From positions 19,551,798 through 19,615,797 of the forward strand of contig CM055113.1 of assembly GCA_029204225.1 (NCBI GenBank): a stretch of DNA of 64,000 nucleotides, written 5' to 3'. Each line of letters starts with the position of its first letter. Within the stretch, counting starts at the first letter, position 1. Below, one piece after another: positions 1-64,000 of the stretch. The position numbers and the translations under genes are program-made. This DNA is from Diphasiastrum complanatum. Taxonomy: Eukaryota > Streptophyta > Lycopodiopsida > Lycopodiales > Lycopodiaceae. The notes under the pieces were generated by a model. That model was not told where the DNA came from and made no database searches. It worked only from the letters and a program-made list of their open reading frames with translations.

Positions 1-3000
1 TAGCTAAATACAAGAGAAGATCTAGGCTTGCACTTCACTGTGTGAAGATGAATGTAAGCAATGATTTATTGAGGGAAGTACCAGCTTGTACCAGTGCTAA
101 AGAGGCTTGGAAATCTTTAAGTACAATCTATGAGTCTAGTAACACTTCAAGGGTTCTCATGCTTAGGAATCAGATTCTGCAAAGCATGAAGAGAAGTGAT
201 GAGAGTGCACAGGTTTATGTGCTCAGAATCAAGTCTCTCAATAGGGAGTTAGCTTCCATTGGAGAGAAGATTCAAGATAGTGAGCTTGTTCAGATTGTCC
301 TTAATGGTCTAGGGAGTGACTTTTCAAATTTGGTCCAAAGATTTGCAATCCAAGACACTTTGCCCAGCTTCACAGTGTATTAGTGGCTGAAGAGTGTAGG
401 ATGATGCATACCAATGCAAGAATGAATGCTATTTCTCTGCACGATGGTGATGAGAAAGCTAATTTCTCATTCAAAGGCAAGAAGAAGACCAATGGAAAGA
501 AGAAATACTTCAAGGAGACCAAGGAGGAGGATGAGGGTTCAAGCTCAAAGGGCAAGATCAAAGACAAGTCCAAGTACAAATGTTTTTTCTGTGGAAAGAA
601 AGGACATTTTGCATTAGAATGTCTCAAGAAGAAGAAGGCACAAGAGAGCAAACAAAACAACATTGCACATCAGGAGGAGAAGGAGGATGAAAAGTCATCC
701 TTGATGGTTTCCAACAAACCACCATCATCCAAGAGCAACACCAATGATTCTTGGTGGATTGATAGTGCGGCTAGTTCCCACATGACATATCAAAAGGACA
801 TTCTCTCCACTTTGCTTTCTTACAATGATTTACATAGATCAATCTATACTGCAAGTAGTCAAGAATGTAAGATAAGTGGAATAGGAACCATTCCATTGTA
901 TGTTGGATCATCCAAAAGGTTGAATCTTGAGAATGTTCTTTATGTTTCTAAGTTAACCAAAAATTTGCTTAGTATTGGCCAATTAATGGATAATGGCCTT
1001 CATGTACAATTTAAGCATGGGGTTTGTTCCATCCTTAGAAATGATAAATGTATAGCCAAAGGCTTTAAGCAAGGTAGATTGTTTAAGCTTGATGCTATTA
1101 TTGCAGTGGAGCGTGTTAGCTTGACAAGGGTGGAGTTATCAAAGGTGAAACTATGGCACAAAAGGTTGGGCCACCGCAACTTCAAAGCCATGGAATCTAT
1201 GGTTGCAAAGGAGCTTGCAATTGGACTCCCCAAGTAGTTGTCAAAGTGTGGGAAGAGATGTGAAGCATGCAGCCTCTCAAAGGCTCACAAACTACCCTTC
1301 TCAAGATCTACATCAAGATCAAGCTCTCCTCTTGAACTCATCCATTTGGATGTTCATAGCTTTTCACATGATGGTGGTGCCAAGCATTATGTAACCTTCA
1401 TTGATGACTATTCTAGACATTGTTGGATGTACCTCTTGTCTAGCAAATCTATGGTGTTTAATTCTTTTGTAAAGTTCAAAAATTTGGTAGAAAATCAACT
1501 TAGTACCAAGATTAAGGTATTAAGGAGTGATAATGGAGGTGAATATATCTCCAATAAGTTGATTGACTTTTGTAGTTATGATGGCATAAAGAGCGAGTTG
1601 TCATGTCCAAACACCCCTCAACAAAATGGAGTGAGTGAGAGAAGAAAATAGATCTCTTTGTGAGTGTGCTAAGGCCTTAAGGCTAGATGCTTCTCTATCC
1701 AAACCATTTTGGGGTGAAGCAATAACTTGTGCTAATTATTTGTGCAATAGATTGCCAAACCAAGCCATTGGAAGAATCACACCATTTGAAGCTCTATTTG
1801 GAGAGAAGCCCAATCTCAAGGATCTCAAAGTTTTTGGATCCACTTGATATGTACACCAATCCTTGGATAAGAGGATGAAGGATGATGCAACATCCATCAA
1901 AGGAATCTTTGTGGGATATGGTGAGAATAGCAAAGGATATAGAGTCTTCAATCCCATCACTAGCAAGGCGATAGTGAGTAGGGATGTTATTTTTGAGAAG
2001 GACATGCTTGTGATCTGGATGATAATGCTACTAATTATCTTGATGCCAAGGATCATGCTAGGATGGAGGAGGAGCTTCCAAGGAAAGAAAAACTTGAGGA
2101 TCCACCTCAAGATGCAAGAACTCCAAGAACTCCAAGAACTCCAAGAAGATCTACACGGGCAAGGACCGAGCCATTGAGACTCACCTATGATGGTCAAGGT
2201 GATCAAAGGGAAGGCTCATGATGCTCTCATTGAGAATCATACTTGGTATCTTGAGGATCTTCCTCAAGGGAAGAAACCTCTTGATTGCAAGTGGGTATTT
2301 AGATTGAAGTATAATCAAGATGGATCAATAAGCAAGCATAAAGCTAGGCTTGTTGCCAAAGGTTGTTTACAAACCAAAGGCATTGATTATGATGAGACTT
2401 TTTCTCCTGTGGCTAAGCTTGTTACTATCAGGTTGATCATTAGTCTTGCTACAACCTTCAATTGGGAGCTATTCCAACTTGAATTCATAAATGCATTCCT
2501 CAATGGATATATGGAGGAAGAGATCTACATGAGGCAACCCGAGGGCTTCATCAAGGCAAAGCATGAAGGAAAGGTGTGTTTTTTGTAGAAGAGCCTTTAT
2601 GGGCTCAAGCAAGCACCTAGAGCATGGTACTCTAGGCTAAACTCTTTTCTCCTTTCCATCAATTTAATAAATGAGTGCCTATGATCCATCATTGTACATG
2701 AGATTTCATGATGGCATGATTATTATTCTTGTTTTGTATGTAGATGACATTATCTTGAGTGGTAATGATCTAGATGGAATTAGAGATGTAAAAATTGCTT
2801 TAGCAAAAGTGTTTAAGATGGTAGATCTTGGACTATTAAGCTTCATTCTCAAAATAGGTTATTAGAGGATGTGATTTTAGCTTCATTTGTCAATCTAAAT
2901 ATGCTACATCCATCCTAGATTTGGAATGAAAAATTGTAAAGGCATTGAGACACCAATGGAGCAACATGTAAAAGCATCTATTGGTTGTGATGAAGCATCC

Positions 3001-3720
3001 TTTGAGGACATCACATTATATAGAAGGCTTATTGGCTCCTTGATCTATTAAACTACAAGTAGACCTGATCTTAGTTATAGTGTTGGAAAGTTAAGCCAAT
3101 TCATGCAAAGTCCTCTAGCTTCACATTGGAAGATGGCCAAAAGAGATCTTAGATACATTTCATCTACTAAGAATTTTGGCATTTTGTATAGAGGGACTAA
3201 GCTTGGCTTAAGAGCCTATAGTGACTCTGATTTTGCAGGTGACAAAGTGGATAGAAGATCAACAAGTGCTTTTGCCACCTTTCTATGTGATGGAGTAGTA
3301 TCATGGCTTTCCAAAAAGCAAGATACCAACTCCTTATCTTCCATAGAATCTGAATACAAGGCCTTGACATCAACATGCAAGGAGGTCTTGTGGCTCAAAA
3401 GGCTATTGGTGGAGCATCATGTCATGGAGGAGGAGATCCCTATCATATATAGTGACAACCAATCAGCCCAATCACTTGCAACTAGTCCTACATTCCATGC
3501 AAGGAGCAAACACATCGAGATTGCTCATCATTTTGTGAGGGAGAAAGTGCAAGCCAAAGAGATCAAGCTCCAACATGTGTCATCATCAAGTTTCTTGGCT
3601 GATTTGTTTACTAAATCTTTACCTAAAGATTCATCTGTCAAGTTTAGATCTTCAATTGGAGTGATTGATGAAAGTATTGTGGTTTCCAAGGCTAGATTTG
3701 AGGAGAAGTGTGAAAAATAG
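1..3720 (+). pseudogene. Element A: decayed Ty1/copia gag-pol, 5' end outside window
   Basis: This is a copia polyprotein read in several frames. The window opens inside gag (UBN2-type region). The knuckle C-X2-C-X4-H-X4-C lies at 581-622. The protease motif near 752-770 reads WWIDSAASSHM, so the usual DSGA is DSAA. Integrase follows with HKRLGH near 1155 and SDNGGEY near 1530. Reverse transcriptase has YVDD at 2737-2748, and RNase H (SDSDFAGDK) runs to the stop at 3718-3720. Breaks are a gag frameshift near 370 (about 11 bp missing compared with relative J), TAG at 1235-1237, frameshifts near 1640, 2000-2180 and 2660, and stops near 1845, 2586 and 3050. The last codons run into the LTR. It cannot encode a working polyprotein; its closest relative here is J. 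Confidence 0.93.
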
Positions 3721-4400
3721 CCTACATTGGCAAATCTAGCCATGTAGAATATTGTATATTTTGTCAATATTTTTTGTTAGTCACTTGAATGGCCAAAGTG
3801 CCACTTGTAAATCCACACGTAAAGTAGGTTACCACGAGTCAAGAGGAGTGGGTGTGTCCATTTGGTAGTGATTCCTACTTTGTAGGATCTAGACCATGAT
3901 TTATGATGAGATTTGTACCTACCATGCACCTACCAAGCATGACTCTTGGATCTAGGCTTGGGTTTTCACATTAGGGCAAGAAAATGGAGTCTACTTCCTT
4001 ATTACATTCTGGATTTTCACCTAACCTAGCAAAGGAAGTGTGTTTTACTATGTATTCCCATTCTCCATAGTGAGAAGATAGAAACTTTTTGGAGCCTCAA
4101 GGAGAAACTCGAGTTTCCTCTCATTGTATGGTGATTACTCTTGATTTCCAATGAAACCCAGCTTTGGCACACTTCAAAATCTGTCTACAGGCCGTACTAC
4201 AGCTTGATCTTTACACGTGGGAACTCGGATTATAGTTTATGATCAAGTTTCTGATTGTCTCTACTTGTTTTCTATCAAGCTGCTAAACTAGATCTTGTTT
4301 TCTGAATACTAGTATCTGATAGATTGTTTAACAAGCACACAATCAACCTTGTGGATCATTCAAAGATCCATTTATGGTCCTTAGTACTGTACTTTTAACA
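3709..4400 (+). repeat. 3' LTR of element A
   Basis: It begins TGTGAAAAATAG directly after the purine tract GAGGAGAAG and ends ACTTTTAACA, so it has TG...CA ends and is about 692 bp. The body aligns closely with the 5' LTR of J (45761-46436), which ends at the same TTTTAACA just before a primer-binding site. It holds a degraded G-box palindrome (TTACACGTGGGAA, near 4211) about 20 bp after a CCGTAC. The 5' LTR and target duplication lie outside the window, so no age can be estimated. Confidence 0.85.
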
Positions 4401-5386
<986 letters not shown>

Positions 5387-5421
5387 AAGATATTTGTGTG
5401 TCACATTTGTGCCTATGCATA

Positions 5422-5465
5422 GGGTAGGAGGATGCATGGGTCTTAACCCATGTATCCTCCTACCC
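5422..5465. repeat. Near-perfect hairpin, 20-bp arms with 4-nt loop
   Basis: The left arm GGGTAGGAGGATGCATGGGT (5422-5441) pairs with 5446-5465 across the loop CTTA with one mismatch. A second inverted repeat follows, with 10-bp arms ATGCATGGGG at 5507-5516 and CCCCATGCAT at 5537-5546. The pair could be a decayed miniature inverted-repeat element, but no clear target duplication is seen. Confidence 0.75.
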
Positions 5466-5775
5466 CATGTATTTTTTCAAAAAAACTAACTAAAATTCTT
5501 ACATGCATGCATGGGGAAGAGGATGTATGCATGCTGCCCCATGCATACACCTTGCCACATCATCAATCCGCAATAGGAGCGTACCCCTCGCATCAAGATC
5601 ACCACATGGCACAACATTATCGATCTAGATCATTCTAGCTTGCACGTGGTCTTCTCCTCTTTCAGTCCTCTCAAAGCACTTCAAATAGTCCACATCTCCG
5701 TTCTTCCCCCTTCCCCTGTTGTTGCTTGTCTGCCATATCCAACAAGCTTTCATCCCACCTGCAATCGGGAGGTCG

Positions 5776-5814
5776 CATTGTGACAGGATCAGGTGACCGC
5801 ATCCTGTCACAATG
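5776..5814. repeat. 14-bp inverted repeat with 11-nt spacer
   Basis: CATTGTGACAGGAT (5776-5789) is repeated as its exact complement at 5801-5814. Related GAGGTCGCA phrases flank it near 5770 and 5822. No gene is linked to it. Confidence 0.7.
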
Positions 5815-6231
5815 TGATCAAGAGGTCGCACTATGGTAGGATGTGATCTTGGCTAAAAATAAAAAACAAGAGTCTGCAATCTCGATTGAAGCTTCTGGAG
5901 GTGCCACGTTTGCTTCTGAAGACACTCAAATAGATGTGAGATTGGCTCCGTTGTTTCTACAAGAAAGAAACAGAAGCTATTGTGGGCAAGGCCAATATTT
6001 AGTGCTCTTTCATAATAGTGTAACAAATTTTGTACTCTCATCTACGGACAGACACATCAGAGGCATGCAAACATCTCAAGGGTCTACCTCCAGCAGAAGG
6101 TGGGTCTACCTCCAGCAGGAGGAGGAAGAGCATGAGGAATTCTAGGTCCATGGAGCATCACCAGTGATCTTCTACCAATAGCATAGGTGAAAGAGATAAT
6201 CCACATCTGCAAGTAAGCTCCACAAATTTCT
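5815..6231. other. Non-coding, short duplication only
   Basis: No gene is recognised. Near 6080-6122 the phrase GGTCTACCTCCAGCAG occurs twice in tandem, which explains the short frame there. Confidence 0.5.
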
Positions 6232-6310
6232 CTAGAAACGAATTTTGCTAGACACAAATTTTGCTAGAAACAAATCTCGTTAGAAACGAATTGTTATTAT
6301 TATTATTATC
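6232..6310. repeat. 16-bp tandem repeat x4 plus (TTA)n
   Basis: Four consecutive 16-mers start at 6232, 6248, 6264 and 6280, of the type CTAGAAACGAATTTTG with a few substitutions. A short TTA run follows (about 6293-6308). The related phrase CTAGACACGAATT reappears near 7430. Confidence 0.85.
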
Positions 6311-8030
<1,720 letters not shown>

Positions 8031-8455
8031 CTGAAACTTGAAAAACATGTTTTTCAATTAGTAGGAGCAGCCCTCATTATCTTCCTATTCCTACGGGTGA
8101 GTTGAGTCGAGCGATGAAAGTTACTTCACCTCGCACACTAGGTCTAAACCACACTCCTTAGTCCTTAACGTCGCTTATGCCAAGTCTTTGTACCGATGAC
8201 TTTTTATGGTAATAAACCGTCGTTCCTTGATGATATATTTGTCTATCGACTAAGGAAAAATTGAATCTCGTAGCTAAAGAAAAGGAAATACCCTCAAAAT
8301 GACTTCGATGGTTTGTCCACTGACCGACTTTGATTGAGCTTTGCCTTTTCACCAATACTGATGTTTTTCTTCCCCAAAGCGTTACTAAATCTTTTGCAGG
8401 GGTTAGCAAATAAATCATCCAGCTATGGTTTCCTGCCGAGTCCTACCGAGGCTTC

Positions 8456-8575
8456 CTATCGAAGTATTGTCGAGGCGTTCTACCAAAGTACTGTTGAGCT
8501 CTGCTACCGAAGTATTATTGAGACCCTACCGAAGTATTGCCGAGATCTCCTATCGAAGCCCTGACTAGGCCAAGA
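8456..8575. repeat. 24-bp minisatellite, about five copies
   Basis: Units beginning CTATCGAAG or CTACCGAAG start at 8456, 8480, 8504, 8526 and 8550, giving a 24-bp period with one 22-bp unit. The frame across it shows an 8-residue periodicity (YRSIVEAF-like), expected from a 24-bp repeat and not evidence of a gene. Confidence 0.8.
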
Positions 8576-9654
8576 AACATAAACTATTGCACATAACATC
8601 TCGAGATAGGATACAATTCCTATGCGTGATGATAGATTATCGTCGTAAATGAGAAATAAAAAAAGGATTTTTACTATGAAAGAAGAAAAGTAATAGACAA
8701 ATAAATTCACTATTGAATGGACTAAGAACAAATACAAAGAGGATAGGAAAGGGCATATTTTATCTCCGACAAAGATATAAAAGATGCAGAAGATTGGAGA
8801 ATGGTCATATATTTACTCGGTGTGTCTTTTCTTTATAAATGACACATTTTACTGTTGAAGTGGTTCGAATCGGCTCTAGTTATAAAAGAAAACGTGGGAT
8901 CGCATCTTCAACTTCTGCTAGATAGAATATTCAACACTTGTTGCAGAATCAATGTCCTTATCACAAAGATTATTGAAACGGGGATGTTTGGGAAGAGAAT
9001 GAAGGGTGACCATCGGGAACACTAGGTAGATATGTTTCAGAGTTGAAATGTGATTTGCAGAATTTTAATTCCTTTATAAGATGATTAATAAACTGCCATA
9101 CAAAGTATTAGACTCTTTAGAAAAATTTCAAAAAACTTTTAAATATTTGGTGTGTCCGAAGACTTTCAATGTAATTATTTAACAAACATGTCAGAGTCTA
9201 ACTTGGCAGGCTTATCTTTGAACGTAAGCCTCTGGTCCTTCAAAAAGTATATCTTACAAATCTAGAATCAAAATGCCAAATGAAACGTCATGCTCTAGAC
9301 TGTAGATGGTGGACAACAAAATCAGTTCAATGTATTTCTTGTAGTTCGAAGCAAATTCTTACGCAAACTCATGATTACAATACAGCTTGTACTTTAAAAA
9401 AGAGACCTGACTGCAGATTGGTACAACCTCTTGGTAAAACAATTACAAGTCTATATCATCGCCTACACACCACCACAAACTATACGTAAAGCTATGAGCA
9501 TCTTACCAGAAATTTGAACCTAGCAAACTTGACAAGCTCCAAAAAAACAAGGAATGTGACAGAGAAATTGAAGAAACAAAGTGTTTCCAATTACAAAGCC
9601 TTGCTAGCTTTCAGTCCTTCACTCAACGAAGATGTTCGCGAGAAGCTCTCACAG
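8576..9654. other. No gene seen
   Basis: Short frames without recognisable domains. The last part (9514-9654) is open in frame with the integrase fragment that follows but has no copia similarity that I can see. Confidence 0.5.
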
Positions 9655-10440
9655 TGTGCTAACTTCTTATGTAATAGAGTTCCATGTAGCTCTATAAATG
9701 GTAAAACATCTTATGAGTTATTGTATGGAGAAAAGCCTAATCTCAAAATCTTGAAGGTGTTTGGATACATTTGCTATGTACATGTCCCTTTGGACAAAAG
9801 AACCAAGGAGGATCCATCATCCATGAAGGGGATCATGGTAGGTTATGGCAATGCAAGCAAAGGTTACAAAATCTACATCCCCTCATCTCAAAAGGTTGTC
9901 ATTTCTAGAGATATCATTTTTGATGAGACTAGAATGCATAAGCTTGAAGATGATTCATCTAACCACTCTATTGGAAGAGAGATACCCGAGATCAAGGAGG
10001 AGCTTGATCATGAGGAGGAGCTAGAACCAAGAACACCAAGAAGATCCACAAGGTCAAGGATGGAGACATCAAGGCTAATGCATTGATGGAGAATGATACT
10101 TTGAGGCTTGTTGGTCTACCTTTGGATAGGAAATGTAATTGGATGTAAGTGGGTTTTTAAGCTCAAGTTGAATAAAGATGGGAGTGTTTCTAAGCACAAG
10201 GCAAGGCTTGTAGCCAAGGGGTAAGCTCAATCAAAGGCCATAGATTATGATGAGACCTTTGCACCCGTGGCAAAGATGGTCACCATAAGACTAAATCATT
10301 GCTCTTGCTTCTCACTTTGATTGGTTATTGTTTCAAATGGATGTGTCAAATGCTTTCTTAAATGGTCATTTTCAAGAGGATATATTCATGGAGCAGCCCG
10401 AGGGCTTCATCAAGCAAGGTATGGAAGACAAGGTGTGTCA
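9655..10440 (+). pseudogene. Fragment P: copia integrase C-terminus to RT N-terminus
   Basis: The frame 9655-10086 begins at CANFLCNR and continues through the integrase C-terminal region (FGYICYVHVPL, GIMVGYGNASKGY, SRDIIFDE) to the linker RTPRRSTRS. RT follows in broken frames (GCKWVFKLK near 10140, KARLVAKG then a stop near 10222, ETFAPVAKMVTIR near 10255) and stops at EQPEGFIKQ-like sequence near 10440. Gag, protease, the integrase core, YVDD and RNase H are all missing. Stops and frameshifts after 10086 show it is dead. It is truncated at both ends, with its probable LTR about 115 bp downstream. Confidence 0.9.
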
Positions 10441-10554
10441 GTAAGCGTAATTAGGGTGCAACGTCAGCCAGTGCTGAAGTGAACGTTGGTGATGATGCAA
10501 AAAGTGGGTCACTCTTACGAATGGCCTTAGGATAAGATTATTGTGAGGAGGAGT

Positions 10555-11090
10555 ATTAAAATACCACAATTCTAGCTTGGCCAATTTTGGTCACATGCAT
10601 TGTAATTGGCAAGATGGCCATGTAAATAGATGCCATACGTGACAAATCACATAGGATGGTTTTCAATAACCTCATTCCTCATATTACATTGTGATAGCAT
10701 CTTTGAAATGAGACAAAAATTTGTTTGGATAGGCTAGAGAAACTGTAGGATCTAAAAATAGCATATTTTACATTGTTTTTGGATCTTGAGATCTTGATCC
10801 CAAGTTAGGGTGGATACAACAACCTATTAGGTTAGATATTAGGGTTAGGGTATGAAAAGCTCAGAGGTGCCCTAATATGCTCAGATCCGAACTTGAAATG
10901 TATAAATGCATGATGGGATCTCCATCAAATTATCAAGAAAAATTGAGTTTTTCCACTTCTATCATCATTGTCTTTTGGTGGCGAGTTCTAGCTATTGGAT
11001 GTGAGTGTTCTTAAGCATTAATTGCTTGGTTTGGAAGGTAATGAACCTGTTTAGAGGTCTGAGAAGCTTTGTATACTTTACTTTGGTACA
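10555..11090 (+). repeat. Probable 3' LTR of fragment P (end uncertain)
   Basis: It starts TATTAAAATACCACAATTC right after the purine tract GTGAGGAGGAG. The first 95 bp match, on the other strand, sequence at about 45395-45488 next to fragment O, so two separate relics share it. A TATA-like TATAAATG lies at 10901-10908. The start is TA rather than TG in both copies. I could not fix the 3' boundary. Confidence 0.6.
10901..10908 (+). promoter_or_regulatory. TATA-like box in LTR of P
   Basis: TATAAATG lies in the body of the presumed LTR, as expected for a U3 promoter. Assigned by motif and position only. Confidence 0.35.
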
Positions 11091-11805
11091 TTTGATCAGA
11101 TCTATGTGCCTAATGTGGAATTAATGCCAAATTTGCTAGTTTTGGTAACTAGTCTTGATTCTAGCTCATAGTTTGAATCTAGACCTTTTATTTGTGCATC
11201 CTCCATCACTTTTAGAATTAATTGGGATTCATTTTGCTGTAAAATTTTGTCACCAGATGGTATACATAACATAAAAATCAAAGCTAAATGGATTGATCGC
11301 ATATTCCAGCTACCAAAACCATTCCTGGACATGGAATGAGAAAAACATGGACTGCAAGAATTACTCGCAACTAGAAGGTTCATGGAAGGTTTGTTTTGGA
11401 CAGTGGACAATATGTCAGTAATTATCAACGAACTCACATGGAGCTAGTTCTATAAAAATATATGTTATGTTCAAACGTTCAAATACAACTACGACTAGTA
11501 TCGACATTTAAGTTTTGTTTTTAAATAAATAATGACTGTGCAAGTTATGTAATTTACGTACATATCACATGTTAATAAATCTCAATTTTTTTTCGTTATT
11601 TATCTGTTCCAAGAATTTTAGTTGTCTATTGCATGTTTTTTTATAATGTATAATCGTTGAGCATTGTATAGAACCATAGCTATAATCTAGATACTACATG
11701 CTTGAATTGAATTAGGTGATTTCATAACTATCTAAATAACAAGCAATATAACCAATTTAATAAAATGACCATATATCACAGAAATTACATTATAATTTTT
11801 ACTAT
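11091..11805. other. No gene seen between P and Q
   Basis: AT-rich sequence. A 111-residue minus frame (11102-11437) has no recognisable domain and is probably chance. Confidence 0.45.
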
Positions 11806-12375
11806 TGTTAGGTCCTAGAACAAACAGCCTACTGGCATATGGTCTTCTTTCTTGTTATAGATACTTGAACTATGCAAAAGTTTCACTTGAATTACTCTAT
11901 TACCTTTTGAGTATTTCATGTGTGCTGCTAAATACCATTTACCATGTCAGAATTTGAAATACAAATTCTAGATGGAAATACTAGTCCTACTAGCGTTCAC
12001 ACAAAATCAAACATAGAAAGAAAACAGATCATTAGAAAATTGAGCAAATGCTCTAGCTCATTGAATTGAATGAAATAGTTGAGGTGGGGCACCAATCTTC
12101 TTATATAGTTTCTCTGATGATTGATAAAAGCTAATGAGCTTAAAGTAAATAGCAAAATATCAAAAAGTTATTTACTAATAATATTACCTATATATGGTAA
12201 GAACTAAAAATGAAGTTCTACGTATTGAATAGATTCTACTCTATTTATAGTGTGCCCACCTACATGCATAAGTACAAGAAACAAATTTATTATAAATAGA
12301 ATGGCCCTTAAAAATAGCACACGAGCATGGCCAAATTATTATTGAGGGGTGTCAAATAAACATTAATTCCTAACA
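11806..12375 (-). repeat. 3' LTR of element Q
   Basis: The ends are inverted, TGTTAGG at 11806 and CCTAACA at 12375, giving about 570 bp with TG...CA termini. On the minus strand a short purine stretch (AAGGAG) precedes it and the Q polyprotein end lies just beyond. CTATTTATAG at 12241-12250 reads CTATAAATAG on the minus strand, a plausible TATA box. No comparable 5' LTR is seen at the other end of Q, where repetitive sequence stands instead. Confidence 0.7.
12241..12250 (-). promoter_or_regulatory. TATA box in LTR of Q
   Basis: CTATAAATAG on the minus strand within the LTR, in the element's own orientation. Confidence 0.45.
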
Positions 12376-12399
12376 GCTCCTTAATATTTACTTTGTTAT

Positions 12400-14865
12400 C
12401 TATTACTCTTGGAAGTTCTCTAAATTTTTGAATTTCTTTTTTTGCCAAGACCTTTGGTAAAGATATCTGCAACTTGTTTTTCCGTAGGCTCCACTTTCCC
12501 TAAAACTAGATGGATACTTGGTTTCCAATATTGTAGCCATGTAAGCAAAGTGTACATCCCCATCTTTATGATCCTCTTGTCGATCCTCATGTCGACCTTG
12601 ATCATCATGTTGCTTTTCAAGTCTAGCTGATCTCCTAGTCCCTTGTATACTAGATTCTCTCTGTTCCATAACCATCCTTGATAGTTTCATTGTACCATCT
12701 AGGCAATCTTCTAGTTTTTGATGTAGGATGCTTCTTGCTTGGTGAAGTAGAAGGTGAATAAGAATCCCACTTGATCTTTTCTTCCTCTTTCCTATCTAAA
12801 TCAAAGACACTTTAGGATCTTGAATTGGCATAGGTGATACATATATTGATTCGGGTTTCTGTAATAACTCGTCATATAATATAGAAATTTCACCATCTTG
12901 ATCTTTATCAAAATATATCTCTACATCTTTATGAATTGCCTCCTCATCAAAGATTACATCCCTATTTATGATTAATTTGTTACCCTTCAAGTCATATAAC
13001 CTGTATCCCTTCTCTTGATTATCATAACTAAGAAATAAACCCTTGGTCATCTTAGAATCCAATTTGCTCCTAGAATCCTTAGGTATGCAAGAATAAACAA
13101 TAGTCTCAAACACTCTCAAATGACTTACATCTGGCTTCCGACCCGTGTAAGCTTCCTCTGATTGTCTATCTGTTCCTTTCTCCACCTGTATCTTAAACCA
13201 TGTAAAATATTTAAAAGCTTCACCTTTATTCTTCAGAAGATATATCCACATCTTTCTAGAATAGTCATCTACAAATATCGTATAGTGACTTGCTCCTCCA
13301 TAAGATTGAGTCTTCATAGGACCACACAATCTGTATGAACAAGTCCTAGAACATTTTTTGCCCTAATTGTACTAGACAAAAATTTCTTTATATGCTGCTT
13401 GTCTAAGACACAATCTTCATAAACCTTGTGATTAGAAACAACTTGAGATAGACTTGTAACCATGTTAAATTTCCTTCAGACTTGTAGACTTTTGGAATTG
13501 AGATGTCTATACCTCTTATGCCATAACTTACTCAATGATTCAGTATTTGCAACACTTGCATGATGATCTATCACCTAAGCTTAAAGTTTATACAACCACT
13601 CTGCAAGTATGCTCTTAGCTTTTACTTCATCATTTTATGCTTGATGAGACACTCTGTTCATCAAATTGCATCACCATGTGTTGCTTTGCAAAAGCTAATA
13701 CTAAGGGCAAGTTTTTCTTGATTCCTGGTACATAAAGCACATCCTTTATATTTCCAATCTTCCTTGAAGGTAGTTGTACTTGTACTTTTCCAGCTCTCTT
13801 TATATCATATGTGTAGTTGTCTCCCAACTTTACATTTGACCCATCATCTAATTTTTGAAAATTAGATAGCCAGTCTCGCCTAGGTGTCATGTGCTTTGAA
13901 ACTTCTGAATAAACCTGAAATCTTTTTCCTTTGAGAAGGCATTACCAGAAGATGTCGATGCCGAGAACAACTCATAGTCTTCAAAATCTACAACACTCAA
14001 TTTTGCATTATAAGTTTCTTGTTCTTCAGCAAATTTTCCATCCTGTTTTTTCTTGAATTTGTTGTGTCAGCACTCCTTTGCATAATGTTTTGATTTTTTG
14101 CAAATAAAACAGTTTCCTTTTTGAACCACCTTCTTTCCATCTTCTGACTGATTTTCCTTCATATCTTGCTGTTTTTTAGTCTTCATCTTTCCTTTGCTAC
14201 CCTTCTTGGAATCTTGCTCTTGTTTTTTTGCCAGAAATACCTGTTCTTTGAAATTATCCCTGTTGACAATATTTTTTCGTCTTATTTCTTCTTGTAGTAA
14301 GATGGCATTTAGGTCATCGAAAGAAGACCTCGTTTCTTTTAATGATAGCATCGTTACAAAATTCTGATAGGCCAAAGGTAGACTATTAGGTACAATGGAT
14401 ACCAAAATTGAATCTTGAATGCTTGCCTTAACTATGATAAGTTGACCCCTCGGATCTTCCACTCGAGTAAAGTAATCCGTTAATGATTCACGTGAACTCA
14501 GCTTCAACGTGTGAAGCTTATTAGTCAAGAACATGATTTGCGACTGATTTATTGTCTTGTACAAGTTCTTCAGTATATATTCCAAGCCTCCTTGTGTCCA
14601 ACAACACCTTTAATATGAGAGATAATTATATCTTTCACTGATAAGTTGATAATATGATGAGCTTTTCATGTACGTCTCTGATACTTTTGCAACTCTCTGT
14701 GAATGGTAGAAGGTATCTTGACACCTGTGACGATCTCCCAATATTTTTATCTTGGAGAATATTTTGCATCTTGAACTTCCATATGTTGTAGTTCATTCCA
14801 TCTAGCTTGCTAGACTCTGACAATCCAGCGTCGTTCAATTCTGTCATTATTCTGATCGGTAACAA
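12400..14865 (-). pseudogene. Element Q: decayed copia gag-pol
   Basis: Read on the minus strand. Gag begins about 14865 (SSKLDGMNYNIWKFKM) and continues at 14585-14067 to a knuckle CFICKKSKHYAKEC, where the usual G before H is S-K. Protease-linked sequence is at 13890-13630 (DVLYVPGIKKN). Zinc-binding HKRYRHLN-like sequence lies near 13520. The integrase piece 13329-12796 goes from FVDDYSRKMW straight to GRKPDVSHLRVF, so the DNGGEY segment is deleted. RT is absent. Only the RNase H tail (VADIFTKGLG) remains near 12470. Frames are broken throughout. It is a family distinct from A, C and D and resembles B in gag style. Confidence 0.88.
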
Positions 14866-14867
14866 GT

Positions 14868-14880
14868 CTCGGATCCACCA
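14868..14880 (-). promoter_or_regulatory. Degenerate primer-binding site of Q
   Basis: GTCTCGGATCCACCA reads TGGTGGATCCGAGAC on the minus strand. It resembles the TGGTATCCGAG type with a small disruption and lies just upstream of Q gag. Tentative. Confidence 0.35.
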
Positions 14881-14884
14881 ATAG

Positions 14885-15130
14885 TCAAATGTTTCATGAA
14901 TCTGTCACCAATTTCGAATCTTTCACAAATCTGTCACCGAATATTCCATGAATCTTTCAGAAATCTGTCGTCTGTCATGAATCTTTAGCGAATGTGTCGC
15001 CTTCCTGTCACTAATCTCGAAGTTGTCACAAAATATTCCCGAATTTGTCACAAATTATTCTTGAATCTGTCACAAATTTATGCTACTCTGTCACGAATTT
15101 ATGCTACTATGATCTCGAATTATTCTTGAA
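14885..15130. repeat. Degenerate GAATCTGTCAC repeat block
   Basis: Short phrases AATCTGTCACNAAT, GAATCTTTCAC and GAATTTGTCAC recur many times. TGTCACAAATTTATGCTACT is followed by an almost identical copy near 15090. A similar block resumes at about 15345-15485. It sits where the 5' LTR of Q should be. Confidence 0.65.
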
Positions 15131-15132
15131 TC

Positions 15133-15342
15133 TCAAAGCTTTCGCAAATTTTGAAGCTTTCGCAAATCAGATAACCAGTGTCCTCTACGTGTCATGTGCC
15201 TTGAAGCTCTTGAATCAATAAACCAAAAATCTTCTTCCTTTGAGAAGGTACTACTAGAACATGATGCCGATGTTGAGAAGGCACTTCCAGAAGATGTCAT
15301 GAATTTTGAAGCTTTGTCGCCTAATCTTGAACCTTTCGCCAA
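15133..15342 (-). pseudogene. Duplicated protease segment of the Q family
   Basis: The minus frame includes FWFIDSRASRHMTRRGHWL, the copia protease active-site region with DSGA changed to DSRA. At the DNA level it parallels about 13830-13975 inside Q (phrases CTTCCTTTGAGAAGG and CCAGAAGATGTC). It lies outside the Q gag start, between two blocks of the GAATCTGTCAC repeat, so it is a displaced or duplicated piece. Confidence 0.7.
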
Positions 15343-15344
15343 TC

Positions 15345-15485
15345 CGTCATCAATTTTGAATCTTTTGCCAATCTGTCACCTATCTGTCACCAATCTGTCA
15401 CCAAGCTCAAATATTTCGCGAATCTCTCGCCTAATCGGTTGCGTGTCGCGAATTTGTCGCCTTGCTACAAATATTTTGCCTTGTA
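15345..15485. repeat. Second GAATCTGTCAC-type repeat block
   Basis: Recurring CTGTCACC, AATCTGTCACC and TTCGCGAATCTNTCGCC phrases continue the block at 14885-15130 on the far side of the protease fragment. Confidence 0.55.
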
Positions 15486-15559
15486 ACATATGTTGTTATA
15501 TAAGTTAATGAGTTATGAATTTTCATGGATTGGTATATAAAGCACGTACCTATGTTCCT

Positions 15560-16082
15560 TACACATACTAGGGATGAGTAAGTAATGGGAGTGGATTGAG
15601 GCAAAAGAAGATGAGGGGACTATGTAGATTTTGCCTTGGCTTTGACTTTGCACTTTGGCCCTATCTTTGTTTTGTTTGGTAACCCCACCTAGGGATGAAG
15701 AGAGGGTCTTGGTCTTCCATATTAAAATATTGTCAAATACCAAGCCCAATACACAAATGCCTGCCATTATGATAAACACTAACTGGAAATAGTGAGCACC
15801 CGTGCAGGTGAGGGGTTGGTGTGTGCCAAATAAGGCAAAAACCCCTCCAGATTGGATACATAGGGTATTGTCGAATGTGGTGTGCATGGCCATATATTAG
15901 CCACCAAAAAAGGATTTGGAGGCCTCTCGATCGTAAAGGTAGCTTGCCAAAACGCCAGAGAAAAGGAAGGAGCCAAGAGGGATATTGAGTATGAGGAAAA
16001 TGTAGAGCATGCCGAAGTTTTTCAAGCCGAAAAACTCTGATGCGACAGGCACACAAGTGTACAAGCATGGGAAGATATACAT
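15560..16082 (-). pseudogene. C-terminal fragment of a nodulin-like/NFD4-type MFS transporter
   Basis: The minus frame from 16082 reads through VPVASEFFGLKNFG, GSFLFSGVLASYLYDREA, an in-frame stop (TAA at 15897-15899), then MAMHTTFDNTLC, LTCTGAHYF and FIIMAGICVLGLVFDNILI. Plant NFD4/nodulin-like major-facilitator proteins end in this pattern: S-E-x-F-G-L-K near the start of a membrane helix, a YD-x-EA loop, a C-x-G-x-x-CF-like loop, a final helix, then a basic tail. At least two hydrophobic helices are visible. The N-terminal helices are missing and the frame carries a stop, so this is most likely a gene relic; a distant exon of a split gene is possible. Exact function and substrate are unknown. 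It is the only non-transposon coding similarity I could support in the window. Confidence 0.68.
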
Positions 16083-16115
16083 TCTCTCCTTATCCTCTCA
16101 TTCATGCTTATACAT

Positions 16116-16210
16116 GAGTTCTCTTTGGGTTTATATATCCATTCTTGCATTATAGTGTTGATATCTTGCAATCTTGTGTGTAGAATGCAATTGTATGTTG
16201 AGTATTGGAT
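16116..16210 (-). repeat. 95-bp repeat matching the right end of LTR E
   Basis: Read on the minus strand it aligns with 20157-20253 on the plus strand, sharing ATTCTACACACAAGATTGCA and the flanking phrases TGTGGATC and AACCCAA. Probably a fragment of the same LTR or dispersed repeat. Confidence 0.65.
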
Positions 16211-16383
16211 CCACATGTGTTAAACATTTGGACAAAATTTGAATATATAGATTCATTGAATCTAGTCCATTTACATCTAGGATTTGGAATAGATCTAGAA
16301 CTTTTATTTGTTGATAAGCTTGGAGAAGCATATCCAAATAGATCAAGGACCTATTATAAATAGTGTACAAGCATGGGAAGTGG

Positions 16384-17442
<1,059 letters not shown>

Positions 17443-17455
17443 TATATATATATAT

Positions 17456-17507
<52 letters not shown>
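17443..17507. repeat. (TA)n(AC)24 compound microsatellite
   Basis: A TA run passes directly into an AC run that ends at 17507. Confidence 0.95.
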
Positions 17508-17509
<2 letters not shown>

Positions 17510-18799
17510 GTGTATTACATGTTTGATTTATTTCGTGGATGTTCAAATGGGCATCGTTAGTGCCCATGTTCAATTCTTCTCATTTATATAGTCATCATTC
17601 TAATATCAAACTTGTTTGCTCATATTCGTGAAAATTTTATACGAACTACTACACCCAAAAGCCAAACTTCATAATATTTGAACTAAATAAGTGATTTAAG
17701 ATGCCATTCATTACTAACAAAGGTAGTGAGACTTTTCTAGGCTTCTATAGTTATAAGTTCTGAGACATGTTCAAGCTATTTTTGGCTTGTCTAAGAAGAT
17801 GGTTTGAATTTAAATAATTTTCTAGAAAATCATCTCATTCACTCCACTAACTTTATGATGCACGATTATCTACAACCATTTTCATAAATGTTGTGTTATT
17901 ATATTACATCACATTTGACTGTGTTCTTACAATCTATCACATACTAGATTATTTTATCAAACACAATAAAAAATCTACAAGTCATTAAAATCGAAATGTT
18001 GATTATATCCATCAATATTTAACCTCTCATTGGTTGTTTGATATAGTGCATCATTGACTTAGTTTTCTTATATCCATCAGCTTATGTGTGAATAAGTCTA
18101 GTCTATTGAGTATGAAAAAGGTATTTAATCAGGTTAAACACACAAATTACAAAAGTGTGTCCACTAGCTCATGGAAGTAGATCTTAATTTTCAAAGTTTA
18201 GGTAACAGGAGTGAATATGTTGCATTTAAGTGTTTACATTTTATAATCAACTACACAATTGTTCACTATCAAATAATGATTATCTTTATTTTTTAAAATT
18301 ATGATGAAGCCTCTTAGACAAGAAAAAAATACATAGTTTTCAAAAATGGAAAGCCTAAATGTAAGAGAAATTATCTAGATGGAAGTTGAATAAGTACTAA
18401 GATTTACAAAAAATATTCTTCTAGAAAAAGTTATAGTGCTTCCACACCTTGGAATTTATTATCTTTCAAGAGCAATAGGACCAAGTTGAGAAAATCCTAT
18501 TTATAAATATCAATAATCTATGAAAGTACATGATTACGAAGAGTTATCATTGGAATATTGTATTTACTCGAGTATTTGATATGGGTTCTAAAGACATTCA
18601 CAAAGGACAATTCATAAAATAGCTTTGGAACTTCTAACTCCTCCAAGATTCATACTTTGGAAAACAAATAATTAAAGAGAGAGTATTGTGAAAAAAAGTA
18701 CAAAAAGGACCAAGAGTGGATCCTAATCTGATCCTCAAGAGGGATTGGTTGTCAGATTACTTGATCTATCAATCTACTTGAGATTAAGATCAATCTAGA
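17508..18799. other. No gene seen
   Basis: AT-rich DNA with stops in all frames. I recognise no coding or structural feature. Confidence 0.5.
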
Positions 18800-20279
18800 T
18801 CAATTCTAGACACAAAATCCTAACAAGAACAATCATTAATTGAAGGTAGGTGTACTTTCTGGTTTCACACGTGTGAAACACTATCTGAGTACGGACTCCA
18901 ACCTGAAAATCAAGTACACATTGATAGAACCTCAAAAACATCAAAACAAATGTAGACAAATGGAGGGAATCACTCAAAATTGCTTCCAAAACCAAGATTG
19001 GTGTCTCACATTGATTATGGCCAAATAAGCCTCTATATATACACTTTTGGAGCTTGAGGTACTGATCATGCATCAGATCTCACACGTGTGAGGATGCCTT
19101 GTCACCATCATGCAATTTGACACTTGGATCAAAACTTTCCATGTTGGGCATTTTTGGTCTATTTTCCTACTATATGGAGATCTTCATGGAAATCTTCTAG
19201 AAGCAAAAACTAGCCTACTTCAGCTATTTCCACACGTGTGAGTTGTCCTCTACACATGGGATGTGACACCTATTCAAAATATTTGGCTCATGCAATCATT
19301 AGATTGGTGCCATGTGTCATATCTCTAGAAAAGTAGTTTTGGGCCATTTTAGCCACTAGAACTTGAATTAAATCATATGTACAACATACATGATTATGGT
19401 ACATGAAAAGTACACTAGTTTCACACGTGGGAACAGGCTCCACACATGTGTGTCTATCCTATATACAATATTTTTGGCCTCTACCAAGCTTTTTTTTGCA
19501 TTTTTCACAATATTGTTATGACCTAGCTAACTAAAATTAGTAAACCACCAACTTGAGGAATCTAGATGAGATTAGATGGTTGCTTAAGCATGACCAAACA
19601 CAACTCCGAGGAAGATTTATAGCTCAAGTAGAAATTAGTGCTCTTATAGTGGTGGACATCATGTGCAAGAGTGGACTAGCAAAAGTGTGCAAGAGTTTGT
19701 GGCTTATATAGTAGGGATTGACATTAAGTTGAATACTGATAGTCATTGTATACAAGATTGTGAGTCCATTAGGTCAACCCAAGACATTAGGTGAGCATCA
19801 GAGGTGCTCCAAATTCTCCCAATAACTTCATGCACATGGCCAAATAAAAAAAATTGAAATCCATGTAACTTAGCTCTTCAAAACTGAAAATAAGCTTTTT
19901 TCAACAAAATTGTAATTTGGCATCGGGGGCAGCTTGCTAGCACATCATTTTGTCTGTAGTTTAGTATGTAGCTCATTAAATAGTATAAATTTTTCACCAT
20001 GGCTCCTATTGAGACAGTTTTGGTATCATTGAAAAGCACTCGTTGAAAGCTTTTGAATGACACCTTAGATGGCTTAGTTTTGAGCAAACATCAAACATAT
20101 GCAATAATGAAGTTGTTGTCCATACAAAAATAGTAAGTTACTGTATTTCACACATGTGGATCTGCATATCAACAAAACAATGCATTCTACACACAAGATT
20201 GCAAGATATCATCAATATAATGCACCAATGGATAGATGAACCCAAGAGAATAGATCAAACCAGTTGACAATTTCTCATA
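18800..20279 (-). repeat. LTR-like region including the 3' LTR of relic E
   Basis: The right edge (TTGACAATTTCTCATA, ending 20279) matches the right edge of the D LTR (TTGACAATTTTTCACA, ending 27580), and both are followed by CTCCCTCTTCAACTAG. To the left are several G-box palindromes: 18863-18878, 19081-19090, 19231-19240 and a variant at 19422-19431. There is also CTATATATACAC near 19031. It may hold more than one LTR. The left boundary was not determined and 18.8 kb is only where LTR-like motifs begin. Confidence 0.5.
18863..18878. promoter_or_regulatory. 16-bp G-box palindrome TTTCACACGTGTGAAA
   Basis: A perfect palindrome with CACGTG core, followed 10 bp later by GTACGGAC (CCGTAC on the other strand). 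CACGTG is the established plant G-box recognised by bHLH and bZIP factors. Function here is inferred from motif recurrence in LTRs. Confidence 0.55.
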
Positions 20280-20354
20280 CTCCCTCTTCAACTAGTTTTA
20301 GCATAGACTTTGAGAATACTCCATGTGAAGTCCTATGCTTTGTAAACAAGTATC
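20280..20354 (-). pseudogene. Relic E: last codons of pol, left of insertion B
   Basis: The sequence after the LTR edge parallels the D pol end (purine tract GAAGAGGGAG on the minus strand, then codons for a LVEEGV-like tail). It is interrupted at GTATC (20350-20354), which is repeated at 38521-38525 where the same pol frame resumes. It is therefore the left half of the target site of B. Confidence 0.8.
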
Positions 20355-20616
20355 AGTTAGAATTAAAGTAGAATCATTGTGCTACTGTACTGTGGGTTCT
20401 ATCAGTTGATAAGGATCAGTTGGCCTCGCCACGAGGCAAGTCGACGGGACACGCAGCAACCTGGGTCATGCATGGGTTGCCTGAGTGAACAACTATATGT
20501 ATAGTGTAATTTTGTTTGGAGAATTTAATTGCTTTGTGAGCTTGCTAGTGAGAGTGTTTTCTGTTTGTGTTACTGTGTAGCATGATCTGTGTTCCTGTGC
20601 AAAGCAAATTCTAAGT
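20355..20616 (+). repeat. 5' LTR of B (262 bp)
   Basis: It starts AGTTAGAATT and ends AATTCTAAGT, immediately followed by the primer-binding site. The two ends are nearly inverted copies, but the terminal bases are AG...GT, not TG...CA, in both LTRs. It aligns with 38247-38520 with several substitutions and a 12-bp length difference near the ACACGC phrase. Confidence 0.88.
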
Positions 20617-20628
20617 TGGTATCATAGT
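20617..20628 (+). promoter_or_regulatory. Primer-binding site of B
   Basis: TGGTATCATAGT directly abuts the LTR. It resembles the plant copia tRNA-iMet type TGGTATCAGAGC with changes after position 8. Confidence 0.75.
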
Positions 20629-21435
20629 CGTACAAGGAGTGTACACAAGACAACATCATCATTGAAGTGAGATTTGGGAGAACTGTCTTCTGAGAGTTCG
20701 GGGTTTACGGTGGGTTGAAGACGGAAGTCGAAACACTGGTGCAGAGAGCTTAGCACACGGAAGCTTGGTGAGCTTGAGACTGTGTGAGGATTCAGAGACA
20801 AGGGTGGTCGGCTGAATCAGAACCTCAACAAATGGAATTTTGAAATTCCGAAGCAGGCTATTTGGTGTTTGTAGTCAGTGTGCATTCAATCGGACACCGT
20901 TTGACAAACGGATTGAAGCATCATAGTTCCAGTAGTAGGGTGACCTCAGAGCAAGAGGATAGGCCTTTCAGATCACTGTGAATTGGAAGCCAAGAATAGA
21001 CTTGTGTGAAAAACCCTGGTCTAGGGTTTGGGAGCACAAAATGAGAGATTTCTCCCTATACTTATCCGTTTTACAAGTTGTAAAGACCCAGAAGAGGGCG
21101 CCCTAGCAGTGCAAATTAGGTCTGAAGTGGCCGTGTGCAGCCGCGAGCTGAAAAGATAACGTGATAAATCTGAACGTGGTAGCCATATCCAAAAACCTTG
21201 GATGAAAGAAGAGCTGAGGTTGTGGATAGGTCGCGCACAAGGAACCATGATGACCTCGTAGTGTTTGCAAGAGGATAGCGGCTTCAGAAGTGCAGTACAA
21301 TGCAACAATGCAGCAAAGTCCATCAGATCTTTTTTCACAACAATCGACGAATAGGATTAATTACAATCTGGACCACAGGATTGAAATCCATCGTTGGATT
21401 TAACTGAAGTGGGCCCTGAAGGAGTGAAGTGCATT
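20629..21435 (+). other. Leader of B, no gene seen
   Basis: This is the 5' untranslated leader between primer-binding site and gag. Frames on the minus strand here lack recognisable domains. Confidence 0.5.
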
Positions 21436-21812
21436 TTAGCTTTCAACTTCATTAAAAATTTTCAAAGTGAAAGGTTTGTTGGGTCCCTTCACAAGTGAAG
21501 AGTGAAGTTTCTTCGACGTCTCAAACTGCTCCTTTAGCACATCCCATGCCTGTCTGGGTGTAACAACATCACAAATGTGGGTAATGATGTGATCCTTCAC
21601 TGACAAGTTAATGAAGGTCAAAGCTTTCCTCATCTTTTTGTCAAACACTTTGATATCCGCTTCATTTGGCGGCCTTATCTCATCACCTGTGACACTTCCT
21701 ACACGTCTTTCTCCATCAGTATATTTTTCATTTTGAATTTCCACACTGTATAGTTGGAAATTCCGTCCAATTTGCTACTTTCACTCAAAATGGACTCTCC
21801 CATGTTTGCCAT
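21436..21812 (-). pseudogene. Inverted N-terminal half of B gag
   Basis: On the minus strand a start at 21812 gives SSKLDG and YTVWKFKMKNIL. After a frame change the frame continues through ALTFINLSVKDHI and VTPRQAWDVLKEQFETS. This is the N-terminal gag region of a copia element of this lineage. The complementary C-terminal half starts on the plus strand near 22150 (LKSKLNSAHMEQGE). The halves do not overlap in content, so they look like one gene with its first part inverted. Near-inverted copies AGCTTTCAACTTCA (21438-21451) and TGAAGTCAAAGCT (22193-22205) mark the two breakpoints. Confidence 0.78.
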
Positions 21813-22149
21813 CACAAAACTACTTGAAACTTCTGTCGTAGGCTAAAAACAGTATGTTGCGACCAATAATGATGTCAGAAGTTGAAAATAATGACTTGCA
21901 CTTTTTCCCTTACTAAGCCACTCGCCGCTTTTCCACCAATTTTAAAGCCAAATCGGCGTTGCCTTCTAAAATGCACTCAGTCGTCAACTCCCAACTTCGT
22001 GCCCAGTGAAATGGTGAAATCACTTCTGGCGCACTTTGAACACTTTCTTCACTGCAATCACTCTGTTTTGTTGTACCGTACTTGTAGGTACAGTCCGAGT
22101 GCCCTTCAAGGTTACAGCCTTTCATTTGGGTCAAAATTGGCAAAGGACC

Positions 22150-22646
22150 CAAAAATAGGAATTTTCTTTGTTTTTGAACAGAATTATATTTCTGAAGTCA
22201 AAGCTGAATAGTGCCCACATGGAGCAAGGAGAGCACATTGAGACGTACATGACCAGAATCAAGACAATGAGGGATGAACTGCATTCTATTGGTGAGCGCA
22301 TACGTGATGTGGAGCTGGTGCACAATGCATTGTGTGGCATTACAGAACCCTATCAGATGTTTGTGAGTGGAATAGCATCAAGAGAAAGATTGCCAACCTT
22401 TGACGAGCTCATAGGAATCTTGATGCAGGAAGAACAACGGCGAGAAATGGTAAAAGCTAGATGTCAAAATATTGACGATCAAGCACTTGCGACATGCCAA
22501 AAACAAGGCAAGGGCAAGAGCAAGAAGAAGTCTAAGCAGCAATTCGCCAAGTCTCAGGAGGATGAGGGATCTTCCAATAAGACCACAATGAAAGGCAAGT
22601 GCTTCCATTGTGGTAAAAAGGGCCATTGGAAGGTGAATGTCACAAA
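22150..22646 (+). pseudogene. C-terminal part of B gag, cut by insertion C
   Basis: The frame gives LKSKLNSAHMEQGEHIETYM, a coiled or UBN2-type gag region, a basic Q/K-rich stretch, then CFHCGKKGHWK at about 22600-22635. The fourth knuckle ligand is lost in this frame but appears one base out of frame (TGT in GAATGTCAC), which points to a single-base deletion. The sequence ends at the target duplication ACAAA (22642-22646) of C and resumes at 34833. Confidence 0.88.
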
Positions 22647-23509
22647 TGTTGAAAATTGTCACTTCTCACTTGACATTGGTTCATGTAAATATTGATCAAA
22701 CATTAGAATATGTTGATGATATGATTTCACACGTGTGGAGCATGTTCCCATGTGTGAAAGGATGTACTTTTCATGTTTGTATATATCCAAATTGATTTTG
22801 TATCATTCTAGTTAGTGTGAACATGAAATGACTAGTTTTTAGTCAAGTTGACTAGTCACCTACAAATTAGCTTTTCCTTGCATGTGCATGAGTAAATGCT
22901 CCCACATGGCAAGTGGATGTTCACATGTGTGTATAGAGTACTAGAAGATAAGAGTTGACCATTTTCCTTAGATCCTATTTTGTAGGGAATATTCCTATAT
23001 TCTAGGAGACTAGCTTTTTGGATTTTAGTCATATTCTAGAAGGTCAACTATTGGATAAGGATCAAGGATGGATCAAATGGATAGATATGAGTGATGTGGC
23101 ACTCTTCACACGTGTGAAGGCCTGCTGGACTGTACCAGACTCATGGATGTACTTGATCCATAAAAGGATCATCATTTTTGCTAAGAAAATTGATGAGACT
23201 TTTGCACTCTACACTTTTGTGAGATTTCTAGTCATTTGTCTTGTGATTTTTATGCATGATTGCTATCTAGTATCATTGTACTTGTTGTTTCAGGTGCAGT
23301 CCGTACAGTGGACAGTACTCCACACGTGTGAAGCCGCTCTCACTAAAAAATGATGTGTTGATCCATTGCTCTTGCTTAAATCCAAGTGTAGTGAATCTAG
23401 ATCAAGATCTAATGTGTAGAACTTGATAGATTCATTGATTAAGCAACCAATAACTCTCTATGATTGTAAAGTACAATCATTATTGTCCTAAAAACTGTAA
23501 AATTTATCA
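22647..23509 (+). repeat. 5' LTR of C (863 bp)
   Basis: TGTTGAAAATTG...AATTTATCA, with TG...CA ends. It contains CACACGTGTG at 22728, 23107 and 23321 and GTCCGTACAGTGG at 23299. Frames such as 23018-23353 lie wholly in the LTR and recur at 34465, so they are not separate genes. Confidence 0.96.
23107..23116. promoter_or_regulatory. G-box palindrome in C 5' LTR
   Basis: CACACGTGTG within TTCACACGTGTGAA. Further exact copies lie at 22728-22737 and 23321-23330 in the same LTR and at 23673-23682 in the leader. The 3' LTR repeats the set at 34046, 34425 and 34639. Confidence 0.55.
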
Positions 23510-23521
23510 TGGTATCATAGC
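23510..23521 (+). promoter_or_regulatory. Primer-binding site of C
   Basis: TGGTATCATAGC follows the LTR without a gap, matching the plant tRNA-iMet type except for CAT in place of CAG. A leader of about 580 bp follows before gag, with one more G-box palindrome (23673-23682). Confidence 0.8.
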
Positions 23522-24104
23522 TAAGTAAGAGAGTGATCATTGAATCATAAATCTTGTAAAGATCATTGGCAAAATTTGTTTTTTGGCCAATACTAGTGAG
23601 GGCGAGTTCTTCTAGAGTGATAGCTTGTAATCATTTGGATCAAAACGACTTGGAGGCTGTGTATGTACTTTTCACACGTGTGAAACCGTACAGCAACTTT
23701 CAATTCAAGTTACTTTGTGTTTTTTGGTCCCAAAATCACAATACTAGTTCATTTTTGGTGCTTTTTGAAGCATAGTATTGATCTAGATTCATTCTAACTA
23801 ATGCCTATGACCAAATAGTGTTTTGGATCATTGAAGCATTTCTTTTTAGAGTCTAAGATCAGATCTAAGAGGCTGATTTGTTCAGATCCTTAGTTGAAGT
23901 GAAATCTCTAAGAAAAGTGTAAAGCAATTTTTTTTGTGAGAGTGAAAGCTAGAAATTTTTGGTAAGATCTTTGAGTATCATTCAAGCTTGTGTGTTAGTT
24001 TGATAGAGACAAGCCTATAGGCATTCTAGTAAGCTTTAGGCCACTTCATAGATCTTTTAAAATTCAAAAATCTTTGTGATTTTTAAAAGAGCATTCATTC
24101 TAAA

Positions 24105-26927
24105 ATGTCATCCATGGGTGGATATTTGATGGAACCAAGTGAGAGACTCACTTCCACAAATTATTCCATTTGGAAAGTGAGAATGGAATCACTCCTAGTG
24201 ATCCATGATCTATATGACATAGTTCAAGGAGTAGAGGAAGAGCCTCAAACTCCCCAAGAACAAGCCAAATACAAGAAGAGAGCAAGATTAGCTCTACATT
24301 GCATAAAGTTAAATGTATGCAATGACCTCTTGAAAGAGGTGTCTTCTTGTACCTCATCCAAAGAGGCTTGGGATTCATTAAAGAGCATTTATGAATCCAA
24401 CAATACTTCAAGAATCCTCATGCTAAGAAATCAAGTTTTCCAAAGCATGAAAGGAAGTGGAGAGAGTGGACAAGAGTATGTTCTTAGGATCAAATCTCTT
24501 AACAAGGAGTTAAGTGCAATAGGAGAGAAGATCCAAGATCAAGAACTAGTACAAATCATTTTGAATGGTCTAAGTGATGAGTTTACCAACTTAGTCCAAT
24601 CATTTGCCATTCAAGACTCTCTTCCATCCATTGAAAAGTTGCACAATGTTCTTGTGGCCGAGGAGAGTAGGCTTCTACACCTCAAGACAAGAATGGATAG
24701 CATGTCACTTAATGGAGGAGAGGAGAAAGCTAACTTTACATCTAAAGGCAAGAAAAAGCAAAATCCATTCAAGAAAAATCAAGGCAAGGAGGCCGAGATG
24801 AAGAATGGAGGATCTACCTCCAAAGGCAAAGTGAAGAACAAGGCAAAACTAAAGTGTTTCTTTTGTGGAAAGAAAGGACACTTTGCCTCAGAATGCTACT
24901 TGAAGAAGAATCAACAAGCCAAAGGAGATCAAGGGAACATTGCTCAAGAGGAAGAATATGAGGATGGATTCAACACATCCTTAATGGTTGCATCTACACC
25001 AACTTCAAGTCAAGACACATGGTGGATAGATAGTGGGGCTAGTTCCCACATGTCCTTTAACAAGCATTATTTTTCTACTCTTCTATCTTGTAATGACTCT
25101 AAGAAGTCAATATACACTGCTAGTGATCAAGCATGCAAGATAGATGGCATAGGATCTATACCTCTTTGTTTAGGCACATCTAAAAGGATAGATCTAGATA
25201 ATGTTTTGTATGTTCCTACCATTTCAAGAAACTTGCTTAGTGTAGGACAATTAATGGACAATGGACTAGATGTACATTTCAAGAATGGAGTTTGTTCCAT
25301 CTTGAAAAATGATAAGTGCATAGCTAGTGGCATTAAGCAAGGTAGACTTTTCAAGTTGGATGCTAATGTTGCAAGTGAAAGTGTGAACTTGGCTAGGGAG
25401 GAGCTAACTCAAGTGGAGCTTTGGCATAAGAGATTAGGCCATCCTAATCTTCAATCTATGGAGTCAATGGCAAGCAAGGAACTAGCTCTCGGCCTACCAA
25501 GAGCTTTCAAGAAGTGTGGAAAAATGTGTGAGGCATGTGGCCTTGCAAAGTCACACAAATCTTCTTACAAGAAATCTTCATCAAGATCTCTCTCTCCCTT
25601 GGATCTCATACATTCTGATGTACATAGTTTTTCACATGCAAGTAATGGAGGTGCCTTGATGTATGTAACTTTTATAGATGATTGTACTAGATTCACATGG
25701 ATTGAGTTACTATCAAAGAAAAATCTTGTTTATGAAGCTTTCATTAAGTTCAAGTCTCTAGTAGAGAAACAACTTAGTACTTCTATCAAAGCACTAAGAT
25801 GTGATAATGGAGGAGAGTACACCTCCAATAAAATGAAAGACTTTTGTGAGATCAATGGTATTAAGTTACAATACACTTGTTCCTACACCCCTCAACAAAA
25901 TGGGGTGGCCGAGAGGAAAAATAGGAGTCTATGTGAGTGTGCAAAGTCCTTGAGGCTTGATGCATCACTTCCCATCTCATTTTGGGGAGAAGCCATAACA
26001 TGTGCTAATTATTTGTGTAATAGACTTCCTAGTAGTGCTATAGATGGGATCTCACCTTATCAAGCCTTGTTTGATAAGAAACCCAATGTAAAATATTTTA
26101 AGATCTTTGGATGTACTTGTTATGTACACATTCCTTTGGAGACTAGAAGGAAAGAAGATGCTACCTCCTTCAAAGGAATCTTTGTTGGCTATGGAGAAAA
26201 TAGCAAGGGATATAGGATATATGATCCTACATCCAAGAAAGTAAAGGTAAGCAAGGATGTACTTTTTGATGAGTCACAATTTGCTAAGAGCTTGTCAAAT
26301 GGATCTAACCCATTGTGCATTGAAGATCTTGACAAATCCGAGGAGGATCTTGACAAACCCGAGGAGGATCATGACAAACCCGAGGATGGAGATTTGGATC
26401 CAAGTCAAAAGGGGCCAAGAAGATCATCAAGGAGCAAGGCCGAGCCCTCAAGGCTTACCTATGTGGACAAGGGAAAGCAAAAGGAAGGCTCTACATCTTC
26501 TACCTCTTACTCTTTTTTAGCTACATTGATTGAAGAACCATCATCTTTTGAAGAAGCATGTAAATCTAAAGTTTGGAGAGATGCAATGCAAGTAGAGTAT
26601 GATGCATTAGAAGAAAATCATACTTGGAATCTTGTAAATCTTCCAAGAGGAAAGAAACCACTTGCATGTAAGTGGATTTATAGAATTAAGTACAATCAAG
26701 ATGGATCTATTAGTAAATACAAAGCTAGGCTTGTTGCTAAGGGATTTCTTCAAATAAAAGGATTGGATTATGAAGAAACATTTGCACCTGTAGCTAAGCT
26801 TGTAACTATTAGATTAATCATTTGCATTGCTACTTTGTTCAAATGGGATCTCTACCAAATGGATGTGACAAATGCCTTCTTGAATGGCTTCTTAGAAGAG
26901 GAAATCTACATGATGCAACCCGAGGGC
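24105..26927 (+). CDS. C gag-pol, N-terminal part (gag, PR, INT, RT start)
   Basis: The ATG at 24105 starts MSSMGGYLMEPSERLTS, the usual copia gag N-terminus. Gag (UBN2 region) covers roughly residues 50-190. The knuckle is C251-X2-C254-X4-H259-X4-C264. The protease motif WWIDSGASSHM lies near 305. Integrase has WHKRLGH near 438, HSDVH near 504, CDNGGEY near 565 and VAERKN downstream. The RT start includes GCKWIYR-like [17 protein letters not shown] and DVTNAFLNG. No stop or frameshift is seen in 941 codons. At 26928 the frame enters the LTR of D and stops at 26955-26957. The remainder is at 32794-33951 in the same frame. As it stands the element can make at most a truncated polyprotein lacking YVDD and RNase H. 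Confidence 0.95.
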
Positions 26928-27130
26928 TGTGAAAAACTCAGATCCAAAAGATGCTAAAGTTTCATAAAGATCTTGGCCATGGAAGTTATGCACATCTAGA
27001 TTGAAAAAATGATAGAAATTGTGATGTTAAGCATACTAAACATCAACTAAACATCAAGATCTGATCATAAGCTTCCACAAACAGAAACTTGCTGTCCCTG
27101 TCCGTACTTCAGAGCCTACAACCTGCATTT

Positions 27131-27140
27131 CACACGTGTG
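27131..27140. promoter_or_regulatory. G-box palindrome in D LTR
   Basis: CACACGTGTG within TTTCACACGTGTGAAG, about 30 bp after GTCCGTACTT on the plus strand. An identical copy lies at 32339-32348 in the other LTR. Confidence 0.55.
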
Positions 27141-27287
27141 AAGCCATAGCAACAAAGAAATCACAATTCTAGTGGCTAGAATGCAAGATATGAACAAAAA
27201 AGTGAGAGAGAAGAAGATGGATCTTCAAAGAGCATAACATTCATTCAATAGAATGAAAATGAGATGTGTACATACTCGTGGAGATGG

Positions 27288-27297
27288 CTATTTATAG
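27288..27297 (-). promoter_or_regulatory. TATA box in D 3' LTR
   Basis: CTATAAATAG on the minus strand, in the element's orientation; the copy in the 5' LTR is at 32496-32505, where it would drive gag-pol. Confidence 0.5.
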
Positions 27298-27575
27298 CAG
27301 CCATAGTGCCTCTTGGCCACTTGTCTTATGATAGGCTAAAATTGGGGTCCAATAGGATTCACCCATATACCTAGAAATTTGGTCAAATAGGAATGCACCA
27401 AATTATGAGCCAATAGAAGAGCTCCACACTCGACCTCCTCTAATTAATGTGACCTCAAAAGTAGTGTACACATACTTTGGGCCTCTACATACATGTATGA
27501 ACCTATCTCTAACTTTTATTTGGCCATAGGCCTACAAAATCTCAAGTTAGGAAAATACTACTAGTTGACAATTTT

Positions 27576-30500
27576 TCACACTCCCTCTTCAACTAGTTTT
27601 AGCATAGATTTAGAAAGTACACCAAGACTTGTTCTATGCTTGAAAAATAAGTCCTTTCCCAATGCTTTGGTAAAGATATCAGCCACACATTCCTTTGATG
27701 GGACATGTTCAAGCTTGATCTCTTTTGCCAACACTTGTTCTCTCACAAAATGGTAAGCCACCTCGATATGTTTGCTCCTTGCATGGAAAACCGGATTGCT
27801 TGCTAGACTTTGGGCTGAAAGGTTGTCACAAAAGATGATTGGACTCTCTGAAAAATCCAGCAAGTGAAGCTCCATAATCATCCTCTTGATCCACACCATC
27901 TCCTTTGTGCATGATGTCAAAGCTTTGTACTCGGCCTCACTAGAAGAAAGTGATATAGTTGCTTGTTTCTTCGACATCCATGAGATAGCTCCATCACCTA
28001 TGAAAATAGCATGTGCATTTATGGATTTTCTATCCATAAGGTCTCTTGCAAAATCTGAATCTGAAAAACCAAATAAGTTAGGTGATGATCCTCTATAAAC
28101 AATGCCAAAATCTTTTGTTCCCGAGATGTATCTCAAGATCCTCTTTCCTAGTTTCCAATGTTCTATGCTAGGATCTTGCATGAATTGGCTTAATCTACCA
28201 ACACAATAAGATAAATCAGGTCTTGTGATGGTTAGATATATAAGAGAACCTATTAGCTTCCTATAGAGAGTAATGTCCTCGAAGGATCTTTCATTACCTC
28301 TTATAGTTAGCTTTACATGTGATTCCATAGGTGTATCAATAGGATTTGCATCTACCATATGAAATCTATTGAGAATAGAAATAGCATACTTCTCTTGTGA
28401 AATAAAAGTGATTTGAGAAGTTCTAATTACTTCTATTCCTAAGATATAGCTCAAAAGACCAAGATCATGCACTTCAAATTCCTTTTTTAGTGCTTTCTTG
28501 ATATCTTCTATATCTTCCTTGTTCCCTCCACTTAAAATAATGTCATCCACATAAATTAGAAGGATTGTAACATCATTAGCACTAATTCTAAAGTAAAGTG
28601 AATGATCATACTCACTCATAGTGAAGTTTTGAGAAAGTAGAAAAGAGTTAAGCCTAGCATACCAACTCCTTGGTGCTTGCTTAAGACCATACAAACTTTT
28701 TTGTAGAAAACACACATGATTAGGCTTGCTATGAGAAACATAGCTCTCGGGTTGCTCCATGTAGACTTCCTCTTCAAGATCACCATTCAAGAAAGCATTA
28801 GAAATGTCTAATTGCCAAAGATCCCATCCATAAAGAGTTGCAAGGGAAATGATTACTCTTATGCTCACCATCTTTGCCACGGGTGCAAAGGTTTCCTCAT
28901 AGTCAATGCCATGCTCTTGAGCATAACCTTTAGCCACCAACCTTGCCTTCAACTTGTTGATAGATCCATCTTGATTTGTCTTTACCTTGAAGATCCATTT
29001 GCATCCAATTGCACTTTTGCCCTTTGGAAGCTCCACCAATCTCCATGTGTTGTTCTTCATAAGTGCTTCAAACTCAAGATCCATTGCTTGGATCCATTCC
29101 TCTTTTTGCCTTGCTTCATCTACACATGAAGGTACATCAAAAGAAGTTAGGAAAGCATAGTTGGATCCATCCACCACTTGCTTACCTTTGCCATCATAAG
29201 TGAGCCTTGAGGGTTTCACTTTATGCCTTGGAGTTCTCCTTGGAATTTGACTTGAAGAGGCTTCTTCAACATCCACATCCAATGTGTCATCAACTCCATT
29301 GTCATCAAGCACATTAGTTGCAACAACACCATCATCACTTGAAACAACTTTTGGAATGTTACTTTCATCAAAAATGACATCCCTACTTGTGAACACTTTC
29401 TTGATTGAAGGAACATAAATCCTATATGCTTTGCTTACTTCACTATAACCAACAAAAATGCCCTTTCTTGAAGATGGATCCTCCTTAGTTTCATCATCAA
29501 GAGTAATGTTGAAGTAGCAAATGCATCCAAAAGTTCTTAGAAACTTGACATTAGGCTTCATACCAAACAAAGCTTCAAAAGGGGTTTTTCCTTCCAATAC
29601 AACACTTGGCCATCTATTGCATAGGAAATTTGCACACAACAAAGCATCACTCCAAAAAGGTTTAGGAAGATTAGCATTCAATCTCATTGCCTTTGCACTC
29701 TCACACAAGGTTCTATTCTTCCTCTCGGCCACTCCATTTTGTTGTGGTGTTCTTGGACATGTGTACTCCCTCTTGATCCCATGCTCATCACAAAAGGCTT
29801 TGAATTTGTTAGAAATGTATTCACCACCATTGTCGCTCCTCAAGCATTTGATTTTGGTTGTAAATTGAGTCTCAATAGCAACTTTGAACTTGACAAACAC
29901 ATCAAACACCTCATCCTTGCTCTTTAGTAGATAAACCCAACAAAATCTACTAAAATCATCAATGAAAGTTACATACATCTTAGCACCTCCATTGCTAATT
30001 GTAGTAACACCATGAATATCCGAATGCAAGAGAGAAAAAGGCATCTTAGATCTAGATATAGATCTAGTATATGGCAATCTATGTGATTTAGACAAAGCAC
30101 ATTCTTCACAAACATGATTCAAGCAAGTAAGAGACTTGGGAAGTCCCCTTACTACCTCCTTTTTGGCTATTACCTCCAAGGCCTTGTAGTTGAGATGTCC
30201 CATCCTTTTATGCCATACCTCTTGAATTGACATTTGTTCATTTGCCATGCATCCAACTTGGTTAGCAACAACACATGCATCAAGCTTGAACAATTTCCCT
30301 TGCCTTTTCCCTTTTGCAATGATACTACACCCCTTTTTGATCAAGCAAGCATCACCATCAAACTCAACTTTGAATCCTTTGTCAAGCATTTGGCTTACAC
30401 TAAGTAAGTTCTTGGTAATGGATGGAATGAGCAAAACATCTTTCAATTCTATATTCCTATTTGTAGAAAGTGAAATAGGAATTGTGCCAATCCCCTTGAT

Positions 30501-31526
30501 TGTACACTCACCATCATTTGCGGTATAGATTACCTTCCTATCACCATCAAATGCTATTAAAGATGAAAAATACTCTTTATGATATGTCATATGAGAAGTG
30601 GCTCCACTATCAATCCACCAAGGATCAATGTCTCCATGATTAGCCAACAAGCAAGATGACATAACAAAAGCATCATTTGAAAGAAGCTCATCCCCACCCT
30701 CATCAATAGTTAGATTGGTTTGCTTTTCCCCTTGATCCCTCTTTTTCTTAAAACAATCACTAGCAAAATGCCCTTTGACTCCACAATAGAAACATTTTAG
30801 CTTAGATCTATCCTTCTTTTTGCCAAAAGTAGAGTGCTCACCTTGGTCTTGCCCTTTAGACCAATTGCTTTTACCTTTGCCCTTGAACTTGCCTTTAGAG
30901 AACATTGCCTCCTCTTCTCCTCCTTGAGATGTAGAAGATGCTCCCACTCTTGTTTGCAACCTGAATTCTTCAGCCAACAAGACCTCTTGCAAGTCTCCAA
31001 CACTTGGTAAACATTTTTGGATAGCATAACTTTGAACAAGATTAGCATGATCATCCAACAAGCCATTGAGAATCACTTGAACAAGCTCCTCATTATTTAT
31101 GCCATCATTAATGCATGCTAACTCATCATTCAATGCTTTAACTCTCAAAACAAAAGCATGTCCATTCTCACTCTTCTTTTGCATACAAGAAAAGATTTGC
31201 CTTCTTAAAGTCAACACTCTAGAAGTAGACTTGGATTCATAAACCTTCTTCAAGGCTTCCCAAGCTTCACTAGATGATGTGCACTTACCAACCTCTTTGA
31301 TAAGCTCATTTGTCACATTCATCTTGATCATGTGAAGGGCTTTCTTTGCCCTCTTGTCATACCTCAATTGTTCTTGAGGTGCCAAAGGTCTCTCCTCCAC
31401 ACCTACAACAATATCCATCAACTCATTCATCTCAAGCAAAGACTCCATCCTTACTTTCCAAGTAGAATAGTTGAGGGAGGTAAGCCTATCATTGCTTTCC
31501 AACATGTAGCCTCCATTTGTAGCCAT
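27576..31526 (-). CDS. D gag-pol polyprotein, 1316 residues, intact
   Basis: A single frame starts at ATG 31526 (MATNGGYMLESNDRL). Gag occupies about residues 1-265, with the knuckle C245-X2-C248-X4-H253-X4-C258. The protease has D306-S307-G308. The integrase zinc module is H439, H444, C473 and C476. The catalytic triad is D503, D565, E601, with 35 residues between the last two as in copia integrases. The RT has D907 (LDISNAFLNG) and Y992-V-D-D995. RNase H has D1156, E1197, D1234 and the KHIEVAYHFVRE tail. No stop or frameshift is present. The stop TGA (27576-27578) is supplied by the first bases of the LTR, so the polypurine tract is inside the coding frame. One oddity is R1161 in FARDLMD, where relatives have FAGD. 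Gag and pol are in one frame, as in many plant copia elements. Confidence 0.97.
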   Translation of the reverse strand: MATNGGYMLESNDRLTSLNYSTWKVRMESLLEMNELMDIVVGVEERPLAPQEQLRYDKRAKKALHMIKMNVTNELIKEVGKCTSSSEAWEALKKVYESKSTSRVLTLRRQIFSCMQKKSENGHAFVLRVKALNDELACINDGINNEELVQVILNGLLDDHANLVQSYAIQKCLPSVGDLQEVLLAEEFRLQTRVGASSTSQGGEEEAMFSKGKFKGKGKSNWSKGQDQGEHSTFGKKKDRSKLKCFYCGVKGHFASDCFKKKRDQGEKQTNLTIDEGGDELLSNDAFVMSSCLLANHGDIDPWWIDSGATSHMTYHKEYFSSLIAFDGDRKVIYTANDGECTIKGIGTIPISLSTNRNIELKDVLLIPSITKNLLSVSQMLDKGFKVEFDGDACLIKKGCSIIAKGKRQGKLFKLDACVVANQVGCMANEQMSIQEVWHKRMGHLNYKALEVIAKKEVVRGLPKSLTCLNHVCEECALSKSHRLPYTRSISRSKMPFSLLHSDIHGVTTISNGGAKMYVTFIDDFSRFCWVYLLKSKDEVFDVFVKFKVAIETQFTTKIKCLRSDNGGEYISNKFKAFCDEHGIKREYTCPRTPQQNGVAERKNRTLCESAKAMRLNANLPKPFWSDALLCANFLCNRWPSVVLEGKTPFEALFGMKPNVKFLRTFGCICYFNITLDDETKEDPSSRKGIFVGYSEVSKAYRIYVPSIKKVFTSRDVIFDESNIPKVVSSDDGVVATNVLDDNGVDDTLDVDVEEASSSQIPRRTPRHKVKPSRLTYDGKGKQVVDGSNYAFLTSFDVPSCVDEARQKEEWIQAMDLEFEALMKNNTWRLVELPKGKSAIGCKWIFKVKTNQDGSINKLKARLVAKGYAQEHGIDYEETFAPVAKMVSIRVIISLATLYGWDLWQLDISNAFLNGDLEEEVYMEQPESYVSHSKPNHVCFLQKSLYGLKQAPRSWYARLNSFLLSQNFTMSEYDHSLYFRISANDVTILLIYVDDIILSGGNKEDIEDIKKALKKEFEVHDLGLLSYILGIEVIRTSQITFISQEKYAISILNRFHMVDANPIDTPMESHVKLTIRGNERSFEDITLYRKLIGSLIYLTITRPDLSYCVGRLSQFMQDPSIEHWKLGKRILRYISGTKDFGIVYRGSSPNLFGFSDSDFARDLMDRKSINAHAIFIGDGAISWMSKKQATISLSSSEAEYKALTSCTKEMVWIKRMIMELHLLDFSESPIIFCDNLSAQSLASNPVFHARSKHIEVAYHFVREQVLAKEIKLEHVPSKECVADIFTKALGKDLFFKHRTSLGVLSKSMLKLVEEGV

Positions 31527-32123
31527 GTTGCAATGATTGATCTCTGATCTTTGACCTGTTCCAATGCACTAAGCACTCTCTTGAATCAACAAATGAAACA
31601 CAAGAAGAAATCACAAAGATTTGGAACCTAAAACCTTACTTTTTCTCTCTTTTCCTCACTTTTTCCTCAATTTTAGCCACTAGTTTTATGATTTCTTGAT
31701 CAAACCAAGACCAAACCTCAATATACTTGCTTTTCCCTCACTCCTAAGATTGAAATACACTCTTGAATCATTCAGCAAACTGAAAATCAGAGGGTTACAT
31801 CAATTTTGAAGTTTTTGACATGAAGAAGCAAGAAATTGAATCAAAAAACTATATGCTAGAATGGAAAACTAATAGGATCTTGTTGGATCTTGCATCTCCC
31901 TCTTTCCAAAACAAATTTTGTCTCCTTATTCTGATAAGTACAGAGGGAATTCGCCCTACTTCAATTGAAATGCATACAAATGATGTTTTGATCACAAAGA
32001 TCCAATTTCTACACATAAATCAACAAGATTTTTAGCTAGAAACTTGATTGGAATGCTACAAAAGCAAACTCGCCCACAAATCTCTTCTAAATCTGGCAAA
32101 ACCTGCACATTTGGCCGCCTAAT
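31527..32123 (-). other. 5' leader of D
   Basis: About 600 bp between primer-binding site and the gag start. It carries no gene; short frames here are chance. It is expected to hold RNA dimerisation and packaging signals, which I cannot identify by eye. Confidence 0.6.
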
Positions 32124-32135
32124 GCTCTGATACCA
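32124..32135 (-). promoter_or_regulatory. Primer-binding site of D
   Basis: GCTCTGATACCA on the plus strand is TGGTATCAGAGC on the minus strand, the classic plant copia tRNA-iMet site, directly abutting the 5' LTR. Confidence 0.92.
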
Positions 32136-32788
32136 TGTGAAAAACTCAGATCCAAAAGATGCTAAAGTTTCATAAAGATCTTGGCCATGGAAGTTATGCA
32201 CATCTAGATTGAAAAAATGATAGAAATTGTGATGTTAAGCATACTAAACATCAACTAAACATCAAGATCTGATCATAAGCTTCCACAAACAGAAACTTGC
32301 TGTCCCTGTCCGTACTTCAGAGCCTACAACCTGCATTTCACACGTGTGAAGCCATAGCAACAAAGAAATCACAATTCTAGTGGCTAGAATGCAAGATATG
32401 AACAAAAAAGTGAGAGAGAAGAAGATGGATCTTCAAAGAGCATAACATTCATTCAATAGAATGAAAATGAGATGTGTACATACTCGTGGAGATGGCTATT
32501 TATAGCAGCCATAGTGCCTCTTGGCCACTTGTCTTATGATAGGCTAAAATTGGGGTCCAATAGGATTCACCCATATACCTAGAAATTTGGTCAAATAGGA
32601 ATGCACCAAATTATGAGCCAATAGAAGAGCTCCACACTCGACCTCCTCTAATTAATGTGACCTCAAAAGTAGTGTACACATACTTTGGGCCTCTACATAC
32701 ATGTATGAACCTATCTCTAACTTTTATTTGGCCATAGGCCTACAAAATCTCAAGTTAGGAAAATACTACTAGTTGACAATTTTTCACA
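32136..32788 (-). repeat. 5' LTR of D (653 bp)
   Basis: I found no difference from 26928-27580 on reading through. It contains the promoter TATA box (32496-32505, minus) and the palindrome at 32339-32348. It is followed by AGGGC, the second copy of the target duplication. Confidence 0.96.
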
Positions 32789-32793
32789 AGGGC

Positions 32794-33951
32794 TTCATCA
32801 AGATTGGTGAGGAGCAAAAGGTGTGCTACTTAAGGAAGAGCCTATATGGCTTGAAGCAAGCACCTAGAGCTTGGTACTCTAGGTTGCATGATTTTCTCTA
32901 TTCCCTTGGCTTTGTACTAAGTGCTTATGAACCTTCTTTATATTTCAAATGTAATGAAGGAAAGATCATCATTTTGGTTCTTTATGTTGATGACATCATT
33001 ATGACAGGAAATGATGATGATGGCATAGGCAAAGTAAAAGTTGACTTATCTAGTGAGTTCAAGATGGTAGATCTAGGCTTCCTAAAGTTTATACTTGGGA
33101 TAGAAGTGTCTAGAAGTAGCAATTGTACTTTCATAAGTCAATCTAAGTATGCTACTTCCATTCTTGAAAGATTTGGTATGAAAGATTGTAAGGGGATTGA
33201 CACCCCTATGGAGCATGTTGTGAAAGCAACTAATGAAGGTGATGAAGCATCCTTTGAGGACATCACTCTCTTTAGGAAGCTTATAGGCTCTCTAATCTAT
33301 TTAACCATCACTAGACCTGACTTAAGTTTTTGTGTAAGCAAGTTGAGTCAAAGTATGCAAGCTCCTTTAATTCATCATTGGAAAAGTGCCAAGAGAGTAC
33401 TTAGATATGTTTCTAGTACTAGATTTTTTGGTATACTTTATGAAGGATCTAACTTGCACTTGAGAGCCTACTCGGATTCAGATTTTGCAGGTGACAAGAT
33501 GGATAGGAAGTCCATTAGTGCATTTGCAACATTTCTTTGTGGAGGAGTGATATCTTGGCTTTCCAAAAAGCAAGATACAATCTCACTATCTTCTTGTGAA
33601 GCCGAGTACAAGGCATTGACTTCAACAACCAAAGAGCTCTTATGGCTAAGAAGACTCTTGATGGAACTACATGTGCTAGAGGCCGAGGAGATCCCTTACA
33701 TATTTTGTGACAATCAAGCTTTTCAACAAATTGCTTCAAATCCTATCTTCCATGCTAGAACAAAGCATATTGAGATAGCTCACCACTTTGTGAGGGAGAA
33801 GGTACAATCCAAGGAAGTGCAACTACATCATGTACCATCATCCGAATGCATAGCTGATATCTTAACCAAACCATTGTCCAAAGATCCATTTTTTAAGTTA
33901 AGATATGCTCTTGGAATTGTAGATAGATGTACACTAGATTTGCCAAGTTAG
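32794..33951 (+). CDS. C gag-pol, C-terminal part (RT, RNase H)
   Basis: It continues the frame cut at 26927. FIKIGEEQKVCYLRKSLYGL is followed by KQAPRAWYSRL, YVDDIIMTG near 32985, TRPDLSFCVSKLSQ, then RNase H with YSDSDFAGDKMDRKS near 33475, SSCEAEYKAL near 33595, FCDNQA near 33705 and KHIEIAHHFVREKV near 33765, ending TKPLSKDPFF and a stop at 33949-33951. There are 385 codons without a break. It has no start of its own; an upstream in-frame ATG at 32773 lies in the D LTR and is not meaningful. The purine tract GAAGTGAGGAGGAG (33951-33964) follows directly. Confidence 0.94.
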   Translation, partial: FIKIGEEQKVCYLRKSLYGLKQAPRAWYSRLHDFLYSLGFVLSAYEPSLYFKCNEGKIIILVLYVDDIIMTGNDDDGIGKVKVDLSSEFKMVDLGFLKFILGIEVSRSSNCTFISQSKYATSILERFGMKDCKGIDTPMEHVVKATNEGDEASFEDITLFRKLIGSLIYLTITRPDLSFCVSKLSQSMQAPLIHHWKSAKRVLRYVSSTRFFGILYEGSNLHLRAYSDSDFAGDKMDRKSISAFATFLCGGVISWLSKKQDTISLSSCEAEYKALTSTTKELLWLRRLLMELHVLEAEEIPYIFCDNQAFQQIASNPIFHARTKHIEIAHHFVREKVQSKEVQLHHVPSSECIADILTKPLSKDPFFKLRYALGIVDRCTLDLPS

Positions 33952-33964
33952 AAGTGAGGAGGAG
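33951..33964 (+). promoter_or_regulatory. Polypurine tract of C
   Basis: GAAGTGAGGAGGAG immediately upstream of the 3' LTR is the expected plus-strand primer. Confidence 0.85.
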
Positions 33965-34827
33965 TGTTGAAAATTGTCACTTCTCACTTGACATTGGTTC
34001 ATGTAAATATTGATCAAACATTAGAATATGTTGATGATATGATTTCACACGTGTGGAGCATGTTCCCATGTGTGAAAGGATGTACTTTTCATGTTTGTAT
34101 ATATCCAAATTGATTTTGTATCATTCTAGTTAGTGTGAACATGAAATGACTAGTTTTTAGTCAAGTTGACTAGTCACCTACAAATTAGCTTTTCCTTGCA
34201 TGTGCATGAGTAAATGCTCCCACATGGCAAGTGGATGTTCACATGTGTGTATAGAGTACTAGAAGATAAGAGTTGACCATTTTCCTTAGATCCTATTTTG
34301 TAGGGAATATTCCTATATTCTAGGAGACTAGCTTTTTGGATTTTAGTCATATTCTAGAAGGTCAACTATTGGATAAGGATCAAGGATGGATCAAATGGAT
34401 AGATATGAGTGATGTGGCACTCTTCACACGTGTGAAGGCCTGCTAGACTGTACCAGACTCATGGATGTACTTGATCCATAAAAGGATCATCATTTTTGCT
34501 AAGAAAATTGATGAGACTTTTGCACTCTACACTTTTGTGAGATTTCTAGTCATTTGTCTTGTGATTTTTATGCATGATTGCTATCTAGTATCATTGTACT
34601 TGTTGTTTCAGGTGCAGTCCGTACAGTGGACAGTACTCCACACGTGTGAAGCCGCTCTCACTAAAAAATGATGTGTTGATCCATTGCTCTTGCTTAAATC
34701 CAAGTGTAGTGAATCTAGATCAAGATCTAATGTGTAGAACTTGATAGATTCATTGATTAAGCAACCAATAACTCTCTATGATTGTAAAGTACAATCATTA
34801 TTGTCCTAAAAACTGTAAAATTTATCA
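33965..34827 (+). repeat. 3' LTR of C (863 bp)
   Basis: Same length as 22647-23509, with one difference seen (A at 34445 versus G at 23127). Followed by ACAAA (34828-34832). Confidence 0.96.
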
Positions 34828-34832
34828 ACAAA

Positions 34833-37800
34833 TTCTTGGCAGAACAAGGCAAGGGGAAACCAAAACAAGCAGGTAACCTTGTCGATGAGGGTGAGATTGA
34901 AGACTCTAGCATCTTCATATCTACATTGTCATATAATCAAGATGATCAAGCATGGTATATTGACTCGGGAGCCACAAGACACATGACAGATAACAAGAAT
35001 TGGTTCAGTAGCTTGAAAGTGTTGGATAATGGAACGTCCGTTTCACAAGAAAATGGTGAGGTTTGTAGGATCAAGGGGATAGACACCGTTTCAATCCAAC
35101 TACTTGATGGCAAAAGCAGGATGATCAGGGAGGTACTTTACGTAGCAGGTTTGAAGAAAAATCCACTTTCTGTTGGAGTCATTACTGATCAAAAGTTGAA
35201 AGTAGAATTCACCCATGATCGTTGCTTTGTGAAGGATATGAACCAAAAGTTCAAAGTTATTGCGGATGGAGTAAGGGAGCCCAATACAAAATTGTACAGG
35301 TTGAATGCTACAATCAAGAGGCAACATGGACTTGTATCGTCCATTCCATTGCAAACTGAGTTGTGGCATAAGAGGCTTGGTCACTTGAACTTGGGAAGCC
35401 TCAATTTGATGAGAAGATTGGAGATGGTAACAAGATTGCCTACCATAGAAGGTCACTTGAAATCGATGTGTGAATCTTGTGTATATGGGAAGCAGCATCG
35501 AGAGAAGTTCAATAAAGGGGGTGTTGCAAAAGCAAAGAACATCCTGGATCTAATCCGCACAGATTTAAGCTGGCCTATGAGGACCATGTTCTTAGGTAAA
35601 GCCTTTTATATCATGACCTTTATCGATGATATGTCACGTAAGACGTGGATCTACTTCTTGAAGAAGAAATCGGATGCATTTGACAACTTCAAGAGCTTCA
35701 AAGCATTGGTCAAAAATCAGATAGGTAGGACGATCAAAGTCCTAAGATTAGATAGTGGAGGTGAGTACAAGTCTAATGACTTCAATGATCTTTGTGATCA
35801 ATGTGGGATTAAAAGACAACTTACGCAAGCTCATACTCCTGCTCTCAATGGTGTAGCTGAGAGCAAGAATCATACGATTGTGGAAAGTGCCAAATCTATG
35901 CTACCTGAAATGAAACTACCAAAAGATTTTTGGTTATAAGCATGTAGCACGACAGTCTATCTTCAAAATAGAAGTCCTATCATTGCCATACCAAAGATAA
36001 CACCTGAGGAAGCATTCACAAAGAAGAAGCCAAAGGTGAACCACTTGCAATTCTTTGGATGTAAGGCTTTTGTACACGTTCCTAAGAAATAGAGATGTAA
36101 ACTTGATGTAAAAGCTATCAAGTGTATATTCCTAGGACATGAAGATCGTGTGAAGGGCTATAGATGTTTTGATCCAGTGGAAAACAAAATCCATATAAGT
36201 CGTGATGTTATCTTTGATGAATCCAAGATGTATGAAGACGAGGATGCTGAGAAGATAGATACATCTAGTGGGAAAGATGGTATAGTAAGGATACCACGTG
36301 ATGATGGTCCATTTATTGACCTTCCAAGTGATGAAAAAAAAAGATACATTTCAAGATACTACTATTCAACCTCAAGAGACGGGTTGGAGAGGTAGGGACA
36401 AACCTTTTGGTGCAAGAAGGATTGAAGTTGTAGGTGACAAACACAAGGAGAAGGATGTACCGTGGGATAAATTTTTACCAGGAAGCCGATCACTTGACAA
36501 GAAGCTCCCTAAGTGGTTTGAGAGATTGTTGGAGAGCCGCGACATGGATGACTTTCCAAGATCATCTATCCAGGGAGAGCTACGAAGATCACAAGAGAGA
36601 AGACACAACTTGAAAGGTATGAAGCAAATTATGCTCTCCTATCTAGCATTATTCAAAGCAAAGAACCTTCGACTTATGATGAAAAGAAGGATGATGACAT
36701 TTGGGTCAAGGCCATGGGAGAGGAGATGGAGTCAATTGCTAAGCATAGTACATAAGACTTAGTAGAACCACCAGTTGGAAAGAAACCCATTGGTTGCAAA
36801 TGGGTATACAGGACTAAGTACCATGCAGATGGAAGTATAGCAAAGCACAAGGCAAGATTGGTGATCAAAGGGTATGCACAAAGTAAAGGCATCAACTATG
36901 AGGAGACCTTTGCGCCGGTTTGTAAGTGGAATACTCTACATCTACTTGTTGCTTTAGATTCACATTTTGGTTGGCCTTTGCATCAGATGGATGTAAAATC
37001 TGCTTTTCTAAATGGTGACTTAGAAGAAGAGGTGTTCATGGATCAACCTGAAGGCTTTGTAGCAAAGGGACAGGAAAATAAAGTATGTCGCTTGAAGAAA
37101 GCACTTTATGGTCTTAAACATGCACCATGTGCGTGGTATAGCAGGATTGATGCCTACTTTCGTTCAAAGGGGATGGTGAGAACACACTTTGATCCAAATC
37201 TATATGTCTTATGCTTTGATGGTATGCTTGCTTTGATTTCTCTTTATGTTGATGACTGGATTATTACGAGAAATAATCAAGAGATGATAAATATGATCAA
37301 GAAAGATCTCATGGAACAATTCGAGATGACAGATCTCAGCCTAATGCATTATTGTTTTGGAGTAGAGGTGTGGCAAAAAAGACACGAAGTGGGCTTAACA
37401 CAGGTGAAGTATGTCAAAGAGTTGCTACACAGGTTTAGGTTGCAGGACTGCAAACCAGCGAATACTCCTATTGAACCAGGTAAAAAGATTTCTAAGCTTG
37501 ATGAGTCACAGTCATTTGATGCTACGCTGTATAGGCAGTCCGTAGGGAGCTTGATTTACCTTACCACGACTAGACCAGATATATGCTATGTTGTTGGCAT
37601 TGTAAGTCAGTTTATGGCAGCACCTATAGAAATGCATTGGAAGGCAGCTAAACGCATTTTGCGTTATGTGAAAGGCACTTCATATTATGGCTTGATTTAT
37701 AGGAAGCATGATGGGTTACCTGAGTTGTGTGGCTATGTGGATGCGGATTGGGAGGTGACTATGATGATCGTAGATCTACCACAGGGTATGTATTCCAGTT

Positions 37801-38192
37801 TTGTGGTAGTTGCTTTTCCTGGTCTAGTAAGAAGCAAAGTACAATCGCTCTTTCCACCACAGAAGTAGAGTATAAGGCAATGTCTAGTGCAACACAGGAA
37901 GCTATATGGCTGAGACAAATCTTGGAAGAAGTTGGCATGAGGCAGAAAAATTCCACGACATTACATAGCGACAGTCAGAGTGGCATTCAGCTAGCAAAGA
38001 ATCCAATGTTCCATGTGAGAACTAAACACATTGAGATTTAGTATCACTTTATACGTGAGAGGCTGCTGAGTCGTGAAATTCATGTTGTTCATTGTAGCAC
38101 AGAAGAACAACTAGCTGATATTTTCACTAAGCCACTTGTTGGAGAAAAGTTTGATAAGTTTAGATCAAAGCTTTCTGTACTTAAAGTTTGTT
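34833..38192 (+). pseudogene. B pol: protease to RNase H, broken
   Basis: The frame 34836-35936 resumes the interrupted gag of B, one base out of register with the upstream part. The protease has AWYIDSGATRHMTD near 34950. Integrase has WHKRLGHLN near 35365, CESCVYGKQ, FIDDMSRKTW, RLDSGGEYKS and GVAESKN (usual ER is ES). Breaks are a stop at 35937-35939, a stop near 36090, frameshifts near 36300 and 36760-36858, a frameshift near 37740-37860 and a stop at 38039-38041. RT carries DVKSAFLNGDLEEEVFM and YVDDWIIT (near 37240). RNase H runs to [18 protein letters not shown] and LADIFTKPL near 38130, ending at about 38192. The lesions make it non-functional, and it is clearly older than C or D. Confidence 0.92.
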
Positions 38193-38233
38193 AACTTTAA
38201 AGCTATGTATATGACCGCATAAAGTAGACTCTA

Positions 38234-38246
38234 CTTTAAGGGAGAG
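38234..38246 (+). promoter_or_regulatory. Polypurine tract of B
   Basis: The purine-rich TTTAAGGGAGAG directly precedes the 3' LTR. Confidence 0.65.
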
Positions 38247-38520
38247 AGTTAGAATTAAAGTAGAATCATTGTGCTATTGTACTGTGGGTCCTATCAGTTG
38301 ATAAGGATCAGTTGGCCTCACCATGTGGCAACTCGACGGGACACGCATCTCGCCAACGACAACCTGGGTCATGCACGGGTTGCCTGAGTGAACAACTATA
38401 TGTATAGTGTAATTTTGTTTTGAGAAATATAATTGCTTTGTGAGCTTGCTGGTGAGAGTGTTTTCTGTCTGTGTTACTGTGTAGCATGATCTATGTTCCT
38501 GTGCAAAGCAAATTCTAAGT
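38247..38520 (+). repeat. 3' LTR of B (274 bp)
   Basis: Aligns with 20355-20616. It has 12 extra bases after GGGACACGCA and scattered substitutions, so B is much older than C and D. Same AG...GT termini. Followed by GTATC, the target duplication. Confidence 0.88.
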
Positions 38521-38525
38521 GTATC

Positions 38526-40126
38526 TTCCCAATGCTTTGGTGAATATATCAGCTACATTCCCTCGAAGAAATATGTTGAAGCTCCACCTCCTTTCCATGA
38601 CTTGCTCTTGCACAAAGTGATATGCCATCTCAATATGCTTGCTCTTAGCATAAAAAATAGGATTGCTTGCCAACTTTTGGGCTAAAAAGTTGTCACAAAA
38701 GATGATTGGGCTCTCTAAAAAATCCAGCAAGTGAAGATCCTTGATCATCCTCTTGATCCATATCATCTCCTTGTGCAATGAGTAAGGGCTTTGTACTCGA
38801 CTCACTAGATGACAATGAGATAGTCACTTGTTTCTTTGACATCCATGATATAGCTCCATCATTATGAAAATACAATGTGCACTTATGGATTTCATATCCA
38901 TTTGATTCCCAACAAAGTCTACATCTGAAAATCCAAAAAAGTTAGGTGATGGTCCCTCATACAATATGCCAAAATCTCTAGAACTTGAGATGTATCTTAG
39001 CACCCTCTTTCCTAGCTTCCAATGCTTCTCATTAGGATCTTGCATAAATTGGTGTAATCTACCAATACAAGAGCTTATATCTGGTCTTGTGATGGTTAGA
39101 TATATAAGTGAACCAACTAGATTTCTATAGAGAGTAATATCCTTGAAGGATCTTTCATTACCTCTTATAATTAGCTTACAATTGACTTTGCAGGTGTATC
39201 ACAAGACTTTGCATCTACCATATGAAATATTTCTAGAATAGAATTAGCATACTTCTCTTGAAAAATGAATGTAGATTATGAAGTACTAATCACTTCTACC
39301 CCTAGAATGTAATGCAAATAACCAAGATCACACACCTCAGACTCGTCCTTGAGAGCACTCTTGATATCATCAACATCTCGGTTGTGATGATATCATCTAC
39401 ATAGGTTAGCAAAATGGTAACATCATTTCCAGAAAATCTACAATAAAGTGAATGACCATACTCACTCATAAAAAAGTTTTGAGAGAGTAAAAATGTGTTA
39501 AGCTTAGCATACCAGCTCCTTGGTGCTTTCTTAAGACCATACAAAATGTTTTGTAGAAGACATTTTGGCTTTGTAGATGAAATGTAGCTCTCAGGTTGCT
39601 CCATGTACACTTCCTCCTCAAGATCACCATTCAAGAATGAATTAGTAATATCCCATAAATCCCATCCAAAAAGAGTAGCAAGAGACATGATGACCCAAAT
39701 GCTCACCATCTTTGCCACGGGTGCAAAGGACTCATCATAGTCAATACCATGTTCTTGTGCATATCCCTTGGCCTTATGCTTATTGATAGATCCAGCTTGG
39801 TTAGTCTTCACCTTGAAGATCCATTTGCATCCAATAGCTTTCTTGTCCTTAGGTAACTCCACCAATCTCCACGTATCATTTTTTCATAAGAGCTTTATAC
39901 TCAAGATCCATTGCTTGGATCCACTCCTCTTTGTTCCTTGTTTCATCTACACATGTAGGTTCATAAAAAGAGGTTAGGAAAGCATATTTTGTTCCTACAA
40001 CAACTTGCTTACCTTCCTCATCATATGTGAGCCTTGAAGGCGTTTGACTTTGCTATGATGTTCTCCTTGGCTTTTGACTTGATGAAGGTCCTTCATCATC
40101 ACCATCTAAAGTAGTATCCATGTCAT
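38526..40126 (-). pseudogene. Relic E: copia RT-RNase H, D family
   Basis: On the minus strand, RT starts near 39870 (VELPKDKKAIGCKWIFKVKT), passes FAPVAKMVS, TNSFLNGDLEEEVYMEQ and LYGLKKAPRSWY, with LLTYVDDII near 39410. RNase H follows with FSDVDFVGNQMDMKSISA near 38920, ending ADIFTKALGRY near 38530. The frame is broken at many places. The KARLV segment is missing (KHKAKGYAQ). It is close to D in sequence and ends at its linker near 40126, where unrelated plus-strand fragment F begins. The last codons lie left of B (20280-20354). Confidence 0.9.
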
Positions 40127-41566
40127 CAACATCGAGAAGGAAAGAGAACCTATATCATTTGAAGGTACACCTACCTACAGATCAGGTGCATCAGACTCAT
40201 GACAACTCGCCAGACACTCTGTGGCACAGAAGACTCTGCCACATGAACTCAATGACACTTTACCAGACAAGCCATCATGGAGCGATAACAAGGTCAGCAT
40301 CTCGAATGCAACCAGTTCGACCACCTGTGATGCATGTTTGAAGGGCAAGATGTCATGCACTCCATTCATCAAAGACTCCTACAAAACGACTAAGATTTTG
40401 GAGCTAGTGCATTTTGACATCTGTGGTCCATTCAATGTGATCTCAGTAGGAGGCTCAAAATATTATATAATCTTCATTGATGATTATAGAAAATTTGCCA
40501 GAGTGTATTTTATTCAGAATAAATTTGAAGCACTTGATAAATTCATTGAATATGTGAATTGGACTGAGAGATGTATAGGCAATAAAGTGAAGTAGATCAG
40601 ATAGATCGAGGTGGCAAATACATCTCAAATCGCTTCACTGACTTCTGCAATGATCATGGCATCATGCACAAAAGAATTGCAGCCTACACACCGCAGCACA
40701 ATGGTGTTGCTGAACAAAAGAACAGGACCCTGATGGAAGCAGCCAGATGCATGATGGCCTACTCAAAAGCTCCAAGGGCACTATGGGCTGAAATAGTAGC
40801 TATAGCCGCATACATCTAGGATAGAAGATGCAAGTCTGGTGTCCCTCACACGACACCACATGAGCTACGGTGGAGTAGAAAGCCCAATTTGTCTCATGTC
40901 AGAATCTTTGGCTATGTAGCTTATGCACATATTCCTGATAAGCTTTGAAAGAACCTTAATGAGAAAGCCGAACAAGGATTTCTGGTAGGTTATGATAACA
41001 ACTCGTCATACCATAGAGTCTACATTCCAGACACAAACATTGTGAAAACAGTGAGAGATGTCAGATTCGATGAAAGCAGGACAATGGCCAATGACGATCC
41101 TGTCAGCTACGAAGTTCTAGAGAGAAAGTACTATGACCTACCACCAATGAAAGAGAGAACATAGGAAGAACATGAAAACAAATTTTTTTGAGTCGTCTCC
41201 CATTTGAACGACGAATCTGACAAAGAAAGTTTGAGAGGCAACCTGCCACCGCAGTTTCTGTAAATTGAGATGGTTCCGGATTGAGCAGAGCAGACAAAGA
41301 CAAAGGCATAGTTGTCCCAGGAGGATCTCCTAGAAGGTCGACAAGACCACAAAGAGCGCCAACAAGATATGTGCCAGGCAACTCAGATTCCACATCAGAA
41401 GAGTTATGCGGATTCAGTGGCGAACCACAGACTTTCGAGGAAGCAATTGACAATCCAGAGAAGGACAAATGGATCCAAGCCATGAACGAAGAGATGGAGT
41501 CCATGAGAAAGAACCAAGTATGGATGTTGGAGCCATTATCACATAAGCGCAAGACTGTCAAATGCA
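40127..41566 (+). pseudogene. Fragment F: copia integrase to RT start, inverted relative to G
   Basis: It starts abruptly at SRRKENLYHLKVHL, then TLWHRRLCHMNSMTLYQ (near 40220), CDACLKGKMS, LVHFDICGPFNVISVGGSKY, FIDDYRKFARVYF, then after frame breaks GGKYISNRF (near 40615), NGVAEQKNRTLMEAARC, GYVAYAHIP, GFLVGYDNNSSYHRVY. The linker GSPRRSTRPQRAPTRY follows, and the RT start WMLEPLSHKRKTVKCK ends at about 41566. Stops are at about 40818, 40947 and 41162, and frameshifts occur near 40330 and 40590. It belongs to the same family as H and G. At 41566 it joins the minus-strand RNase H end of G. Confidence 0.9.
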
Positions 41567-42690
41567 AGACTGCTCCTTTGCCTCTCGAAGAGCCTTTTGC
41601 CCAAAGCTTTAGTGAAGATGTCAGCGACCATATCTTTCATTCCTATGAAGGTGGTCTGCATCATCTTCCTTTCAATCATATCCTTGATCAAGTGATATTT
41701 GATCGCAATGTGCTTCGTTCTTGAGTGGAACACAGGATCTTTTGTTAGGTGCATCGTAGAGGTGTTGTCCATCTGCAAGACCAATGGCTCATTTCTTGTT
41801 TCGTCCAATTTGTCCAGGAATTGTCTTAGCCAAATTATTTTGTTGGCCATCTTTGTTGCTGCTACGTATTGTGCTTTGCAGGACGATTGGACTACAATGG
41901 TCTGCTTCTTGCTGACCCAAAGAACTACTACTCCTGATGTGATGGTGCATCCTCTTGAGGCGCTTGTATAGTTATCCCTGAGAGATGCCCAGCTAGCATC
42001 ACTATAGGAAAGTATCTTGAGATCTGCACCACAACAATAACACATGCCATAATCCCTCATTAATTGAAGATATTGCAAAATTCGTTTTGCAATCTTCCAA
42101 TGTGTCAAGCCTGGATTTGTACAAAATTGGCTCATCCTGAATACTGCATAAGCAATATCAGGACGTGTGTTGTCTGCAAGGTACATCAATGAATCTATTA
42201 GCCTCCTGTAGGGTGTGAGCTGCATCTGTTCTCTTTCTTCCTCAATCTTTGGACAATCGTCATTTGTTAGCACCATCCCTGCGAGCATTGGAGTGTTTGC
42301 TCCTTTGCAATTCAGCATCCCAAAGTCCTCTAGGATCTTTTGGGTGTATCTAGACTGGTGAAGGTATAACTTGCCTCCCTCATAGTCCCTTTCAATTTGT
42401 AAGCCTAGGTAACACCTGGCTTCTCCCAAATCCACTATCTCGAAATGCTTCGAGATGTTTGTCTTTACTTCAGCAATTAGCTGCTCACTCCTGCAAAGTA
42501 TCAGAGTGTCATCCACACAAACAGCCACTATGATGATCTGCCCATCTGTAACTCTGACATACACATTGGAGTCAGCCAATAGAGGCTTGAATCCCAATGA
42601 TTTTAGGGCCTGATCCTTCTTCTTATACGTATGCCCGTCTCTTCTGCATCTCGTGCAGGTCTTCTTGTGAGCATCTTGTTGTTTTGACCT
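41567..42690 (-). pseudogene. Element G: gag knuckle fused to RT-RNase H
   Basis: The minus frame 42852-41539 is open for 437 codons but is a deletion product. Basic gag tail and knuckle CTRCRRDGH run to TYKK, then the frame jumps to KDQALKSLGFKPLLAD within RT, losing protease, integrase and the RT palm start. It goes on through VAVCVDDTLIL (YVDD changed to CVDD), TRPDIAYAVFRMSQ, RNase H YSDASWASL, SSCKAQYVA, LQMDNTSTMHL, HSRTKHIAIKYHLIKD and ADIFTKALGKRLFERQRSS. The open frame is fortuitous; no enzyme would be complete. The missing middle is partly supplied in F, inverted. Confidence 0.88.
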
Positions 42691-43930
42691 CCCTTTGGTC
42701 TTCCAGTTGCTTTTGCTGGTCCCCTTTGCTTGTTGGTCATGATCCTGCCTCTGATTCAACTCCCTCTTAGGCTTGAACTTTTTCTCTGATTTTTCTCTAT
42801 TGCCGTAGAGTGCCTGGTCAGAACCATCTTTGTGATCAAGATGCTCTCTCACCTTGACTTCCTCTCAAATCTAGACAATCGCCTTTCGAGGTTCATGGCA
42901 GGATCTTTCGCGAGTAGGGTTCGTGTCATCTGGAAAGATCTAGGTAAGGCTCTCAATAGATATGTGAGCTGCTTCTTAGCTGATACTGCATTCTCTACTC
43001 CTGAGTTGTGTAGTGATAGAAATAGATGAAAGAGGTGAGGTCTTTTCCATCCCACTGTAGATTCGTCAGCTGATCTTCCAGCATCATAATTTGACTTCTT
43101 AATTTCGTTTGAAATCTTGTGAGAAGTGCATCCTACATCTCCTTGTCTTTGGAGAGTGTAGCCAGGTCAAGTGTAAGGCTATCTTCGATGGAAGATGATA
43201 GCAAGGCTACTGCCTTGTCATTTTAAATGTGTTAAAAGAATCGGATGAGCAATGAATGATATCTTTGAACCATCAAGAACTTCATAAAAGATGGATGAAA
43301 CTGATTCATGATCTGATGATTAGAAACTATGTATATGCAAAGGGTCAATTGGTAGTAAACTCATACCGTATTAAATGCTAAAAGTTTCAATGGGGTGGGT
43401 TGAGCCAAAGTAAATGATCAATATTGAAAATTTAAGAGTCTTTGAGAGAGATATTTGTAAACTAGTTAAGGTAGATCAATTTATTTGTTAATTTGGTAGC
43501 ACACTGACTATTTATAAGCAATGGTAAAATTTAGTAGTTGAAAAATTTTACTAAATATCAAGAATTTTAATCGTTTAGAAGGCCGTCCTTAATGTAGGAT
43601 ATTTGAGGGAAACTCAGACGATGCAACTCAAAAGGACGTTCCACAAACATTGCTCCTATTTTTAGTCATGAAATTGCAATTTACAAGGACCATCAAATCT
43701 ATGATGATGGTATGATCTACCATGTCTTGTAAGTATCAAAAATGTCTTAACTTTCCAGGCTAGAAAGTTAGATCCTAAAGAATTAAGTATGGTGCAGATC
43801 TTGTCCTGCATGATGCTGATTGAAGCCATTGCTTCTTGAAGTATGTTTTTCTTGTCGTTTGGTTGATTGTCTGAGTGCTTGGCCTCCTGGATCTGCTAGC
43901 TTCTTGGCTATGTCAGAATATGACAAGGTG
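42691..43930 (-). pseudogene. Element G: gag with a foreign segment
   Basis: On the minus strand gag starts near 43834 (MASI, as in H) and matches H to about 43740. The segment 43225-43738 has no counterpart in H; H has about 105 bp of gag there. Gag similarity resumes near 43225-43140 and continues with frame breaks to the K/R-rich region (42852 onward). It is thus a pseudogene whose gag has lost a piece and gained about 510 bp of unrecognised AT-rich sequence. Confidence 0.7.
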
Positions 43931-43942
43931 GCTCTGATACCA
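43931..43942 (-). promoter_or_regulatory. Primer-binding site of G
   Basis: GCTCTGATACCA on plus is TGGTATCAGAGC on minus. Four bases (CTAT) separate it from the LTR, as CCGA does in H. Confidence 0.88.
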
Positions 43943-43946
43943 CTAT

Positions 43947-44797
43947 TGGGAGTCGAGCGATGGTCCGATACAAATGATGAGAATTGTGAGAAGAAAATTC
44001 ACAAAACATTTGCAACTTTCTTTTGAGATTCGGATGGAGTTCATATGCGTTCGCTGGGCACTACCAGCTGAAACACTCCTACAATCCTCCAGGGGGTAGT
44101 CAGGTACTACTGATCTATGTTCATAAAATTAATACAACATTTGACTTCGTTTCAACCAAGGTACGGAATTCAAAGGGAACAAGAAAACTCAGACATATTA
44201 AAATAAACAGCATAAGCATTCGACATCCAAGATCAAACACAACCAGAAAATTAATCTATATTCATTTTCTCTAATTTCTTTAGGGCACTGCATGCGAATT
44301 CATGCAGGGCGTTGGCGTGAGAGAAGCACGGCTCTCTCACGAGTAGTAGTCTTGCTTCACTAGCGGACAATTGATCTTCTGATCCTAGATAGAATTATCT
44401 TTTCGCACGCAGCCGAAGCTTCTATCTGTGTTTGTCTTGATTGCTTACTAGCATCAGACTTCTTCTTGGGTATCTCTTTTCTTTTTAGTTACACTCTATG
44501 TATCATGTTCAGATATTGTCGAGTATAATTCAGTAAGTACGGTCTCTTTGTGCAAATCTAAGATTAGAGTGATTAATCATCTACAACTAACCAAAGAATT
44601 ACAAGAGTGGCAGATTAGCCACGACCTAGGAGGTATCTGCTGACGTCATGCCATCAGGTCAGATCTCTGTACTTCTGGGTACTTGCGTGATCTCTGGTGG
44701 TACTCCTAGGAGCATGAGGATAGAACAGGTTTCTTTTCCACCGTTGGTTTCATTTACCTCATCTGCCTTTCTCTCTTACTGGACCGCAAAGGAATCT
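43947..44797 (-). repeat. 5' LTR of G (about 850 bp)
   Basis: It starts TGGGAGTCGAGC on the plus strand. Several blocks align with the LTR of H (52333 onward), including TCCTACAATCCTCCAG, GATCTTCTGAT and GAGTGGCAGATTAGCCACG. The far end near GACCGCA (44797) is inferred from where fragment O begins (about 44808). No matching 3' LTR was found beyond F. Confidence 0.7.
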
Positions 44798-44807
44798 ACT
44801 TAGGTAG

Positions 44808-45420
44808 GCATGCATCTAACCTTAGAGCTTTAGAACACTCACATAGTGTCCTATTTCTCCTCTTGGCCACCCCATTTTGTTGAGGAGTGTAGGAGCAAGA
44901 TAACTCCTTCTTGATCCCTTCTTCATCATAAAAGTCTTTAAATTTATTGGAGATATATTCTCCTCCATTATCACTTCTAAAGAACTTGATCTTGTGATTA
45001 TGATGCTTTTCAACAAAAGTCTTGAACTTTACAAAACTCTCAAAAACATGTGCTTTAGAGGAAAGTAGATATACCCATCCATATCTTGAGTAGTCATCTA
45101 TAAAGGTGACAAACATTGTAGCTCCACCATTGCTCTTTGTGCTAGCAAAATGCACATTTGAGTGGATCAACTCGAGAGGATGACTTGTCTTTGTGATTGA
45201 GCTTAAAAAATGTAACTTGTGTGCATAGCTTCCATGGACTTGGTGTTGATGTGACCAAGCCTCTTGTGGCACAAGTCAAATGTGGTCATCTTGGTCTCCT
45301 CGGCTACCATCACAACTTGGTTAGGATTTACAAAAGCATCAAGCTTAAATAACCTCCCAAACCCTGTTCCCCTTGCTATGATCATCCCACTTTTCTTTGG
45401 CACATGTGGCATCTATGTAC
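44808..45420 (-). pseudogene. Fragment O: copia integrase piece
   Basis: On the minus strand GFGRLFKLDAFVNPN is followed by CHKRLGHINTKSMEAM, then after a frame change HPLELIHSNVHF, NGGATMFVTFIDDYSRYGW, FRSDNGGEYISNKF and TPQQNGVAKRRNRTL (usual ERKN is KRRN), ending RLDACLPK at the LTR of G. Part of the zinc-binding module (CxxC) is deleted. It is nearest to the A/K type of integrase. On its other side it is fused directly to a short LTR start. Confidence 0.88.
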
Positions 45421-45488
45421 ATGGCCATCTTGCAATTACAATGCATGTGACCAAAATTGGCCAAGCTAGAATTGTGATATTTTAATAT
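45395..45488 (-). repeat. LTR start shared with fragment P
   Basis: On the minus strand TATTAAAATATCACAATTC and the next 75 bp match the beginning of the LTR at 10555. It is cut after about 95 bp and joined to integrase-side sequence, so an internal deletion created the join. Confidence 0.75.
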
Positions 45489-45744
45489 CTGGACCAACGA
45501 TAGTACAGTTCATCACTGGAATCCGCTCTAGTTGTGTCATTTGTATACAACAGAAACAAAATAGGAAATTAGTCTGGAATGAATATTGATCTTGTTTGCA
45601 TACCATATTTAGAAAATGGCATATTTAATCTAGTTTTCTGAAGTCGTCCTGCTATCTGCAGAGTCATAAACAACGCATTTAAATACACGTAAATATATTA
45701 AAAAAAATTCTGATATATATTAAAACACACGTACCACTGATTTC
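45489..45744. other. No gene seen
   Basis: AT-rich spacer between O and the LTR of J with no recognisable feature. Confidence 0.5.
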
Positions 45745-45760
45745 TAAAAAATAAAAAAAT

Positions 45761-46436
45761 TGCCTACATTGGCAAATCTAGCCATGTAGAATACTGTACA
45801 TTTTGTCAATATTTTTTGTTAGTCACATGAATGGCCAAAGTGCCACTTGTAAATTCACACCTAAAGTAGGCTACCATGAGTCAAGAAGAGTTGTTGTGTC
45901 CATTTGGTATTGATTCCTACTTTGTAGGATCTAGACCTTGATTTATGATGAGATTTGTACCTACCATGCACCTACCAAGCATGACTCTTGGATCTAGGCT
46001 ATGGTTTTCACATCAGGGCAAGAAAGTTGAGTCTACTTCCTTATTACATGCTTGATTTTCACCTAACTTGGCAAAGGAAGTGTCTTTTACTATGTATTCC
46101 CATTCTCCATAATGAGGAGATAGAAACTTTTTGGAGCCTCAAGGAGAAACTTGAGTTTTCTCTCTATGTATTGTGATTGCTTTTGATTCCAATGAAACCC
46201 AGCTTTGCACCTAACTCGATCTACAGGCCGTAATACAACCTCATTTCCACACGTGTGAAGTCGGGTTATAGTTTTTGATCAATGCTCTGATTGTCTCTAC
46301 TTGTTTTCTATCAAGCTGCTAAACTAGATCTTGTTTTCTGATGACTAGTATTTGATAGATTGTTTAACAAGCACACAATCAACCTTGTGGATCATTCAAA
46401 GATCCATTTATGGTCCTTAGTACTATACTTTTAACA
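45761..46436 (+). repeat. 5' LTR of element J
   Basis: TGCCTACATTGG...TACTTTTAACA, aligning to the 3' LTR of A over its length. The first 10 or so bases (TGTGAAAAAT in A) are altered here, so the true start may be 45745-45761. It contains GGCCGTAATAC and, about 20 bp later, CACACGTGTG (46248-46257). Confidence 0.85.
46248..46257. promoter_or_regulatory. G-box palindrome in J LTR
   Basis: CACACGTGTG followed by AAG. The equivalent position in A (near 4211) is degraded. A further copy lies at 46596-46605 in the J leader. Confidence 0.5.
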
Positions 46437-46448
46437 TGGTATCAGAGC
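46437..46448 (+). promoter_or_regulatory. Primer-binding site of J
   Basis: TGGTATCAGAGC directly after the LTR, a perfect match to the plant initiator tRNA type. A leader of about 620 bp follows. Confidence 0.92.
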
Positions 46449-47066
46449 CAAGTAGGCTACTAATTAGTGTTTGAAACTAATCCAATTTTAGCAGGTTTTG
46501 GTGTAAAAAGCTAGTACCGGAAGAGCGAGCTGGTATCTAGGTTTTGGTGAGGAGATTTGATCCCAAACTTTTTCAGGATCAAAATCCATATTTCTCACAC
46601 GTGTGGGCATCTCTGAACCAGCATTTAAAACCCCATAGTCATTGGATCACTGCAATTTCATCTGGTGTCAGTTTGATGTAATTTTTGGTGCAAATCCTAG
46701 GATAACCTACCAAGATCACTTGCCATTAATTAGTTATGAATTTGTTTCATGGTAACTGATTATCCTAGGCTGATTTCAAACCTTTTTAATGAGGAAACCA
46801 GGTCTAGAAAGTATATCATAGTGAAAGAGAGAGATAAAATTATTCTATTGTCCAAAAATAGCCAAGATTGGCAAGATTTGCTTGAGAGTAGTTTTCACTT
46901 CATCTTATCTTCATTCCAGCTTTGTGAGGGAGTGATAGAACTGTGATTACAAATCCATCTGTTGGATTAGAAGTCGACATTTGAGTGAAACACTGCAAGT
47001 TAGAAACCTTTGTGAGTTTCAAGTTCAAACAAATCTATATCTTGTGTGTAGAATTTCATTAGTAAG

Positions 47067-47745
47067 ATGGGATCTGTTGAAGCATACCTTCTAGAAGCTA
47101 GTGAGAGGTTAAATTCACTTCACTGTGTGAAGATGAATGTAAGCAATGATTTATTGAGGAAAGTACCAGCTTGTACTAGTGCTAAAGAGGCTTGGAAATC
47201 TTTAAGTACAATCTATAAGTCTAGTAACACTTCAAGGGTTCTCATGCTTAGGAATCAGATTCTGCAAATCATGAAGAGAAGTGATGAGAGTGCACAGGTT
47301 TATGTGCTCAGAATCAAGTCTCTCAATAGGGAGTTAGCTCCCATTGGAGAGAAGATTCTAGATTGTGAGCTTGTTTAGATTGTCCTCAATGGTCTAGGGA
47401 GTGACTTTACAAATTTGGTCCAAAGCTTTGAAATCCAAGACACTTTGCCCACTATAGAAAAGCTTCACAGCGTATTAGTGGCTGAAGAGTGTAGCATGAT
47501 GCATAACAATGCAATAATGAATGCTATTTCTCTACAGGATGGTGATGAGAAAGCTAATTTCTCATTCAAAGACAAGAAGAAGACCAATGGCAAGATGAAG
47601 CACTTCAAGGAGACCAAGGAGGAGGAGGAGGCTTCAAGCTCAAAGGGCAAGATCAAAGACAAGTCCAGGTACAAATGTTTTTTATGTGGAAAGAAAGGAC
47701 ATTTTGCATCAGATTGTCTCAAGAAGAAGAAGGCACAAGAGAGAA
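47067..47745 (+). pseudogene. Element J: truncated gag
   Basis: The ATG at 47067 gives MGSVEAYLLEASERLNS and then jumps straight to LHCVKMNVSNDLL, so about 50 gag codons (NYSIWKV region) are missing in frame. A stop (TAG, 47377-47379) follows CELV. Reading resumes to the knuckle CFLCGKKGHFASDC at 47680-47720, then KKKKAQER. After about 47745 the sequence is element I on the opposite strand. Protease and pol are gone. Very close to A in sequence. Confidence 0.9.
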
Positions 47746-48889
47746 ATGAGATTCTTAGTCAATCTAGGTACATACAGTACATCATGTAAGCAAAAAGATT
47801 TTGATGATGATGCATGCATTGGAGTACTACCTATTCCTTCAATCTTACACTCTACATCATTAGCAGTATAGATTGATTTTTTTGCACCTAGATATGGCAT
47901 GAGATTAGTGAAAGAGCTCCTAGAACTAGACATATGGGAACTAGCCCCACTATCTATCCACCAGTCTTATTCATTCTTAAAAGAAAAAGATGAAAAAGTA
48001 GACATCATTAATGAATCCTCTCTTTCACCCTCAACACCCTCACACTCATCCCCATTAGTAAGGCTATCTTGCTTAGATTGGTTCTTCTTCTTGAAATAGT
48101 TTGATGCATAGTGTCCTTTCTTGCCACAGAAAAAACACTTATCTTTGATAGCTTCTTCTTGCCACTTGATGTTGCAGCTTGTGAGGACTGATCCTCACCA
48201 CCTTCTTTGGCTTCGTCCTTCTTGAAGTGTTGTTGTCCTTTGCCCTTGCCTCTTGACTTGTCTCTGATGAAGAGTTCTTTGTCATCTCCACCATCTTTCA
48301 ATGAAAGTCTGTTGATCCTCAGCATCTTGTCCTCTTGTCTGCTTTCTTCAACAATGAGAACACAGTGTCTCCAAGGATGAAAGATCCTCCCTTACAACAT
48401 AAGTCTACACAATATTGTCATACTCATCTCTAAGTCCATTTAGGACGTTCAGTGTTCTTAAGAGCATCACTTATACCAGCTAACTCTTGATGAAGATCCT
48501 TAACTCTCATGACATATGATGAAGCACTCTCATCTACTCTCTGATAACTTAGAAATATTTGGTTTCTAAGTGTAAGCAATCTAGAAGTATTCTTGATTTC
48601 ATAGATTGTTTTTAGAGTATCCCAAGCTTCCTTGGTAGTGGTGCATGTACTGATCTCTCTTAACATTATGATTGGTAACATTCATTTTTATAAAATATTG
48701 AGCAATTCTAGTTCTTTCGTGAAATGTTGCAGCTTCATTATGTGCAGCAGGTTCTTCTTCAGTTCCACTCACAATATCCATTACATCCTGTAGAATCAAT
48801 AATGATTCCATTTTGATCTTCCACATTGCATAATTGGAAGATGTTAATCTCTCACTGTGCTCTAAGAAATGTGAACCAGATGAAGACAT
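47746..48889 (-). pseudogene. Element I: copia gag and protease-linked fragment
   Basis: On the minus strand gag starts at 48889 (MSSSGSHFLEHSERLTSSNY, WKIKMESLLILQDVMDIV), continues in a second frame with TTKEAWDTLKTIYEIKNTSRLLTLRNQ (48681-48430), a basic region (48325-48150), a knuckle area with KDTMHQTISRRR in a shifted frame, and after the protease stretch KKSIYTANDVECKIEGIG and DVLYVPRLTKNLIS near 47800. It is cut at about 47746 against J. Integrase and all later domains are absent. Confidence 0.88.
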
Positions 48890-49623
48890 TTTCTGTATGA
48901 GAAATTTTAGTAATGATAAAAAATAGAGTTGAAAGGATGTTGCTTGCTATCTCAATCTAGGATCTAACACTAATGTTGATCCAACCTATGAAATCTAGCA
49001 ACAGATGTGAGAACAAATTCTCAACATAGAAAATCAATCTATCTTGAATTTGGATCTTGCTTTAGTCACAAAAGAGAAGCACATACAAGCAAGAAGTCTA
49101 TCTCTCCCACGAGTTTCAAAGTACTGATAAACTCTCTAGGAACTTACTTTCAACTCAAACACAGTAAGATGTGTGAAATGAGAAGTCTAAGACCTCTAAA
49201 CACCCACTTCTGATTGACAGTGAAAAATGATGAAATTGGTGAAAAAAACTGATGTGTGCTCACTTTGGCATATCCCACGAGTGAGTACTCTCTGAAATTC
49301 TTTGATTGCCTAAAACTCTTCTAAAAACAAATCAAATTGATATAGAAACAAGAGCAACACATTCTACTCTTCAATACCTATCCAACAAGCTATAGAACAT
49401 CAATTTTGGATCAAATCTTGAGAAGTAGCACACATTAATAAGGGCTGATTTCACACCTGTGAGCTCTCTGTCCGTACAGGGTTCCATTGGAGAAGATCAG
49501 GCTCTTATTGATCCACTTATAATTCTCATATGGCTTGTCTCTCAGCGAGTTCCAAATTTGAGTTCCTGCAAGCAAAAGCACCGCAGATTTGATGTATACA
49601 CCCTCACCTCTTCAAAGAATGAA
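48890..49623 (-). other. Leader of element I
   Basis: It lies between primer-binding site and gag. It contains a degraded palindrome CACACCTGTG (about 49452) followed by GTCCGTACAGG (about 49470). No gene is seen. Confidence 0.55.
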
Positions 49624-49635
49624 GCTCTGATACCA
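49624..49635 (-). promoter_or_regulatory. Primer-binding site of I
   Basis: GCTCTGATACCA on plus, the complement of TGGTATCAGAGC, directly abutting TGTGAAG. Confidence 0.9.
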
Positions 49636-50265
49636 TGTGAAGTTTTTAGCACGAGTGAACTTCACACCACACCCTGCAGGATCTTACTGAGGTGTTGTGA
49701 TTGCACAAGATTGATCAAAGAACATTATGCTTGAAAAATCTAAGGCAAGAGCACAATGGCATACTTTTGATAAAAAATCCAACTCCTCACTATGAGATGT
49801 CAGAAATAATTCTAAGTGCTCAGTATGGGAAAAAGAGGCTACTCTCGGGTAGAGAGAGAGAATCAATCATAGAAAACTCGGGTAGAGAGAGAATGAGTCC
49901 AAAACACCAAAATCTCAATATTCACAATATGGCAAAACATGCCAAGATTTTCCTACATGAGAGAGACTCAAATTCCTACAATGGAGTTGCATGGAATGTC
50001 CACTTAACTAAACTAATTCACCCAGCAATGATTCACATGTGTAACTGCATGCACAGATATTGCATGTATTGCATGTCAACTCATAAAACTGCCTAGACAT
50101 GTGTAGATCACAGAAACCACTTTGCATGTTGCATGCACTGATTGCATGTGGCTTGCATGCATACAATATGACTTTGCATGCTATCTAAACATCTGCATGT
50201 CATCAAAATTGAACCTATCTAACTCAAATCCGAGCTATACTAGAAGGTTATGTGCTCAATTCACA
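49636..50265 (-). repeat. Probable 5' LTR of I (about 630 bp)
   Basis: It starts TGTGAAGTTTTT next to the primer-binding site. The proposed far end AATTCACA (50265) is chosen because it gives TG...CA ends and a length like the D LTR. A second LTR is not available for comparison, so the outer end is tentative. Confidence 0.5.
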
Positions 50266-50374
50266 TACCTTTTATGTACAACATGAAATTTAGTGGAAAT
50301 CACAATGGACATGGCCCCAAACTCGAGATAGAAAGATAATATTTTAATAATCTGCACAGAAAATACAATGAGCA

Positions 50375-50440
50375 GTAATGGATTTCCTATCCATTTTATC
50401 TCCAACAAATTCTGAATCTGAAAATCCAAACAAGAGTTCA
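50375..50440 (-). pseudogene. Short RNase H fragment of a D-type copia
   Basis: On the minus strand GFSDSEFVGDKMDRKSITAH is readable, the first RNase H block of copia elements. It is joined to the integrase of H, which it cannot belong to in this order, so it is a stray piece at a rearrangement junction. Confidence 0.7.
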
Positions 50441-52220
50441 CATGCTTTGTAAATTTGTCAAATGTTTCTGATTTATTGTGAATAGAATAGACTCTGGCAA
50501 ATTTACTGTAATCATCAATAAAGGTTATATAATACTTTGAACCTCTTACTAAGATCACATTGAAAAGTCCATAGATGTCAGGATGCACTAACTCCATAAT
50601 CTTGGTCGTTCTGTAGGAGTCCTTGACAAAAGGAGTGTGTGACATCTTACCCTTCAGACATGCATCACAGGTCATCGAACTAGTTGCATTCAAGATGCTT
50701 ACCCCTGTGATTTCTCCATGATGACTTGCTTGATATAGTGTCATTGAACTCATATGGCATAGTCTCCTGTGCCATAGAGTATCTTGCAAATCATCATGAG
50801 TTTGATGCCCTTGATCTACAAATAGGCGTATCTTCAAGTGATACAGATTGTCTTTTCTTCTACCTTGAGTGATTAGAGTACTGGTACTTGCATCAACAAT
50901 ATTGCATGCTTCATCCGAGAACGTTACACGCATCTCTGCATCAGCTATTCTTTCCACTGATAGCAAGTCCTATTGCAGTGTAGGCACAAACAGAACATCT
51001 TTGAGTTTTCTGTCTCTGCCGTTTGTGTTGAGCCATAGTGAACCAATACCATTCACTTGATGTTTTGATCCATCTCCAAGAACGATAAATCTTGATAGAT
51101 CTACACTTCAAAAATCAGACATGATTCATCTTGATGTAACGAAGTGTGAGGTAGCTCCTGAATCAAGAATTACCTCTTGTCTGTGAGGTCTTGATACTAC
51201 ACACATGTCTGCACAGATGTAGGCGGTCGAATTACCATGATTCAATCTTTCTTCTCCCATCTTTGAGTTCTTAGGCTCCTCGACATAGGACAAACTATTA
51301 TTGTTCTTCTGTCTACTTTGAGTTGATTTGTTTATTGGGTTCTGGCAGCAGTCCATGGCTGCATGACCCTTCTTGTGACAGTGGATATACTCAATTTTCA
51401 GATTAAGCCAACACAAATCGACAATATGTCCTTCGTGTTTGCATCTCATGCATGTCTTCTTGTCTCCACTCTGCTGTTTTGACCTTTCTTTGTTCTTCCA
51501 TTTGACTTTGTTGGTTCCTCCTGCTTGTTGATCACGATCCTGCTTTCGATCTGACTCCCTCTTAGGCTTGAATTTTTCTTTGTCTTCTCCTTGTTGTTGT
51601 AGAGAGCTTGGTCAGAAGCATCCTTGTGATCAAGGTGCTCTCAAGCCTCAACTTCTTCTCGAATCTTGACAATTGCCTTTCTATGTTATTGTAGATCCTT
51701 TGCAAGCAGTGTTCTGGTTGTCTTGAAGGATCTTAGTAAGGCTCTCAACAAATAAGTGAGCTGCTTCTCTGCTGACACTGTATTTTCTGTTCCACAATTG
51801 TGTAGTGAAAGGAATAGATCCTTCATCTTTCTAATAAAGGAAGTGAGGTCTTTACCATCCCACTACAGGTTTGTCAGCTGATCTTCAAGCATCATTATCT
51901 GACTGCATGATTTCGTCTGAAATTTGTGAGTAGAGTATCCCAAATCTTTTTTGCCTTAGAGAATGTAGCCAGGTCAAGAGTTAGGCTATCCTTGATGGAT
52001 GATGATAACAAGGCTATTGCCTTGTCATTCTTCTCCCTCCATTCATGTAGCTCCTTGTCTGTTGTTGTAGGCATCTCCTCAGTGCCATCTACCCAGGGGA
52101 ATAATCCTTCTCCCTTTAGTATCAGCGAGGTCTTAACCTTCCATGCTGGGAAGTTAGATCCTGATGAATTCAGGACTATATAGATCTTGAATTGTATGTT
52201 GTTTATTGAAGCCATTGCTC
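50441..52220 (-). pseudogene. Element H: copia gag-protease-integrase, truncated
   Basis: On the minus strand gag starts at 52215 (MASINNIQF, FPAWKVKTSLILKGEG). A broken middle leads to a knuckle CKHEGHIVDLC-type followed by a second knuckle-like HCHKKGHAAMDC (51449-51330), then protease VILDSGATSHFVTS near 51140. Integrase follows with LLSVERIAD, TLWHRRLCHMSSMTLYQ (near 50760), CDACLKGKMS, LVHPDIYGLFN and FIDDYSKFARVYS, ending FTKHVN at about 50441. The DNGGEY and E parts of the catalytic triad, RT and RNase H are missing. Frames change several times. Same family as F and G. Confidence 0.88.
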
Positions 52221-52315
52221 CTGAATTTGTGTTCTCACTTGTTAAGGGATCTTTGTTTGAATGCTTAACCTCCTAGATCTGATAGCTTTTCGGCTATGTC
52301 AGACTATGACAAGGT

Positions 52316-52328
52316 GCCTCTGACACCA
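52316..52328 (-). promoter_or_regulatory. Primer-binding site of H
   Basis: CCTCTGACACCA on plus is TGGTGTCAGAGG on minus, one or two changes from the standard site. CCGA separates it from the LTR. Confidence 0.75.
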
Positions 52329-52332
52329 CCGA

Positions 52333-53440
52333 TGGAAAGTGCAAATTTAAAATTTCAGTAAAATTTTGGTAATGTACTGATAGGAGTCTCTCGAATAATT
52401 CGTGAACATTTTGCGAAACTGTTTTGATCATGAATAATTTCTGCTTGAGAAAAATCCGCGATCCAATCAAGCTCTATAACGAAACTAAACGAAACAAAAT
52501 TAGATGAAAGAGAAGAATTTGTGAAAAGATCAATCAGGCTCTGTAACGAAATGAAACAAAACAAAATGAAACTAGATAAAATGAAACGAAACGAAATGAA
52601 ACTAGACGAAACAAAAGGAAATGAAACGAAACAAAATGAAATAAAAATTCAATGAGCTCTGAAATTGATTTATGTTGAAAGCCAAGTGATCACAAGGCAA
52701 AACGAAATGAAGTGAAGCGAAACACAAAGCGAAAACATTTGCAAATAGTTCATGTGGAATACAGATATGATTGCTAGTCACTACCGGCTATATCATTCCT
52801 ACAATCCTCCAGAATGTAGATAGGCACTGCTGATCTACATTATAGATTATTCAACAAAATCAAATCAATGTGTGGAATTGAATAAACAAGTGAATGAGAT
52901 ACACGAATAGTAACAGACAAATATTCATTCGATATCATACAATCATTTAGAATAATATGCGCATAACAGCTACAATATTATCTATTGATCTTCTGATTTC
53001 AAGCATTGCGTAAAAAAAATACGATTCTCTCATGAATAGTGTCTTGCTTACTAGCAGACTTCTGGATCTGCTAATCCTGTTCCAAAATTGTCTCACTCAC
53101 AAACGAACATGTATTCTATATATTTTCGTCAAAATGTTTTATGCATCAAGCAGAAAGTATATAGTTTGCAAACTTTTTTGTGTCAAGTCATGTAACTTTC
53201 CATATCAGAAAGATTAAACATCTACAACTAATTATGGATTACACGAGTGGCAGATTAGCCACGTTCTAGAGTACTTCTGTTGATGTCATGATATCTGATC
53301 AAATACTTGTACCCCATGGTACTTGGATAATCTTCTTGGTCCTTTGTGGAGCACGAATGATTTTGTGTAGCAAAATAATTTCATGTTGTGTGTCACAAAA
53401 TTGTTCGCTTTTTGTTTCATGTGTCTTTTTTGACAAAATC
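52333..53440 (-). repeat. 5' LTR of H (outer end uncertain)
   Basis: It starts TGGAAAGTGC and shares ordered blocks with the LTR of G: TCCTACAATCCTCCAG near 52800, ATTGATCTTCTGATTTC near 52990 and GAGTGGCAGATTAGCCACG near 53240. It is longer than that of G because of an inserted simple-repeat block (52470-52640). The end near 53440 is an estimate. Confidence 0.65.
52470..52730. repeat. Degenerate GAAAC/GAAACGAAA repeat in H LTR
   Basis: ACGAAACTAAACGAAAC, ATGAAACGAAACGAAAT and AACTAGACGAAAC phrases recur with roughly 5- and 10-bp spacing, densest at 52550-52640 and again near 52700-52730. G lacks this block at the same LTR position. Confidence 0.8.
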
Positions 53441-53664
53441 AGGGTGGAAAGCTAGCAAAGCTTTGGCAATAGAAACATTTTGTTTCTTCACACCAGTGAA
53501 GTTTGATGTGACTAAACTAAGGTGCATTCATTTACATGGAAAGTAGTGTGGGCAGATGTCTAAAGAAGTTAGAAAATGATATTTTTATTACTTTATAGTT
53601 ATTTTTCTCTCTCCTACATGACATCTCTTATAGGGCCCTCTTTGGGCCCATATTTTTTCTAATG
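53441..53664. other. No gene seen
   Basis: Short spacer between LTR H and relic M; nothing recognised. Confidence 0.45.
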
Positions 53665-54890
53665 AATATAGTTCCAATGACGTACCCCAAAACTCGTTTC
53701 CCTAGTTTCCAATGCTCTTCACTAGGATCTTGCATGAATTGGCTCAATACCTTAACACAATATCTTAGATCTGGTCTTGTGATGGTTAGATAGATAAGTG
53801 AACCAACTAGCTTTATATAGAGAGTAATGTCCTTGAAGGATCTTTCATTACCTCTTATACTTAGCTTTACATTTGACTCCATAGGTGTATCACAAGACTT
53901 TGCATCAACCATATGAAATCTTTCTAGATCACTTCTACTCCTAAAATGTAACTCAAATGACCAAGATCATGCACCTCAAACTCACTCTTGATATCCTCCA
54001 CATCTTGGTTGTCTCCACCACTCAAGATGATATCATCCACATAGATTAGCAAGCTGGTAAAATCATTCCAACAAACCTATAATAAAGTGAATGATCATAC
54101 TCACTCATAACAAAGCCTTGAGAGAGTAAAAACGTGTTAAGCTTAGCATGCCATCTCCTTGGTGCTTGTTCAAGGCTACATAAGCTCTTGTGTAGAAGAC
54201 ACACATGATTTAGGTGAAATGTAGCTCTCAAGTTGCTCCATGTACACTTCCTCCTCAAGATCACCATTCAGAAAAGAATTTGTGATATCCAATTGCCATA
54301 GATCCCATCCATAAAGAGTATCAAGAGAGATGATGACTCGAATGCTTATCATCTTTGCCACGGGTGCAAAGGTTTAATCATAGTCAATACCATGTTCTTG
54401 AGCATATCATTTTGCCACCAACCTTGCCTTGTACTTATTAATAGATCCATCTTGGTTTGTCTTCACCTTGAAAATCCATTTGCATCCAATAGCTTTCTTG
54501 TCCTTAGGTAACTCCACCAATCTCTAGGTTTCATTCTTCATAAGAGCTTGATACTCAAGATCCATTGCTTGGATCCACTCCTCTTTGTTCCTTGCTTCAT
54601 CTACACAAGTAGGTTCATTAAAACAGGTTAGAAAAGTAAAGTGTGTACCTCCAACAACTTGCTTACCTTTCTCATCATATGTGAGCCTTGAAGGCATTTG
54701 TCTTTTCCTTGATTTTCTCCTTGGCTTTTGACTTTATGAAGGTCCATCATCATCACCATCTCCTTTGCATTCTTGAACTTAACAAAGACATCATACACTT
54801 CATTTTTGCTCTTTAGTAGATAGATCAAACAATATCTACTTAAATCATCTATGAAAGTTACATACATCTTAGCTCCACTAAACTTTTTTT
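53665..54890 (-). pseudogene. Relic M: copia INT, RT and RNase H pieces, D family
   Basis: On the minus strand it starts with an integrase core piece SGAKMYVTFIDDLSRYC near 54870, then a deletion to the linker near 54720. RT follows with GCKWIFKVKTNQDGSINKYK near 54450, a stop in place of G in VAK*YAQEHG, DITNSFLNGDLEEEVYMEQ near 54270, YVDDIILSGG near 54035, GNERSFKDITLY near 53850 and TRPDLRYCV near 53770, ending in the first RNase H codons near 53665. It carries many stops and frameshifts and is close to E. Confidence 0.88.
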
Positions 54891-55110
54891 GTGCATTAAC
54901 ACTTAACGCCTTTGGAAATATATCTGCAACCATGTCTTGCATTCTACAGTACGTTAAGCTTACCATAGCACTCTGATTATCATAGAATATGATAATAGAG
55001 CTGTACTGATTCAAACTAATGTCTGACAATAAATTTTTCAACCAAAATGCTTCTTTGATAGATTGACAAGCAGCAATGTATTTTGTGAAGAATTGAAAAA
55101 AAATATCTAT
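54891..55110 (-). pseudogene. Fragment N: RNase H tail of another copia lineage
   Basis: On the minus strand KYIAACQSIKEAFWLKNLL leads to YDNQSAMVSLTY, followed after a deletion by MQDMVADIFPKALSVNAQKKF. The KHI-x-YHF block is lost. It fuses in frame to the integrase piece of M, producing a misleading 137-residue open frame. Confidence 0.8.
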
Positions 55111-55160
55111 GTTAGATATAGGGGTCTTATGTTTTTTATATCAAGCATCTAGGTGTAGGA

Positions 55161-55817
55161 TGTTGATACGAACAAATTTGGCATAGATGGCAAATTATGC
55201 ATTTCCACTTGTAATGCCACTATTGAGCCAAAATAGAGTAAGAGGCTAAACTCGTGCCAATTAGAGTGTAGACAAGTGTAATGCTTTTGTTTGATGAATT
55301 CTAAGAGGTCCAATAGGATTTAGAGGTGGAACCATATGAGGTCCAATAGGAATTTGAGGTTTGCTTGAGAATAGTCCAATAGAATTAAGAGATGCATGGA
55401 TCAATGGTCCAATAGGATTAAGAGGTGACAAAGTGTGGTCCAATCATAGTTAAGCATAGTGGTAGCTCGTGGATCTACTAGTATCATTGTACTCCTCATT
55501 TTGGATCTAATTGATTTGGAGATTGTGTGGATTTTGAGTGTTTTTGGATTTCTAGCTTTCTCTCTCTACCCAAGAGCTCATGATGATTTTCTCTCTCTAC
55601 CTGAGGAGAGCAGCTTGTTTTTACTTAGAATAATTTTTGAATACTTCCCACATGTGTGAATGAGAGTTGGAAGTGATTGAATGCATGTAATAGTGTGTTT
55701 TTGCCATAGAATCAAAGGTAGATCTTGAATCTCAATCTAGTCTTGATCTTGGTGCATCTACACACTTAGGAGATCACAAGTACATGTTGTGGACACTCTA
55801 CACTTGTGAAATCTACA
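55161..55817 (+). repeat. Probable 5' LTR of K (about 657 bp)
   Basis: It starts TGTTGATACG and ends AATCTACA directly before the primer-binding site, giving TG...CA ends. It contains the 33-bp minisatellite (55307-55447). No second LTR of K lies in the window, so the start is inferred. Confidence 0.6.
55307..55447. repeat. 33-bp CCAAT minisatellite in K LTR
   Basis: Units headed GGTCCAATAGGATT begin at 55307, 55340, 55373, 55406 and 55437. The minus frame shows an 11-residue repeat (PLNPIGPL) as a by-product. Similar GTCCAATAGGATT phrases occur in the D LTR near 27346. Confidence 0.8.
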
Positions 55818-55830
55818 TGGTATCAAAACC
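55818..55830 (+). promoter_or_regulatory. Primer-binding site of K
   Basis: TGGTATCAAAACC follows the LTR directly; it is the tRNA-iMet type with G-to-A changes. A leader of about 550 bp follows. Confidence 0.75.
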
Positions 55831-56376
55831 TACCTAAGGTTACCATGCATTTTGATCCATTTAAGTGAAAACTATTCATCAATCTTGAGCTAGAAATTGT
55901 CAAGATCCATTTTCCTAGCTATCTTGTTCAATTTTGGATCAAAAGAGATCAAAAGGACATTGATTGTGTCTTACCTTGTACTGTACGAAATTAGGTGCTC
56001 AGACACGTGTGAGGAACATCCAATTTTAGTTTGGAAGTTCTCTCTCATGCTTGATCCATTTATCTTGCTTGATAGCTTGTTTTGAAGCTATTTTTTTCTA
56101 GTTTTTGATGCAATTAGTTTCATTCCATTTGGTTGAGCCAATTAGAAGTTATAAGCTTTTGAAGAGGGTTAGGTAGGGCACCTAGACCTGGGTGAACACA
56201 TTTGGTTTGGTCAAGAGATTGTTTGGTTGATCCAAAATCACAGTTGAATGCTTACCAATCTCATCTCTATGTGATCTAGGCACTGTTTTGAGATCTTAGC
56301 CATTTTGTTTCATGCAATATTATTGTATTTGAGTCAAATTTGATTTCTTAGTGTACTTCACACGTACTAAGAGTGT

Positions 56377-59300
56377 TTGATCCTAGACAACAAAGTTGTT
56401 TTAAGCAAGTATGAACAAAGTCTCATCCAATATCTCAAACACTCTAGGGCTCTCCACTACATTATGATGAATGTCTCTAATGAGATATTGAGGGAGATAG
56501 GTACTTGTACAATAGCCAAAGAAGCTTGGGATTGTCTCAAGACTATCTATGAGGCTAAGAATACCTCTAGACTTCTCACTCTTAGGAATCAAATCTTTCA
56601 AAGTAGCCAAAAGAGTGATGAGAGTGCATCTAGTCATGTTTTGAGAGTAAAAGATATTCATAGATAACTTGCTTGTATTGGTGATTCCATCAATCAAAAC
56701 GAGCTAGTCCAAGTCATTCTCAATGGCTTGAGAAGTGAATTTGATAACCTTGTCCAATCCTATGCCATTAATGAGGAGCTACCAAGTTTGGAGGCTCTCC
56801 AAAGTGTGCTAATTTTAGAAGAATCAAGACTAGAGTACAAGCTCTTGAGGATGGACAAGCTTTCTCTCACTCATAATGATGGAAAAGTTGTCTTTGCCAA
56901 GGATAAGCACAAAGGGAGGAGCAAGAACCAGCATCAACAATCCTCAAGCAAGGACAAAGTCAAATCCAAAGACAAAGATGAGGAGGAAGATGATTCCTCT
57001 AATGTTTCGTCATCCAAGCTCAAGAAGAAGAAGATCAAGTGTTTTTATTGTGGCAAGAAAGGCCATTATGCCACAAGCAAACCAACATTACCAATGAGAA
57101 GACACTATTGCAAGTGATGGAGAGGGATCTCTTATGGTCTCTAGTTTCTCATCTACTCCTTTCAAGAAGGACGGCCTATGGTATATTGATAGTGGAGCCT
57201 CTTCACATATGTGTAGCTCCAAGGACTCTTTCTCTTCTATTGCACCTTATGATGGAGTCAATAAATCAATATACACTGCAAATGATTTTGAATGTCTTAT
57301 TGAAGGCATAGGCAACATTCCCTTGAAGCTTGCATCCTCTAAAGTTTTTTCTCTCTCTAAAGTTCTTTATGTACCTAAGCTTAATGAGAATCTTATTAGT
57401 GTTGGCCAATTGCTTGATAATGGCCTTGATGTAAAATTCAATGTGGATACTTGCACTATCAAGAAGAATGATGAGATACTTGCATTAGGATATAGATTTG
57501 GAGGAATATATAAAATAGATCCAAATGAGTATGTGAATGCTTGTAATTTTGCTCTTGTGAAAAAGCTCTCTATGGAGGAATTATGGCATAGGAGGTTGGG
57601 ACATCCCAACTACAAATCCATGCTCTCTATGATCAAAGAGGCCAAAGCTATTGGCTTGCCAAAGTCATTCTCCAAGAAGATCAAGTCTTGTGAGGCTTGT
57701 GCTATTGCTAAATCTCACAAAAAGCCATTTACAAGATCTTCTATCAAAAGCAAGCATCCTTTGGAGTTAATCCACTCTGATGTGCATTTCTCATCAACTA
57801 TAGGCAAGGGAGGAGCCACTTGTTTTGTTACTTTCATTGATGATCTCACAAGATTCACTTGGATATATCTTCTTGCTTCTAAATCTATGGTGTTTGATCA
57901 TTTCCTTATTTTCAAAGCTTATGTAGAGAAGCAATTTTCATTCAAGATTAAAGCTCTTAGAAGTGATGGAGGTGGTGAATATATCTCCAATAAATTTCAT
58001 GATTTTTGCTTGAAGGCATCAAAAGAGAGTTCTCTTGTGCCTACTCTCCATCTCAAAATGGAGTGGCCAAGAGAAAGAATAGATCTCTATGTGAATGTGC
58101 AAAATCTATGAGAATTGAGGCATCTTTGCCCAAAGATTTTTGGGGAGAAGCCATTGACTGCGCAAATTATCTTTGCAATAGGGTCCCACATATAGCTATT
58201 GGAGGAAAGTCACCATATGAAATCTTATATTTGAAGAAGCCTAAGGTTGATCACCTTAGAGTTTTTGGATGCATATGTTTTGCCCATATTCCCTTGGAAA
58301 CAAGGAAGAAGGAAGATCCTAGTGCATGCAAAGGGATCATGGTTGGATACTCATCCACCAAGAAGGCCTATAGAGTCTTTGTACTATCTACTTCTCAAGT
58401 TGTTGAAAGTGGAGATGTTGTCTTTCATGAAGATCAACACTCATCTTTTAAAGAGGCCGAGATCAAGAAGTCTATAGATGCATCACCAATTATTGATTTT
58501 GAAGACAATCATGATGTGATGGGGTCGAGATTTGAAGAAGACTCTACTCGGATTTTCTCTCCAAGAAGATCCATGAGAGATAGATTCGAGCCTAAGAGGC
58601 TCTCATACGTTGACAAAGGCAAACAAGTGGATCTTGATTCCACTAATTATGTTTTTTATGTCTCTCATGAAGAGCCAAAGAATGTACAAGAGGCACTCAA
58701 TACCAAGGAGTGGTATGATGCCTTGAAGCAAGAGTATGATGCATTGATCACCAACAATACTTGGGAGCTTGTGGATCCTCTATCCAACAAGCATGTGATT
58801 GGTTGCAAGTGGGTATTTCGGATCAAGTTCAGTCATGATGGCACCATCAACAAGTATAAAGCAAGATTATGTGCCAAAGGATTTGCTCAAATCCATGGCC
58901 TTCATTATGAGGAGACCTTTGCACCCGTTGCAAAGATGGTGACAAATTCTTATTTCTCTTGCTTGTTTCTTTAAGTGTAAGGTGTTCCAATTAGATGTAT
59001 TCAAATCTTTTCTAAATGATTATCTTGAGGAGGAGATCTATATGGAACAACCTCAAGGATTCATCAAGGATGAGTCCAAAGTGTGTTTGCTCTTCAAAAG
59101 TCTTTATGGACTCAAGCAAGCACCAAGATCATGGTATTCAAGACTTAATTTTTTTCTTATCTCACTAGGATTTACTCTTAGTGACTATGATCCTTCCATG
59201 TATCTAAAGTTTGTTGATAGCAATATTGTCATTCTTCTAATTTATGTTGATGACATTATTTTTTGTGGAAGTTGTATCAAGCTAGTTGATGAAACTAAGC

Positions 59301-59727
59301 TAGCACTTGGATGTGAGTTTAAAATGCAAGATCTAGGAGAGATACATTACATCCTAGGCCTAGAAATTGATTTTTATGAAAATCATGTCTTTATATGCCA
59401 ATCTAGATATGCTCACTCTATGCTGAAAAAATTCCATATGAAAAATTCTAAGAGCATAGATACTCCAATGGAGCAAATTGTAAAATATCCTAATAAAGGT
59501 GATGAAATATCCTTTGAGGACATCACACTTTTTAGTAGTCTTGTAGGCTCCTTGATTTGGCTTACCATTACTAGGCCCGATCTAAGTTTTTGTGTGCACA
59601 AATTGAGTCAATTTATGCAAGATCCTAAGATCCATCTTTGGAAGATGGCCAAGAGGATTCTAAGATATGTATCTTCATCTTGTGATTATGGTCTACTTTA
59701 TAAAAATGAAGATCTATCCATTGTTGG
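56377..59727 (+). pseudogene. Element K: copia gag-pol, cut by L
   Basis: Gag lacks its N-terminus and reads LHYIMMNVSNEILREIG, with a stop TAA at 56665-56667 and then NELVQVILNGLRSEF. The knuckle CFYCGKKGHYATS (57034-57075) loses its last Cys to a frameshift. Protease WYIDSGASSHMCS is near 57180, integrase WHRRLGHPN near 57590, HSDVHFSS near 57775 and SDGGGEYISNKF near 57965. A frameshift near 58005 leads to QNGVAKRKNRSL. RT has GCKWVFRIK near 58800, a frameshift near 58975, DVFKSFLNDY and YVDDIIFCG near 59250. RNase H stops at NEDLSIVG (59727), where the LTR of L begins. The rest of K is expected beyond the window. Confidence 0.92.
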
Positions 59728-60304
59728 TGCTGAATAAACACGTGTGGGATGCCCTACACATGTACTTTTGATCTCCTAAGCCCAATAATACCATAAAGAT
59801 CAGACTAGCATTGGTTGTCAATAGGAAAGCTGATCATACAAAACATAAGACTAAGCATAATAAATGCTTCAATTCGGCTAGAGAGAGAAAATAGAAAGTA
59901 CAAAACTTGTGAAGAGAGAGAGGGCACAAAGAGCTTGTCTCCAAATTTGCATTACACACAAATTTTATCATCTTCTCAATGCGAGTACATCACATATATA
60001 TAGATCCATGGACTCTTCTCCTACTTTGAGCTGAATTGGAGTTATGACTCCACCTCTCAAGCTATCTAGACTTATTCAAGCCACCTCACTATGTCTAATT
60101 GTGCCACCTAGTCTTTTCATGCATTAAATGTGGTAGGTGAAGTACAAATGGCAATTCCTACGGTAGCTCGAGTTTCTACTTCTACCTACCTTGAATATTT
60201 TATTCTAAGATGGGTCTTTACTAAGCCAAAAGAGCCTAATTCATCTTTGGCATTCTTAGGACCCCTACTCACAACATTAGATAGATTTTTTCAATATTTT
60301 GACA
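59728..60304 (-). repeat. 3' LTR of L (577 bp)
   Basis: On the plus strand it runs TGCTGAATAAAC...ATATTTTGACA; on the minus strand it starts TGTCAAAATATTG after TTTTTAGGAG. The left edge coincides exactly with the break in K's RNase H. It contains AACACGTGTGGG at 59737-59748, a partial form of the G-box palindrome. Confidence 0.78.
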
Positions 60305-60327
60305 CTCCTAAAAATGTATCTAATGTG

Positions 60328-63300
60328 GATCAAGCATTGATATTGAGATAAGACCAAGATTAGATCTATGCTTTGAGAAGGCACTTTTGCAAAGTGGCTT
60401 TGTGAGAAGATCAGTAATACATGAAGATGTGTCGACATGTTCTAAGTTGATTTCACCTCCAATGAGCTTTTCCCTTACAAAATGGTGTGCCACTTCTATA
60501 TGCTTGCTGCATGAAAAATAGGACTGTTTGCAAGAGCTTGTGCCGATATGTTGTCACATTTGTTCAAGGGAAGATCATCCTCTTTGATGCACTTTAGCTC
60601 CATGATTAACCTCTTGATCCAAAGCATTTCTTTAGTTGTTGTAGTGAGTGCTTTGTACTCGGCCTCACAAGAAGATAGAGATATGGTATCTTGCTTCTTT
60701 GAAAGCCAAGACACAAGATTGCCTCCAAGAAAGATAGTATATGCATTGATGGACTTTCGATCCATTTTATCACTTGCAAAATCGGAATCCGAATAGCCAA
60801 CAATGGTTAGATCTTCATTCTTGTACAATAAACCATAATCTTGAGTAGAAGATACATATCTTAGAACTCTCTTGGCCATCTTCCAATGTTGGATCTTGGG
60901 ATCTTGCATAATTGACTCAATTTGTGCACACAATAGCTCAAATCGGGTCTAGTGATAGTAAGCCAAATTAAAGAGCCTATAAGACTCCTATAAAGTGTGA
61001 TGTCCTCGAAGGATTTTTCATCACCTTTAATAGGATCTTTTACCTGTTGCTCCATGGGAGTATCTATGCCTTTACAATTTTGCATATTAAATTTTCTCAA
61101 CATAGAAAAGACATATCTAGATTGACAAATAAAAGCATACTCTTCATGAAAATCAATCTCAAGGCCCAACATTTTAAATTCTCTTCCTAATGCATCCTTA
61201 GTTTCTTGAACTAGCATCAAACAACTTTCACTAAGAATAATGTCATCTACATAGATTAGAAGAATGACAATATTACTACCATCAAACTTTAAGTACATAG
61301 AAGGATCATAGTCACTAAGCACAAATCCTAATGAAAGTAGAAAGTTGTTGAGTCTTGAATACCATGATCTAGGTGCTTGCTTCAAGCCATAAAGACTTCT
61401 AAATAGCAAACACACCTTAGATATATCCTTGATAAATCCTTGAGGTTGTTCCATGTATATCTCCTCCTGAAGATAGCCACTCAAAAAAGCGTTGGAGACA
61501 TCAAGTTGAAACAGTTTCCACTTAAAAAATAAGGCAAGAGAGATTGTGATTCTTATTGTCACCATCTTTGCTACAAGAGCAAAGGTTTCTTCATAGTCAA
61601 GGCCATATATTTGTGCAAAGCCTTTAGCACATAATCTTGCCTTGTACTTGTTGATGGAGCCATCAAGATTGTACTTGATCTTGAACACCCACTTGCATCT
61701 AATGATATGCATGTTAGGTGGTGGATCCACTAGCTCCCATGTGTGGTTGGTGATCAAGGCATCATATTCAATCTTCATGGCCTCATATCACTCCTTGGTA
61801 TTGAGGACTTCTTGAACATCTTTGGCCTCCTCATGAGAAACAAAATAAGCATAAGTGGAATCAAGATCCACTTGTTTTCCTTTGTCATCATAAGTGAGCC
61901 TCTTGGGCTCAGATTTCTCCCTCATGGATCTTCTAGGAGTGAAAATCTGAGGGCTTCCATTTTCAAATCTCGACTCCTCCATATGTTGATTGTCTTCAAT
62001 AACAAAAGGTAATAGATTTTGAGGTTTCTCAATCTTAGCCCCTCCAAGATTGGACTTTTCTTCTTCATAAAAAACTACATCTCTACTAACAATTACTTTA
62101 GAAGTAGAGAGCATGTAGATTTGATAGGCTTTCTTGTTGGATGAATATCTAACCATTACTCCTTTGCTTGCACAAGGATCATCCTTCTTTCTTGTTTCCA
62201 AGGGAATATGGACTAAGCATATGCATCCATATACTCTAAGGTGATCAACCTTAGGTTTCTTCAAATAAAGTGCTTCATATGGTGACTTTCCTCCAAGTGC
62301 AACATGAGAGATTTGATTGCAAAGATAGTTTGAACAATTGATGGCCTCACCCCAAAAGTCTTTTGGCATGGATGCCTCAATTCTAACGGTTTTGGCACAT
62401 TCACACAATGTTCTGTTCTTTCTTTCAGCCACCCCATTTTGAGATGGTGTATATGCACAATAAAACTCTCTTTTAATGCCTTCAAGCTCAATGAAACTTA
62501 TTGGAAGTGTACTCACCACCTCCATCACTTCTAAGAATCTTGATTTTGTATGAGAATTGCTTTTCAACTTGAGCTTTGAACTTTAGGAAATAGTCAAACA
62601 CCATAGACTTTGAAGCTAGAAGATATACCCAAGTAAATCTAGTGAAATCATCAATGAAAGTTACAAAGCAAGTAGCACCACCCTTGCTCTTTGAAGATGA
62701 GAAGTGCACATTCGAGTGTATGAGCTCCAATGGATGTGTAGTCTCAATAGATGACTTTGAAAAAGGCTTCTTATGAGACTTAGATACGGCACAAGCCTCA
62801 CATGGCTTGAAATTCTTGGAGATAAGATTAGGCAAACCAATAGCTTTGGCTTTCTTGACCATGGACACCATAGAACTATAGTTAGGATGTCCCAACCTTC
62901 TATGCCAAAGTTTCTCCAAAGAAATATGAGAAGCAAAAGCACCATCACAAGAGTTAGCATACTCTTTGGGATCAAGCTTGTAGATTCCACCATATCTAGA
63001 CCCAAATGCAAGGATCTCATCATGCTTCTTGATTGTACATGTATCAACATTGAAATTCACATCTAGTCCACTATCAAACAATTGCCCAACACGAATAAGA
63101 TTTTTGGTTAACTTAGGAACAAAAAGTACTCTAGACAAAGAAAAAAGTTTTGATGATGAAAGCTTTAAGGGAATGGTCCCTATGACTTCAATAGCACTCT
63201 CATGATCATTTGTTGTGTAGATGGACTTCTTGGCTCCTTCATAAGGTGACATGGAGGAAAAAGAATGCTTGGAAGTACACATATGTGAGGAAGCTCCACT

Positions 63301-63830
63301 GTCAATATACCATGAACCATCCTTCTTGAAAGGTGATGAAGAAAAACTCGAGACCATAAGAAATCCATCTCCATTACTTGCATGAGCATCTTCCTTCTCT
63401 TCATTAGAAATGTTGGCTTGCTTAAATTGACTCTTATTCTTGAAGCAATTGGTGGCATAATGCCCCTTCTTGCCACAAAAAAAACACTTGATGTATTTTT
63501 TCTTCTTCTTCTTGGATGTGGAAGCTTGAGAGGACTCATCCTCTTCTCCTTTCTCCTTGGAAATAAGATTGTTCTTTCTTGAAGAGGATTGGTGTTGATT
63601 CTTACTTCTTGTATTGTGCTTGTCTTTGGTAAAGAGAGCTTTACCATCAATGTTGAGAGACAGTCTCTCCATTTTCAAGAGTTTATACTCTTGTCTTGAT
63701 TCTTCAGAAATGACCACACTTTGGAATGCTTCCAAACTTGGTAGCTCCTCCTTAATGGCATAACTCTGAACAAGGTTGTCATATTCTTCTTTTAACCCAT
63801 TAAGTATGACTTGAACAAGTTCATTGGGCC
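60328..63830 (-). pseudogene. Element L: copia gag-pol with few lesions
   Basis: On the minus strand gag begins mid-domain at NELVQVILNGLKEEYDN (about 63830). The knuckle is CFFCGKKGHYATNC near 63480. Protease WYIDSGASSHMCT is near 63300, integrase LWHRRLGHPNYSS near 62910, HSNVHFSS near 62710 (usual D is N) and SDGGGEYTSNKF near 62520. A frameshift near 62500 leads to QNGVAERKNRTL. A stop near 61785 follows LNTKE. RT has GCKWVFK-type CKWVFKIK, DVSNAFLSGYLQEE and YVDDIILSES near 61240. A frameshift near 60900 leads to RNase H GYSDSDFASDKMDRKS, and another near 60490 to the tail AHHFVREK and LLTKPL. It ends at about 60328. About four lesions only, so relatively recent. Same family as K. The gag start and 5' LTR are not visible. 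Confidence 0.92.
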
Positions 63831-64000
63831 ACATCGCACTTTGGTTGATCAATAGTTGATGATAATGCATTGTCACATGTGGATTCACAAGATGGTTCCA
63901 TAAAAAATGCAAGGATCAACCTCCATAATTGTTGTTTTTTTTATATGATATAGTGTATGATGTTATCTATGATATGTGATGTTATCTCAACACACAACTT
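63831..64000. other. Unassigned end of window
   Basis: Similarity to gag stops at about 63830. The remaining AT-rich sequence (TATGATATAGTG, TGATGTTATCT phrases) is not recognised. Confidence 0.4.

Follow-up and report, generated by a model that had tools for sequence, protein, structure and literature searches.

A conserved palindromic decamer in the LTRs and leaders of diverged copia retrotransposons, a candidate protein-binding site

The decamer in the window

The window, as the whole 64-kb stretch of DNA analysed here is called, raises the question of why one palindromic decamer, CACACGTGTG, should recur in the LTRs and leaders of several diverged copia retrotransposons. The 14 exact copies listed in an earlier sequence-only reading were all confirmed, against a mean of 0.00 in 100 dinucleotide shuffles, although the first of them starts at 18866 and not at 18868, which is the start of its CACGTG core. 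Nearly all copies had been placed in LTRs or leaders and none in pol; using self-BLAST, and for element C alignment to fetched 5' LTRs, 14 of 14 were found to lie within LTRs or leaders (D LTRs six, D leader one, J LTRs two, C LTR three, K LTR one, K leader one), and none was found in the pol frames of D and J. When the LTR pairs of D and J are collapsed, 10 sites remain, and the 14 copies are not 14 independent events.

Elements D and J have an LTR pair, a tRNA-Met-type primer-binding site and frames with copia gag, integrase and RVT_2 domains, which identifies them as Ty1/copia LTR retrotransposons. The D primer-binding word, TATCATAGC, is one base off TATCAGAGC. The features of D are as follows.

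22647..23509, plus strand: 5' LTR of D, 863 bp, by self-BLAST; 3' copy at 33965-34827, 99.9% identical
22728..22737, plus strand: distal U3 site of D, exact decamer; 3' LTR copy at 34046
22922..22931, plus strand: U3 site of D, decayed to CACATGTGTG by a CpG change; exact in the relative L041
23107..23116, plus strand: promoter-proximal U3 site of D; TATA-like CATAAAAGG at 23159, 42 bp on; 3' LTR copy at 34425
23321..23330, plus strand: U5 site of D, 179 nt ahead of the primer-binding site; 3' LTR copy at 34639
23510..23521, plus strand: primer-binding site of D, TGGTATCATAGC
23673..23682, plus strand: leader site of D, within TGTACTTTTCACACGTGTGAAACCGTACA, 155 nt past the primer-binding site

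About 20 bp beyond the distal site at 22728..22737 there is a second U3 site, degraded to CCATGTGTG, whose counterpart in L041 is better preserved. Element J is nested inside D on the minus strand, and no leader site was found in it.

26928..27580, minus strand: 3' LTR of J, by self-BLAST; 5' copy at 32136-32788, 100% identical; site copy at 27131
32339..32348, minus strand: U5 site of J, 203 nt before the J primer-binding site

The remaining sites belong to C, K, A, L and a further minus-strand element. The A 3' LTR (3713-4401) and the K 5' LTR are 91% identical by self-BLAST and represent one family, and beside the C LTR neither TGGTATCA nor an RT piece was seen.

4212..4221, plus strand: U5 site of A, decayed to TACACGTGGG, two mismatches
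18695..19509, minus strand: LTR of C, 68-70% identical to the LTRs of L038, L032 and L030
18866..18875, minus strand: U5 site of C; TATA-like box 164-166 nt upstream
19081..19090, minus strand: promoter-proximal U3 site of C, 39 bp ahead of a TATA-like box at 19041
19231..19240, minus strand: U3 site of C
19422..19452, minus strand: distal U3 pair of C, CACACGTGGG and CACACATGTGTG, 19-21 bp apart, in a stretch common to C and D
45755..46437, plus strand: 5' LTR of K, by self-BLAST
46248..46257, plus strand: U5 site of K, 179 nt before the primer-binding site; companion CCGTAA, not CCGTAC
46596..46605, plus strand: leader site of K, 151 nt after the primer-binding site
49452..49461, minus strand: leader near-form CACAGGTGTG of a minus-strand element; primer-binding site at 49635
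55649..55658, plus strand: U5 near-form CACATGTGTG of L, one mismatch; start 169 nt before the primer-binding site at 55818
56002..56011, plus strand: leader near-form GACACGTGTG of L, one mismatch, 176 nt after the primer-binding site

The exact decamer is present three times per LTR in C and in D, together with decayed copies, and the near-forms that had been read in A and L were recovered at 4212, 55649 and 56002. In the stretch assigned to an element I, the sole CACGTG, at 36295, is inside a stop-to-stop frame. Poor alignment had been claimed among the LTRs of C, D and J; this holds for D and J, which gave only short matches that were best at the motif, whereas two stretches are common to C and D, one of 50 bp at 88% identity and one of 60 bp at 78%.

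Abundance in the genome

In the 1.745 Gb assembly CACACGTGTG occurs at 86,555 places, compared with 1,886 for the reversed decamer, a control without CpG that, if anything, favours the control count. An unselected sample was taken as 20 segments of 10 kb at round positions on contigs C1-C20, ignoring the motif though not drawn by lot. The decamer occurs nine times in these 200 kb and is the commonest palindromic decamer besides TA repeats, the next having five copies. Counts over the window and sample together (264 kb) are biased in the window's share, because the motif was the reason for choosing the window, while the 200 kb are unbiased. Among the 64 ACGT-centred decamer palindromes in this combined sequence, CACACGTGTG has 23 copies and the next has two. 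All 10-mers with at least five occurrences were also ranked there; since a low-complexity filter dropped CACACGTGTG, it is represented by ACACGTGTGA, the decamer shifted by one base, which tops the ranking with 23 dissimilar contexts at 59 times expectation, against nine contexts and 23 times for primer-binding-site words. The exact decamer was found in 18 contexts, several of them per element, with ungapped flanks at most 55% alike, and the claim that the palindrome is more conserved than its surroundings is borne out by an exact decamer amid diverged flanks. Not every element carries the site, as L015 has a long copia frame and zero exact copies across its 10 kb.

Positions in U5, leader and U3

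The pattern decamer-N(165-195)-TGGTATCA was found at 5,626 places in the genome (2,786 + 2,840) with none for the reversed control, and TGGTATCA-N(135-165)-decamer at 3,055 (1,538 + 1,517) with two for the control. Among the roughly 100 matches listed for each pattern, all on contig C1, most U5 pattern lengths were 195-197 and a further cluster fell at 185-186, most leader pattern lengths were 169-174, and a few large families dominate. For the sequences in hand, 11 of 15 U5 rows place the site 178-180 nt before the primer-binding site (the others at 158, 168, 203 and 203), and 16 of 19 leader rows place it 151-158 nt after (the others at 138 twice, which is the same place, and 178). These rows are partly relatives, making up six U5 groups and eight leader groups at 75% identity, and because most leader rows were retrieved with a pattern in which the approximate distance is set, their clustering is a result and their presence is not. 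A script classed 11 rows as U3; one of them, the window site at 19231, had been assigned to the wrong strand and was excluded from the spacing.

The places were also approached from the primer-binding sites, of which 13 were counted in the 264 kb after one more at an edge was dropped. Eight of the 13 carry the decamer, exact or with a single mismatch, at the U5 or leader place, as against 0.7% of random segments of equal length, and at the other five no such form was found at either place. The U5 interval accounts for five exact and one single-mismatch form, the leader interval for three of each; the proportion is 5/6 in the window and 3/7 outside it.

A TATA-type word is located 151-166 nt upstream of the U5 site in six of 12 copies (D, J, C, L032, L038 and L039). 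K, L037, L040 and L020 have only CTATGTA, 158-166 nt upstream, a form that was added to the TATA-like set after inspection, and no TATA-like word was found upstream of the U5 site in L043 or L022. Copies in U3 are variable; the two promoter-proximal ones, D 23107 (42 bp) and C 19081 (39 bp), lie about 40 bp upstream of the TATA-like box. The U5 and leader places are downstream of the presumed transcription start, which is unusual for an activator.

Neighbouring motifs and the orientation of J

GTAC, the core of SBP/SPL sites, is above background near the palindrome and so is a candidate site; CCGTAC is named an SBP-box in the available part of PMC10165856. In a first set of contexts GTAC was present within 45 nt in 15 of 18, against a background of 0.18, with one near-end match dropped. 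Over the window and the 200 kb it ranked first of 136 tetramers near sites, with 10 of 14 contexts against 0.20 (p 5.6e-5 uncorrected, about 0.008 corrected). It starts 6 and 18 nt upstream of the D U5 site at 23321..23330, and is absent at both K sites. Decamer pairs at a 20-bp tandem spacing number 519 genome-wide, with one for the control; this spacing is weak as proof of cooperative binding, being mostly one family among 50 matches listed.

In J the companion GTAC of the U5 site is on the opposite side compared with other U5 sites. The arm to the right of the J site is similar to the left arms of the U5 sites in K, C and L040 (p ~0.004 each, 500 shuffles), and its left arm gave no match at p 0.02 or less, in 80 comparisons over 21 sites hand-picked from those in hand. 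As K and L040 are related, the independent matches number about two. The J site module is most simply read as inverted, a reading drawn from one family, and a function at the DNA level is therefore favoured. The palindrome had been called orientation-independent, which the one inverted module suggests it is. Separate moves are more plausible for the inverted module of J and for the additional U3 copies than for the other sites.

Ancestry of the families

With single-base shuffles, all 15 LTR pairs were above chance (z 3.0 upwards), as were five of six leader pairs at z 3.3 or more, the K and L leaders giving 1.3. Identity between the site and the primer-binding site, taken over group representatives, was 0.50-0.64 for U5 (15 pairs) and 0.49-0.70 for leaders (28 pairs), with shuffled values of 0.49-0.54. 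Many family pairs are 0.56-0.70 identical over this interval compared with about 0.51 when shuffled, and pairs with J or L026 are near the shuffled level. RT pieces of L014, L022, A, D and L are ~46-68% identical to that of J. An RT tree was not accepted as proof of one clade, since it held 11 rows with six of eight inner branches unresolved, and had left out 15 of 26 BLAST pieces that were under 100 aa or contained a stop.

From these comparisons a shared ancestral leader and U5 seems likely for most families, with the decamer having outlasted the remainder. Because residual homology is combined with the same spacing, shared ancestry with selection explains most sites, and independent gain in every family is at odds with the residual LTR and leader homology. 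The proposal that the families independently keep or exchange the site was therefore too strong in the word independent, as the families are related and have a common spacing.

Alternative explanations

Our preferred reading, which we consider probable, is that a copia lineage has conserved CACACGTGTG as a DNA site for protein binding in either orientation, whichever protein binds it. Inheritance and copy number could also produce many copies, if one ancestral copia happened to contain the decamer and gave rise to many descendants, in which it would now be functionless. The RT identities to J, the many site-to-primer-binding-site pairs above shuffled identity and the dominance of a few large families among the matches listed are all consistent with this, and CpG-decayed forms are common, with nine copies of CACACATGTG (either strand) to nine intact decamers in the 200 kb. 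The decay of the A copy, with two of its ten bases changed in an LTR that matches that of K at 91% identity, likewise counts against a protein site. Such passive descent is nevertheless improbable given the exact decamer in 18 contexts with flanks so unlike, its threefold exact occurrence per LTR in C and D and inversion in J, and the greater number of dissimilar contexts for the shifted decamer than for the primer-binding site itself. Even less probable is a role in genomic RNA, in which the U5 and leader copies would pair for dimerisation, packaging or U5-leader pairing. Two self-complementary copies do flank the primer-binding site at near-constant spacing, GTAC arms are found on both sides of some sites (GTAC-decamer-GTAC with 2-12 nt gaps, 1,652 places against 11 for the control), and the D leader gives a hairpin over the palindrome (z -2.3). 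The folds were, however, inconsistent, with a full hairpin in only two of eight segments (the D and L043 leaders) and a bulged one in the K U5 (z -0.1). Flank pairs -1/+1 to -6/+6 showed no significant covariation over 13 leader and 12 U5 sites, the lowest p being 0.05 uncorrected, with partly related rows and modest power; a conserved stem-loop with covarying pairs, as in a retroviral-type dimerisation palindrome, was thus not seen. Other ACGT-centred palindromes, which compensating changes should produce, are not enriched, and the U3 copies and inverted J module are left unexplained. An RNA hairpin or dimerisation was dropped as the main reading on the basis of covariation, folds and palindrome counts.

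The palindrome had also been described as a common host-factor site of the G-box and ABA kind. ABRE-type sites have the form CACGTGKC, unlike the unit conserved here. The decamer is far above chance and looks like a host-factor site, but a generic G-box, serving light, jasmonate or ABA responses through bHLH (PIF/MYC-type) or bZIP factors, is doubtful since the whole decamer is conserved. Of the 59 CACGTG words in the 200 unselected kb, nine carry the outer CA..TG, where ~0.4% would be expected by base composition, so that selection spans the outer bases, and TTCACGTGAA, GACACGTGTC and ATCACGTGAT have only four copies combined in 264 kb. The CACGTG core itself speaks for the generic G-box, as do two reports in their available parts, namely that Arabidopsis predictions place SBP motifs together with bHLH motifs (PMC13234004) and that the copia element Rider has an ABRE-like element in its R region (PMC6762207).

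Candidate factors

If the decamer is a protein-binding site, a dimeric host transcription factor would bind the palindrome and switch LTR transcription, perhaps joined by an SBP/SPL protein on GTAC, and many families could thereby respond to one host signal. Our tentative first choice of binder is BZR/BES1, although it overlaps with bHLH factors, as both can use one site. It is favoured because the whole decamer falls in the strongest published BIL1/BZR1 site class: in the part of PMC12668046 available, the strongest binding is to C[G/A]CACGTG[C/T]G, a 'perfect' binding sequence that CACACGTGTG fits and that expressly includes it, and changes of the outer or central bases weaken binding. BES1_N domains gave 26 matches in the host genome, some with stops or duplicated (best 2e-42), and were found in 0 of 14 control genomes; candidate BZR/BES1 proteins are therefore present. 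The 'perfect' sites accompany brassinosteroid-downregulated genes, which suggests repression; it may be that brassinosteroid signalling represses the elements until it declines, and that bHLH factors compete for this G-box. The second choice is a bHLH factor that works together with SBP. BZR as the partner of GTAC is disfavoured, because SBP motifs in the Arabidopsis model co-occur with bHLH and not with BZR or BES1 (PMC13234004, in the portion available), and because a maize BZR1 study took CCGTAC as a neutral control motif (PMC10165856, likewise).

The widest form of the proposal, which we regard as unlikely as a whole, is that the entire copia lineage is wired to one hormone switch, with BZR/BES1, perhaps together with SBP on GTAC, reading the sites, brassinosteroid status gating the families, and the dispersed sites acting as a sink or as ready-made enhancers. 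If true, tens of thousands of perfect sites would have been placed by retrotransposition. The presence of the decamer in copia families also bears on the spread of binding sites by retrotransposons through a large plant genome.

Comparison with known systems

Among the titles and abstract openings listed in searches of the open-licence literature there was no report of the decamer site in retrotransposons. The palindromic motifs of Sireviruses are the nearest precedent in kind (PMC2829016, as far as its available text goes), since they too are repeated in copia LTRs, nearly identical despite very low homology elsewhere, and suspected to be transcription-factor sites. They differ in having, Tnd-1 excepted, a CGG-CCG core, which CACACGTGTG lacks, being a G-box/BZR site, and in being located mostly in the upper LTR half and ahead of env. 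Sirevirus copies are clustered upstream of the LTR TATA box; here C and D have copies in U3, but the constant copies are those in U5 and leader.

The heat-responsive elements ONSEN/COPIA78, COPIA37 and TERESTRA also have LTRs in which sites for a single host factor, HSFA2 in the case of ONSEN, are clustered, and this recurs in several copia families, according to the available part of PMC5059998; the site type and signal are different, and induction was measured there while the present case is known from sequence alone. Tomato Rider is likewise a copia element with hormone-linked elements in its LTR, including one in the transcribed R region, but these are several types in one family, and a lineage-wide palindrome is not mentioned in the part of PMC6762207 at hand. 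The BIL1/BZR1-binding sequence, among whose 'perfect' forms CACACGTGTG is found, is described in the available text of PMC12668046 from promoters of brassinosteroid-downregulated genes, and here it is in retrotransposons. Host-factor sites in single LTR families are thus already known; many diverged families keeping one decamer at matching U5 and leader places, with about 86,555 copies in the genome, would be unusual in that the control signal of a retrotransposon lineage could be read off the sequence.

Self-BLAST of the window showed that the minus-strand copia element J (26928-32788) interrupts the reverse transcriptase region of D (22647-34827), a plus-strand copia element. Since the two LTRs of J are identical, and those of D share 99.9% identity across 863 bp in the same comparison, the insertions of both elements look recent. 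Self-BLAST also placed copia pol regions on opposite strands, tail to tail, at 56698-59727 (+) and 60797-63825 (-), with 77% identity to each other over 3.1 kb.

Simple tandem repeat arrays occupy three separated places in the window (approximately 5139-5431, 7083-7389 and 16385-16585), and were found by self-BLAST to have nearly identical 150-base stretches. At 7543-7910 (repeat family D12), imperfect repeats are made up of GAGACTC/GAGTCTC-like words.

In L017, a fetched genome sequence numbered in its own coordinates, ACACGTG-type words (GACACGTGTC, CACACGTGTC and CCCACGTGTC) are clustered at 8731-8883 with a spacing of 14-37 bp. These are nearer to an ABRE than to the LTR decamer, the ten-base CACGTG-core palindrome recurring in copia LTRs and leaders.
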